Shown here in pieces: positions 1-64,000 of a stretch of 64,000 bases of DNA. Origin of the DNA: Begonia masoniana (Eukaryota; Streptophyta; Magnoliopsida; Cucurbitales; Begoniaceae). The position numbers and the translations under genes were made by a program. The stretch covers positions 6,201,043 through 6,265,042 of the forward strand of contig CM039509.1 in NCBI GenBank assembly GCA_022432975.1, in the 5' to 3' direction. The notes under the pieces were generated by a model, which worked only from the letters and a program-made list of their open reading frames with translations, did no database searches and was not told the DNA's origin. Each line of letters opens with the position of its first letter. The first letter of the stretch is position 1.

Positions 1-427
1 AATCTACCACTAAATACTCACCCATATAACGTGTTTTACCATTATTGTCAATCCTCTTCACAGTTTACATCAGAGTTAAATTTGACCAGGTCACCATTCT
101 ATCGTGTTGTGACCATTTTTGTCAATGTAACACGTCAATGCCACATTCTTTGGATAGAGAATTTCTTTATAGATTAAATCACCATCCAGATAGAGAACTC
201 GTCTAAAAATTAAATAACTATTATAATTTAAAATATTAGATAATTGACCCAAAAAAGAAGAGTTCCCAGACTCAAACTGATACATTCCAGACCATTATGA
301 CTTAAAAATACGCAGCTCAGTCTCCAACACGAACTCAAAATATAGAAGCAGAACTAAGTTGCAGAAAATAATTATGTGATACAGGAATAAGTAATACAAA
401 ATCATTAAAGTTCATGAGAGAACTCAC
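1..427 (-). other. Intron 1 (coding) of the SR splicing-factor gene
   Basis: AT-rich sequence directly downstream of the GTGAGTT donor at 427-421 on the minus strand. No segment resembling the expected continuation of the RRM (an aromatic-rich RNP1 block) is visible on the minus strand, so the intron runs past the left window edge. Short open frames here have no recognisable features. Confidence 0.6.
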
Positions 428-533
428 CAGATTTCATATCCACCCTGTCAACCTTTCCATATCTTCCAAAAAGCCTTTCCAGATCAGACTGCCGGGCGTC
501 ATACTCAAAATTTCCACAGAAGATTGGCTTCAT
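428..533 (-). CDS. SR splicing factor, RS40/RS41-type, first coding exon (partial gene)
   Basis: The exon encodes the N-terminus of an RRM-type serine/arginine-rich splicing factor of the plant RS subfamily, nuclear proteins that bind pre-mRNA and help choose splice sites. Translation from the ATG at 533 gives [20 protein letters not shown] and continues to VDRVDMKSG. The RNP2-like strand is IFCGNF (residues 4-9). The [13 protein letters not shown] start fits RS40/RS41 better than RS31 (family knowledge). The exon is 106 nt and ends at a clean donor, ATCTG/GTGAGTT, at 428/427. Reading on past it gives only a few non-conserved residues and a stop, so 1-427 is intron. A 5'-UTR intron acceptor (TTTTCTCCAG/G) lies just upstream at about 541. 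The second half of the RRM, the second RRM and the RS tail are outside the window to the left. Subfamily assignment is good; RS40 versus RS41 cannot be decided. Confidence 0.88.
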
Positions 534-541
534 AATACCTG

Positions 542-1298
542 GAGAAAAGGTCGCGCCGTATATCTTAATAAATAAATGGCAAAGAAATTGTTCTTTCATG
601 ACCGTGAAAAGTTCAGAAAACTCAAAGTATGTATACAAGTGCGAAGCAAAATTTAATGAATCAGGCCCCACACAATATTTCAAAAAAATATCACTAAACT
701 CCAACCTTCACATTAATTATTCAAAAATAAAATATTATTCAAGAATTACACCCACTTCACACACAATATAACTAAGCGGAGTGCGAAACCACTATCACAA
801 CCAGTTTTGAATATAACATTAAACTCAAATATTCTGAAGTTTTTAGCTGAATAAAATCAACACATTCTAACAAAAAACTGTCAAGATATTCAGACAAACC
901 TATAAGAGAAAGTACCATCTGCCTCTCAAAAAGAAACAGAGACAATCTTAAGATGTTAAAGTCGCTGGTTAGACAACGTAGAGACAAGGTCCCGAGATTT
1001 GTTTTTCACAAGAAGATTCGAACCTTCCAACATGATCTTAAATTTTCGGTTTCCAAGAAGATAACTGAAATGCAAAAGATGGAAACAAAAAACAAGTAGA
1101 TCTACGATCAAAAGGTTTCCCCAAAAGGAAAATACGGGTCTTTTTGTATCAGCCAAAAAAAAATCCTCCCGGAATTTTCTGTAAAACTAAAAGACGCTCA
1201 AATAAAACTGCACATACACAATCAAAGATCAAGGAAAACTGTTCTTCTACGAGAGAAATTACATAAATAAAAGGCATGCTCTATACACTAGATTTTAC
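542..1298 (-). other. 5'-UTR intron of the SR splicing-factor gene
   Basis: The intron is bounded on the minus strand by a donor at 1298 (GTGAAG/GTAAAATC) and a pyrimidine-rich acceptor (TTTTCTCCAG) at about 542, eight bases upstream of the start codon. Leader introns are common in plant SR genes. The interior is AT-rich without a conserved coding frame. Open frames at 772-987 and 956-1156 on the minus strand lie inside it and look like chance. Confidence 0.65.
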
Positions 1299-1372
1299 CT
1301 TCACGAAAGAAGCGAGCTGGAAGAGACGGAAGTGCAAATGCCCAAACCCTAAACCGAGAGCTTTCGATCCCT
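1299..1372 (-). other. Leader exon of the SR splicing-factor gene (approximate 5' end)
   Basis: A GC-richer, pyrimidine-rich block with a CCGTCTCTTCC-like plant leader sits between a TATA box and the GTAAAATC donor. The transcription start is inferred from the TATA position, so the 5' end is approximate. Confidence 0.5.
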
Positions 1373-1390
1373 CTTCAGCGGCAGCTTTTG

Positions 1391-1398
1391 ATTTTATA
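1391..1398 (-). promoter_or_regulatory. TATA box of the SR gene
   Basis: The minus strand reads TATAAAAT about 90 bases upstream of the leader donor, at a good distance for initiation near 1365-1370. Beyond it the sequence becomes AT-rich intergenic DNA. Confidence 0.55.
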
Positions 1399-1439
1399 GT
1401 TAGAATAGTTTGCTGAATAGTCCTTGCAGTCTCCAATAT

Positions 1440-4400
1440 TAATAAAACGGACTACCTAGTGGCTCGTTAAGTTTTCTCGAAGATGCAAATACAATTATTA
1501 AAAGGACTAATTTGCGAATAATCTCATATCTTATTTCAAGAAAATTTTGAAATTGATGACATAGAAATTAATAATGAGAATAGTTGTATTAAAAATATTT
1601 AATTATTTAAATAATTATAATTATTTTAAAATATAAATAAATCCATAATTTTGAATATATTCAAAATAATTTTTAATTTAATCTTTTTTTAAAAAAAATT
1701 CGCCCAAAAACAAACCTGAGCTCACAATTTAAAAGCCTACTTCTCATGTGGACTACGAAGCCCAACATGGCACGACCATGCCTCAGCTTCGAAATTATTC
1801 ATTATGATGTGAGTTATACCAATTTATTTGGCTTGTATTATATATGTGATCGAGTAATGAAATTAAATAAATTGGCATTATTTACAATTTAATCTATGGT
1901 AAATTAAAAGTTTAATTTATTGAATAATATATATTTTTTAAAATACAAGTGATTTTAATTAATATGCTAAATTTTACTCATATATCTTGTTCGTTATGAT
2001 ATATTATAAATTGATATAGTTGTAAATCATGTATAGTAGTGGTTTAATAACACGAGTAGGACTGTCGAAATGTAGTAGAGTGTACATTAAATATCATCAT
2101 TCGACAATACAAGCTTTTTCATAATAAAATTGTGTGCGTGCGTGCGTGCGTGCGTGTGTGTATATATTTGTGTGTGTGTTTAATTATGTGAGCACGCGCA
2201 CGTGTGTGCGTATATATATAGGACGTTCTATTGTGCTTCTAGACATGTTGAGCTCCACATATTATTGTACATCAAAAAAATAGTTCTTTTATGATTCATA
2301 TTATGAACTGTGTTCATCTTTGTAATAATTAGATTACTCCTTTGATTTTTCGCATCATTCCTTATTTTATTCAAATTCACGCAGGTTTGATTTTCTTTTT
2401 AACATAGCATTAGTGCGATTTGTTCATCCTACTATCCCGACTTGTACCTTACCACAATTAACGAGTAACTTTCCCAACAAAAGCAATCATGTTAGCAATT
2501 AAATCGACTTCATGTACATCTTCTCCATCAGTTGTTGCCCTTTCAAGAGAATCTTCACGAGAAATGTCTCTTGCAAAAGATGAATCTGGTATGAGATCTG
2601 TGAACTAAAATTTGTACCTCATTCTTCCTTTACCAATATGAACACACCTAAAAGTTATCACAGACGATATATTTCGAGTTTTAATAACGCTTAATAGTGG
2701 TGTTGGACTCTCAACATACACCAACTTCACATTTGTTTTTCATGAAAATATTTTCAACAAATGATCATTCGCATTCATTTAGCATCACTATTAAGCATTC
2801 CCTTAACAAGAAGATTTTCCATTTTCATGTCATGTTGATATGTCACGAGATTCGTCCATTAATATTCGAGCGTCGAGAATCTCTAACGGTATTGCTAGTA
2901 TTGTTTTTATAGGTGATCGAGGTAAAAAGAGTATCCAATGCCTCAATTTCAATCATTTAGCAAACAAATTTAATCGGAAATTCAACATGGTAAAACACAA
3001 ATGGAGAACAAAGCACAAATAAATCAAAGGGATTGTTGAAATATGCCCGAAATTTGACCTTTGAAGACTATTGGGCCGCTTTCAAAGTCTTCTCAATCTT
3101 AAATCAAAAAGTGTTCTTCCTGAAGATTGTAGCCGACTTCTCAAGGTTTACGGAATGAGGTGACTCATCAAACATGAACATTATTTGCTATGTCAACCAG
3201 AATCATTATAGATGACATTATTTCTTCTAAAAAAGGCCCAACGGATGAACGAGCCGAGATTGGATCCATCCTTGAAACCCACGACCACCTAGTTCACGTT
3301 AGGCTGATCCATAGCATCTTTGAGGCTTGAAGACCAACCTTTAATTTATCTACTAAATATTTTTTAGTTGCATTTTTACTTTAGACTTTGTTTATGTTGT
3401 TTTTATTTCATTTAACCACATGTAATTGTAACTCTCATTTGGCTTATCCTAATGGGCCGAGTGAGTATGTGTGTGTGTGTGTGAGTTTTGTATTATGGAT
3501 CATCACTCATGGGATAAGCATTGAGCTTGAAGTCTATGGCAACTTGGAGGAGGAACAAGTTTAAAGTGCAAGGAGAAGCCTAACCAGCAAAGCCCAAGAC
3601 CAACTTAGATTCATCCATCTTTCATGCAAAGAGTACTTGACTTTTCAAATGCACGACCAGGGATGATGTTTATGATGGACAAAGCCTTGGGAAGATAAAG
3701 AGGGTCATTGGGAAACTATAGAGGTGTCATGTGATGATGTGTCATTTGAAGAGGTGTCTTCTCATCTCACACACTTATTTTTTGAAAAATTTTATTGTAA
3801 TTCTCTCTCTATAGGTTTTACCTATGAATTTTGGGATTAAATAGTCCTCTAGGCTATTGTTGTAAGGATCTTTGATCAATTTGAAAAACTAGTCTTGTGC
3901 TTTTTCCTTTGCTTCAATGCAAAAACCTATATTCTCCTTTCGGTGAGTCATACCCGATTGTGTTTTGTAAAACAAGTTGAACTTGATCTTTTGATTGTTT
4001 TGATCAAGCTCTCCTACTATTGTTCATTTCTCTCTACTTTCTTAAGTAGAGAATATTTTAGTAAAGAAGAACAAAAATTTCAAAGAACCAAGCTGGAGAG
4101 TTTCCCTTGCAAGGGAGCCAAAGAAGTCGATAGACATACCATTGGTGCCTATTCAGACCAGCTTGCACTCCGATATTCATAACTTTTAATCCCTAGCATT
4201 TCTGCCTGTCCTTTTTGGCAGAGGTCTTCCTCACTCATAAAAGTAGGTACTTTCCAAAACTCACATAAGAGCTGCTATATAAACGGAGATATTGTCCTCC
4301 AAAGTTGGGCCCGATTCTTGGCCAAAGAGTGCAATTCTGACCATCCAACGACTTCCACCATTCTCATCATAACTTCTTAGTCCCAGTGAATTAGACCGTA

Positions 4401-5050
4401 ATATTTGAATGGATTATTGTACACTCATTGGGCTAACAGCTATCAAAATTTCAGCCCTAAATTTTAAGAGTAGGGCGAGTTATAGCTATTACAAGTTGCT
4501 GCCTGTTCCAACAAAACACTCAAAATCCGAGAAAGTATTATTAGCTTTCAAACCCCATTTGGAAGTTCATCATGTGTTTGGTCACTTGAGCCGAAATAGT
4601 CATAACTTGATCTTCTTTAGTTCCCTCATATAGATCTTAAATGGGATAGGATGCATCTGTAATAAGAAGAGACGTTTTTTTCCCTTTTATGTTTCACCAT
4701 ATTTCTTAACAGGCAAATCCATGCCCATAATAATATTATCAAGATCTAATCAAGTGACAAGGGATCAAGGATTTATAAAGATGTGAAGATACACATGTAA
4801 GGAAATACTTCAACTATGGTTTTGCATACATATTCAAAGTTTTCTTGTAAAAATATGTGTTGAACATCAATACATGTTTATTGCAATAAATAAAATTATC
4901 AAATACAATATAGAAAAAACATGATAATGGAAAAAATATGTTGGTATATGCATTTTCATGTAGTTAAAGTTAGCATCATAAATAAAAAGTTAATGTGCAA
5001 CCAATATAAAGTCATATCACCATATCCAATTAGATTTTATATGCAGATGC
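1440..5050. other. AT-rich intergenic region, no gene recognised
   Basis: Very AT-rich, with runs of A/T at 1560-1700. Open frames at 2697-2912, 3895-4182 and 4409-4633 (plus) show no recognisable domain. The stretch at about 3700-4170 has a CT-rich, leader-like composition and may be the remnant of an LTR or untranslated region, but I see no paired repeat or primer site to support that. Confidence 0.5.
2130..2179. repeat. Compound microsatellite (GTGC)n/(TG)n/(TA)n
   Basis: Tandem GTGC tetranucleotides run into TG, TA and again TG dinucleotides. A shorter TG run lies at 3468-3482. Confidence 0.85.
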
Positions 5051-5089
5051 AAAAAACTCTAGTATATACATAAAAATATAGAACACCGA

Positions 5090-6230
5090 AGCAGAAATGA
5101 GATCTCCTTCTTGGTCTCAATGTTGAAAGACAAAGACCCCATTGACTTAAAAAGGAAATTTCGCAAATTGAGAATTTCAAAGAGAAGATTTTTTTTGTTT
5201 TTTAATTTCAAGAAGACTATGAAACATAGATGGGAAAACAGTAAAGATAGCACATTGAATCGTAGGAGCCTTTGCTCTAACCAAATGATGCAAACCACAG
5301 ATCGAAAGAGTCCGAGACCCGTCAACAAACGCAGTATAATAATTAAAATGCCTTTAGGATTTAAGAAGAAAGAAGTTTGACCCGAATCAAACTTATTGGT
5401 TGAATCGAACGCTATCAAGTTCAACCTTTTCAAGCTAACACTTGAAGAATATAAAGTTCTTTAATAAGAACTTAAGAAGAGAATTTAAAGAACTCACCAA
5501 AAAGCATCAGCTTAAACTTTCATAAAAATTCATGTCTAATAATGTCTCGCAACTTTGTTTAAATAGACAAAACTAGGTTAAAAGCTAAAACAATTCAAAT
5601 TAATTTAAAAAATATAAGAAAACATATTTTAGGGTTGAAGGGGGCCAGGGGTGCGAAGGGCGCGTGTAGATGGGGGCATAGGCTGAGTGCGCTAGGCCAG
5701 GCAACCTGGTGTCGCTGAACCGTATCGTCGAGCACAAGAATCATGTCATGAGCACGTCTTTGGCTCATAGGTGCTGGCGTACGCGGGGCGCACGAAGCGC
5801 GGTGTGCATTGCGCATTGACTGAGCAGGCCGCGCGGGTAGGCAGGTGCTAGCGTCCGAGGCGCGTGCGGCGCGCTGCTTGCAAGGGTGTGCGTGGGCGCT
5901 GCAGGTTGGCCCCGAGCGCTACTGGTTTCATGAAGCTTCTTTTCCAATTTAACAACAAATACTTACACTCGGCTCCCTTGATCTTCCATTGCTTCGTCAT
6001 CAACACTCAACATCATCATGGTTCTTTGCTCTTGGTGTGATGACTATTTATCTCGGATTTCTTTGATCAAAACTTGTTGATTTTTTTACATATTTTTTGT
6101 TCTTGATCTTCTCATAGGTCCTCCTATATTTTGCAATGGATCTTGACTTTTGGTTGCTCTTTGGATTACATCACTGAAGCAGAATCGAGATCTGCTTCTT
6201 GGTCTCAATGTTGAACGACAATGACCTCAT
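5090..6230. repeat. Pair of short direct repeats around about 5093 and 6179
   Basis: A segment of about 50 bp containing TTCTTGGTCTCAATGTTGAA occurs at about 5093-5145 and again at about 6179-6230 in the same orientation, with similarity then decaying. The two copies flank the GC-rich island. The open frame at 5111-5380 (plus), Lys/Arg-rich, lies in the first copy and is not recognised. Confidence 0.45.
5640..5925. other. GC-rich island with GCGC-rich inverted motifs
   Basis: An abrupt ~290-bp GC-rich block (many GCGC, GCGCAC and GGCGCG motifs) sits within otherwise AT-rich DNA. Both strands stay open for short stretches (minus 5595-5816 and 5765-5947), but the products are low-complexity Ala/Pro/His-rich and not recognisable. 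A similar GCGC-rich block occurs near the 3' end of the solo LTR at 34,100-34,190, so this may be a degraded LTR fragment. Confidence 0.4.
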
Positions 6231-6981
6231 TAATGCCATTGTTAGGAAGGACTATCGAGAATTCACCGATCGAAGAAATGAAATAGAGAGTAAAGCATAA
6301 TGAAAAATTTAAGGAAGTGGACAAAAACCAATCAAGGAAATGGTTATGGAAGAATATCCAGATGAAAATTGAAACAATTAATTTATTGACTAATGGAAAT
6401 TTTAAAAGCTTCTTCACAAAGAAACGATGAAAAGACACAATTGTAAGGATAGAGACAAGGAAAAAAAGTACCTTGTGAATTCTTATACGACGAATGGTTT
6501 CGATCTTTCATCTATTTTTGGCTCAGAAGACACGATAATGACGTTAGCTTATTCTCCATCCTCACCATCTTCCTCCTCACCACTATGAGACCCAAAAGCC
6601 AACACACATAATTCTTAAATCAAACAGATAAAAAATAATAGATTGAAGGGAGTAGGAAATAATAGATTGAAGAGAGTAGGAAAGACAAGTACACAAACAA
6701 AATACTTACCCGAGAAAATGTTAACGGTGAAAATGCACAGTAAAGACCAATCGTAATGCTCATCATATAACCTTCCAACAACCGGAATCTGTTCACCAAC
6801 CTAAGATATTGGAGAAGGACAGGTGGAAGACAAGAGAAACATATAAATAAAAAATAAAAAAATAAAAAAAAAATAAAAAAACCATCACCTGGAGAATCAA
6901 AGACAGCGAGAAGGACAACCAAACACAAGTAAGGAAATAGTAGGGAGAAAAATAAGGAATCAAAAGAAGAGGAGAGAAACT

Positions 6982-7227
6982 AGTTGAGATACATGAAGTA
7001 ACAACTAAAGAAGAAGCAGCAGAAGGAGAAGAAGAAGAAGAAGATGATGATGAAGATGGCGGCAGAGAGAGAGAGAAAGAGATGTTTGTATGATTTCTTC
7101 TGAATCAATGTCATCAGAAAACCGAGTTTACATGTATATTTCAGTAAACGAAATGATGAGCATGAGAAATGAAAAAGTCAACAAGGTAACCAAACTAAAC
7201 CACAACTGAACAGTACATATGCTAACA
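6982..7227 (-). repeat. 3' LTR of the Copia element
   Basis: Matches 11292-11550 over its whole length in the same orientation. On the minus strand it begins TGTTAGCATAT, directly after the polypurine tract, and ends TATCTCAACT. The shared block includes the run TGATTTCTTCTGAATCAATG. Ending in ACT rather than CA is unusual; the outer limit is set by the AAACT duplication and could be off by 3 bases. Confidence 0.9.
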
Positions 7228-7238
7228 TCCTCCCTCAA
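7228..7238 (-). promoter_or_regulatory. Polypurine tract of the Copia element
   Basis: The minus strand reads TTGAGGGAGGA immediately before the TGTTAG start of the 3' LTR, as expected for plus-strand priming. Confidence 0.85.
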
Positions 7239-7700
7239 GAGCAAGGCCGTAGGCCGAAGATCTTGGATGTAAAGTTAGAGAAAATCGATGGCGGAAGGTG
7301 CTTCGTAAGAGCATCGACAAGTTGGTTTTCCGAGGAAGTAAACTTGACCAACAACGTCTTTTTGAGAACTTTCTCCCAAACAAAATGAAAGTCAATCTCA
7401 ACGTGTTTGGATTTGGAGTGTAACATAAGATTGGAGGCAAGGTACGTTACACTTAAATTATCACAGAGGATAAGGGGTAGCTTGGTGGAGACAATACCCA
7501 ATTTATTTTGTAATGATTGTAGCCATAGAACTTCAGCTGCGTCATTTGCTAAGCTACGATATTCAGATTCAATGCTGGAGTGTGAAACGACCTTTTGTTT
7601 AGTAGAGGACCAAGAGATAAGATTAGTCCAAAAAAAAATACATAATCCATTTGTTCTTTTACAATCATCCAGGCAAGAAGCCAAATCCTGTATCCGTATA
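7235..7700 (-). pseudogene. Copia RNase H domain remnant
   Basis: Encodes the C-terminal part of a Copia polyprotein. Hallmarks are SWSSTKQKVVSHSSIESEYR, the AEVLWLQSL helix, LCDNLS, and the KHVEIDFHFV...VDALTKHLP tail. It stays open from 7684 to 7238 and ends shortly before the polypurine tract, as in intact elements. The start is arbitrary because the frame continues from the reverse transcriptase in the parent element. Confidence 0.9.
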
Positions 7701-7761
7701 GCAGGTCAAATTACAACAAGAAGATTGTGAGAAAGAGATGCCGAAAGATGAAGTACCTTGA

Positions 7762-8130
7762 ATGTGGAGACCCAACCCGTTACGTATCGCCGTCAACCCA
7801 GCCCGCGGACGCAACACCATCTACTGTTGGATCTCACTCATGACCTTCTCTCCCTTGGAAAGAGAGTTTTTGTTTTACCCACCACTCGAACCCAGGACCT
7901 CCATGATATAATCCATGGGCTACAAGTAATGGTACCACTTGAGCTTAGCCCAAGTGGTACCATCACTTGTAGCCCATGGATTATATCTTGGAGGTCTTGG
8001 GTTCGAGAGGTGGGGAAAACAAAAACTCCCTTTCCAGGGGGGAGAAGGTCATGTGTGAGACCCAACGGTCGATGACGGTGTGTCCGTGGGCCGGGCTGAT
8101 GGCGATACGTAACGAGCTTGGTCTCCACAT
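7762..8130. mobile_element. Foldback element made of two inverted SINE-like copies
   Basis: The two halves (about 7762-7945 and 7950-8130) are inverted copies, starting ATGTGGAGACC and ending GGTCTCCACAT. A 3-bp TGA lies on both sides (7759-7761, 8131-8133). Each arm, read outward from the centre, has AGCCCAAGTGGTACCA, like a tRNA-type pol III A box, and GGGTTCGAG, like a B box. It interrupts the Copia polyprotein between reverse transcriptase and RNase H. It could be a head-to-head SINE pair or a MITE that happens to carry pol III-like boxes. Confidence 0.75.
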
Positions 8131-8283
8131 TGAAGATATCTCAAAATTTGCTTAACGGCTTGCCAATGAATTTATGAAGGTGCATGCATAAATTGTGAAA
8201 CTTTGTTGACGGCAAAGGCAATATCGGGTCGAGTAAGGCAACAATATTATAGACCACCAACAATGCTACGATAGAGAGAATCA

Positions 8284-9180
8284 TCACAGAGTGGTGTACC
8301 AAAATTTTTGGATAATCAGTCCTAAAACCATGGGTGTATAAACCGGTTTGCAGGATACCATTTTAGCCTTGTAAAGCAACTCAGAGATGTATCGAGATTG
8401 CGATAAACTCATTCCAGTAAGAGTGTGAGTAACTGAAATCCCAAGAAAGAATGATAGTGGTCTAAGATCTCGAACCTTAAATTGTGAATGTAGATAAGCA
8501 AGAAGCTGATCTAACAGAGATGTAGAGTTACCAGTGAGGATAATATCGTCGACATAAACAAACATAACTATAATGGAGGAGTGCGACTGACAAATAGTGA
8601 TGTATTAGACTTTGATGCAAACTAGTAAAACATTGTGTAACTTGGAATACCAAGCCCGATGAGACTGTTTGAGACTGTAGAGGGCTTTGTGTAACAGACA
8701 AACAGAAGAGGGATGAAAAGAACTGATAAATTCTAGAGGTTGCTGCATAAATATTGTTTCTGTTAGGTCACCATGTAGGAAAGCATTACTTATGTCAAGT
8801 TGTCTAACAATTCAACCGAATGAGATGGCCACAGAAAGAGTAGTGCGAATAGATGTTGGTTTTACAACTGGACTAAAAGTTTCATCATAGTCAATGCCCT
8901 TTGTCTGGTCATAACATTTTGGCACAAGACGAGCCTTATACCGATTTACTATGTCATCTGAGTTTAGTTTAGTCTTGAAGACCCACTTGCACCCAATAAT
9001 TTTAGTCTCTCTTGGAGGTGAAACTAATTTTCAAGTATTAGTCTCATTAAGAGCTGATATTTCATCTTACATAGCAAATAGACAATGTGGATATTTAGAG
9101 GCTTGTTGGAAAGTTTTTAGTTCAAACACAGTTTCAACATAAAAGACTTTTGGTTTAAAGATATCATCATTAGCTTTAGT
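8284..9180 (-). pseudogene. Copia reverse transcriptase remnant
   Basis: The 8565-8284 frame holds the catalytic motif FVYVDDIILTGN, followed by FKVRDLRPLSFFLGI and LSQSRYISELL, all typical of Copia reverse transcriptase. Upstream, to about 9180, weaker similarity persists in other frames (for example a translated VPKCYDQTKGIDYDETFSPV-like block near 8880-8930), showing frameshift decay. It cannot be functional. Confidence 0.87.
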
Positions 9181-10343
9181 TCACATAGGGTGATCATTAA
9201 TGGTAGGTGGTATATGGGTCTGAGTGGGAATGCTAACATATGGAATAGTGGAGGAAGGGTGGTCTATAAGAGTAGGAGGGGATGAAGGTATGGGGGACGA
9301 GCGATCTATAGAAGTGGGAGGGGATGAGAGTATGGAGAGAGGTGATGCGGGTGAGCCGGTGTGTTGGGTGGGAAATAGTGAGAAAGAAATATAGGAGATT
9401 GAAAGAGAGAAATAAGATTTTTGTGGAACATACGGGTTTAATGAGAAGAAGAGAAAGCTAGATTCATCAAAGTTGACATGACGAGAAATGTACATTTTAT
9501 TTGATTGAGGATCTAAGTATATGTAACCTTTGTGGTGGGGGCTAGAACCCATAAAGACAGACACAAGGAAGAAAATGAGGTTGTAGTTGATGTTGGTTAA
9601 AAGATCGAAGGAAAGGGAAATACAAACAGCCAAACACACGAAGGGATAAATAATCTGGAATAGAGCTGAACAACATTCGAACGAAGATTTGTGATTTAGG
9701 ATAGGAGTAGGTAACAAATTTATTAAGGTAGTGGCAGTGGCAGTGGCAAATGCATAGGTCCAAAAAGGTTGAGGAACTGAAGAATGAAAGAATAGTGCAA
9801 GACCAGTTTTGACAACATGACAATTTTGTGTTCTCTACCCGACCATTTTGATTTAAGGTATAGGGATAGGAGACTCGACGATGGATACCCAAGAACCTAA
9901 AAAGAGGGGAGAGAGATTGAAACTCCCCACTCCAGTCGGATTGAACGACTTTGATAGTAATACCAAATTGAGTGTAAACAAGTTGATGAAAGTGCACAAA
10001 AGTTGTGTGAACTTCACTTTTTAATTTTAAAGGAAACATGAAGTAAACCGAGTGCAATCATCAACAAACAAGAGAAATTATCGTGCACTAGTAATAGATT
10101 TTATAGGAGATGGAACCGAACGTCAATATGTACAATATCAAAAGGAAAACAAGCTTGAGAAATAAAAATTTGAAAAGGCAAACGATGAGTTTTACTCATT
10201 TGACAGGAAATACATAATTTAGGCATGTCTATTTTAGTAAAGGGAACATTGCACGAATCTAATGCATGCTGCAAAATAGAGGAGGAAGGATGACCTAATC
10301 GGAGATGCCAAAGTTGGGATAGAGAGGGAGTTGAAGTCGGCAA
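9181..10343 (-). pseudogene. Copia GAG-pre-integrase and integrase remnant
   Basis: From 10343, LWHLRLGHPSSSILQHAL and CISCQMSKTHRLPF form the GAG-pre-integrase zinc-binding domain. From 10057 the integrase core follows with VVQSDWSGEFQSL (the DN/DDG region, with D changed to S/W around it) and NQNGRVENT. The C-terminal piece at about 9560-9440 has GYIYLDPQSNKMYISRHVNF, a Copia hallmark preceding the reverse transcriptase. Several frameshifts and stops separate the pieces. Confidence 0.88.
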
Positions 10344-10379
10344 TCAGGTAGTTAGAGAGAGAGCTGGGGTAGCTGAGGG

Positions 10380-11220
10380 AATTTGGTACAGGCCATCATT
10401 GAGGGAACCTCGAAGAAGAATTTGGTGAGAAATCTGATCATTGACAAAAAACAGTTTGAATGAAATTCAACAAAGACAGAATTTTCATGACATAATTGAG
10501 TGACACTAAGCAGATTATGAGAAATGAGTGGAGTGTGACAAACAATGCTTAATTGAAGCGGACGACTAGGCGTCGGAATAACAACAGAGCCAATTTGAGC
10601 AATTGGAAGAAGCTTACCATTGGTGATCGATGCTTGGGTAGGACCAGTGTAGGATTTTGGCTGATTGAGTATGGCCGAGTGTGGTGTGAAATGGTGGGCT
10701 GCACCGGAGTTGAGTAACCATGGAGCAGCAGGGATGGATGTGAGTGGTCAGTAATAGGCTAGCGATGTAAGCTTGAGGGGTAGGAGAGCTGAACGGCAAA
10801 GAAGAAGCATTGTAATGGGCTTGGGGTTGGGCAGGTGGTTTGTAGAAGGGATTGAGCCGATGCTAACAGGCTGGAGCTGAGTGGCCAAATTTATTGCAAA
10901 TCTGGCTCTTGGGTTTGAAATGGTGTTTGGGCCGAGCCGGGTCGGGCACTAAGACGTTGATGGTGAAGGAGCTGACCCAAATCGACCCGAATCCGTTCTG
11001 ATGAGTCGATATTGTAGCGCTACCATATGGTGAACTCTGGATTAATCCGATAAGAGAGGAAGTCCAAAAATTGTGGAGAGATGAACAGGAGTCATCTAGT
11101 ATGTTATCGATTCCCTTGGCGATAACAACGTTAAGTAGTTGAGCTTTCCATATGAGATAATTTGTGTTGTCCAGCTTGATGGTGAGCATTTGATTTACTA
11201 AGGGAAATGGCAGCTGGGGA
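10380..11220 (-). pseudogene. Copia gag remnant
   Basis: The minus-strand frame at 11189-10863 begins MLTIKLDNTNYLIWKAQLL, the N-terminal signature of Copia gag (UBN2 family), and ends with a single zinc-knuckle-like CNKFGHSAPAC. Further translated pieces run to about 10,380, including a Gly/Pro-rich linker and a degenerate protease region near 10,700. It lies just downstream of the primer site. Confidence 0.8.
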
Positions 11221-11278
11221 GAAGAAAGAGGAGTTGATGCAGAAGAATGGAATCGTTGAGCTGGGAGATGCCATTTTT

Positions 11279-11291
11279 GGCTCTGACACCA
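11279..11291 (-). promoter_or_regulatory. tRNA-Met primer-binding site of the Copia element
   Basis: The minus strand reads TGGTGTCAGAGCC directly after the 5' LTR. It matches the plant initiator-Met primer site TGGTATCAGAGCC with one change. Confidence 0.88.
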
Positions 11292-11369
11292 AGTTGAGAT
11301 ACATGAAGTAACAGCAAAAGAAGAAGCATCAAAAGGAGAAGAAGAAAAAGAAAAAGATGAAGATGGCGG

Positions 11370-11408
<39 letters not shown>

Positions 11409-11550
11409 TCGTATGATTTCTTCTGAATCAATGTCATCATAAAACCGAGTTTACATGTATATTGCAGTAAACAAAATGATGTACATAAGAAATGAAAAAA
11501 TCAACAAGTTAACCAAAATAAACCACAACTTAATAGTAGATATGCTAACA
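11292..11550 (-). repeat. 5' LTR of the Copia element, with (GA)n tract
   Basis: Partner of 6982-7227. It includes a GA microsatellite at 11373-11406 that is shorter and imperfect in the other LTR, which accounts for most of the length difference (259 versus 246 bp). Confidence 0.9.
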
Positions 11551-11555
11551 AAACT

Positions 11556-12747
11556 CATCAAAACTGAAGAGAACACAAACAAAAGCATGACAAAGTCATC
11601 ACTAACATCGTCGAGATGAGAAGAGAAGAGACAACAGAGAAGAAATTGCCATCTTAATTCGTAAATGAAAAGCAAATCACCCTTCTAAAGAGAGGCGTAA
11701 ATAGGGAGGAGAAAAAACGATGCACCACCCCAAAAAAACATAACATGTCATAGGGAGGTGTAAATGGAGAAAGAAAAAGGAGGGACAAAACGTGGAAGAC
11801 AAAGACCATTTTAGCCTTCAAATACAATTCTAGTGCATTAAGTAAGAAAGGTTATATTAGTAATAGACAAAATATTGATTTGTAGTTGAAACATTCATTC
11901 ATTTACATTAAATATTCCAATTAAAAGTGCACATGCTAGGAACCTAAAATATTAAAATTAAAAGATTTTATATTTTATGTTGGAAAAAGTTGGTGAAATT
12001 GGAGAAAGGATTTAAAGTAAGAAATAAATGAGTTTCAATTCTCAAGCATTTACCTTCTTGTTTGTTGTAGTAGATGTCTCTCATGTTGAAGATGATACTC
12101 TTATAATAAAATGTTAAATTTTTATTCACTATTCAATGTGATTATTGCAAATAATCTATTTATTGGAACAATTAATGCGAAGCTTTAGTCATACTAGTAC
12201 ATTAGTATCCGCTTTTTATCAAATTACATATAATTTCATTTCAAGTTTTGCCTCAAAAATACGTTTCTTTTATTAGAAAAAGAACTATATTTACAAATCA
12301 TTTATCTCTACTTTTTCTAGACGATTTTGGCCCGAACAACTCTTTTGTTATGTGTTGAACTCTCGCAGATAATTAGATATTAGATTGTTTTTACAGTTAC
12401 AGTGCGGACTAATACAATAATAATTTAGAATACATATTTTTATTATTGACGTTGAATTGTACAACTCTTTTATTATAGCTTGGATTAAATCCTCACAATT
12501 ATATAATCTTACGTTGATATTGTCTTTACGTTACGTATTGCCACCGTAATAATTTGATCTCAAATATTTCAAGATATTCTATTATAACATTTAACTTATT
12601 ATTTAAGTGATCTATTATTCTATGTTGGGTACAACTGGTTACAAAAACAAATTAAAAAAAGAGATTGAATTAATTAAAATTTTAAACAAATATAATAATA
12701 TCAAAAAAGGGAAATATCCGCGATTTTCCCACGCTTCAATTCATCAT
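11556..12747. other. AT-rich intergenic region upstream of a DREB gene
   Basis: No gene, repeat pair or domain recognised. Two GGGAGG-containing purine-rich stretches at 11,700-11,790 stand out from the AT-rich background. The short frame at 12607-12813 (Lys-rich) is not recognised. Confidence 0.5.
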
Positions 12748-12753
12748 TATAAA
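12748..12753 (+). promoter_or_regulatory. Probable TATA box of the DREB gene at 12859
   Basis: TATAAA in the context TCATTATAAACCCC, 106 bases before the start codon, which would give a leader of roughly 75 bases. Confidence 0.5.
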
Positions 12754-12858
12754 CCCCGAAAAAAACATCAATGTCGCAAAAGAACAAACATAAAAATTCC
12801 TCCTTTATGTTAATATTTGAATTTTACATGCAAATTATTTTCATATATTTTAATATTC

Positions 12859-13584
12859 ATGGCTGATCCTCACCCTAAAACCCCTCTCACTGATCCACTA
12901 CACAACCCACCTCCTCCCCCTCCACCTCCACCGCCGCCGCTGCCGCCGTCGCCTTCTCCTGCCCCTGTTGCTTTGCAAGTAAGAGTTCCAGGGGACACTG
13001 ATCTTATAATTCCTCCGGTTCCTGTTCCTTCTCCTGCTTCAGTTTCTTCTCAACTGATCTCGCCGGCGACCGGCAGGCATACGGCTTACAGGGGAATTAG
13101 AAGCCGAAGTGGGAAATGGGTTTCTGAAATCCGGGAGCCACGTAAAACCAGCCGCATTTGGCTTGGAACTTACTTGACGCAGAAAATGGCGGCGGCAGCA
13201 TATGATGTTGCCGCCATTGCTCTGAAAGGCCCGGACACGCCCTTGAATTTTCCGAACTTGATTCTATCATATCCGATTCCAGCTTCTGCTTCTCCTGCCG
13301 ACATTCGCGCTGCAGCAGCTATTGCTGCAGCGGCTCAGCAGCCAAGGCTGCCGGAGAGCGGCGGTGAAAGCTCCCAACTTAGCCGGCCAGTGTCAGAAGA
13401 GCTTCCGAGTGCGGTGGAGGGGAAAACATCAGAGTTTATTGACGAGGAAGAGTTACTGAATATGCCTAATGTGCTTGTAGACATGGCCAAAGGTATGCTG
13501 GTAAGCCCTCCTCGGCTGAAGTCGTCATCCTCCGACGACTCGCAGGACGATTCGGCCGGAGGTGGACTATGGAATTACAGTTGA
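12859..13584 (+). CDS. AP2/ERF transcription factor, DREB subfamily (A-4-like)
   Basis: A 241-residue intronless protein with one AP2/ERF DNA-binding domain at about residues 74-131, from [20 protein letters not shown] through WLGTY to [12 protein letters not shown]. The domain carries Val in WVSEI and Glu in IREP, the two residues typical of DREB proteins, which bind DRE/CRT (CCGAC) elements in stress-responsive promoters. The domain is one residue shorter than many (SRSGKW instead of xRxWGKW). The N-terminus has 11 consecutive prolines (residues 17-27). Downstream are an Ala-rich [12 protein letters not shown] helix, an acidic EEELLNMP segment and a C-terminal LWNYS, a motif seen in DREB A-1 and A-4 proteins. 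Start: the frame is open upstream, but ATG 12859 is the first Met with a DREB-like N-terminus and lies 106 bases after a TATA box. The subgroup is inferred. Confidence 0.92.
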
Positions 13585-16123
13585 CGAACTGAAAAATACC
13601 AATCAAATACGGAAAAAAAAAACTGTCGGCAGATGGCAGAATTTGAACTATTTCTCGATCTTTGGGTCCATGTTAATTCGTCGGGCGTCCTCTTAGTTTA
13701 TGAAAGAACGGGCGTTTTAATTCTGCAAAAAGATATGAAAGCGTCTGTTAAAGTCCTTAAAAGCAGTGTACTTTTGATCGTTTCTCAATTTCAGATCCTC
13801 TCTTTCTTTCTGAATCATTGTCGAAGATTTAAACCTTTTTCATTAAAGGGTTTCGTGGCTTCTACTATATTTAGTAAGAATCGCCATGTTTGATAGATTC
13901 TAGGAGAAAGAGCATGAAGCTTCAGAAGCTCCGTTAATGGAGATTAGGTTTCGGACTTCGATTAGTAAGAAATGTCCACTTTTAATCAATCATATTTTTC
14001 TTCTTTTTCGTGAGATCTTAAACTCAGACACAATGATTTTCTGTGTTTAGTTCTGAAACTGAAGAAGAAACGAAAATTATTACAGTTGAGATTGTCTAAG
14101 AGAAGATTGAAGAGGAAGAAGAAGAAGAAGAAGCCCGCAAATATTTTAGCCCAGACTATTTAATATTTAGAGAAAAAAAAAACTTAGTGCAGGAATCAAA
14201 AATCTTAAATTTATAATTAAAATAAACAAAGAAATATTTTTAGTACAGGATCCAAAAAAAAACCCTAATCTTAGACATATTTTTTTAAGAAATATTAATT
14301 TATTTCCCCCATTTTGGCCTTACTCAATAAATGCACATAAAAGTTGTAAGAATGAACACTAAATTCAGTGCAGAAGAACCCTCTTCTTTTCTTCTCCCCG
14401 ACCTTCTTTTCTTCATCAAGTTGCTCCATAGAATTTAAAATCAAAGAAAGGAGCAGACTCAAGAGAGTGCACGAAGATGAACATAAATGATTAATTAAAT
14501 GGTTAAATTTATGGTTTTGGCCATTAATTTATGATCTTTTAAACTGTCATTAGCATAGAAAAATAAAAGATTATGATAATACTAACGACACGTTTATGTT
14601 ACATAAACTTGTTTAAAACGTGTTAAGCAACAGCTAAATGATGTAGTTTAATTGTTTGAGACAGCTTACGTTGTCATCATTAGAAATAAAAAAAGTGAAA
14701 AATAAGAAAAAAGTTTGTGTTATTGATGATTAGTTGTCAACAAAGATTATAATAGAATATTATTGTTGCGTGGATAAGAATATTGTAAGCTGGATTGGAT
14801 TTATTTATTCTATTCAAAGCAATAGCTTAGCATTTATATTATTTTAGAAGTGTGCTCGATAGAGATATCTTCTTCTAAAATAGTCAAATAAAAAAGAAAG
14901 AAAACTTTTAAGACTATACATTTCTCGAGTCATTAGAGAAAGATAAATCTATGGAAAACAAGATCTATTGGTAATAATATATAAGAAAAATGGCATATTA
15001 AATGAATCATTAAACTTAGGATTGAATAGTAAGTAGGTTCCTAAACTTTATTTTTACGCAAATAAAATCTTCTTAACTTTAGGGACGTTAACAATTTAAG
15101 TCCACAACGTTTAGGGTTTCAAAAAAGAAAAAAATATTTTTGTCACCTGATCTTTTATGTTGGGCGATTTCTACTGAGAAACAAATCCCAATAAAACTGT
15201 TTTGAAGATTTTTGTGATTTTGGGCATTGAGTTTTTCAACTTGTTTTTATCAAAACTATTCTATCGAAAGTTTTTTTTCTTTGGAAATCTCTCAACACAA
15301 AAGATCATGGGACATAAACGTGATTTCTTTACCGACACCTCTAACAATGAAGATTCAATTGCTAACGCCCCTAAATTCTGAGGATTATCTGCCTAAAATA
15401 AAAGAAAAGACCCACTTGCTTTTTAGTTTTTAAGTTTAGATATAATTTACACTTTATCCAATAGTATAAAGACTTTAAATTAAAAAAATAATTAAAATTT
15501 TTTTCACGCAAAGTAAGTCCGACGTATTTACGGCATGTACGAGGCTTTATAAAACTTTATAATAAAAAGTAAAACTTTAGATTTATAGAGGCAAAGAACA
15601 AAGTATAAGATATTATAGCTTCTCTTAAAACCTATTTATTTCCAAATAATTTGAAGTAATGAACTGTTCATCTACTCACATTTATTCCAACATTCGTCTC
15701 TCCCACGTGTGATCTGATTTAAAAAAAAAATAATAATAATAATTAGAGACCAAGTTGTTTTAGGAGCAGACAAAAGCATTTAAGCAACCAAACCCTAATT
15801 GATCAAGTCTTCAACATTGACACAGCTCTATTATTCATCTGGTATGTGGGGGGAGATGGTCCTTTTCATCAGAATCAAACAACCTCTTCCATTTGCCATA
15901 TTAAGAGCTGAAAATGACGTCGTTTTTACCCGGATAGGTCACGCGAAGGAAGGGGGGACCTTCATTTTTAGGGTATTATTTTATTAGGGTTTGTGCCTTT
16001 TTTCAGGTGGTCTCACCATGTCCTGGCATACCCCTCTTTCCCACCTTTTTCCTTTACAACCCACTTGCTTGTTTGGAGGGCTCTACAATTAAGGATTTAA
16101 ATAATGGTCAACAATTGACGTAC
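13585..16123. other. AT-rich intergenic region between the DREB gene and a MITE
   Basis: Directly after the stop the sequence is probably 3' UTR. The frame at 13633-13893 has no recognisable domain. A GAA-rich purine tract lies at 14,105-14,135. The block at about 15,003-15,110 (GGTTCCTAAACTTT..., AACTTTAGGGACGTTAAC) resembles widespread plant MITE-type sequence, but no inverted partner or target duplication was found. Confidence 0.5.
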
Positions 16124-16132
16124 TAGAAATTA
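16124..16132 (+). repeat. Target site duplication, left copy
   Basis: TAGAAATTA, identical to 16793-16801, abutting the MITE termini. Confidence 0.9.
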
Positions 16133-16792
16133 GGGTAAAGTGCAATTTGGCCCTACAACTAAGTGAAATGGATAATTTATACCGTAAATTTGAATAAAGT
16201 GCAATTTGGCCCCTACAACTAGGTGAAATTGACAATTTACACCATAAACTTGGATAATAGGCAAGAACAACCTTAATGTATTGATAATGGGCAATATGGC
16301 CTCTACCGTCATAATTTTCGTCAAAAAGTAACATTTTTTCACTTGTTCATTTTTTTTCCCGAAATGCCCCTCACTGGACCAAACCGAACCGGACCGGTTC
16401 GGCTAACTGCACTTTGGTTTTTTATTTTTTTTTAATTCTATTCATCTGTCTTCTCTTTTTCAAGAAATAGTATTTAAAAAATAAAAAAAAATAAGAGTGG
16501 AATTAGCTGAACCGGTCTGGTCCGGTTCGGTCTGGTCCGGTTCGGTCTGGTGAGGGGCATTTCGAAAAATAAAAATGAATAAGTGAAAAACTGTTACTTT
16601 TTTATGGAAAATATGACGGTAGGGGCCATATTGCCCGTTATCAATACATTAAGGTTGTTTTTGCCTATTATTCAAGTTTACGGTGTAAATTGCTCATTGC
16701 ACTTAGTTGTAGGGCTAAATTGCACTTTACTCAAGTTTACGGTGTAAATTGCCCATTTCACCTAGTTGTAGGGGCCACATTACACTTTACCC
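16133..16792. mobile_element. Mutator-type MITE with long inverted arms
   Basis: A 660-bp foldback element running from GGGTAAAGTGCAA to its complement ending CACTTTACCC. Arms of about 270-300 bp pair almost throughout, including GTGAGGGGCATTTCG blocks on both sides of the loop. It has a perfect 9-bp target duplication, TAGAAATTA, the size made by Mutator-like transposases. The left arm contains two in-register copies of AAGTGCAATTTGGCCC..TACAACTA, and the right arm mirrors this. Near the loop are repeated GGTCCGGTTCGG motifs. There is no transposase, so it is non-autonomous. Confidence 0.93.
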
Positions 16793-16801
16793 TAGAAATT
16801 A
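16793..16801 (+). repeat. Target site duplication, right copy
   Basis: TAGAAATTA, perfect match to 16124-16132. Confidence 0.9.
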
Positions 16802-18084
16802 TATGTTAGTACAATATTCTTCACTTTAAATTTAAATCTGTCCGGTTTTGTTTTGAAGTTTTTTTTTTTTTTTTTTTTATGCAGAAATCTTACTATGAAT
16901 CTATTCACCTCAATCACGCCAAGTAATATGAGATTTGACATCCCCTTTATATGAGTTATTTCCTCACTGATTATTCTGATTTTAAATCATATTGCCTTTA
17001 CATATTACCCAATCGACGTGAAATTTGTCACTCTCTTAGTATGAGTTAATTTCTCACAGATCATCTTGATTTTGAGTCATTATAGTCTTCACATGAATGA
17101 CTAAGATAATTGGTGCGGTCAAAAAATTTCGCCCCATTTAAAAGGACGTTACTCTCAATAGAGACCATATATAGTATGATCGCTTATGATATTATAAGTT
17201 TATTTAAATTGATTAAATCTGCAATATTCATTAGCAGATTCATTTTCTATAATTTCTCTAATTAAACTAGAACGAGCGCAATGAACCATGCATGCAAGAG
17301 CAATAAAATACACTGATTGCATTGAACGCGCGACAACGCCGAGTCTAGCATCCCGCACCAATAAGAATGTACCCACTATTAAATCACCAAAATGAAAATG
17401 GGTAGGTTAAGTGAGTGGACAAGGGAGAGAGCTTCGATGAAGTTTACACATGATTAATTTCTAGTAAAAATTGAATCTTTTAAAATTTTAATTGATTTAA
17501 AAATTAAAAAAAGAAAAATGGCGGTGGGACCCATGCAGGAATCCAAATTTGAGAGCGTGGCCTACGCGTTTCCGCGGAAAAGAGGAGAGAGAGAGAGAGA
17601 GCGGTTATGAGAGTATAACTGTCAAAAAACCGTGTTTTGCAAACTGTGTGACGTCACGTCGAAAGGTGTTGGCTTGTACGATCTGCCACGTCACATTTGT
17701 CTGTTCCGCCTTCTGTCTCCAACTCGGGAGTTTCTTCGAAAGTTCCGCCGATTTTGCTTTTCCCCGGCGATCTTTTTTATTTACTCTCTTTTCGATTTAT
17801 ATTGATATTAATTTTTATTTGGATTTATCATCTATTTTGCAATGATTTAATCTGGATGATTTTATTTTTCTTAATTTTTTAATTTTGAAAAAAAAAACTG
17901 CCTAAATAGCCTCCGATTATTAACCAATAATCGGCGAGTAATTCATCATCGTCCCTTCGTACGGAAGTATAAGATGAGACTGGGATCTGCCCCCTTGACT
18001 TAAAACCTAGACAGATTCATTTCTGATTTCACTTGACTAAAAACATCTCTTTCAGTCAAACATTCTGAAAAAGTCAAAGAGGTA
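16802..18084. other. Intergenic region and distal DREB1-like gene promoter
   Basis: Contains poly-T at 16,860-16,878, a GA microsatellite at about 17,583-17,601, and a GC-richer block at 17,560-17,760 with TGACGTCACG (a CRE/ABRE-like palindrome) and GCCACGTCAC. Open frames at 17549-17845 and 17697-17882 have no recognisable domain. Confidence 0.45.
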
Positions 18085-18090
18085 CACGTG
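18085..18090 (+). promoter_or_regulatory. G-box/ABRE-like element upstream of the DREB1-like gene
   Basis: CACGTG in the context GTACACGTGTCA, about 330 bases upstream of the start codon. G-boxes are bound by bZIP and bHLH factors and are common in CBF/DREB1 promoters; regulation by it here is inference. Confidence 0.45.
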
Positions 18091-18322
18091 TCAAACACTG
18101 ACAACCTCAACTTGGCCAGCTGGCTTCATCAAACTGCTATTTCAAAAAAGACTAAGAAATTAAAAAAAAAAAAATCCTTAAAAAATACAGCTTGCAACTC
18201 TCGAAACAGCCTGGCTCCGTGTGTGTTCTTCTTTGAAATCCAAATCCAATTATCTTCAAATAATTCAGTTGAATAATTCAATCAGGTCCACCTCGTATCT
18301 GATATAGTTAGATTAATTCGTG

Positions 18323-18330
18323 TATATATT
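18323..18330 (+). promoter_or_regulatory. Probable TATA box of the DREB1-like gene
   Basis: TATATATT within CGTGTATATATTGCC, about 98 bases upstream of ATG 18421. Confidence 0.5.
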
Positions 18331-18420
18331 GCCAAATGATTATCGGTCTGAACATTCTGGGTTATTTGCAGAGATCTTCCAGAAATAGTCTGCCTTTTCT
18401 ACTTCAGTTTGATTACTTTA

Positions 18421-19056
18421 ATGGAGGTTTTCTCAACTTTGTTTGATTCTAATTATGCTTCTTCGGCAGGAAGTGATATTAGCCGGAGGGGGAATTTTTC
18501 CGACGAGGAGCTTATTCTGGCGGCGAGCTCTCCGAAGAAGAGAGCCGGAAGGAAGAAGTTTAAGGAGACGAGGCACCCAGTTTTCCGGGGAGTGAGGATG
18601 AGGAACTCCGGCAAGTGGGTTTGTGAAGTCAGAGAGCCGACTAAGCAGGCTAGGATTTGGCTCGGGACGTTTCCGACAGCGGAAATGGCGGCCAGAGCCC
18701 ATGACGTGGCAGCAATTGCTCTCCGCGGCCGGGCTGCTTGCTTGAACTTTGCAGACTCTGCATGGCGGCTTCCTGTGCCGTCATCGGCGGAGGCAAAGGA
18801 TATTCAGAAGGCAGCGGCGGAAGCTGCAGAGGCATTCCGGCCACGCCCCGAAAATGAGGAGTTGAAGCCCGAAAAATTCACGGCAGAAACGCCGGAAAAT
18901 GTGTTCTACATGGACGAGGAGGCTGTTTTCGGGATGCCAAGGCTGCTGGCAAACATGGCGGAGGGAATGCTATTGCCGCCGCCACAGGGAGAGGACAGCA
19001 GAGCTGATGACGGCGATTTCCTTGCCGACGTGTCATTATGGAGTTACTCTATATAA
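18421..19056 (+). CDS. CBF/DREB1-type transcription factor
   Basis: A 211-residue intronless protein of the DREB A-1 (CBF) group, nuclear activators that bind CRT/DRE (CCGAC) elements and drive cold and other stress responses. The diagnostic CBF signature before the AP2 domain is [16 protein letters not shown] (residues 38-53). The AP2 domain follows at about 54-111, with WVCEVREP giving the DREB Val and Glu. The second signature is DSAWR at 112-116, and the C-terminus is LWSYSI, the LWSY activation motif. Between them is an acidic region with [20 protein letters not shown]. Start: ATG 18421 gives the short [10 protein letters not shown] leader common in CBFs; the four codons upstream lack an ATG. 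Length is normal for the family (about 200-220). It shares the MP(R/N)xL..MA.GML block with the DREB gene 5 kb upstream. Confidence 0.95.
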
Positions 19057-19458
19057 AAAAAAAAGGGAATCGTGTGGCCAAGAGAATCTAGTTTCTCCGA
19101 CGGCGTAGGAAAGAACATCCTCAGTTAATCCGTACTTAAAAATTTTAAAATAGTACGGCTGCGTGAAAAAATATCTAATTGATAATTTGAGAAGGGCTTT
19201 GGCCTTTGGGTGTCATTTTTCCAAGAATTGTAAAATATACAGAACTCAAATTTATGGTGTTTTAAATTCGCTCAAAAAGTATATAATTTTTAAATTTTAA
19301 TATTTAGCATTTTCATCCTCACAAAATAATACTAATAATAACAATTATTTCATTGAAATTGTCAATTCCACAATATGACTGTAATTCGGTAACATTCCAC
19401 CGAATACTGGTGGAAGACGAGTTCAGCTATGTGTCGAGAGAGGCTCGGTATGAGAAAG
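19057..19458. other. Short convergent intergenic region
   Basis: Holds the 3' flank of the DREB1-like gene (plus) and of the ABCB26-like gene (minus), whose stop codon lies at 19461-19459. AT-rich; no other feature seen. Confidence 0.6.
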
Positions 19459-22400
19459 TTACTCGAAAGCCAGCCTTTGGGTGCCGACTAAGGCCGCATA
19501 CTGGCCCTGCTTCGCCAGGAGTTCCGAGTGGGACCCGAGCTCTACGATCGTCCCGTTTGAAACCACTGCAATCTGATGAGCATTCTGTACTGTGCTCAGC
19601 CGATGTGCGATGACTAACGTCGTCCTTCCTTTCATGAGATGATTTAGCGCTTCCTGGACCAGCCGCTCGCTCACTGCATCCAATGCACTGGTCGCCTGCA
19701 TCAATTCGTCACATTAAAACATCTTATTAAATGAAAAATACGTGCTGATTTCAACGAATAAATTAAAGATAATGTCCAAATTAGTTGTAGATGAAAAGTG
19801 GAGGCTCTGTTTGTAATAAAAAAACTTTAAATGGTAATATGTAAATGGCTTTAAATGTTCGGCTCTAAATTACACTTTGCTAAAAATAATGATTTATCAC
19901 CACTCACCTCATCGAGTATCAAAATTGGAGCGTTCTTGAGCAAAGCTCTAGCAATGGCGATTCTCTATATATCTCGAAAAAAAAAAAGAGAGTATAAGTA
20001 GAAGTTTTCCTTCACATAAACACATCTGATAAAACACGAATTTGGTACCGTACCTGCCTCTGACCGCCACTAAGTAGACCGCCACGTTCTCCGACGAGAG
20101 TGTCATAACCCTTCGAGCAATAAAATGTCAATTTCCTAACTCGAAAAAATCAAAATCGATAGATTAACGAATCAAGCCTTCGTGCAGATAACCGACCTGT
20201 GGAAGCGAAATGATGAACTCGTGAGCATTTGCAGCCTTTGCCGCCTTTATCACTTCATCTTTGGACACATAATCGTCTGGAAGCCCATACGCAACATTTT
20301 CTCCTACCGATACCGAAAAAAGAACAGGTTCCTGTATCCTCAATTCCATTATTTTCAGATAAAAACATCAAAATTTCATCAGAATTCCAAAAAAAAAAAA
20401 AAAAAAACTAAAATATTTCTTAACATTTTTCTTGAAGTTCATGTCTAATTTTAATGATGATTGCACTTCAATATTTCAATTTTATCAATATATATCGTCG
20501 AAAAAAGATTTGAGCTCCTAATTAAAACTTACTTGATTTACGATTGAAACAGCCCGAGCCCATTCGGTCTTGTCAAATGTTCGAACGTCTTCGCCTTTAA
20601 CTGTTATATGACCTCTAGTTGGCTGTAAAAGGAAGGACATTGATCTTTCATCAAAATCCCGATAAAAAATCAATTATATAATGACAAGTGGAAAAACCTC
20701 GTAGAATCTCGACAAAAGTTGTACTATTGTACTCTTTCCGGCCCCGCTTGGGCCGACCAAAGCAGTTATAGTTCCACATTTAATTGTTAAATTCAACCCG
20801 TTAAGAATTTCCACGTCCGGTCTCAACGGATAAGAGAAGTGCACATCTGAAGGAGAAATGAACTTGAATGAATGATTTTTCAGTTTATGATCTTTGCAAA
20901 AATTACATAAAAAAAGCAAAATATACCTTCAAGACGTATATCGCCAGACCAAGCGAGATTGCTGACACTGGTAGCGGATTTTAGAGCAGACATGTAATGC
21001 GTTTCTCGAGATTTGTTTTCCTCGCCCGAATCACTCGTGAAGAACAATTCGTACTTTTCGTCCGGTAGTTTCTTTTGCTTCATTTCTCTCTCTAAACCAT
21101 AGGCAAGTGAGTTATCGATTTCGACTCCAGACAAAATCGAATTAATTCTCTCTACAGCAGCCAGCATTCCTCGGAGATCTCCCAACGTGTTTACCAATCC
21201 TTGAACCTGGACGATATGACGTTGTAATTTCTTCTTTTTATAAGAAATTTTATATTAAAAACGAAAAGTTACGTAAAGTCGGGGGCAAAGAACTACAAGA
21301 AATATCTAACGAAACACAATTTCGTTCAAGCTGGAAAGAACCATACGAAAAAAGTGCTAAAAAAATATACGTGTTTGGGGAGGAAAAGAACTCACGGCAA
21401 ACGTCAAAGTGAACGTATATCCAATGAAAGAGGCCACAGTTCCAACAGAAAGTTCCCCCTGAAAGAAGATAACACAAACAAAGAGAAATAAGGAGGAACC
21501 TAAACTACTTCATCAATTATAAATAACAAACGATAAACGAGTTAAAAATCAAATGATAAATAAAATATCGAACAAAATCTGGAAAACGTGATAAGGTCTC
21601 ACCGCCTTCACTTTGCTTCCTCCGAGACTATACAAGGCCAGAAGAGAAATATAAACGGCAACTCTCGTTAAGGATTCGTTAATAGATTTAAAAGTTCCAA
21701 GCTTCATCCCACTGCTCTGATATGCAAGAATCTGGGAAGCTCCAAAAGTATCCATCAATTACATAAACAAAGATGGAAAACATCCAATGGAAAACATCCA
21801 ATCCATAATTAGATATAATCTCACCTGCCGCCCAAACATTAGCATTTGACGTTTCTCACCGCTAAAAGATCGTACCTGCGTCGAGATATATAAAGTTTGA
21901 CAATAATCTCAAGAAACTCTGTTGTCTTTTTCTGAAATCATTTGGAGCATTCCTATAAAAGCAATAGAAATATATCTACATATACATCTATAGATACATA
22001 TACATACATAAAAACATAATCTTCCTACAGAAAATTCGATAAGTTATGTAATTGTGGAATTTAAGAACAAACAGTTCGAATAGCAGAAAATGTCTCTGTC
22101 ACACAGTCAGCCATGGATGCTTGGGCCAACCCATGAGCTTTAAAAACAGGAATAGTTGAACGCTTATATATGGCTGCAAGAATCAGAAGGGAAATATGTG
22201 ACAAATAAAAACTGCCCTAAAAATTTCTCGAACAAAGAGGAAATTTCGTAAGCAAAAACTTGGCTAAAAAACACTTTTGAGAGGTCAGAAAAGTAGATAA
22301 ATAAAATTTATTTCAGACAGGGACTCATTAGGCTGACGAATAAAACAAGAAAAAACTTACCAACTAAAACTGAGACGGTGAGCATCAACACACCTAAAAT

Positions 22401-25400
22401 TGGAGCGAGTTGGGGGGACAAAGTAAATAATATGCATATCGTGCCAAGTACCTGCAAAATAGAAGAAAAAAGGAGACTAACAAACATATTAATCCTCAAA
22501 AAGTAGTAAATAACTCAAATAAATTAAAGGGTAAAAATCTTAATGTTTGAAGTTATTTATAAATTAGACCTTAAACTATTTTTTTAATAAAATGAACTTC
22601 CACTTTTCAATCTATAAAATCAGGTGTTTTAACTTGATTTCTAACATTTTTTTTTAACACGGTTTTGAAACTCATCAATCTCTCGATAGTGTTCAAAATC
22701 GCCAGAGAGAACTTGACAAAATTTGAAATTGGGTTAGAAAATTGCTAGAATCGTTCAAAATCGGATTAAAACACCTAATTAAATGAAAAACATAGTATAC
22801 AAGCGTTGAATTTAACAAATAAGTTGATACAGTCCAAAATACTGACAGGTGAAAAGTGGAGGTTCTGTTTGTTAAAGTCTAATATGTAAATGATCTCTAA
22901 CATTAGAGTTTAAATTGCACTTGACCCTAAAAAAAACTATAATCATCTTCGTGCTGTAAACTATAATCTTGTACACTAGCAAGTACACGAAAATTGTATC
23001 ATATGATTCTATATTAAATTAAATTTTAGTGGCTACCGATAAAGACATGAATTAATTAATAAAATTAGTGATTTAGTTCAAGTGTAGGCAACATAAAGCT
23101 CACTTGGGCTTGGTTTAAAGTTGCTTGCCTCTGAAAGTGCTCTGAATCCACGATCTCTTGAAATATTTTCACTCACCACATCTTTAAGCGAACCCAAGTC
23201 AGATGTTAACAAACCTGTGATTTCACCAACCTTAAAAATAGAAAAACGATTCAAAACAACAACATATAGAAATGGAAACAAATGAGAATAATGAAAAAAA
23301 AATTACAAATAGACAACTACTTAGGGAAAGAAATGACACGAAATTACGAAGATAAATAATTGTCCGTACATATGATTTACAAACGTGGGATCCAACAAAA
23401 CATTACAAGTTTCCCACCATGGCTACTATTTTTACTAGTAATCTTTTGAGTTTTTCTTCTTTGACAAATCAATCAATGTCCAAAATGTTCGACAAATTGC
23501 ATTTTGCATATATAGAGTTTGTGTTCTATTAGTTCAAGAAAGAACCAGTTGTTCCATAAGATGGCAACACAATTGATGAAAAGTCATTAAGACCAACATA
23601 AAGATACTTAGAACTTGAAGAAACCGCAAGTATTTTTTTTTTTTTTTTTATACAAGTAACTTTGTATTAAAAACAAAAGATTATAAAATGTCGAGAGAAG
23701 AAAACTCCACCCCAACTAATAAGCGAAAAATACTTTCCTTTCAGTTAGGAAAAAGTCATATTAAAATAATAACTATTGAATACTTAGAACTATAATCTCA
23801 CTTAACAATAAAAAAATTACATTATCTAATAAATCATTATTCAGAGACTTATTCTGAAAAATAATTTCATTTCGATAAAGCGAAGCAACTCAAAAGATAA
23901 TTAGAACTCTCAATCTCCAAAAAATTACAATTTGTTCTCTTTAACTTCAAGAAATCTCCTACTAAGAACAACTAAAATCCATATTCATTATTCTATCTTT
24001 TTCAGTTTCTTACATTCAGCTTTATCAACAACATACAATTGTAGTAACAAAAAATGTACGAACAGTATGCTCCGAAAGACTTTGCACACATTTAATGAAT
24101 TATTACTAAAAGACTTTGTTTTAATCAGTAGTTTCATGAGTAAGAGACAGGTTGAGAGTACAAAACATAAAAAATATTATGAATTCGATCCTCAGTCAGC
24201 ATATAAAGATGGAGTTACAATTTCCATACCTTGAATCTGTCATAAAACTCCACCTAAAAACAACAAAAAAAAAGAAGAAACAAAGTATTAGAACGTCAAT
24301 ATTCTATTTAACCACATAACATAGCTCATATACAAAAATATTACAGGTAAAATCAACAAATGCAAATACTGTTGATTGACTACATCTACATTAAATATAG
24401 CATAGATTTTGCTCATATTTTAGAATCTCAATTCAAATTTCCTGTTATATATTCATAAAACAAATGGGTTTGATACGTAAATAGAGAGAAATGCGGGGAT
24501 TATTCACGGAAAAATTGAAATTTGCGATAAGTGAAAGAACTAATTAGTTTCACCTTTTGAATGAGCAACCTTCCAAAAATCTGTGCCCTTAATCTGGACA
24601 TAACTTTCTCCCATATCGTGTTCATGTTTATGACAAAGATAATTGTCAATACTGGCTCCAATGCATACAAAACTCCAACCTTACTAAGTAAACTCCACAA
24701 TGGCTCTGGTCTTGCGCCTATAAGTACTTCGAAAAATCTTCCTACAAAATTATCAAAATTCAGTGATTCAAGATTGCAAAATGAAATTTATCTCGTGACT
24801 TCTAAGACGAAAAGAAATCGTCAAATGAATTGATAACTACCACTGATCCCAAAAGATTAACTTATACAATATGGTTCACCTAATCCTTATATTATTTTTC
24901 GACATTTTTTCTAATGGCCTTTACAAGTAATTTTAGTGGAGTTAAACGAGATGAGATAAGACTTCGAACTTAAAACGCATGCTTTAATGCAACAAAAAAT
25001 GAAGATAAACCTGTATCCAAATATTAAAATGTAAACAAATTAAATTTGAAAGTTCCCTCGATCCCGTGATCTCCTCTGTCAATTTCATAATTTCAGCAAT
25101 CTTTCCACAGAAACCACCAGAAATCTCCAATATCATTAAAAAGCGAATTCTTCACTCCATTTTGTAGGCAAATGATGCATAGTACAAAAAAAATGTAGAA
25201 ATTTCCTATGGAAGATGCATTAAAAGAGAATTGCCTCTTTCCTCAATATGCATGCCTAAGAGCAGTTCGGATTTTCCAACTCATTCCCAAATGCAAACGT
25301 CTCAATAAATCAGAATTCAATCATTTAGCCTTGCCAAAACGTGCCTTTGACATTTTTTTTTTTTGTAATTTTTTGTTTGGACAGTATGTCCTTAATAAAA

Positions 25401-25953
25401 ATTCTATTGCCGCAACATTTTTACTATTGTTATTAGTTCTTTCCAAGCTTTGATTTAGCCTAAGATTGAAAGTTATATATATGTACCTATTTCGTTTCTG
25501 AATAACACACTAGCCTACAATGGCGACGAAACAAGTCCAATAAAAAAAAAAGTAGTTCGAATTTTCGTACCCGAAAAGATAGGCATCGAAAGGGTGCAAG
25601 AGGTGCATCCAATGAGAGTAAGCACGCAAATCCCTATTCTCAGCTTATGCTTCATCAAAAGCCGCCATAATAGGCCCCAATGAATCACACCCAGCAACTG
25701 CGTCCTGAGAATCCGCCCCATTTACCTTCAGATCGAGCTCCCCCACAATCGGGTCCGATGCTGGCCCAGTTACGTAAGCAGAGGTTGCTACCGTCGTCTT
25801 TAATGGCTTCTTGCGTAGAGAAATGACTGAACATGGCGGAACCTGTTTTGGTTGGTGGAGAGGAGGGAGGGAGGAGAAAGCGAGTGCCCATTTGCTCTTG
25901 CGAAAGCGAGTGGGGATTGGAGGGATAGGGAGAGAGAAAACTGAAGAAGCCAT
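19459..25953 (-). CDS. ABCB26: ABC transporter B family half-transporter, ABCB26 (TAP1-like), 16 exons, one frameshift in exon 1
   Basis: Predicted chloroplast-envelope half ABC transporter; the substrate is not established. Exons (minus strand): 25571-25953, 24554-24741, 24230-24253, 23129-23230, 22361-22451, 22073-22173, 21825-21875, 21603-21731, 21396-21458, 20927-21206, 20698-20846, 20533-20622, 20197-20331, 20054-20110, 19908-19964, 19459-19695. All junction phases agree and give about 711 residues, near the ~700 of the Arabidopsis protein. Exon 1 starts with a Ser/Arg-rich plastid-targeting-like peptide ([20 protein letters not shown]). Exons 2-9 carry the transmembrane domain. ATPase motifs: Walker [10 protein letters not shown] (exon 11), Q-loop NQ/EP across exons 12-13, signature LSGGQRQ (exon 14), Walker B ILILDE (exon 15), H-loop IAHRLSTV (exon 16). 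Exon 3 is a 24-nt microexon and intron 4 starts with GC. One extra G in a GGG near 25706 shifts exon 1; without it, all phases fit. Confidence 0.93.
19770..19885. repeat. MITE fragment in ABCB26 intron 15
   Basis: Similar, in the same orientation, to the right end of the element at 22,528-22,928: shared GAAAAGTGGAGG.TCTGTTTG, then AATATGTAAATG and a CTAAATT.CACTT tail. It is one arm only, so a solo fragment or a decayed copy. Confidence 0.6.
22528..22928. mobile_element. MITE-like foldback remnant in ABCB26 intron 4
   Basis: Lies within the intron between exons 4 and 5. It begins AGGGTAAAAATC and ends GCACTTGACCCT. Internal inverted blocks include GAACTTCCACTTTTCA (about 22,592) against TGAAAAGTGGAGGTTC (about 22,851). 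Termini resemble those of the 660-bp Mutator-type MITE (GGGTAAAGTGCAA). No clear target duplication found. Confidence 0.6.
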
Positions 25954-27257
25954 GGTTGTCGAGAGATAGAGAGGTTCTTACAATTTTGATCACTATTTTT
26001 ATTCATTTAACAAAAACAAAAACCACAAGATCCTCTTTTTAGCTGCTTCGTAGTTTTTCTTTTCTTTAATTTCTTTGTTACGGGGAACGTAAAATTTAGA
26101 CTGCAATTTCATCATTTCCTAATTTTCTCTCTTCCTTCGTTCATTGCATTTGCTCAGGTGTGAGATTTTTTCTTCGGCACAGCTCTCCTGAGTGTCGTCA
26201 ATTTCTATTGTCCGGTTTTGCTGCTTATTTTCAATTTTTGCATTAAATTGCTCTGATTTGGTGTTTGCTTGTTTTGATTTCTTCGAAGATTAAATTTCTG
26301 TTTTTTTTTTCCTTGACCTGAAGTTTTGTTCGTGTCCTCTTCTAGTTTTCAGTTTCATTAGTTTTAAGTTGATATTCTGCATGTGTTTATATCACAACAC
26401 TATTATTCTTTGTCGTAATTGAGTTTCTCACTTCATTAAACAAAACAAAAACTTGGTTGATTTACTCGGTGGTTGATTTAACTGAAAAAAAGAGCTTGTA
26501 CACTTGGTTGGATGAATATCTTTTGCCATTTGTTTTGTCTATTTTTCAAATTCTTAAATTTTAATTTACTGTGTTCAAATCAATGATTGGAGAATTGTTA
26601 TCTACAGTGTATAGTAGACAACAAGACGTTGCTAATAATTTTTATTCATCTTGGCATTCTTCAAGTGAGGACTCAGTTTATTTTATTCATTAATGTAATG
26701 CTTTGTTGGTTTCAATTCTTGTTATCGTTATGTAATTTTTCATCTCGATCTGATTTCTTATTTCAATTGTTATAGCCTATAGATTTTCCAGTACGTTTCT
26801 TAGCTTTTGTCCAATCCGATAGTCTTTTTTCTCAGGAGGTAATGTGTTCATTTGTTTGTGCATGCTTGTTTTTATCAATGTATGTTTTAGTGATGTGTTT
26901 TTTTATCACATAGAATTAACATTGTATTCTAGATATAGTAATCTAATTTCGTTTTTTCGTCTTTGAATCATTGTTTAGAGTTTAGACTTAACAAGATGTT
27001 TTATATTCTAGCGATGACGGCAATCTTCTAACTATACCAACGTAACTCTTTGGGTATTTGTTTTCTACTCTTTTTTTGTAATTTCATTGTTCATTGATGA
27101 TGGTTGGACATTCTTGTAATTAATATATGTTGTTTTGCTTATTAAACAGTTAAAAAAAAAAAAGATAATGTCATCAATTTGTTCCGTACCAATTTGGTTT
27201 TTTTCTATCAATCCATTCACATCTAAACTAGCTCCTATTAGAGAATATATATAGACA
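25954..27257. other. Upstream region of the ABCB26-like gene; possible divergent untranslated sequence
   Basis: Holds the ABCB26-side promoter (no clear TATA). From about 26,130 the plus strand is T-rich with CAG/GTGTGAG and other splice-like signals at 26,154, as in the leader of a divergent gene, but no coding exon is recognisable before the repeat block starts at about 27,258. If such a gene existed it is truncated here. Confidence 0.4.
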
Positions 27258-28387
27258 GAAACAAGAAGTAAAACTTACAAAAGGAAAGATACAAGGCAAA
27301 AACTAAAAGAAACACCAGAGCAAGAGAGAAGAAGAGAGCTACTATCCAAACTTAATTTTCATAGTACAAAACCTCTAGTTATATAGAAGAGGAAAAAGCT
27401 AAATAATTGGAGTAAAACGTCATGGATGACGAAGATCACTCAATAATACAGATGGTGGCAGAGGAATCAACTTTTTCTTCTGCTGCTTTAAAAGGAGGGT
27501 CCACCATTGTTGGACTTGGACTACCTGCTTTTGTTGAACCCACCGAACGGACTGGACACCACATTCTGCTTTGATAATCAACGAGCTCTTTTTCTTGAAA
27601 AGTCATAAGATTCCTTAGAGCAATAATAAATTTATGGTTATGCTGATAAGGTCTAATCATCTACCAAGGGCGTCAAAGTATTGGACGCCTGTTACGCTTG
27701 GAAATAAGTCTAAACATTATCTCTGAATTTTTTTTTCTTTCTCCCGATTTTGCTTGATTTCAATAAGGGAGTCCCAAAAGTCTATATCAGTTAGATAATC
27801 AACTCCATCATCTTTATTTGGATCATGTGATTCTCCAGCAAAAACAGAAAAGTGACTGCTATCAGAGGCCATAGAGGAATCATTTTTATTATCCTGATCT
27901 TGATCTTTAGGCAGAGATAAAAATTGCTCTCGAATGGATTCAAGAACTTTAATTTCCAGCTGAGAAGAATTCAGATTTGGATACTGATTTTTTATCATCA
28001 ATTTGATTTGATTGGTAAAATTAGTGTCTCGGAATTAGCTATGAAATTTTTTACTGATGATTTTTGAAGTTCCTGGTACTGTTTCATGACTTGTGTCATA
28101 TTTGATAAACATTTTTCTGAATCAAACTGGGACCACCATTTTACATAAAAATTTTGTTGAAGTTCAGGGATTCCCAGATGGTCTTTGTCTAATTCTAGAT
28201 TCCATTGCTAGATCCAGTTAATCTGAAATTTTGTGCAAAATTATAGTAGATCTTGACCAATAAATACTGATTTTTGATTTGATAAAATTGGGTGACAAGC
28301 AACCCATAAAGAGAAATTTTCCTGAAAATTCTTTGGAAATAAACTTAGTTCAGGGGCATGAGATTCCCACCAATGTAAGAACCAAAG

Positions 28388-28763
28388 TGTGATGACCCGG
28401 ATGTGTAAGTATGGTACGATGGCTGCACGAATCGAAACCCGAATGGCGGTACGTCCTCCCGGGCGAACTGGAAGGTGGCGGGTCGTAAAAAGGGGGTCGT
28501 CACAATCCCACATCGCTTGGGAAAGTATGTGAAAATGAAATATATGTAAAAAGACCCTCCCAAGATAGCAAGACGCATTTTAGAACACGATTGGCAACGG
28601 ATCCCATAAGAACTCCGAAGTTAAAAGTGCTTCGGCGAGAGCAATTCCAGGTTGGGTGACCTTCTGGGAAGTTCTCGCCAAAGAAAGTCGTGAGGGGAGG
28701 ATATTGGGCTGCGGTCCAATCCCCAGAGCGGACAATATCTTGCTGGGATAAGGGGTCGTTACA
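28388..28763 (+). repeat. Cassandra LTR 1
   Basis: The 5S-like part is about 28572-28679. It keeps GGATCCCATAAGAACTCCGA, the A-box-like GAAGTTAAAAGTGCTTCGGC and the C-box-like GGTTGGGTGACCTTCTGGGA of the 5S internal pol III promoter. Confidence 0.95.
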
Positions 28764-28765
28764 AA

Positions 28766-28778
28766 TGGTATCAGAGCC
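28766..28778 (+). promoter_or_regulatory. Cassandra primer-binding site (tRNA-Met)
   Basis: TGGTATCAGAGCC, two bases after the end of LTR1. Confidence 0.93.
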
Positions 28779-28834
28779 TGTACCCAACCAAAAATGTGGC
28801 TAACGAGGACGTTGGGCCCCCAAGGGGGGGTGAT

Positions 28835-29210
28835 TGTGATGATCCGGATGTGTAAGTATGGCACAATGGCTGCACGAACCGAAACCCGGATGGCGGTACG
28901 TCTGCGCGGGCGAACCAGAAGGTGACGGGTCGTAAAAAGGGGGTCGTCACAATCCCACATCGCTTGGAGAAATATGTGAAAATGAAACATATGTAAAGAG
29001 ACCCTCCCAACATAGCAAGACGCGTTTTGGAGCACGATTGGCAACGGATCCCATAAGAACTCTGAAGTTAAAAGTGCTTCGGCGAGAGCAATTCCTTGTT
29101 GGATGACCTTCTGGGAAGTTTTCGCCAAAGAAAGTCGTGATGAGAGGATATTGGGCTGCGGTCCAATCCCCAGAGCGGACAATATCTTGCTGGGATAAGG
29201 GGTCGTTACA
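28835..29210 (+). repeat. Cassandra LTR 2
   Basis: Same length as LTR1 with scattered substitutions (for example GATGATCC against GATGACCC at the start). The 5S-like part is about 29019-29126. The LTR differences show the insertion is not very recent. Confidence 0.95.
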
Positions 29211-29577
29211 CAAAGCGGATATTTTTCTTCAGAATTTAAAATATCCGGATTAAGAGTGAAGAACCAAGAATGAGTTCTCACTAGATTCTGATAATAAAAA
29301 GAAAGTGACCAGGTGCGTGTGTAATCCGAATAATTATATTTTTGGTCATTCAACTTTAAAGTTCTTGGAGTAAATACTGACAATCCTCATTCTTGTGGGT
29401 AAATAATTCTGATAACATAACACTTTGAATGTGTTATAAGAGTTTTACTGTTTCCTTCTTCCACATAATGGTGGAATAATTAAACTGGTGAATAAAAACC
29501 AACGAATGATTTAAAATATAAACTTAGTTTTTATTTATTCATTCACGAATTAACTTACTAATTTATCCAATCATCAT

Positions 29578-29590
29578 GGCTCTGATACCA
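29578..29590 (-). promoter_or_regulatory. tRNA-Met primer site between tandem units A and B
   Basis: The minus strand reads TGGTATCAGAGCC, about 165 bases downstream of a CTATATAAC TATA box at about 29,750. Confidence 0.85.
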
Positions 29591-29803
29591 AAGAGGGGAA
29601 GAATCGATTAATCAATGAAAATTTTATAAACAAGAAGTAAAACTTACAAAAGGAAAGATACAAGGCGAAAACTAGAAGAAACACCAGAGCAAGAGAGAAG
29701 AAGAGAGCTACTATCCAAGCTTAATTTTCATACTACAAAACCTCTGTTATATAGAGGAGGGAAAAGCTAAATAATTGGAGTGAAACATCATGGATGACGA
29801 AGA

Positions 29804-30085
29804 TCACTCAATAATACAGATGGTGGCATAGGAATCAACTTTTTCTTCTGCTGCTTTAAAAGGATGGTCCACCATTGTTGGACTTGGACTACCTGCTTTT
29901 GTTGAGCCCACCGAACGAATTGGACACCACATTCTGCTTTGATAATCAACGATCTCTTTTTCTTGAGGAGTCATAAGATTCCTTAGAGCAATAATAAATT
30001 TATGGTTATGCTGATAAGGTCTAATCATCTGCCAAGGGCGTCGAAGTACTGGACGCCTGTTACGATTGGAAATAAGTCTAAACAT
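29804..30085 (-). CDS. ORF2 of tandem unit B, unknown basic protein
   Basis: 93 residues, starting at an ATG that shares its A with the TAA stop of ORF1 (TAATG at 30087-30083), an arrangement known for reinitiation or leaky translation in plant pararetroviruses. The N-terminus is basic (MFRLISNRNRRPVLRRP), followed by PYQHNHKFIIALRNLM and a C-terminal Ser/Pro-rich part. It is also present in unit A (27660-27436, start changed). I recognise no domain. The element's status as virus-derived or retrotransposon-derived is unresolved. Confidence 0.5.
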   Translation of the reverse strand: MFRLISNRNRRPVLRRPWQMIRPYQHNHKFIIALRNLMTPQEKEIVDYQSRMWCPIRSVGSTKAGSPSPTMVDHPFKAAEEKVDSYATICIIE

Positions 30086-30924
30086 TATTTCTGAATTCTT
30101 TTTTCTTTCTCTCGATTCTGCTTGATTTCAATAAGGGAGTCTCAAAGGTCTATATCAGTTGGATAATCAACTTCATCATCTTCATGTGGATCTTGTGATT
30201 CTCCAGCAAAAACAGAAAAGTGACTGCTATCAGAGGCCATAGGGGAATCATTTTTATTATCCTGATCTTGATCTTTAGGCAGAGATAAAAATTGCTCTCG
30301 AATGGATTCAAGAACTTTAATTTCCAGCTGAAAAGAATTCAGATTTGGATACTGATTTTTTATCATCAATTTAATTTGATGAATAAAGTTAGTGTCTCCG
30401 GAATTAGCTGTGAAACTTTTTACTGATGATTTTTGAAGTTCCTGGTACTGCTTCATGACTTGTGTCATATTTGATAAAAATTTTTCTGAATCAAACCGGG
30501 ACCACCATTTTACATAAAAATTTCGTTGAAGTTCAGAAATTCCCAGATGGTCTTTGTCTAATTCTAGGTTCCATTGCTAGATCCAGTTAATTTGAAATTC
30601 TGTGCAAAATCATAGTAGATCTTGACCAATAAATACTGATTTTTGATTTGATAAAATTGGGTGACAAACAACCCATAAAGGGAAAGTTTCCTTAAAATTC
30701 TTCGGAAATAAACTTAGTTCAGGGGCATGAGATTCCCACCAATGTAAGAACCAAGTTGGATACTTTTCTTCAGAATTTAAAATCTCCGGATTAAGAGTGA
30801 AGAACCAAGAATGAGTTCTCACTAGATTCTGATAATAAAAAGCAAGTGACCAGGCGCGTGCGTAATCCCAATAATTATATTTTTGGTCATTCAACTTTAA
30901 AATTCTTGGAGCAAATACTGACAA
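30085..30924 (-). pseudogene. ORF1 of tandem unit B, gag- or coat-like protein, interrupted by stops
   Basis: Begins MSVFAPRILKLNDQKYNYWD and continues with Trp-rich motifs (YPTWFLHWWESHAPEL, then FPLWVVCHPIL). It remains in one frame through 30468-30142, which ends in an acidic segment with DEDD-like runs near the C-terminus. At least two in-frame stops (near 30610-30545, one a TGG-to-TGA change relative to unit C) break it. The unit C copy keeps Trp at one of these places but has a stop elsewhere. A structural (gag/coat) role is only inferred from position after the primer site and absence of enzyme motifs. Confidence 0.55.
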
Positions 30925-31118
30925 TCCTCATTCTTGTGGGTGAATAATTCTGATAACATAACACTTTGAATGTGTTATGAGAGTTTTACTGTTTCCTTCT
31001 TCCACATAATGGTGGAATAATTAAACTGGTGAATAAAAACCAACGAATGATTTAAAATATAAGCTTAGTTTTTATTCATTCATTCACGAATTAACTTACT
31101 AATTTAGCCAATCATTAT

Positions 31119-31131
31119 GGCTCTGATACCA
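31119..31131 (-). promoter_or_regulatory. tRNA-Met primer site between tandem units B and C
   Basis: The minus strand reads TGGTATCAGAGCC. Confidence 0.85.
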
Positions 31132-31697
31132 AAGAGAGGAAGGATCGATTAATCAACGAAAATTTTATAAACAAGAAGTAAAACTTATAAAATGAAAGAT
31201 ACAAGGCGAAAACTAAAAGAAACACCAGAGCAAGAGAGAAGAAGAGAGCTATTATCCAAGCTTAATTTTCATAGTACAGAACTTCTATTATATAGAGGAA
31301 GGAAAAACTAAATAATTGGAGTGAAACGTCATGAATGACGAAGATCACTCAATAATACAGATGGTGGCAGAGGAATCAACTTTTTCTTCTGCTGCTTTAA
31401 GAGGAGGGTCCACCATTGTTGGACTTGGACTACCTGCTTTTGCTGAGCCCACCGAACGGACTGGACATCACATTCTGCTTTGATAATCAACGAGCTCTTT
31501 TTCTTGAGGAGTCATAAGATTCTTTAGAGCAATAATAAATTTATGGTTATGCTGATAAGGTCTAATCATCTGCCAAGGGCGTCGAAGTACTGGACGCCTA
31601 TTACGATTGGAAATAAGTCTAAACATTATTTCTGAATTCTTTTTTCTTTCTCCCGATTCTGCTTGATTTCAATAAGGGAGTCTCAAAGGTCTATATC

Positions 31698-34416
31698 TGT
31701 AACACCCGAGAATTTCCTGTAACGCACATATGTCTTAGGGTAGACGGGTAGAATAGTTTAATGAAAGGTGTTGAGAATAGAATTGGAATTTAAGTATGCA
31801 AAAAGAAGAAAAGGAGGTTTGACTATTCAAACCAATAAGTTGTGGAAAAGTCAAAAGGTGTTTTTGTGTTTCAACCAATAGAAATGTAACATGTAATTGA
31901 AAGAAATGGAAGAAAATTGGTGCAATAACAAGGCATTCACGTTGGAGAAATTGGGGAATAAAGTTTGAGGGTGGTTTTACAATTTTGAAAAGATTAGTGG
32001 ATGAAATGCAAAAGTGACAAAATTCTTAGGTTAAAAAGGTGAGTTTCCATTTTTCCTTCATCTTCTTCGAGCTTCTCTCCTTCTCCTCCATAGCCATCGA
32101 TCCCCTTCCTCCTTTCTTCATCTATTGAAGACTTTTCAAGGTAATTTCTCTTGGGTTTTGGTTTGTGTACATTTAGATAGAGTTTAGAAGTGTTTTTATG
32201 TATTTTGGTTGAGTTGGTGAATTTTAGAAAACCCTAGGTTAGGGATTCCGAAAAATTGAGTTTAGATGTTAGATTTCTTTCCTATTTTGGTAGTTTAGTT
32301 GTTGAATGGAGTGATTTAGGTTGTTAGAGGGGTTAGATGGAAGATTGAAAGAGTGTTACACAAAAACGGTTTAAGAACACTTTAGGGCCGGTTCTGTCTT
32401 TGGGAATTTCGGGCTGGCCAAAGTATTTGTTTGGTTAATTTGAGTGATTCAATGGATAGTAGACGTGTAGAGGTTTCCGAGTTGGGGTGGCACGTCGAAA
32501 TCCGTTGAAAAACGAGAAAGTTATGGCCGTTTAATGTTGGACGTCGGTAATTTGTCTAAAAATCGGGTTTAGTATTTGAAGTGTGAGGTGTGCTTTAGGT
32601 TTGTTAAGTTTTAGTTAGAAAATCTTTTAGAATTTATTGATAGCTTATCAAACTAAGTTTACGTTGTTTTAGGTTATCGTGCGTGTGAATTGGCCGAGTT
32701 AAGTGATCAGGTGGAAAACCGAGCGTCCAGGTAAGTAGTGGTAGCTTTCTTTCGCCTTCGAGCCTACACCACGGAACGGTAGGGTTATTTATTTCGTGTT
32801 GTGTTTTGTTGGGTTTGGTTGCATAATGGTTGACGTGCATCATTGTTTTCAGTAACGAAAATACGAGTTGTTTTTGCATGGCTGGTTGTGAGTGTGAACG
32901 TAATTAGATAAATAATGTTCCTTGTCGGGATACAGTGCTTGCAGTGGCACCCCGAAGGGAACTTGAGATCTCAAATAGTGTACCTTGTCGGGATACGGTG
33001 CTTGCAGTGGCACCCCGAAGGGAACTCTATGAAGGATGGTTGGCTAAAATACGTAAAGGTCGTGAGTATGAATTCCTAGACGGTTATAGGATTCTACGAT
33101 CGACGAGGGAGATTATGCATGGCCATCCTAGACGGTTATGGGATGTGAGATATCTAGTCTTGCTTTGGTGATTCTGAGTTTGGCCGTCCTAGACGGTTAT
33201 GGGATGTGTGCCTACTCAAATCACACGGCTTATGAAATGAATAATGTAATGAACAGCAACGAATAGCAAATAAACACAACTGAGTGGTAGAAACTGCATT
33301 GTATTAGGTTGCTTGCATTGTGTTGTAGTCTCATTCATTACTCCCTACTTGCTAAGCATTAGGCTTACGTTTTGTGTTCTGTGGTGTAGGTGACGAATTC
33401 TGTTCAGGTGAGGTTGACGAGACAGCTGAGGTTTAGGCTGCAGTCGGAGGAGTACGGAGTCCGCCGGCGCAGGCTATTGTTGGGGCGTCTCGATTACTAT
33501 CGTCCTCGGGAGTTTTGTGGGAATGTTGTCATTGGTTTGGTAAGCGTTTTGTAAGGCTTTTTGTTTAAAACGACTTCGACTTATTGAATGTTTAGTATGA
33601 ATATTTACAAAAGTGTTGTGGTAGTGAATTTTAATGTTTTGAGTTGGGGATATTGTGTTTAATGGTTGTAGTAGTTGGGTAGTTGAAAACATATATTTTG
33701 TGTGTTTGGTTCCAGGGTTCGGTTTAAAGAAATTTAGGCGTTATGCCACCCGTTTCGGTTTTAAACTATTTAACGTCGGGTTATGTTTGCTATTTTTTTT
33801 ATTTAATCGTTTGAAGTCGGTTTTCTATAAAATTTACGGGAGTGGAAGATTTATGTGTCGGGAGTGTATGGTAAAAATTTCGGGATTTTTGGAGATGTCG
33901 GGCTCATAGAAAAGTGTAGAAAAGTCGGGAAGGTCAAGGAAAGTCAAAACGAGGTGTTTTGGGGCATTTTTGGTTGGAAAAACCCGAGCCGGCCCGATCG
34001 ATCGGGCACGGGTCACGACCGATCGCGGCCGGGATCATTTTTGGTGAAAACAGGCCGAGAGGGCCCGATCAATCGGGCCAAAATCGTGACCGAACGCGAT
34101 TGGGCACACACAGGGTGTGCCCAGCGCGCGCAGCGCACAGCGCGCAGCATGCTGGCGCGCAGCGCCCTGTCTGGGTGCGCTCGGCGCCCAGCAGCAGTAT
34201 TTTTTTTTTTAAAAAAAATTTTGTACGATTTCCTCTTTGTTTTAACCCGACTTTTTCCAACATATTTTAAACGTATTTTGGCACGTTTTCCAATAAAAAT
34301 CGAGGGTTCGAAAAACCCGAAAACCGAGTCGAAAAAAATTTACGAAAAAACATTTTAAACGTGGTTTAAACACGAGATTGGTTTGCAATGTAACACAACG
34401 GGCCCGGGGCGTTACA
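31698..34416 (+). mobile_element. Solo LTR 1 (Gypsy/Tekay-type, 2.7 kb)
   Basis: Starts TGTAACACCCGAG and ends CCCGGGGCGTTACA. The target duplication is ATATC (31693-31697, 34417-34421). No second LTR or internal region, so a solo LTR left by LTR-LTR recombination. Putative splice signals: donor AAG/GTAATT at 32140/32141, acceptor TTTAG/G at 32672/32673, donor CCAG/GTAAGT at 32730/32731, acceptor GTGTAG/GTGAC at 33389/33390, donor CAG/GTGAGG at 33407/33408. Tandem motifs lie in the second interval. CG-rich palindromes are at 33992-34007 and 34061-34079. Confidence 0.88.
32915..33210 (+). repeat. Minisatellites inside solo LTR 1
   Basis: Two copies of a ~70-base unit (GTCGGGATAC.GTGCTTGCAG, then CACCCCGAAGGGAACT) followed by three copies of CCTAGACGGTTATGGGATGT or close variants. 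Both lie between the GTAAGT donor-like and GTGTAG acceptor-like sites. Confidence 0.8.
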
Positions 34417-35388
34417 ATATCAGTTGGATAATCAACTTCATCATCTTCATTTGGATCTAGTGATTCTCCAGCTAAAACAGAAAAGTGACTGCTATCAGAG
34501 GCCATAGGGGAATCATTTTTATTATCCTGATCTTGATCTTTAGGCAGAGATAAAAATTGCTCTCGAATGGATTCAAGAACTTTAATTTCCAGCTGAGAAG
34601 AATTTAGATTTGGATACTAATTTTTTATCATCAATTTGATTTGATGAATAAAATTAGTGTCCCGGAATCAGCTGTGGAACTTTTTACTGATGATTTTTGA
34701 AGTTCCTGGTACTGCTTTATTACTTGTGCCATATTTGATAAACATTTTTTTGAATTAATTCGGGACCACCAATTTACATAAAAATTTTGTTGAAGTTCAG
34801 GTATTCCCAAATGGTCTTTGTCTAATTCTAGGTTCCATTGCCAGATCTAGTTAATCTGAAATTCTGTGCAAAACCATAGTAGATCCTGACCAATAAATAC
34901 TGCCTTTTGATTTGATAAAATTGGGTGACAAGCAACCCATAAAGAGAAATTTTCCTGAAAATTCTTCGAAAATAAACTTAGTTCAGGGGCATGAAATTCC
35001 CACCAATGTAAGAACCAAGTTGGATATTTTTCTTCAGAATTTAAAATCTTCAAATTAAAAGCGAAGAACCAAGAATGAGTTCTCACTGGATTCTGATAAT
35101 AAAAAGCGAGTGACCAGGCATTGGCATAATCCCAATAATTATATCTAGTCAATCAACTTTAAAGTTCTTGGAGCAAATACTGATAATCCTCATTCTTGTG
35201 GGTGAATAATTCTTATAACATAACACTTTGAATGTGTTATGAGAGTTTTACTGTTTCCTTCTTCCACATAATGGTGGAATAATTAAACTGGTGAATAAAC
35301 ACCACGAATGATTAAAAATAAACTTAGTTTTTATTTTTCATTCGAATTAATTACTATTTTATGACCAATCTCATGGCTCCTTATACCA

Positions 35389-36888
35389 AAGAGGGGAAGA
35401 ACGATTAATCAATGAAAATTTTATAAACAGAAGTAAAACTTCCAAAGGAAAGATACAAGGTCACAACTAGAAGAAACACCAGAGCAAGAGAGAAGAAGAG
35501 GCTATATCCAACTTAATTTTCATCTACAAACCTCTGTTATATAGCAGGAGGGAAAAGCTAAATCATTGGAGTGAAACATCATGTGACGAAGATCACCAAT
35601 ATACAGATGGTGGCCATCGGATCAACTTGTTCTTCCGGCTTCTTTAAAAGATGGGCACCCTTGTTGGACTTGGACTACCTGCTTTTTGTTGGCCCACCGA
35701 ACGAATTTGACCCACATTCTGCTATGATAATCAAGCATCTCTTTTTCTTGAGGAGTCATAAGATCCTTAGGCAAAATAAATTTATGGTTATGCGATAAGG
35801 TCTAATCCGTCTCTCCAGGGCGTCGAAGTACTGGACGCCTGTTACGAATTGGAAATAGTCTAACCTTATTTCTGATTCTTTTTCTTCTCTCGATTCTGCG
35901 TGTTTCGATAAGGAGTCTCAAAGGTCTATTCAGTTGGATAACAAACTTAAGCATCTTCATGTTGATCTGTGATCTCCACAAAAACAAAAGTGACTGCTCC
36001 GGCCATAGTGGAATCATTTTTATTATCCTGATCTTGATCTGTCGGCAGTAGATAAAATTGCTCTCGAAACAGGATTCAAGAACTTAATTTCCAGCTGAAA
36101 AGAATTCAATTTGGATACTGATTTTTTTGATCATCAATTAAGTTGATAATAAAGTTAGTGTCCTCCGGACTTAGCTTTGAAACTTTTTAAAAAAACGTAA
36201 TTTGATTTTTGAAGTTCCTGGGACTGCTATCATGACTTTGTCATTTTGTAAAATTTGTCTGATCAACCAGGGACCACCAGTTTACATAACATTTCGTTGA
36301 AGTTCCGAAGTCCCAGATGGTCTTTGTCTAATTCAGGTTCCATTGGCTAGATCCAGTTAATTTGAAATTCTGTGCAAAATCATAGTAGATCTTGACCAAT
36401 AATACTGTTTTTGTTTGATAAATTGGGTGACAAACAACCCAAAAGGGAAAGTTTCCTTAAATTCTTTCGGAATCAACTTAGTTTTCGGGGCATGATATTC
36501 CCACCAATGAAGAACAAGTTGATACTTTCCTTCCGAATTTAAAATATCCGATTACAGTGAAGAACCAAGAATATTTTCTCAGCTAGATTCTGATTAATAA
36601 AAAGCAAGTTACCGCGCGTGCGTAATCCCAATAATTATATTTTGGTCATTACTTTCATTCCTTGGAGCACAATTACTGACACTACCTCATTCTTGTGGTG
36701 AATAATTCTGATAACATAACACTTTGAATGTGTTTAGGAGAGTTTTACTGTTTCCTCTTTCCACTATGGTTGGAATAATTAAACTGGTGAATAAAAAAAC
36801 CACGAATGATTTAAAATATAACTTAGGGTTTATTCATTCATTCACGAATTAACTTACTAATTTAGCCAATCATTATGGCTCTGAACCA
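35389..36888 (-). mobile_element. Tandem unit D, indel-ridden duplicate of unit B
   Basis: Follows unit B base for base but with frequent one- to few-base insertions and deletions, so no frame stays open. The right-end primer site is degenerate (GGCTCTGAACCA on plus, 36877-36888). The error pattern looks like unpolished sequence rather than natural decay; see the findings. Confidence 0.7.
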
Positions 36889-39800
36889 ACGAGAGGAGGA
36901 TCGATTATCAAACGAAAATTGTTTTATACAAGAAGTCACACTTATAAAATGCCAGATAACAAGGCGAAAAACTAAAGAAAACAACCAGAGACGAGGCAAG
37001 CAGAGAGCTATTTCCAAGCTTAATTTTCACTAGTACAGAACTTCTATTATGAGAGGAAGAAAAACTGAATAATTGAGTGAACGTCATGAATGACAAGATC
37101 ACTCAATAATACATGATGTGTGGCAGGGCACTCAACTTTTTCTTCTGCTGCTTTAATTAGAGGGGGTCCACCATTGTTGGCTTGATACCATGCTTTTGTG
37201 CTGAGCCCACCGAACGACTGGCCATCACATTCTCTTTGATAATCACTAGCTCTTTCTGAGGATTCTAAGATTCTTGCGAGCAATAATAATTTATGGTTAT
37301 TCTGTAAGGTTCCTATTCATCTGCCAGAGGGCGTCGACGTACTGGACGCCTAATACGATTTGGAAATAAGTCTAAACATTAGTTCTGTTTCTTTTTTCTT
37401 TCTCCCGATTCTGCTTGATTTATACGGGAGAGTCTCAAAGGTCTATATCTGTAACACCCGAGAATTGTCCTGTAACAGCACATATGTCTTAGGGTAACGT
37501 AGAAATAGTTTATGAAAGGGTTGAAAATAGCTTGGAATTTAAGTATGCCAAAAGAAGAAAAGGAGTTGACTATCAAACCAATAAGTTGTGGAAAGTCAAA
37601 AGGTGTTTTTGTGTTGCTAACCACTAGAAATGTAACATGTATTGAAGAGAAATGGAAGAAAATTGGTGCAATAACAGGCGATTCACGTTGGACGAAATTG
37701 GGGATCAAGTTTGAGGGTGTTTTACCTTTTGAAAGATTATTGGATGAAATGCAAAATTGACAAAATTCCTTAGGTTACAAAGGTGAGTTTTCATTTTTCC
37801 TTCCTTCATCTTCTTCTTCTTCGAGCTTCTCTCCTTCTCCTCCTAGCCATCGATCCCCTTCCCCCTTTCTTCATTATTGAAGACTTTTCAATACTTTCCT
37901 CTTTGGGTTTTGGTTTGTGTAACATTGAATAGAGTTTTAGAAGGGTTTTTATGTATTTTGGGTTGGTTTGGTGAATTGTAGAAACCCTAGTTGGGATTCC
38001 GAAAATTGGTTTAATGTTTATTTCTTTCCTATTTTGGTATTTAGTTGTTTGAATGGAGTGATTAGGTTGTTAGAGGGGTTGAGTAAGAATTGAAAGAGTG
38101 TTACACAAATCAACGTTTAGAACACTTTAGGGCCGTTTGTCTGTCTTTGGAAATTTCGTGGCTTGCTCAAAATTATTTGTTTGGTAATTTGGTGATTCAA
38201 CTGATAGTAGACGTGTAGAGGTTTTCCGAGTTGGGTGGCACGTCGAAATCCGTTGACAACGAGACAAAGTTATGGCCGTTTAAAATTTGGACTTCGTTAT
38301 TTGTCTAAAATCGGGTTTAGTATTTGGAAGTGTGAGGTGTGCTTTGGTTTGGTATTTAGTTAGAAAATCTTTTGAATTTATTGATAGCTTTCAAACTAAG
38401 TTTAACGTTGTTTAGGTTTTCGTGCGTGTGAATTGGCCGAGGCTCATGATCAGGGGAAAACCGAAGCGTCCCAGGTAATTAGTGGTATCTTTCTTTTCTC
38501 CTCGGCCTACACCACGGACGAACTTAAGGGTTATTTTATTTCGTGTTGTGTTTGGTTTGTGTTTGGTTGCATAATGGTTGACCGTGCATCATTTGTTTCA
38601 GTACGAAAATACGAGTTGTTTTTGCTGGCTTGTTGTTGAGTGTTGAAACGTAATTCGATAAATAATGTTCCCTTGTCGGATCATGCTTGCAGTTGCACCC
38701 CGAGGGAACTTGAGATCTCAAATATGTACCTTGTCGGGATCGGTGCTTGCAGGCACCCCGAAGTGAACTCTATGATGGATGTTGGCTAAAATACGTAACG
38801 GTCGTGTGAGTATAATTCCTGAAAACGGTTTAGAGATTCACGGCGCCGAGGAGATTATGCATCACCGGCCATCCTAGACGTTATGGATGTGAATATTATT
38901 CCTTGCTATTGGTGATTCGAGTTTGGCCGTCCTAGACGGTTATGGGATTTTGTCCTATCAAACACCCAGGCTTATGAAATCGTAATGTAATACAGCAACG
39001 AATAGGCAAATAAACACAACGGAGTGGTAAAACGGCTTGTATTAGGTTGCTTGCATTGTGGTTATTCTCATTCATTACTCCCTACGTGGCTAACTTAGGC
39101 TTACGTTGTGTGGTTCTGGTGGTGTAGTGACGAATTCTGTTCAGTGAGGTTGCCGATACAGCGAGGTTTTAGGCTGTCATCGGAGGAGTACGAGTCCGCC
39201 TGCGCGGCTATTGTTTGGTTGGCGTCTCGTTTACTATCGTCCTCGGATTTTTGGTGGGAATGTTGTCTTGGTTTGGTAGCGGTTTGTAATGCTTTTTGTT
39301 TAAAAACACTTCACTTATTGAATTTTTATATACTACTTACAAAAGTGAAATCATGTGGTAGTGAATTTTACTGTTTTGAGTTGGGGATATTGTGTTTAAA
39401 TGGGTGTAGTAGTTTGTTAATTGAAAACTATTTTTGTGTGTTTGGTTCCAGGGTTCTGTTTAAAGAAATTTAGGCGTTATGCCACCCGTATTTTCGGTTT
39501 TTTAAACGTTTAGCGTCCGGTTTATGTTTGCTATTTTTTTATTTAATCGTTTGAATCGTCGGTTTTCTTATCAAATTAAGGGAGTGGAAGATTTATAATG
39601 TGTTCGGATGTGTAAAATGGTAAAAATTTCGGGAATTTTTGAGATGGCGGCTCATAGAAAAGTGTAGAAAAGTCTGGAAGGTCAAGGAAAGTCAAAACCG
39701 GTGTTTTGGGGCATTTTTTGGTTGGAAAAGCCCCCGAGCCGCCCATCGAATCGGGCACGGTCACGACCAGCATAGCGGCCGGGATCATTTTTGTTGAAAC

Positions 39801-41024
39801 AGGCCGAGAGGCCCGATCAATCGGGCCAAAATCGTGACCGAACAGCTATTGGCACACCATTGTTTGCCCAGCGCGCGCAGCGCACGCGCTCAGCATGCTG
39901 GCGCGCAGCGCCCTTTCTGGGGTGCCTGCGGCCCCCCAGCAAAGCTATTATTTTTTTTAAAAAAAATTTTGTACGATTTCCCTCGTTGTTTTAACCGACT
40001 TTTTCCAAACATAATTTTAACGTATTTTGGCAACGTTTTCCAATACCAATCGATCGGTTCGAAAAACCCGAAAACCCGAGTCGAAAAAATATTACGAAAA
40101 AACATTTGAAAACTGGTTTAAACACGAGATTGTTTTGCAATGTACCCAACGTCCGGGGCGTTACAAGTTTCAGTTGGATAATCAACTTCAATCTCTTCAT
40201 TTGGATCTAGTGATTCTCCATCTAACACGAAAAGCGACTGCTATCAGAGGCCATAGGGAATCATTATTTATTATCCTGATCTTGATCTTTAGCATATATA
40301 AAAATTGCTCTCGATGGATTCACGAACTTTAATTTCCAGCTGGAAGAATTTAGATTTGGATACTACTTTTTTATCATCACTTTGCTTTGATGAATAAACT
40401 TAGTGTCCGGAAACAGCTGTGGAACTTTTTACTGAGATTTTTTTGAAGTTCCTGGTAACGCTTTATTACTTTTGCCATATTGAAAACATTTTTTTGAATT
40501 AATTCGGATCCCCCACTGTTACTAAAAATTTTGTTGAAGTTCATGTATCCAAATTGTCTTTGTCTAATTCTAGGTTCCACCATGCCATATCTAGTATAAG
40601 CTGAAATTCCTGTGCAAAACATAGTAGATCCTGCCAATAATCTGCCCTTTTGATTTGAGAAATGGGGTGACAAGCAACCACATAAAGAGAAATTTTCCTG
40701 AGATTCTTCGAAAATAACTTCGTGCATGGCATGAATTCCCACCAATGTAAGAACCAAGTTGGATATTTTTCTTGCAGATTAAAATCTTCAATTAAAGCGA
40801 AGAAACCAAGAATGATTTCTCACATGGATTTCCTTATAATAAAAAGCGGTGACCTGGCATTGGCATCATCCCAATAATTAATATCTAGTCAATCCAACTT
40901 TAAAGTTCTTGGAGCAAAATACTGATAATCCTCATTCTTGTGGGTGAAATATTCGTATAACATACACTCTTTGAATGTGTTATGAGAGTTTAAAACTGTT
41001 TCCTTCTTCACATAATTGGTGGAA
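36889..41024 (-). mobile_element. Tandem unit E, indel-ridden duplicate of unit C including its solo LTR
   Basis: Carries the same solo-LTR insertion at the same site as unit C (here 37450-40165). At about 41,024, in the leader segment before the primer site, the match to the other units ends and different sequence follows. Confidence 0.7.
37450..40165 (+). mobile_element. Solo LTR 1, duplicate copy (noisy)
   Basis: Same ends (TGTAACACCCGAG ... CGGGGCGTTACA), same flanks (CTATATC on the left, TTTCAGTTGG on the right) and same internal order as 31698-34416, with many small indels. Shared insertion site means it was copied with its host block and is not an independent insertion. Confidence 0.8.
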
Positions 41025-41059
41025 AATGTATTGATTGTGTTTCTGTAGGATAATCTCAT

Positions 41060-41650
41060 AACATATATCGATGACTTTCCTTCAGGAAAAGGTACTGGGA
41101 TTACCCCAGATATCTTTCTTTAAGATACCAGACAGTCTTTCTGAATTTAATTTTCATATCATTTTCTTGATAAAAGTTAAAATTTGTTTAACCACTTTCT
41201 TTTTAAACTGCTGCGGTCCTTGGCTAAGAACCTCTTTAGCAGTTTTCTTCAGATTTAAATTTACTGATGTGAGAGAAGTTAAATCTCCTAGAGAGGAAAA
41301 ATATACTGATAAGATCTGATTTACGACTCGGCCACCGACCGTGACCTTTCCCCAAATTAGCGGGTTCATTCTACAGCAATCGCGGTGTTAGAAAATATTA
41401 AAGGAATTATTTTTCACCTGTAGTATTCCATAGTAAAATTCAAAAGCAGAAAGTTCTGATTGCCACGGGCGAAAATTTGCTTTGAAACAAGATTTTTAAC
41501 ATCTTTTTGATTTCGAAAACTAATTGTTTTTCTTTATTTTTATAAAAGTTTTTTAATTCATTTATAACCCTAGATTCGAGATCAAAAACAAAGGGACAAA
41601 TAATTTCCTGATCTTGTACCGTCGCATAAATTCCTGTTTGATTTATCATA
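41060..41650 (-). pseudogene. Unrecognised coding remnant between the tandem units and a Gypsy LTR
   Basis: Two minus-strand open pieces, 41649-41440 (MINQTGIYATVQDQEIICPF...) and 41369-41154 (MNPLIWGKVTVGGRVVNQIL...), separated by stops. They are Lys-rich towards the end and free of indel noise. They lie upstream of unit E on its coding strand, so they may be a further gene of the same retroelement (for example a movement-protein-like or structural gene), but I do not recognise the family. Confidence 0.4.
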
Positions 41651-42790
41651 GTTGTAGTACCCGGAAATTTATCGGCTCGGATTTCGTAAGGAATAATGGT
41701 GAATGTACAGTGAAATTACAAATTTACGAGAATTGAAGTGAACGGAAAAAAAATGGAAAATAAGTGTAAGATTTTATTAAGGAAGAGTGAGTTAATTTAT
41801 GAGATTGGATTAAATGGATAAAAGGGTATAATTGTTAATTGAAGTTTGTAATTTAAAAAGAAAAGTGAAAGAGAAGAGGATTCATGTGTAACACCAAAGA
41901 GGAAATACTTTTTCTTTCCTTCTTCTCTCTTCTCTCTCTCTGCGATTTACAGAGCTCCCTCTCTGGCGATTTCTTCAACTATTCTTCATCCAAGGTTGGT
42001 TTTTCTTTAATCTTTAAGTGAGTTTAGTTTTCTAAGCTCAACGGAGAGTTTGATATGGATTAAGAGGAGTTTGGAGAGAATTCAAGTTAGGGTTTTGTGA
42101 GAGGACAGGGTTTCACAAAAATTTGGGATTTCTAATTAGTTTTCTTTGATTTTTGGATGTTATGGATGTTTGGATGATAGTGTGGGTGAGTGGTTCGATA
42201 TTTGAGGAAAACTAAGAATTTCGATTCGGTGACAGGGTAGATTTGATTTTGTGGAAAACGACCAAGCCATTTATGTTGTTTGGCAAGCGGCCCAAACCTT
42301 TTAGAAAGTAGACATCCTAAGGAGTCCGTAGAGCCTTGAATCGTAAAAAACGCACAAGTGTAGGAGTAGTTGCGCGATTTTGAAGTTTGGCCGAAATTGA
42401 GGAATTTCGGGTTTTGAGGTTGTGGGAAGTTGTTAGCTTTCTTTGAGAGTTGATGCTTGGGTTTTGAGAAGAGATTAATTTATGTATGGTATTGTGATTT
42501 CTAGGTTCGAACGGGCTTTCGGCCTAGTGCACGTGTACGCGCTTAGTTAAGGAGGCCAGGTAAGTAATGTTTGCTTGTGCTTTGTCTTCCGGCCTACATC
42601 ACAATTCGATAGGATTGCTTTGATATTGTTGCATGGTATGTGTATGTTGTGGTGCGTTTGTTGAGTATGTGTGGTATGTTGTAAGACGTGTTGTGGTATG
42701 TTTGTTGAGTATATTTGTGGTGTGTTTGATTGGTATGGTATGATGTGGTGTGAACGAATCCTAACGTACGTAATTAATTAAGAGACGTGA

Positions 42791-42996
42791 TATGCTCCGC
42801 GAATTTAGGGTGGGACTCAGGCCGGAGGGAGATGTGCTCTGCGAATTTCGGGTGGGACTCGGGCCGGGGGGAGGTGTGCCCGCAAATTTTGAGTTAGACT
42901 CGGGTCGGAGGGTAGTGTGCTCTGCGAATTCCGGGTGGGACTCGGGCCGGAGGTGGTATGCTCCGCGAATTCCAGGTTGGATCTGGGCCGGAGGGT
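42791..42996 (+). repeat. Minisatellite, ~41-42-bp unit, about five copies
   Basis: Repeated CTCYGCGAATTYCGGGTGGG followed by ACTCGGGCCGGAGGG, inside the Gypsy 5' LTR after its GTAAGT donor-like site. Confidence 0.88.
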
Positions 42997-43318
42997 AATA
43001 TGTAAGAGAAAGAACGAATTAAACAAGAGTGAGTACGAGAACGAAACGTGTAACACCCGGATTTTTCCAGATGAGTTAATTAATTTATCTTGTGATTAAT
43101 TAGTCAGTTTGTCGTCAGATCTCTCGGGGGTTCCGATGAAGAGGTTTAAACCGAGCGGGAGTGAAAGTCGATATAAAAAAAAAATAATAATAATAAAAAA
43201 AAAATCGACAGACGAATGATAGAATTTTTTTGACGGGACCAAAAAGGGGCAAAAAGGTAAGTTCCAATTTAATTAATTTAAATTGTTTTAAAAGAAACAT
43301 TAAATGTTTCTTTTAAAA

Positions 43319-43354
43319 CAAACTGAATGGCTTCTTGAAGAAGCCATTCGGTTT
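43319..43354 (+). other. Hairpin in solo LTR 3
   Basis: GAATGGCTTCT-TGA-AGAAGCCATTC with AAAC/GTTT-type extensions. The same stem core occurs in LTR 5 (55337-55365 and its duplicate), which has otherwise diverged. Confidence 0.75.
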
Positions 43355-44857
43355 GTCTGGCTTCCACGGGCACAGAGCAGAACAGGGGGGGAAGGGGAGA
43401 ACGACGCGACGACGATCGGCTGAGCGAACCACCGTGATTTTCGACGTTCTCCGGCCAGTTGACGACAGCGAACGAGTTCCAGCTTGTCTCCGCGCATAAA
43501 CCGACAGGTAGGCTTGTTTTTTTTCTTCCCTGTTTTCTCGCTGTTCGTGGCCGGGGGGGACGAGCTTGTTTCAGCTCCGATCATCGGCCATTTTTGGCCA
43601 TTTTTGGCGTCAATTGGCCGGGCTTGATGCCGGCGAAAGTCGCCTGGAAACAGGAAGCTCAGACCGAGCTAAAAACAGAGGACCCGAGTTTGGGCCTCGG
43701 GTTTTCTCGTGTGATACATTGGGCGTTTTGGTTTATTTACGTTAAATTGAGTTGAATGTGGACGATTGGTAATGAAATGGGTAAAAATTGATGAAGAAAA
43801 TCGAGAGGAGGAGAATTTTAGTTAGGGCAGATTCAGGTTTTCTGTTTTTGACCTATCTACAGCCGTTTGTTTTGAATTCGGTTTTTGGCAGGTTAAGCTA
43901 GGTTATTAGGGGAGTACGTGGCCGCTGGAATCGTTCGATTCCGATAACCGACGTGTGAGTTATGCGCGTTTGAAGTTTTGGGTCGGTTTTTACCAAACTC
44001 AATTAGTGGCCTGTTTAGTTGAGTTTTTGTTGGGTTAGGCTAGAAATAATAGTTTGAGAGGGAAGTGGTGAATGTAAGCTTGATTTTGATGAAGTTTGAA
44101 TTTTTGTCATAGGTCGAGCCGTAGGTGGGCAGGAAACCGAATATCTCCAGCAAGCTAGGACGCCAGGTAAGTAGTAGTGTGGGTGTAATTGCTAGAGAGT
44201 CACCCAGAAGGGGCCTACACCACAGTTGTTTGCATTTTGTGAGTCGTGTGTATGTCATGAGTAGTCAGTAGGTGATGTGTATGTGCGGTCGTCGTCAGTG
44301 GTATGATGTGAGTCTAGTGCGGGTTGTGGGTCGGTTGTAAGTATGTTGAAGTCCTGTGAGAGTTGTGGGACGGTTGTACGTAGGTGGCGAGCCTTGTGAG
44401 GGTTGTGGGACGGTTGTGTGTAGGTTGTGAGTCTTGTGTATGTGCTGGGTCGTAGGTATGCGTGTGAAGTGATGGGTATGTGAAGTATTCGTTAGTTGGT
44501 CATGGTATGCAGGTTGTGAGTCGTAGGTACGTGAGTGATGTGATGTGGAGGCGAAGTTGTCGTTAGTTGGTCATGGTGTGTAGGATGGGAGTCTTGTGCA
44601 GCATGTGAGTCGGTGGTACGTATGTTGTGAGTTTCGTGCAGGATGTAGGTTAGTGGTGTGTACGTTGTGAGTCTTGTGCACGTTGTGGGTCGTTGGTACG
44701 TATGTGATGTGATATGATGTGATGTGTGTGTGCAGTCGTTGTGAGTACGTTATGGTTAGCATGCACCATGTTTTAAGCATGGGAGAGTAGAGGAGATAAG
44801 GAACGGGCCACCTAACCACATGGGGCGGCGATTTGTAACGTCACGTGGTCAAGGTTA

Positions 44858-45058
44858 GACCGGGGGACGGCGATACGTTACGCCCCGGGGATCGTTGTAG
44901 ACCGGGGGACGGCGATATGTTACGCCCCGGGGATCGTTGTAGACCGGGGGATGGCGATACGTTACGCCCCGGGGATCGTTGTAGACCGTGGGACGGCGAT
45001 ACGTTACGCCCCGGGGATCGTTGTAGACCGGTGGACGGCGATACGTTACACCCCGGGA
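44858..45058 (+). repeat. Minisatellite, 42-bp unit, about five copies
   Basis: The unit begins GACCGGGGGACGGCGATACG and continues TTACGCCCCGGGGATCGTTG. Open frames on both strands here are by-products of a unit length divisible by three. A looser GT-rich repeat with GTGAGTCTTGTG/GTGGGTCGGT motifs precedes it at about 44,220-44,740. Confidence 0.92.
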
Positions 45059-46295
45059 GATGCGATGCGGCGAGGGGATGACAACGTGTGTAGAGACGTG
45101 CATGTGTTAAGATTGCATAACCAGTTTTCATGTTTCATATTTGTACTTTTCACTCTACTTTCTAAGCCTTGAGCTTACGGTGTGTTATGTGGTGTAGGTA
45201 CTGCCGAGCAGGAAGGTGAGTACCGAGAGCCTGACCAGGGGTAGATGCCAGTTGGTGATGTGCGACCAGGGCCCCGGTTGACGGCAGTGTTAGGGCGACC
45301 CGACCCAGTAGGAGTCACATCATGGTGTTGATCGGGTGTAGGCTATTTTGTGAGAGCATTATATATTTTGTTGTATATAGCCATAGTAAAGGGTGATGTG
45401 TCACCCTATACTGCGGACTTTCTTCATTTTGATTTGGTAGTACAGTTGTTCTGGTTGATATGAGGTGTGTCCAAGAGATTTGGCATGTTGTAGGGTGTGC
45501 AGGAATATTATGGGTTGGTTGGAAATTTTGGTTTTTTTTTTTTGTTTTACTCAGGTACTTAGCATGTTGGGGGAGCCATTTTCAGGCGTCACTCTGCCGA
45601 AATTTTCGAGGAGGATGCTATGGTGCCTAACAAATGAGATTAGGAGTATGTAGTGGATTAAGGAAAACAGTTTAAGTGTATGAGATAGTGGTAAAGAAAG
45701 AGAGTTGTTTATACTAGAATAGTCCCTACAGCGAACCGAGTCGTGGAGACTCGGGGCGTTACAAAACGAGTGTGGGTATGGTAGGAGATGGTAGGATAGT
45801 GCATGTGTTGAGATATGATGTGTTTATATTGATTGATGCATTACTTGCTTAGCGCTAAGCTAGTAGATGAGTTCAGTGATGTAGTAACGACGAGTTGACA
45901 GGTGAGCTCCCAGAGAGTGCCCAGGAGTAGGGTGGTTGGAGGAGTACCCCGTGCGACGAAGCGGCTGATTGTTAGGGCGGTTTGACCCGGTGTGCGTGTG
46001 GCTGCGTTTTGGTATGAGGGCAAGGGGGATTTATATTTTGAAATGGGAAGTTGTATTTTGGATTGGAGGTTTTAGGATGAGAAAATTGTATGGGTAATAT
46101 ATAGTGAATGTTTTAACGTTAAAAGTCGTTTTGATGTACAAACATGTTTTGAAATGGAAGTGAGTTTGTTTTGATGGTAGTCTTTTGTGATGGTTTGGAA
46201 AGGCAGGGAGTTTGGATTTGGAAAGTTGGGTGTTGAGTTTTAAGGGATTTAAATGTTATGCTGTCAAATTTTGAAGGTTTTATGTTGCTGTCAGG

Positions 46296-46770
46296 AGGGA
46301 GATGTCGACCGATTAGCATGGGTGTCGACCCCTTAGTTGTAGATGAGAGTCGGGGTGTCGACCAGGATATGTGGGAGTCATCCCTCGATAGTGTAAAATC
46401 ATTTGAGATGTCGACCTGTAAATTCAGGAGTCGACCAGTAAAGCAGGTGTCGACCAGAGTCGACCCATGCCCTTCAAGTGTCGACCGAATTTGTGAAGGG
46501 TTGAAACCCGAGAGGATGAATTGTCGACCTGTGCCTGTAGGTGTCGACCCCTTTCCTTCAAGTGTCAACCCGAGAGTGTGGGTGTCGACCAATCTTTGTG
46601 CAAAATGAAAACAGAGGCAACGGGGTGTTGACCCGAGTGTGCAGGTGTCAACCCCCAAGGGCGTTAAGCCATGAGATGTGTTGACCAGTTGGTTGAAGTG
46701 TCGACCGAAGTTGCAAAGGGTTGAAACCCGAGAGGAATGGGTGTCGAAAGAAGCGTTAAGGTGTCGACCG
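46296..46770 (+). repeat. GTCGACC-rich irregular repeat near the end of the Gypsy 5' LTR
   Basis: More than ten occurrences of (G)TGTCGACC or one-base variants at irregular spacing of roughly 25-50 bases. GGTCGACC is a perfect palindrome. No regular period, so not a simple satellite. Confidence 0.75.
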
Positions 46771-47071
46771 GTTTTCCTTGTGCGAGCTTTTTAAAGATTT
46801 TTAGATTTTCACCCTTCGATTTCCAAATTCAGACGTGCATTTTCCAACGCGTTTTAAAGTAGTTTTCCGCTGCAATAATATAGTTTTCTTAAAGGAAGTT
46901 GTTTTCAAGTTGATGAGTAAAGTTTTAAATTTTTCACGCATTTTGAAGTACGAGATGAGTAGTAGAAGTGGCGAACCGAGTCGTGGAGACTCGGGGCGCT
47001 ACAGTGTGGTATCCGAGAGCGAGTGAAGTAGTGACCCGAGTTTAGGGGAAAAACTTGGGGGCGCTACAGTG

Positions 47072-47084
47072 TGGTATCAGAGCC
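47072..47084 (+). promoter_or_regulatory. tRNA-Met primer-binding site of the Gypsy element
   Basis: TGGTATCAGAGCC, four bases after the LTR end. A damaged duplicate (TGGTATCCGAG) lies at about 47,007. Confidence 0.9.
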
Positions 47085-47222
47085 AAAAGGTTAAACCATT
47101 CAGAAGATTACCTAACAACACCGATCGCCGCATGGAAGTGCTCCAACAACTATGAGTGGTTATGTTTTGCTTGAGTTTGTAGATGTTTATGGGTTGTGTC
47201 TAACTTTTCCAAGATTAGCACA

Positions 47223-47566
47223 ATGCCGAGACGACCGGGACGATCGAGAGTGCCTAGGGAAACGATTAGTGCAAGAAATGAGGACGAGCCTATGACGATG
47301 AGGCAGTTGTCAGAGCTAGTGACTAGGCAGTCGCAACAGTTGAGCATTCCATTGAATCGCGAGGGCCAAGGGAATTCGAGGGCTAGCCCCTCGAGCGATA
47401 ATGGTGGCGAAATATTTCATAGGCAGAGACCACCAACGTTTGAAGGGCAATCGTCAGACCCGACTGCTGCAGAGGAATGAGTTCATACGATCGAGAGTAT
47501 GTTTAAGTGTGCCAAGGTGGGTGAGACGGACAAGGTTGATTTGGCAGTCTTCCACCTGGCTAAGGA
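47223..47566 (+). pseudogene. Gypsy gag, N-terminal part (in-frame stop, split by Cassandra array)
   Basis: From ATG 47223 the frame reads MPRRPGRSRVPRETISARNE and reaches RQRPPTFEGQSSDPTAAEE, then TGA, then VHTIESMFKCAKVGETDKVD and AVFHLAKD. In related elements the stop position is Trp (AEEW), so this is a TGG-to-TGA nonsense change. The Cassandra array is inserted right after LAKD and the frame resumes at 49,389 with ARFWWDTVEAI. It is the capsid-type gag of a Tekay/Del-like chromovirus; the clade is inferred from these motifs and the long LTRs. Confidence 0.85.
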
Positions 47567-47970
47567 TGTAACGACCCCTTTTCCCAGTAAGATATTGTGC
47601 GCTCTGGGGATTGGGCCGGAACCCAATATCCTCCCCTCACGGCTTTGTTTGGCGAGAACTTCCCGGAAGGTCACCCAACCTGGAATTGCTCTCGCCGAAG
47701 CACTTTTAACTTCGGAGTTCTTATGGGATCCGTTGCCAATTGTGCTCCAAAACGCGTCTTACTATATTGGGAGGGTCTCTTTACATATGTTTCATTTCCA
47801 CATACTTCCCCAAGCGATGTGAGATTGTGACGACCCCCTTTTTACGACCCGGGATTCGCCTATACTCAAGTCTAGGATTCGCCTACACTCGGCTTAGGTC
47901 CTGAGATTTGCCCCGCAACCCGAGGTTTGCCCCGCAGTCGTACTCATACGTGCACATTTGGGTCATCACA
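47567..47970 (-). repeat. Cassandra array LTR a
   Basis: 404 bp. The 5S-like part is 47651-47758 on the minus strand. Plus-strand start TGTAACGACCCC, end GGTCATCACA. It carries extra GGGATTCGCCTA/TTTGCCCCGCA repeats near the right end relative to the single Cassandra at 28.4 kb. Confidence 0.92.
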
Positions 47971-48041
47971 ATCACCCACCCTCGGGGGCCCAACGTCCTC
48001 GTTGGCCACATTTTCGGTTGGGTACAGACTCTGATACCATT

Positions 48042-48438
48042 TGTAACGACCCCTTTCCCAGTAAGATATTGTCCGCTCTGGGGATTGGGCCGCAACCCAA
48101 TATCCTCCCCTTACGGCTTTGTTTGGCGAGAACTTCCCGAAAGGTCACCCAACCTGAAATTGCTCTCGCCGAAGCACTTTTAACTTCGGAGTTCTTATGG
48201 GATCCGTTGCCAATTGTACTCCAAAACGCGTCTTACTATATTGGGAGGGTCTCTTTACATATGTTTCATTTTCACATACTTCCCCAAGCGATGTGGGATT
48301 GTGATGACCCCTTTTTATCGACCCGGGATTCGCCTCAAGTCTAGATTCGCCTACACTCGGCTTAGGTCCTGAGATTTGCCCCGCAACCCGAGGTTTGTCC
48401 CGCAGTCGTACTCATACGTGCACATTTGGGTCATCACA
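48042..48438 (-). repeat. Cassandra array LTR b
   Basis: 397 bp, intact TGTAAC terminus on the plus-strand left side. The 5S-like part is about 48,125-48,233. Confidence 0.92.
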
Positions 48439-48514
48439 ATCACCCACACCCCTGGGTCCACCCCAAACGCCTCGTTGGCCCATTTTCCGGTTGGGTACAG
48501 ACTCTGATACCATT

Positions 48515-48912
48515 TTTAACGACCCCTTTCCCAGTAAGATATTGTCCGCTCTGGGGATTGGGCCGCAACCCATATCCTCCCCTTACGGCTTTGTTTGGCG
48601 AGAACTTCCCGAAAGGTCACCCAACCTGAAATTGCTCTCGCCGAAGCAATTTTAACTTCGGAGTTCTTATGGGATCCGTTGCCAATTGTGCTCCAAAACG
48701 CTTCTTACTATATTGGGAGGGTCTCTTTACATATGTTTCTTTCCACATACTTCCCCAAGCGATGTGGATTGTGATGACCCCCTTTCTTTACGACCCGGAT
48801 TCGCCTAACCAAGTCTAGATTCGCCTACACTCGGCTTAGGTCCTGAGATTTGCCCCGCAACCCGAGGTTTGTCCCGCAGTCGTACTCATACGTGCACATT
48901 TGGGTCATCACA
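48515..48912 (-). repeat. Cassandra array LTR c
   Basis: 398 bp; terminus TTTAAC instead of TGTAAC. The preceding internal region has the same 5-base length increase as the next one. Confidence 0.9.
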
Positions 48913-48988
48913 ATCACCCACACCCCTGGGTCCACCCCAAACGCCTCGTTGGCCCATTTTCCGGTTGGGTACAGACTCTGATACCATT

Positions 48989-49388
48989 TTTAACGACCCC
49001 TTTCCCAGTAAGATATTGTCCGCTCTGGGGATTGGGCCGCAACCCAATATCCTCCCCTTACGGCTTTGTTTGGCGAGAACTTCCCGAAAGGTCACCCAAC
49101 CTGAAATTGCTCTCGCCGAAGCACTTTTAACTTCGGAGTTCTTATGGGATCCGTTGCCAATTGTACTCCAAACGCGTCTTACTATATTGGGAGGGTCTCT
49201 TTACATATGTTTCTTTCCACATACTTCCCCAAGCGATGTGGATTGTGATGACCCCCTTTTTACGACCCGGGATTCGCCTATACTCGAGTCCGGGATTCGC
49301 CTACGCTTGGATTAGATCCTGAGGTTTGCCCTGCAACCCGAGGTTTGTCCCGCAGTCGTACTCATACGTGCACATTTGGGTCATCACA
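48989..49388 (-). repeat. Cassandra array LTR d
   Basis: 400 bp; terminus TTTAAC. The right end GGTCATCACA abuts the AAGGA duplication. Confidence 0.9.
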
Positions 49389-49539
49389 AAGGACGCCCGA
49401 TTTTGGTGGGACACCGTGGAAGCCATCGCTGGCGTTCAGGCCATGGGGAAGGAATTCAAGGAGACTTTCTACGAGAAGTACTTCAACAGTATGGTGCAGG
49501 AAACTAAGATGATGGAATTTTTACAATTAAAGCAGACGG
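49389..49539 (+). pseudogene. Gypsy gag, middle part
   Basis: Continues the gag frame with ARFWWDTVEAIAGVQAMGKE and FKETFYEKYFNSMVQETKMM, then EFLQLKQT, the conserved core of Ty3/Gypsy gag. It ends at the GACGG target duplication (49535-49539) of LTR 6 and resumes at 54,027. Confidence 0.88.
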
Positions 49540-50770
49540 TGTAACGACCCAGAGCTAAGGATATATTTTTTTTAAAAATAAAAACTCCTGGACGTTCAAC
49601 TCAGGCAACATAACTCAGTCATTTAAACCTTAGAACAACCACTTGTAAACTTTTCCTTTAAAAACTCGTGGACAGGTAAAAGAACAACAATCTAAGACCT
49701 TAAATTCTCTGAACTCGAGTCTTTCATAAATCTGATAGCACACTCATCCACAGAGTCGAACGACATAACTTGGGCAACAATCTTATCTACAAGGTCAGGT
49801 GGCTTTATCATCCACGGACTACTCAGACTTTATTGTCCACAGACTACAATGGACGATAACTTTGGACGATACATTGTCTATAGACCACGTGACTTTAATG
49901 TCCACGGTCCACGTGACTATAATGTCCACGGACCACGTGACTACTTACTCACGGGTTACAGACTCATTGTCCACAGACCAACGTCCATGGACTTATTTAA
50001 ATTTGCCATCCACAGACCACGTGACTTCGTCGTCCACAGTCACGTGACCACTTACTTTGGACAACGTATTCGTCCATGTAATTCTGGACAACGATTTACT
50101 TACAACTCTGGACTACTATTTTTGCTTACAACTCTAGACGATTGTTTTTACTTACAAAATAAAACACATAGACAACCGATCAACCGCCCTCCTTGGCAAA
50201 TGTTCGGCTAACTCTCTGGAACTGACTCTATAAATATTCTCACATCTCATTTCAAATGAAAACCATTTTACTCATAAAAACTTAAACATGCGTAGTGGAA
50301 AACTTAAAGGAAAACAGATGAATCTTTAGTCTTAAAATCCTCTTTAAACATGAATTTGTACCAGACAACCCCAGCATTCATCATCATAAGAAAGCCTTAT
50401 CTTACTTATACTTCAGTATCATAAACCTTACTAAAATATACTAGGAGCAACACCACGCGGTCAAAATCACCACCCAGCACAAAATCCACGCCATGAGCAC
50501 CATCCAGCAACCCGACTTAGACATTTTCATTCAGTTTGAGGTCCTCACCTTCTAACTCGTCACTTACATCATAAGGTTTAAACTATAAGCCTAATGCTTA
50601 GTAAGGAGTGCAATATATAGTACTCATGAATGCATGCTTTGAAAGAAATCATAATCATGTTCTTATCTCGTACATTACATGACATATACATATACTTACT
50701 CATTGATTCATTGTGTGCATGTACATGGCCCTCTCGGACAGAAATCTTGGTCCAATGAATGGACAGTGAC

Positions 50771-50852
50771 ATTTTCATGTTCTTTTACTCGTTCTTGTTC
50801 TTTTCATGTTCTTGTTCTTTTCATGTTCTTGTTCTTTTCATGTTCTTGTTCA
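50771..50852. repeat. Minisatellite TTCATGTTCTTGTTCTT in LTR 6
   Basis: About four to five copies of a ~17-base unit between the donor-like and acceptor-like sites of LTR 6, flanked by two ~45-base direct repeats (CTCTCGGACAGAAATCTTGG, at about 50,731 and 50,920). Confidence 0.85.
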
Positions 50853-51382
50853 TCATTTACATAACATGGATCAAGGAGGGTTTGTGCTGAAGGGGGTAGG
50901 CAGAGTGCGTGTACATGGTCCTCTCGGACAGAAATCTTGGTCCCTTTCTGGACAGTGACATGGCCAAACCGCCCCAACCCTCACTTAATCATGGTTGCAT
51001 ACATTTCATATTCATATCTCATTTATAAAAGAAGCATATACATAAAACATTTTCGTATTCTTGGAAGACAAATCTTGATGCAGGAACATGAATGCACTTA
51101 AATCATCAGACTATGGAAAGAATCATACCAGAACAGACGGCTTCATAAACTCTATCATAACATCACATAACATAACTCTTAGTCAACCATAAATCATCAA
51201 GTAACATCAATACAGATTTTCTAGTACCCTTGTGATGTAGGGCTCTAATGGCAAAAAATCTTAATACACTCACTTACCTGGACTCCTTAGCAATGGTCGT
51301 GCTTTCGCTCAAAGTCTTTTCCACGTAGAGCTTTGAACTTCGAAGGGAAGAAGGAGAAGTTGATTGCCAATGGAGGAAATCT

Positions 51383-53785
51383 GTAATACCCGGCTTTACG
51401 AGATATTAATATTTTAATGCATGATGGCATTTTTGTAAATATATCAAATCAAGTCCGTTTTGCGAACGGAAAACGTCATTACGATCTTAACGATTAATAG
51501 GAATTTTAAGGAATTTACGGGATTTTTCGGAGTGATAACGCTATATTTCGAAAAATTACGTTTCTCGTAATATAAAAGACGTTTTAGTAAAAATAGTAAA
51601 CGTGGTCCGATTTGCAAATGGACAGTTTTAAAAGAACCCTAGTAATAAGTTGGGTTTACTGGAGAAATATGGAGATTTGGAGAAACCGAATCGTTAGACA
51701 ATTAACGAAACGAGGGACGAAACAAATGGAAAACAAAAGAAGGGCAAAATGGTAAATTGCCAAGTCAATTTAAATAAAACAAAAATTCTTCTCTTTTCTC
51801 CCTCACTTCTCCTTCTTCGCGAGAACCTTCCTTCGCCGGCGATTTTCTTCCCCCACGCACGGCGTTCTCCATTTCCGACGATCGAGCTCTCCGATCGTCT
51901 CGATCCTTCACGTTTCTTCCTCCTCTCACAACCCTAGGTAAGATTCTAAAGCTTTAGGAACGTATTGTTTGGTTTTTTACGGAGTTAAAAACGTTAGGGT
52001 TCTGTTTAGGGTTTTGTTAAAAAATGCGAATTAGGGTTCGAAATTTATAGGTTAGCTGTGATTAAGGATATAGTGAACGTATCGAACGTTATGGGACGAA
52101 TTTAATTGATTTAGGACGAATGTTAAAATTTGAGAAATTTCGGGTTTTAGGGAAAAACTTGTTGATTGTTCTTTCGAGGTATCAGTCGTAAATTTGTTTG
52201 TCGATATGCCTCGATTAGTTCAATTAGAGCTTTAAGGAATCTCCTTGGTAAAGATTTCGTTAAAAATTGGACGTTTAATAGTTTAAACTCGTTTTAACGA
52301 TAATTTGGTGAAATTGCCTAGGTAAACAACGCTCGTGGACGGAGCTTGAGCTGCAATGGACACGAGGTAAGTTCTCGTGATCTTTTCTGGCCGATTGGTT
52401 TACACTGTACATCGAAGTCGTCTCGAGGAGTTTTGGTGATGCGTTTGTTTAAATTGTTTTGGTTGGGTAGCTAGGTTAGTCGTTTATAGGTTATGTTTGT
52501 TTATCGTCTTGATGGTACACATGCTGGTTGTTTACTTTATGCATTTGACTGCTCATGCATCACATCTGTTAAAGCATATGTTTAAGGGAACGAAATGAAT
52601 CTATGTAATCTGTTATCTGGTCACGGCGAGGTGGTTTAGACCTCGGTGACATTCTGTCTGCGACCTAATTAAAAAGTAAAATGAACCAACAAAATCTACG
52701 TAATCTGTTATCTGGTCACGACGAGGTGGGTTTAGGCCTCGGTGACGATCTGTCTGCGACGTAATGAATCTGAATCTGCTATCTGCATGTTTTATGAATG
52801 ACATTTGCATCTGCACGCATTCTGCATGTACGAGAGCTTGCTGAGATTTTTATCTCATAGGTGTCTGTATGGTGTAGGTGACTTCAACATAGGTGAGGAC
52901 AAGATCCCTCCACCTGAGGAGTGATGCAGTTGACGGAGGATGGCTTGCGTGGTGTGCTGGCGCAGTCGATGCTAACCTGACCCGTGGGGATGTATGTATA
53001 GGTTTTGGGGTTATTGGGATCGTCTGGGCTGATGGTTGTATAGACATTTTAGGATGTTTGGATCTGATAGTTGATAGGTTAAATGATTTATAAATGTTTT
53101 GGAAATTGATTTTATAACCTTTTGTTTGATTTCAAAACAGGTGGATTTGTTTAGGTTTCAAACATATCCACGCAGTTTGTTTTCATGAAAATTGATCGCA
53201 TTTTAGATACGTTTTGAGTCGTTATTTAGGGTGATTCGGTGAATGTGAAAAAGATGAGGATACGCGTGAGTTTATATTTGATGTTATTGTGTTGGTTAGG
53301 GTTATGTATAAGTCGTATTTGTGTAGTTGGCGCAGAAAGAAAAAAGAAAGAAAGAAAGAGGAAAGAAATGGAACGAAAGAGGGAGGGAGGCAGTGAGGGT
53401 GGCGATTGATCGCCTGAGGAGGGGATCAATCGCCCCTCTTGGATCGCCACTCCCTGGAATTCCAGGGAGTGTGGCGATTGATCGCCACTGGCGTTTTGGC
53501 AACAAGCGAACAATCGCCTGTTGCAATCTCCTACGGGCGATTGATCGCCCCTGTATATTTGGGATGAAAATCCCTTTTTGTCCCTCGGCCGATACTTAGT
53601 TGTTTTAAATGTTTTTAATTGTTTTACATATTTGTTTTAATTGTTTTAGTATTTGTTTTAAACGAATTACTAAACGAACTCTGATTTCGATTTAATAACC
53701 GCTTAAGGTTAGGTCTAAAGTTTATAATGATAAGTATAGAAAAAATAGTACGGGAAAAATTGGGTACAGTATTAGGGTCGTTACA
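51383..53785 (+). mobile_element. Solo LTR 4 (2.4 kb) nested in LTR 6
   Basis: Starts TGTAATACCCGG and ends AGGGTCGTTACA; the target duplication is AAATC (51378-51382, 53786-53790). Splice-like signals: CCTAG/GTAAGA (51937/51938), CCTAG/GTAAAC (52321/52322), CGAG/GTAAGT (52366/52367), GTGTAG/GTGAC (52877/52878), ATAG/GTGAGG (52892/52893). A ~60-base direct repeat (CTGTTATCTGGTCACGRCGA) lies at about 52,609 and 52,706. GGCGATTGATCGCC palindromes lie near the end. Confidence 0.88.
53398..53560 (+). repeat. Cluster of GATC-centred palindromes in LTR 4
   Basis: GGCGATTGATCGCC (three times, one as GGCGATTGATCGCCAC) and GGGATCAATCGCCCC, plus CCCTGGAATTCCAGGG at about 53,450. They can form alternative hairpins. 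Confidence 0.8.
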
Positions 53786-54026
53786 AAATCACCATGGGGA
53801 GATTTCTTGGAGGAGGAGTCAGCCGCCAGAGGGAGCTCACGGAGTGGAGGAGGTTTAAGTGAGGTTTTAGAATTTTCCTTTTCTATTTATATTCGATCCA
53901 AATCACTTTAATTACAAATTTTGCCATTAAACCTACTTTTCTTTTGTAATCTCCTTATCCCATAAACCACACCATAAATAACCACGGGATAAAATACCCA
54001 ATAAAAGTGCTGGTTGTTACAGACGG

Positions 54027-55060
54027 AGTCTGTATCCAAGTATATTCGGCAGTTCGAAGCATTTTAAAAGTTTGCGAGCCATTTGGTTATCAAAGAAGAG
54101 AACAAGGTCATTCAGTTCGTGCAAGGACTGAAACCTGAGATTTATAAGGGTGTGAAGATAGCGGGCACCCGGGGTATGCCGTATAGCGAAGTAACGGCCA
54201 AAGCACTAGAGGTAGAAGAGGCGGACCTCAAGTGTGTCAAGCAACGTGAGGCTTCTAGAAGGTTTTTCAGGGATGTTGCACCACAACAGGGCCGTGGGGG
54301 CCCTCAACAACAACAAAGGGGCACGAAGAGGCCAGACAAAAATCTAATTGGCCAAGGAAGCTGCCAGCGTCCTCAGGGTTTAAGAAAGTTCCCTCAGTGT
54401 CCAAAGTGTATGAGATTTCACCCGGGTGAGTGTAGAATGAGTGCAGGCAGGTGTTTCAACTGCAACGATGTCAGGCACATTTCCAGAGATTGTCCAAAGT
54501 CGAGGGTGACTCGGTGTTTCAATTGCAACGAGGTCGGGCACATGGCTAGAGATTGTCCAACCGCAAAGAAGGGTCCGACTAAGGTGGCACCTAAAGTTTT
54601 CGCTATGATCGAGTCCGGAGACGACGACCACCCCGCCGTAGTGTCAGGTACTGTGCTGATTAATATGGTGCATGCATATACTTTAATTGATTCCGGGGTG
54701 ACACACTCCTTTGTAGCAATGGCATTCGTCGTCAAATTAAATTTGTGGCATACATCAATTGAGCATGTGTATGAGGTTTCGTTACCCTCTGGTGATCGCA
54801 TGCATTCTAATCAAGTGGTGTGTGATAGTATGGTGTCAGTGGGAAGCAAGAGCCTACCTGATGACTTGATCATTATAGGGATAATGGGTTATGACGTGAT
54901 TTTGGGGATAGACTGGCTGTTCGAGTATCATCCAATGATAGACTGCAGATCGAGAATAGTGAGTTTTCAACCCCGAGATGGCGAGAAACATATTCTGCAA
55001 GCCCTGAAGAACACAAGGAAGCTATCTGTTATGGCATCCGTCACGGCTCGGCATTATGCG
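54027..55060 (+). pseudogene. Gypsy gag C-terminus and protease (unit 1 copy)
   Basis: Resumes gag as ESVSKYIRQFEAF, then a TAA stop. It is open again from 54083 with KVIQFVQGLKPEIYKGVKIA, and two CCHC zinc knuckles (CFNCNDVRHISRDC, CFNCNEVGHMARDC) at about 54,450-54,560; the second is canonical, while the first lacks the usual Gly before His. The aspartic protease follows: LIDSGVTHSF (active-site DSG, with the usual Ala replaced by Val) and DVILGIDWL. It is cut by LTR 5 directly after ARHYA. This is the standard gag-protease order of a Gypsy chromovirus; no reverse transcriptase or integrase is present in the window. Confidence 0.9.
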
Positions 55061-55336
55061 TGTAACACCCGAGAATTTTTCCTGAATGTGTACTGCTTTA
55101 GATTTAATTAAGTTATGGATCTTAAAATTATTTAAATTTAGAAGAGAAGGATTGGAGAGTCAATTTATGGAATTTAATGGGTTATTTAGTTTCTTAAAAA
55201 CTTGGGATTTTCTTTGGAAGAGGTTTCTAAAATTTTAGGCCTAGTGGACGCGAAATTAACGGAAATACGGAAGTTCAAATATGTGAGGGCAATTTAGTCA
55301 TTTAACTAAAATAATAATAAAAAAAAAATATAGAAA

Positions 55337-55365
55337 CAGAATGGCTTCACGAAGAAGCCATTCTG
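55337..55365 (+). other. Hairpin in LTR 5
   Basis: CAGAATGGCTTC-ACGAA-GAAGCCATTCTG, sharing its stem core with solo LTR 3. Confidence 0.78.
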
Positions 55366-55849
55366 CTTCGCTTCTTAACCCGAGCCCCGTTGAGAGAAGA
55401 GCGCGAGCGACCTCCCTCCGACGGCGACCATGCGATTCCAGCCACCGTTCAGACGAGCGAACTCCGGCGAGCTGAAGCCAGAGCTCGGTTCGGCTTTCTC
55501 CGCACCATACCTGACCCAAAACAGGTCGAGCCATAGGTGACGTGATGTGCCAAACCCAGCGAGCTAGGACGCTAGGTTAGTAATGAATTGTGTATTTTGT
55601 CGCCTTCGGGCCTACACCACAGAACGATAGTGTATTGTTTGGTGTTTGAGTATTGTTTGATGAATTGCTGGGTTGTTATTGTTAGTGTTTGAGTATTGTT
55701 TGATAAATTGCTGGGTTGTTATTATTTGGTGTTTAAGTGTTGTGTGATGAAATTCTTGGTTGTTGTTTGGTGTTTGAATATTGTGTGAATGACATATGTA
55801 ATGTTGAAGCTTGAACAAATAAGAGTGGTAAGCATGAACGTTGTTAAGA

Positions 55850-56430
55850 AAAACACTAGAGATTAAAGCCTCGTCGTTAAAGTGCAGGATGCCTAGAGGC
55901 TTTAACGACTCGTCGTTAAGGGCTAGAGTAAGCACTAGGAGTTAAATGCCTCGTGTTAAAGTGCAGGATGCACTAGAGGATTTAACGACTCGTCGTAAGG
56001 TGCTAGAGTAAGCACTAGGAGAGTTAAATGCTCGTCCTTAAAGTGCAGGATGCATAGGGATTTAACGACTCGTCGTTAAGGTGCTAGGAGTAGCATAGAG
56101 AGTTAAATGCTCGTCGTAAAAGTGCAGGATGCACAGAGGATAACAGCTAGGCGTTAAGGGTGATATAGACGTATGCACTAGAGAGTTTAAATGCCTCGTC
56201 GTTTAAAGTGAGGATGACTAGAGGATTAAAACGGCTCGTAGTAATGGCTTAGAGTACGCACTAGAGAGTAAATGACTTGTCGTGACATGCAGGGAGCACT
56301 GGAGGATTTAAACGACCTCGGTCGGATAAACATGCAGAGATGCACTAGGAGTTGAATGCCTGGCGTTAAAGTGCGAGTCGCCTAGAGGGGTTTAAGTCTC
56401 GTCGTTTAACGTGCATGAGGGAGTAAGAAA
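55850..56430 (+). repeat. Minisatellite of LTR 5, noisy copy
   Basis: ~85-90-bp unit made of GCACTAGAG(AG)TTAAATGCC, CGTCGTTAAAGTGCAGGATG and CACTAGAGGATTTAACGACT; about seven units with many small indels. Confidence 0.82.
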
Positions 56431-56760
56431 AATAGCAGGTGGCGTAGCATTGGCATGTGTAGGAGGCGGCATGTTGCGCATTGTGTTTGTTTACATTTGT
56501 GTTATATTACTTGCTACCGTAAGCTTACGGGTGTGGGTATGTTCGTGTGTAGGTATGACGCAGTTACAGGTGAGCTACGCGATGTGAGACAGGAATTGGG
56601 AGTGAAGTCGTCAGCGACGCAAGGGGCTGCAGGTGTAGGCAGTTTTGGGGGGCATCGAACCTGTATTCGGGGGAATGTGGGGCTTTATATTTTGATAGTT
56701 TATTTGTAGCTGTTTGTTTGTAGAAAAGATGGGAATTGCGTAATAAATCTGTTTTCAGGT

Positions 56761-56861
56761 CCATGGGGAAGGGAATTCAAGGAGACTTTCTACGAGAAGT
56801 ACTTCAACAGTATGGTGCAGGAAACTAAGATGATGGAATTTTTTACAATTAAAGCAGACGG
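56761..56861 (+). pseudogene. Gypsy gag fragment (unit 2 copy)
   Basis: A copy of 49441-49539 with small indels (GAAGGGAATTC and TTTTTTAC in place of GAAGGAATTC and TTTTTAC) that shift the frame. The GACGG target duplication lies at 56857-56861 and an extra T precedes the LTR start. Confidence 0.85.
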
Positions 56862-56862
56862 T

Positions 56863-59800
56863 TGTAACGACCCAGAGCTAAGGATATATTTTTTTTTAAA
56901 AATAAAACTCCTGGACGTTCAACTCAGGCAACATAACTCAGTCATTTAAACCTTAGAACAACCACTTGTAAACTTTTCCTTTAAAACTCGTGGACAGGTA
57001 AAAGAACAACAATCTAAGACCTTAAATTCTCTGAACTCGAGTCTTTCATAAATCTGATAGCACACTCATCCACAGAGTCGAACGACATAACTTGGGCAAC
57101 AATCTTATCTACAAGGTCAGGTGGCTTTATCATCACGGACTACTCAGACTTTATTGTCCACAGACTACAATGGACGATAACTTTGGACGATACATTGTCT
57201 ATAGACCACGTGACTTTAATGTCCCGGTCCACGTGACTATAATGTCCACGGACCACGTGACTACTTACTCACGGGTTACAGACTCATTGTCCACAGACCA
57301 ACGTCCATGGACTTATTTAAATTTGCCATCCACAGACCACGTGACTTCGTCGTCCACAGTCACGTGACCACTTACTTTGGACAACGTATTCGTCCATGTA
57401 ATTCTGGACAACGATTTACTTACAACTCTGGACTACTATTTTTGCTTACAACTCTAGACGATTGTTTTTACTTACAAAATAAAACACATAGACAACCGAT
57501 CAACCGCCCTCCTTGGCAAATGTTCGGCTAACTCTCTGGAACTGACTCTATAAATATTCTCACATCTCATTTCAAATGAAAACCATTTTACTCATAAAAA
57601 CTTAAACATGCGTAGTGGAAAACTTAAAGGAAAACAGATGAATCTTTAGTCTTAAATCCTCTTTAAACATGAATTTGTACCAGACAACCCCAGCATTCAT
57701 CATCATAAGAAAGCCTTATCTTACTTATACTTCAGTATCATAAACCTTACTAAATATACTAGGAGCAACACCACGCGGTCAAAATCACCACCCAGCACAA
57801 AATCCACGCCATGAGCACCATCCAGCAACCCGACTTAGACATTTTCATTCAGTTTGAGGTCCTCACCTTCTAACTCGTCACTTACATCATAAGGTTTAAA
57901 CTATAAGCCTAATGCTTAGTAAGGAGTGCAATATATAGTACTCATGAATGCATGCTTTGAAAGAAATCATAATCATGTTCTTATCTCGTACATTACATGA
58001 CATATACATATACTTACTCATTGATTCATTGTGTGCATGTACATGGCCCTCTCGGACAGAAATCTTGGTCCAATGAATGGACAGTGACATTTTCATGTTC
58101 TTTTACTCGTTCTTGTTCTTTTCATGTTCTTGTTCTTTTCATGTTCTTGTTCTTTTCATGTTCTTGTTCATCATTTACATAACATGGATCAAGGAGGGTT
58201 TGTGCTGAAGGGGGTAGGCAGAGTGCGTGTACATGGTCCTCTCGGACAGAAATCTTGGTCCCTTTCTGGACAGTGACCATGGCCAAACCGCCCCAACCCT
58301 CACTTAATCATGGTTGCATACATTCATATTCATATCTCATTTATAAAAGAAGCATATACATAAAACATTTTCGTATTCTTGGAAGACAAATCTTGATGCA
58401 GGAACATGAATGCACTTAAATCATCAGACTATGGAAAGAATCATACCAGAACAGACGGCTTCATAAACTCTATCATAACATCACATAACATAACTCTTAG
58501 TCAACCATAACTCATCAAGTAACATCAATACAGATTTTCTAGTACCCTTGTGATGTAGGGCTCTAATGGCAAAAAAATCTTAATACACTCACTTACCTGG
58601 ACTCCTTAGCAATGGTCGTGCTTTCGCTCAAAGTCTTTTCCACGTAGAGCTTTGAACTTCGAAGGGAAGAAGGAGAAGTTGATTGCCAATGGAGGAAATC
58701 TGTAATACCCGGCTTTACGAGATATTAATATTTAATGCATGATGGCATTTTTGTAAATATATCAATCAAGTCCGTTTTGCGAACGGAAAACGTCATTACG
58801 ATCTTAACGATTAATAGGAATTTTAAGGAATTTACGGGATTTTTCGGAGTGATAACGCTATATTTCGAAAAATTACGTTTCTCGTAATATAAAAGACGTT
58901 TTAGTAAAAATAGTAAACGTGGTCCGATTTGCAAATGGACAGTTTTAAAAGAACCCTAGTAATAAGTTGGGTTTACTGGAGAAATATGGAGATTTGGAGA
59001 AACCGAATCGTTAGACAATTAACGAACGAGGGACGAAACAAATGGAAAACAAAAGAAGGGCAAAATGGTAAATTGCCAAGTCAATTTAAATAAAACAAAA
59101 ATTCTTCTCTTTTCTCCCTCACTTCTCCTTCTTCGCGAGAACCTTCCTTCGCCGGCGATTTTCTTCCCCCACGCACGGCGTTCTCCATTTCCGACGATCG
59201 AGCTCTCCGATCGTCTCGATCCTTCACGTTTCTTCCTCCTCTCACAACCCTAGGTAAGATTCTAAAGCTTTAGGAACGTATTGTTTGGTTTTTTACGGAG
59301 TTAAAAACGTTAGGGTTCTGTTTAGGGTTTTGTTAAAAAATGCGAATTAGGGTTCGAAATTTATAGGTAGTGTGATTAAGGATATAGTGAACGTATCGAA
59401 CGTTATGGGACGAATTTAATTGATTAGGACGAATGTTAAAATTGAGAAATTTCGGGTTTTAGGGAAAAACTTGTTGATTGTTCTTTCGAGGTATCAGTCG
59501 TAAATTGTTTGTCGATATGCCTCGATTAGTTCAATTAGAGCTTTAAGGAATCTCCTTGGTAAAGATTTCGTTAAAAATTGGACGTTTAATAGTTTAAACT
59601 CGTTTTAACGATAATTTGGTGAAATTGCCTAGGTAAACAACGCTCGTGGACGGAGCTTGAGCTGCAATGGACACGAGGTAAGTTCTCGTGATCTTTTCTG
59701 GCCGATTGGTTACACTGTACATCGAAGTCGTCTCGAGGAGTTTGGTGATGCGTTTGTTTAAATTGTTTTGGTTGGGTAGCTAGGTTAGTCGTTTATAGGT

Positions 59801-61327
59801 TATGTTTGTTTATCGTCTTGATGGTACACATGCTGGTTGTTTACTTTATGCATTTGACTGCTCATGCATCACATCTGTTAAAGCATATGTTTAAGGGAAC
59901 GAAATGAATCTATGTAATCTGTTATCTGGTCACGGCGAGGTGGTTTAGACCTCGGTGACATTCTGTCTGCGACCTAATTAAAAGTAAAATGAACCAACAA
60001 AATCTACGTAATCTGTTATCTGGTCACGACGAGGTGGGTTTAGGCCTCGGTGACGATCTGTCTGCGACGTAATGAATCTGAATCTGCTATCTGCATGTTT
60101 TATGAATGACATTTGCATCTGCACGCATTCTGCATGTACGAGAGCTTGCTGAGATTTTTATCTCATAGGTGTCTGTATGGTGTAGGTGACTTCAACATAG
60201 GTGAGGACAAGATCCCTCCACCTGAGGAGTGATGCAGTTGACGGAGGATGGCTTGCGTGGTGTGCTGGCGCAGTCGATGCTAACCTGACCCGTGGGGATG
60301 TATGTATAGGTTTTGGGGTTATTGGGATCGTCTGGGCTGATGGTTGTATAGACATTTTAGGATGTTTGGATCTGATAGTTGATAGGTTAAATGATTTATA
60401 AATGTTTTGGAAATTGATTTTATAACCTTTTGTTTGATTTCAAAACAGGTGGATTTGTTTAGGTTTCAAACATATCCACGCAGTTTGTTTTCATGAAAAT
60501 TGATCGCATTTTAGATACGTTTTGAGTCGTTATTTAGGGTGATTCGGTGAATGTGAAAAAGATGAGGATACGCGTGAGTTTATATTTGATGTTATTGTGT
60601 TGGTTAGGGTTATGTATAAGTCGTATTTGTGTAGTTGGCGCAAGAAAGAAAAAGAAAGAAAGAAAGAGGAAAGAAATGGAACGAAAGAGGGAGGGAGGCA
60701 GTGAGGGTGGCGATTGATCGCCTGAGGAGGGGATCAATCGCCCCTCTTGGATCGCCACTCCCTGGAATTCCAGGGAGTGTGGCGATTGATCGCCACTGGC
60801 GTTTTGGCAACAAGCGGACAATCGCCTGTTGCAATCTCCTACGGGCGATTGATCGCCCCTGTATATTTGGGATGAAATCCCTTTTTGTCCCTCGGCCGAT
60901 ACTTAGTTGTTTTAAATGTTTTTAATTGTTTTACATATTTGTTTTAATTGTTTTAGTATTTGTTTTAAACGAATTACTAAACGAACTCTGATTTCGATTT
61001 AATAACCGCTTAAGGTTAGGTCTAAAGTTTATAATGATAAGTATAGAAAAATAGTACGGGAAAAATTGGGTACAGTATTAGGGTCGTTACAAAATCACCA
61101 TGGGGAGATTTCTTGGAGGAGGAGTCAGCCGCCAGAGGGAGCTCACGGAGTGGAGGAGGTTTAAGTGAGGTTTTAGAATTTTCCTTTTCTATTTATATTC
61201 GATCCAAATCACTTTAATTACAAATTTTGCCATTAACCTACTTTTCTTTTTGTAATCTCCTTATCCCATAAACCACACCATAAATAACCACGGGATAAAA
61301 TACCCAATAAAAGTGCTGGTTGTTACA
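56863..61327 (-). mobile_element. Solo LTR 6 with nested LTR 4 (unit 2 copy)
   Basis: Duplicate of 49540-54021 with the same ends and GACGG on the right (61328-61332). Nested LTR 4 is at 58701-61091 with AAATC duplications (58696-58700, 61092-61096). Because the insertions share sites with unit 1, the block duplicated after both insertions, or the assembly duplicated it. Confidence 0.85.
58701..61091 (+). mobile_element. Solo LTR 4 (unit 2 copy)
   Basis: 2,391 bp against 2,403 bp in unit 1. The differences are mostly single-base losses in homopolymers or short runs. Splice-like sites, the ~60-base direct repeat and GGCGATTGATCGCC palindromes are all present. Confidence 0.88.
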
Positions 61328-61332
61328 GACGG

Positions 61333-62368
61333 AGTCTGTATCCAAGTATATTCGGCAGTTCGAAGCATTTTAAAGTTTGCGAGCCATTTGGTTATCAAAG
61401 AAGAGAACAAGGTCATTCAGTTCGTGCAAGGACTGAAACCTGAGATTTATAAGGGTGTGAAGATAGCGGGCACCCGGGGTATGCCGTATAGCGAAGTAAC
61501 GGCCAAAGCACTAGAGGTAGAAGAGGCGGACCTCAAGTGTGTCAAGCAACGTGAGGCTTCTAGAAGGTTTTTTCAGGGATGTTGCACCACAACAGGGCCG
61601 TGGGGGGCCCTCAACAACAACAAAGGGGCACGAAGAGGCCAGACAAAATCTAATTGGCCAAGGAAGCTGCCAGCGTCCTCAGGGTTTAAGAAAGTTCCCT
61701 CAGTGTCCAAAGTGTATGAGATTTCACCCGGGTGAGTGTAGAATGAGTGCAGGCAGGTGTTTCAACTGCAACGATGTCAGGCACATTTCCAGAGATTGTC
61801 CAAAGTCGAGGGTGACTCGGTGTTTCAATTGCAACGAGGTCGGGCACATGGCTAGAGATTGTCCAACCGCAAAGAAGGGTCCGACTAAGGTGGCACCTAA
61901 AGTTTTCGCTATGATCGAGTCCGGAGACGACGACCACCCCGCCGTAGTGTCAGGTACTGTGCTGATTAATATGGTGCATGCATATACTTTAATTGATTCC
62001 GGGGTGACACACTCCTTTGTAGCAATGGCATTCGTCGTCAAATTAAATTTGTGGCATACATCAATTGAGCATGTGTATGAGGTTTCGTTACCCTCTGGTG
62101 ATCGCATGCATTCTAATCAAGTGGTGTGTGATAGTATGGTGTCAGTGGGAAGCAAGAGCCTACCTGATGACTTGATCATTATAGGGATAATGGGTTATGA
62201 CGTGATTTTGGGGATAGACTGGCTGTTCGAGTATCATCCAATGATAGACTGCAGATCGAGAATAGTGAGTTTTCAACCCCGAGATGGCGAGAAACATATT
62301 CTGCAAGCCCTGAAGAACACAAGGAAGCTATCTGTTATGGCATCCGTCACGGCTCGGCATTATGCGTG
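61333..62368 (+). pseudogene. Gypsy gag C-terminus and protease (unit 2 copy, frameshifted)
   Basis: Same as 54027-55060 but broken into two frames by single-base homopolymer differences (for example one extra T in a T-run near 61,570 and one extra G in a G-run near 61,605). The zinc knuckles and the LIDSGVTHSF and DVILGIDWL motifs are intact in the second frame. Confidence 0.88.
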
Positions 62369-64000
62369 TAACACCGAGAATTTTTCCTGAATGTGTACTG
62401 CTTAGATTTAATTAAGTTATGGATCTTAAAATTATTTAAATTTAGAAGAGAAGGATTGGAGAGTCAATTTATGGAATTTAATGGGTTATTTAGTTTCTTA
62501 AAAACTTGGGATTTTCTTTGGAAGAGGTTTCTAAAATTTTAGGCCTAGTGGACGCGAAATTAACGGAAATACGGAAGTTCAAATATGTGAGGGCAATTTA
62601 GTCATTTAACTAAAATAATAATAAAAAAAAATATAGAAACAGAATGGCTTCACGAAGAAGCCATTCTGCTTCGCTTCTTAACCCGAGCCCGTTGAGAGAA
62701 GAGCGCGAGCGACCTCCCTCCGACGGCGACCATGCGATTCCAGCCACCGTTCAGACGAGCGAACTCCGGCGAGCTGAAGCCAGAGCTCGGTTCGGCTTTC
62801 TCCGCACCATACCTGACCCAAAACAGGTCGAGCCATAGGTGACGTGATGTGCCAAACCCAGCGAGCTAGGACGCTAGGTTAGTAATGAATTGTGTATTTT
62901 GTCGCCTTCGGGCCTACACCACAGAACGATAGTGTATTGTTTGGTGTTTGAGTATGTTTGATGAATTGCTGGGTTGTTATTGTTAGTGTTTGAGTATGTT
63001 TGATAAATTGCTGGGTTGTTATTATTTGGTGTTTAAGTGTTGTGTGATGAAATCTTGGTTTGTTGTTGGTGTTTGAATATTGTGTGAATGACATATGTAA
63101 TGTTGAAGCTATGAAAATAAGAGTGGTAAGCATGAACGTGTAAGAAAAGCACTAGAGAGTAAATGCCTCGTCGTTAAAGTGCAGGATGCACTAGAGGATT
63201 TTAACGACTCGTCGTTAAGGTGCTAGAGTAAGCACTAGAGAGTAAATGCCTCGTCGTTAAAGTGCAGGATGCACTAGAGGATTTAACGACTCGTCGTTAA
63301 GGTGCTAGAGTAAGCACTAGAGAGTTAAATGCCTCGTCCTTAAAGTGCAGGATGCACTAGAGGATTAACGACTCGTCGTTAAGGTGCTAGAGTAAGCACT
63401 AGAGAGTAAATGCCTCGTCGTTAAAGTGCAGGATGCACTAGAGGATTAACGACTCGTCGTTAAGGTGCTAGAGTATGCACTAGAGAGTTAAATGCCTCGT
63501 CGTTAAAGTGCAGGATGCACTAGAGGATTTAACGTCTCGTCGTTAATGTGCTAGAGTAAGCACTAGAGAGTTAAATGCCTTGTCGTTAAAGTGCAGGATG
63601 CACTAGAGGATTTACGACTCGTCGTTAACATGCTAGAGCATGCCCTAGGGAGTTGAATGCCTCGTCGTTAAAGTGCGAGTAGCACTAGAGGGTTTAACGT
63701 CTCGTCGTTAACGTGCATGAGTGAGTAAGAAAATAGCAGAGTGAGTAGCATTGGCATGTGTTAGGAGGCGGTGTGCGCATTGTGTTTGTTTACATTTGTG
63801 TTATTCATTACTTGCTACCGTAAGCTTACGTGTGTGTGTGTGTTCTGTGGTGTAGGTATTGACGCAGTTACAGGTGAGCTAAGCGAGTGAGCCAGGACTT
63901 GGGAGTAGTCAGAGACGCACGGGGCATGCCGGTGTAGGCAGTTGTTGGGGCGCCTCGACCATGGTCTTCGGGGGAATGTGGGGCTTTATATTTTGATAGT
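62369..64000 (+). mobile_element. LTR 5, 5' part (unit 2 copy, runs off the window)
   Basis: Starts TGTAACACCGAGAA (one C fewer than in unit 1). It has the same hairpin at about 62,641-62,668. This is the clean version of the minisatellite and of the acceptor-like GTGTAG/GTATTGACG site (63855/63856) with the 18-nt exon-like piece ending ACAG/GTGAG (63873/63874). Confidence 0.82.
63145..63715 (+). repeat. Minisatellite of LTR 5, clean copy
   Basis: About seven regular units of ~85 bp. Each holds two alternating halves: GCACTAGAGAGTTAAATGCC then CGTCGTTAAAGTGCAGGAT, and GCACTAGAGGATTTAACGAC then TCGTCGTTAAGGTGCTAGAG. The halves share GCACTAGAG and TCGTCGTTAA, so the unit is itself a diverged dimer. 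Confidence 0.92.

Follow-up and report, generated by a model that had tools for sequence, protein, structure and literature searches.

Candidate introns inside the long terminal repeats of Ty3/gypsy-type elements of Begonia masoniana, with a structured acceptor at the second

Introduction

Long terminal repeats (LTRs) are usually regarded as promoter and terminator only. In foamy viruses and HTLV, a splice donor lies in or just behind the R region of the LTR, and its acceptor lies far downstream. The LTRs analyzed here, found in a 64,000-nt stretch of Begonia masoniana contig CM039509.1 (the window), would resemble these systems in that splicing begins in an LTR-derived leader and unspliced RNA must persist for replication. 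Unlike these viruses with their distant acceptor, the window LTRs appear to hold two complete introns inside the LTR itself. A figure legend in a review names a major splice donor (PMC7828637).

Among plant elements, BARE1 of barley, likewise an LTR element, has separate RNA pools for translation and for replication, one of them spliced, and an intron of 104 nt whose donor is 2 nt beyond the gag domain, outside the LTR (PMC3735527). Ogre and EVADE are plant LTR elements with introns and partly spliced RNA (PMC12786077, PMC6317226); these introns lie between or within coding domains, unlike those of the window LTRs. Diaspora of soybean is similar to the window LTRs in having LTR splice donors, which are a prediction only, with predicted acceptors flanking the gag start codon (PMC1142308). 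The literature searched yielded no description of LTR-internal introns in any plant element, a weak negative given that subscription papers were mostly outside the search.

Results

LTR families of the window

The window contains six LTR families of Ty3/gypsy type, which may belong to the Tekay/Del lineage. The preliminary description had emphasized strong divergence around the shared signals, and indeed matches between the LTRs are short, with identity mostly of 60–80%. TG...CA ends and 5-bp target-site repeats, the latter judged by eye, are present in LTR1, LTR3, LTR4, and LTR6; LTR5 is truncated. Solo LTR1 occupies 31698–34416 of the plus strand (target-site repeat ATATC). The segment at 37450–40165 (plus strand) does not represent a separate family, being a noisy second LTR1 copy with 87% identity and many small indels. 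Comparison of close LTR1 copies is little informative, since seven of them share about 97% identity over the query part.

The Gypsy 5' LTR (41653–47003, plus strand) is split by the nested solo LTR3 (43049–45763, plus strand, AAACG). LTR6 (49540–54021, minus strand, GACGG) is interrupted by the nested LTR4 (51382–53785, plus strand, AAATC). LTR5 is represented on the plus strand by a first copy (55061–56753), in which the repeat part is noisy and a tandem duplication cuts the 3' end, and by a clean copy (62367–64000). By eye, gag of the Gypsy element starts within 47222–47566 (plus strand); the internal part resumes at 54083–55060 (plus strand), the one segment where the domain order gag-protease-RT-RNase H-integrase was sought, with CCHC zinc knuckles and an RVP_2 protease. 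The gag-protease piece has no relatives among viral or GTDB contigs, and an Rfam search of 31000–64000 returned four 5S rRNA matches and nothing else.

Donor and acceptor signals

The ordered splice signals previously noted as recurring in these LTRs are real. In LTR1, exon 1 ends at 32140 and is followed by intron 1 (32141–32672), exon 2 (32673–32730), intron 2 (32731–33389), and exon 3 from 33390. Intron 1, exon 2, and intron 2 span 43508–44112, 44113–44166, and 44167–45197 in LTR3, and 51938–52321, 52322–52366, and 52367–52877 in LTR4; in the Gypsy 5' LTR, intron 1 (41995–42504) and exon 2 (42505–42559) precede an intron 2 that runs from 42560 to an acceptor at 45884 (all plus strand). In LTR5, exons 1 and 2 are joined directly, at 55524|55525 in the first copy, where donor 2 is at 55576, and at 62826|62827 in the clean copy, where exon 2 spans 62827–62877 and intron 2 spans 62878–63855. 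LTR6, on the minus strand, is also without intron 1; its exon 2 spans 51324–51278, and its intron 2 starts at 51277. The exon 2 lengths of 58, 55, 54, 45, and (LTR5) 51 nt match those reported earlier, as do the 18, 17, 18, 15, and (LTR5) 18 nt of the small pieces behind the second acceptor.

Donor 2 reads AG|GTAAGT, with GTTAGT in LTR5. When all GT dinucleotides of each piece were ranked with a donor scoring matrix, the top site was donor 2 in LTR1 (of 244 GT), its noisy copy (228), the Gypsy 5' LTR piece (122), LTR3 (296), LTR4 (175), and the LTR6 piece (165); donor 2 was second in the two LTR5 copies (of 143 and 150). It is therefore top in six of the eight scored copies, second in the remaining two, and best or second best in all six families. 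The acceptors are less outstanding than the donors and score weakly by the matrix used: just three pieces (LTR1, its noisy copy, the Gypsy 5' LTR) have acceptor 1 among their best six, and just two (LTR1 and the clean copy of LTR5) have acceptor 2 there. The later signals attributed to the minus strand of LTR6 are borne out for donor 2 but not for the acceptor, since the aligned dinucleotide at about 50563 is AA instead of AG. The intron 2 acceptor also aligns with AA in L063 and in one copy of L042, and with AT in L066. A branch-point-like TACTAAG is seen by eye upstream of acceptor 2. GT...AG borders, donor consensus, and branch point are those of spliceosomal introns, with the AA of LTR6 and the weak acceptors as exceptions; from them we infer that the LTR transcript is spliced.

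Chance as the source of the signals is ruled out by the donor ranks together with the covariation and genome counts given below. Assembly noise is excluded as well, the same structure being present at loci on other chromosomes.

ATG content and the short frame behind acceptor 2

Splicing had been suggested to remove upstream ATGs, and the ATG counts agree with this. With the 5' ends of exon 1 set by the analyst at the CT-rich block, the exons contain 4 ATG in 1,153 nt versus 12.8 expected from shuffling (a count this low arose in 12 of 5000 shuffles), and the introns contain 194 versus 149.9.

Behind acceptor 2 runs a short, conserved acidic frame, which might suggest that the LTR hosts a small protein-coding gene with this frame of 14 codons as its last exon, the introns being those of the gene itself or of a 3' ORF that is spliced into the 3' LTR. 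Such a gene would fit a stop position that recurs across families (in 23 of the 33 distinct copies, it closes the frame after 14 codons) and changes that are most frequent at the third codon position, a modest excess also seen across families (110/124/184). We nevertheless regard it as rather improbable: exons 1 and 2 of LTR1, the Gypsy 5' LTR, and LTR3 contain no ATG, exon 2 of some families has in-frame stops (by eye), and the LTR1-like copies are without the third-position excess (12/8/4).

A long-range helix at the second acceptor

Intron 2 measures about 380–1,030 nt in most copies (1,500 in one), often with tandem repeats inside. A segment 30–50 nt past donor 2 pairs with the intron 2 acceptor over 10–15 bp. 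In LTR1, the arms are CCTACACCACGGAAC (32763–32777), located in intron 2 behind donor 2, and GTTCTGTGGTGTAG|G (33376–33390), which includes acceptor 2. In the Gypsy 5' LTR, CCTACATCACAATTC (42593–42607) has its partner GTGATGTAG at 45876–45884. The arms are at 44214–44228 and 45184–45198 in LTR3, at 52399–52411 and 52866–52878 in LTR4, and at 62913–62927 and 63842–63856 in the clean LTR5 copy (all plus strand); the first arm of LTR6 is at about 51241–51227 of the minus strand. L045 and L055 carry damaged arms, and L062 is without any.

The arrangement extends far beyond the window. The pattern AGGTAAGTN{15,45}CCTACATCAC, which combines the donor with its arm, has 19,880 matches in the 795-Mb genome and 0 in the reversed control. 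In viral contigs, a donor-plus-arm pattern has 0 matches; a 16-mer occurs there in 27 stretches, none with the partner arm within 1,500 nt upstream. In donor-first scans, the best downstream complement fell at the acceptor in 33 of 39 matches and in 9 of 10 further copies. In the acceptor-first direction, GGTAAGT stands where it is expected for 28 of 35 sites that precede a GT, as opposed to 56 of 1750 random windows.

The arms covary. Among 34 distinct copies, 52 double-change cells were counted versus 22.3 in shuffles, with a covariation score of 0.294 versus 0.185, neither value being reached in 500 shuffles; counts of changing pairs and pair types in these copies were not above shuffles (176 and 437 of 500). 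Among the 16 cluster representatives, pairing between cognate arms is seen at 127 of 160 positions (positions 6–15), compared with 112.3 ± 3.4 when partners are permuted (0 of 20,000), a comparison in which cognate pairing is favored because the acceptor-side (B) arms were mostly positioned by best complementarity. In the stricter subset of 9 of the 16 representatives, in which the B arm is also placed by AGGTGAG, the count is 69 of 90 versus 63.8 ± 2.5, which is weakly significant (634 of 20,000 permutations as high). Folding of single copies, where the full helix is the minimum-energy state in LTR1 only, is not decisive, and duplex energy alone is unremarkable in three of the six families.

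Because the conserved GTGTAG acceptor is itself a helix arm, its conservation alone is no proof of splicing and could stem from the helix instead. The conserved parts of intron 2 would then form an RNA domain that the helix closes and that serves packaging, dimerisation, or an RT-related role, with GT and AG incidental and at most intron 1 spliced. This would also suit the LTR1 family, in which joined exon 2|exon 3 was not found genome-wide at up to 2 mismatches, in a search without a matching positive-control count. The genome scans took donor 2, the arm behind it, or acceptor 2 as their seed and are therefore blind to copies without intron 2; persistence of intron 2 beyond the six window families is judged solely from that LTR1 search. 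We consider an RNA domain of this kind unlikely, as it leaves unexplained the recurring AGGTAAGT donor, which is outside the helix and is recovered also when starting from the acceptor, the upstream TACTAAG, and the depletion of ATG that follows the exon borders. In our opinion, the second element is likely an intron with a structured, probably regulated acceptor.

The third donor

The preliminary description went further and proposed a third donor, AG|GTGAG, that would define a microexon of 15–18 nt and lead to onward splicing towards gag. The motif AGGTGAG occurs in each of the six window families, it is followed in the Gypsy 5' LTR by an ATG-rich LTR portion (26 in 1,102 nt), and an acceptor-like CTAACTTTTCCAAG|A is seen by eye just before the gag ATG, at about 47214. 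Yet AGGTGAG follows the acceptor in just 19 of the 33 distinct copies overall, and other families have GGTGTG, GGTGAA, GGTGAT, TGTGAG, or nothing at the site, which rules out donor 3 and the microexon as a family-wide feature. Moreover, the motif lies within the 14-codon frame described above, where it supplies Gly-Glu codons and where third positions change most. Onward splicing from this site is, in our judgment, quite unlikely, and only the two upstream introns are retained in our reading.

Presence and precise absence of intron 1

Intron 1 is about 250–600 nt long, and in the families read its borders are mostly AG|GT on both sides. It is absent exactly at the predicted junction in two lineages, LTR5 and LTR6. 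Over the last 92 nt of exon 1, LTR5 agrees with L058, a relative that bears the intron, at 76 of 92 aligned positions; the match stops at the L058 donor, where L058 has a 252-nt intron. Past the junction, LTR5 runs into exon 2 (69.8% over 63 nt versus the exon 2 region of LTR3), and at this joint LTR3 carries a 605-nt intron. In LTR6, a TATA box (about 53891, minus strand) stands directly upstream of the CT-rich block, and the distance from TATA to the junction is about 157 nt, followed by an exon 2 of 47 nt; its relative L056 has 163 nt, then a 284-nt intron, then 47 nt. LTR5 had been described as having the later signals: these are present, and the lack of intron 1 at the junction accounts for the missing earlier ones.

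Ordinary deletion at AGGT...AGGT microhomology, with no splicing, is very improbable as the cause: a slip between AG|GT borders would give the same product, and no loss of intron 1 is seen in LTR1, a family with thousands of first-look candidates (joined exon 1|exon 2 not found genome-wide at up to 2 mismatches, without a matching positive-control count), but two lineages must each have picked these two AGGT sites among many, and exon lengths would have stayed the same within a few nt. Reverse transcription of RNA spliced for intron 1, on the other hand, would yield the state of LTR5 and LTR6.

Discussion

The proposal that the transcribed part of the LTR contains introns gains support from two lineages in which intron 1 is precisely missing and from the recurrence of a donor with a paired acceptor across families. 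As a full account of these patterns, we think it likely that the part of the LTR transcribed from the 5' LTR carries two spliceosomal introns, the acceptor of the second being bound in a helix. The probable start of transcription, which we infer, is in the CT-rich block or close to it. Intron 1 would be an ordinary intron between AG|GT borders, and occasional reverse transcription of RNA spliced for it may have founded the LTR5 and LTR6 lineages. Intron 2 would combine a strong donor with an acceptor hidden in the 10–15 bp helix formed with the segment just past the donor. The helix may draw the intron ends together across a stretch of variable length and mask the AG, making intron 2 splicing slow or regulated; as a consequence, we propose, unspliced genomic RNA and spliced, ATG-poor mRNA would coexist.

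More tentatively, it is conceivable, if somewhat short of probable, that a widespread group of plant Ty3/gypsy elements has a two-intron LTR leader, in which a co-evolving long-range RNA switch at acceptor 2 determines whether RNA is packaged (unspliced) or translated (spliced, ATG-poor), and that intronless LTR lineages are fossils of intron-1-spliced RNA that leaked into reverse transcription. If true, LTR introns with a structured acceptor, shared by abundant families, would offer a concrete handle on how one RNA serves as genome and messenger. They would help to explain why such LTRs are long and repeat-bearing, and would supply spliceable 5' ends to host genes beside solo LTRs. Intron-free LTRs would be readable as a record of reverse-transcribed spliced RNA. 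A further structural feature of the region, a small hairpin upstream of acceptor 2, is only suggestive, with a mean z of -1.28 over the 16 representatives.

Complementary arms at the two ends of intron 2

The predicted intron 2 appears to be closed by a helix. The motif CCTACAYCAC, which lies 30–50 nt past donor 2 (arm A), and the acceptor, GTGRTGTAG|G (arm B), are reverse complements. The sample scanned consisted of the window and 250 kb of the same genome, 200 kb around copies of LTR1 and 50 kb at arbitrary positions. Scanning from the donor, 33 of 39 matches pair best downstream with the acceptor (27/31 in the genome, 6/8 in the window), one extra match with insufficient sequence standing outside the 39. 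Two of the misses are in the window (the Gypsy 5' LTR, which carries a nested insert, and the first, noisy copy of LTR5) and four elsewhere in the genome: L037, at the end of its locus, L040, L050 and L052. Of the five 10-kb stretches at arbitrary positions, four contained a donor-plus-arm match, and nine of ten further copies chosen from a genome-wide pattern list have the complement at the acceptor (L062 is the exception). Scanning from the acceptor, GGTAAGT was at the expected place in 28/35 sites with GT next, in 56/1750 random windows, and in 0/31 acceptor-like sites without the following GT.

The arms also co-vary, as in LTR5 (CCTACACCACAGAAC/GTTCTGTGGTGTAGG), L042 (CCTACATCACAAAAC/GTTTTGTGATGTAGG), L057 (CCTACACCGTAC/GTATGGTGTAGG, with one G-U) and LTR6 (CCTACATCAcAAGG/CCTTaTGATGTA). 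Among 34 distinct copies, 88.4% of cells are paired versus 82.0% in shuffles, and both sides change at 7 of the 15 pairs (52 such cells versus 22.3; 0/500 shuffles); in how many pairs change, and in how many pair types occur, these copies are not above shuffles (176 and 437 of 500). The covariation score is 0.294 in register and at most 0.166 in slid registers. For 16 cluster representatives, 127 of 160 cells at positions 6–15 are paired versus 112.3 ± 3.4 with permuted partners (0/20,000), a figure in which cognate pairing may be inflated by the placement of arm B by best complementarity. In the nine representatives whose arm B was also placed by an AGGTGAG scan, the direction is unchanged and the effect much weaker (69/90 versus 63.8 ± 2.5; 634 of 20,000 permutations as high).

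Precise absence of intron 1 from two families

Judging from the alignments, the predicted intron 1 is precisely absent from LTR5 and LTR6. LTR5 aligns with LTR3 at 63.6% in exon 1 (E 2e-8) and at 69.8% in exon 2 (63 nt, E 0.001), the two exons being separated by 605 nt in LTR3 and 0 in LTR5. A closer LTR5 relative, L058, from an arbitrarily positioned 10-kb stretch of another chromosome (C3), has 76 matches over the last 92 nt of LTR5 exon 1, and at LTR5's exon joint passes into a 252-nt intron. Analogously, LTR6 and its relative L056 are 75% identical over 77 nt of the TATA region; the distance from TATA to the joint is about 157 nt in LTR6 (summed from two pieces flanking the nested LTR4) and 163 nt in L056, and exon 2 measures 47 nt in both, with a 284-nt intron intervening in L056.

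Since the borders of intron 1 are AG|GT, a microhomology deletion could account for a single case; however, it would be needed twice, once in each family, and is therefore unlikely. Among the six window families, intron 1 is lost in two and intron 2 in none, and these few cases suggest that intron 1 may be lost from packaged RNA whereas intron 2 is retained. The wider scans are uninformative on loss of intron 2, because their copies were selected for having it. For the LTR1 family, a search of the 795-Mb genome found neither an exon 1|exon 2 nor an exon 2|exon 3 joint.

An AG buried in a helix usually brakes the second splicing step, and a helix linking both ends of an intron shortens a long, repeat-bearing one. 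The buried AG and the joined ends would both be compatible with slow or regulated splicing of intron 2.

Splice signals and exon content

The lengths of the LTR pieces in the preliminary description were correct on re-measuring. With a hand-set donor matrix rather than one derived from a tool, donor 2 is the best-scoring GT in six of eight LTR copies and the second in both LTR5 copies; a comparable matrix gives the acceptors low scores. The predicted exons, with 5' ends of exon 1 chosen by us, contain 4 ATG in 1,153 nt versus 12.8 expected from shuffles (12/5000 as low), and the predicted introns 194 versus 149.9. A near-perfect hairpin, GAATGGCTTC..GAAGCCATTC, directly upstream of exon 1 is common to LTR3, LTR5 and L058 (in the window at about 43318–43353, 55335–55370 and 62642–62668). 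A branch-point-like TACTAAG, TGCTAAG or TACTGAG lies in intron 2, ~35 nt before acceptor 2, in LTR1, LTR6 and relatives; it sits in a small hairpin whose stem co-changes in several families (TAAGC/GCTTA, TTAGC/GCTAA, TGAGAT/ATCTCA).

Donor 3, the AG|GTGAG proposed to close a microexon of 15–18 nt, does not hold as a constant signal: of 33 distinct copies, 19 have AGGTGAG after the acceptor. In families beyond the window the site reads GGTGTG in L039 and L042, GGTGAT in L053, GGTGAA in L070 and TGTGAG in L056, and AGGTGAG is missing there in L058, L060, L063, L064, L065, L068, L069 and L071.

A short acidic frame follows acceptor 2 (33390–33434, 45198–45242, 52878–52922, 63856–63888 and equivalents). 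Read from the split codon G|GT, it stops after 14 codons in 23/33 distinct copies (17/27 without the LTR1 family), and would encode acidic peptides such as GDEFCSGEVDETAEV and GEEVTAGEFSELVDG; several families have no ATG upstream of it. Pairwise within-group changes by codon position number 110/124/184, excluding two near-identical groups (LTR1-like, 12/8/4; L042/L043, 0/0/1). In the f6 group they number 35/85/89, second-position changes nearly equaling those at the third.

Relation to published elements

Splice donors were predicted in the LTR of Diaspora, and its authors stated in 2005 that introns upstream of gag had not been reported (PMC1142308). Excerpts of other papers describe split RNA pools for BARE (PMC3735527), name Ogre and EVADE as plant exceptions bearing introns (PMC12786077), and report spliced copia elements in sunflower, where the highly expressed set, as excerpted, has no Tekay element (PMC7730604).

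Layout of the window

The six LTR families between 31.7 and 64 kb have related ends (TGTA...TTACA) and are partly nested: besides LTR1 and LTR5 there are LTR3, which lies inside the Gypsy 5' LTR, and LTR6, which is on the minus strand and contains LTR4. Alignments between families are limited to short stretches, mostly at 60–80% identity. A 7.3-kb tandem duplication (49435–56699 and 56754–64000, 97.7%) repeats LTR6, LTR4 and LTR5; its 80-bp repeat array is far more regular in the second copy than in the first (matches 93% versus 77%). LTR1 and its flanks occur a second time at 34420–41024, including a noisy LTR1 copy at 37450–40165; the copies match at 76–87% with many small indels, and this stretch looks like unpolished assembly rather than genuine divergence. 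The primer-binding-site region is doubled at 46995–47085, where GGCGCTACAGTGTGGTATC occurs twice, at the end of the Gypsy 5' LTR and past it. The genome looks plant-like, with AP2 genes. An Rfam search of 31000–64000 found four 5S rRNA-like matches in a 474-bp tandem at 47567–49389 (minus strand), an arrangement presumably akin to Cassandra-type elements; sequence comparison places an inverted match to it at 28479–29210.
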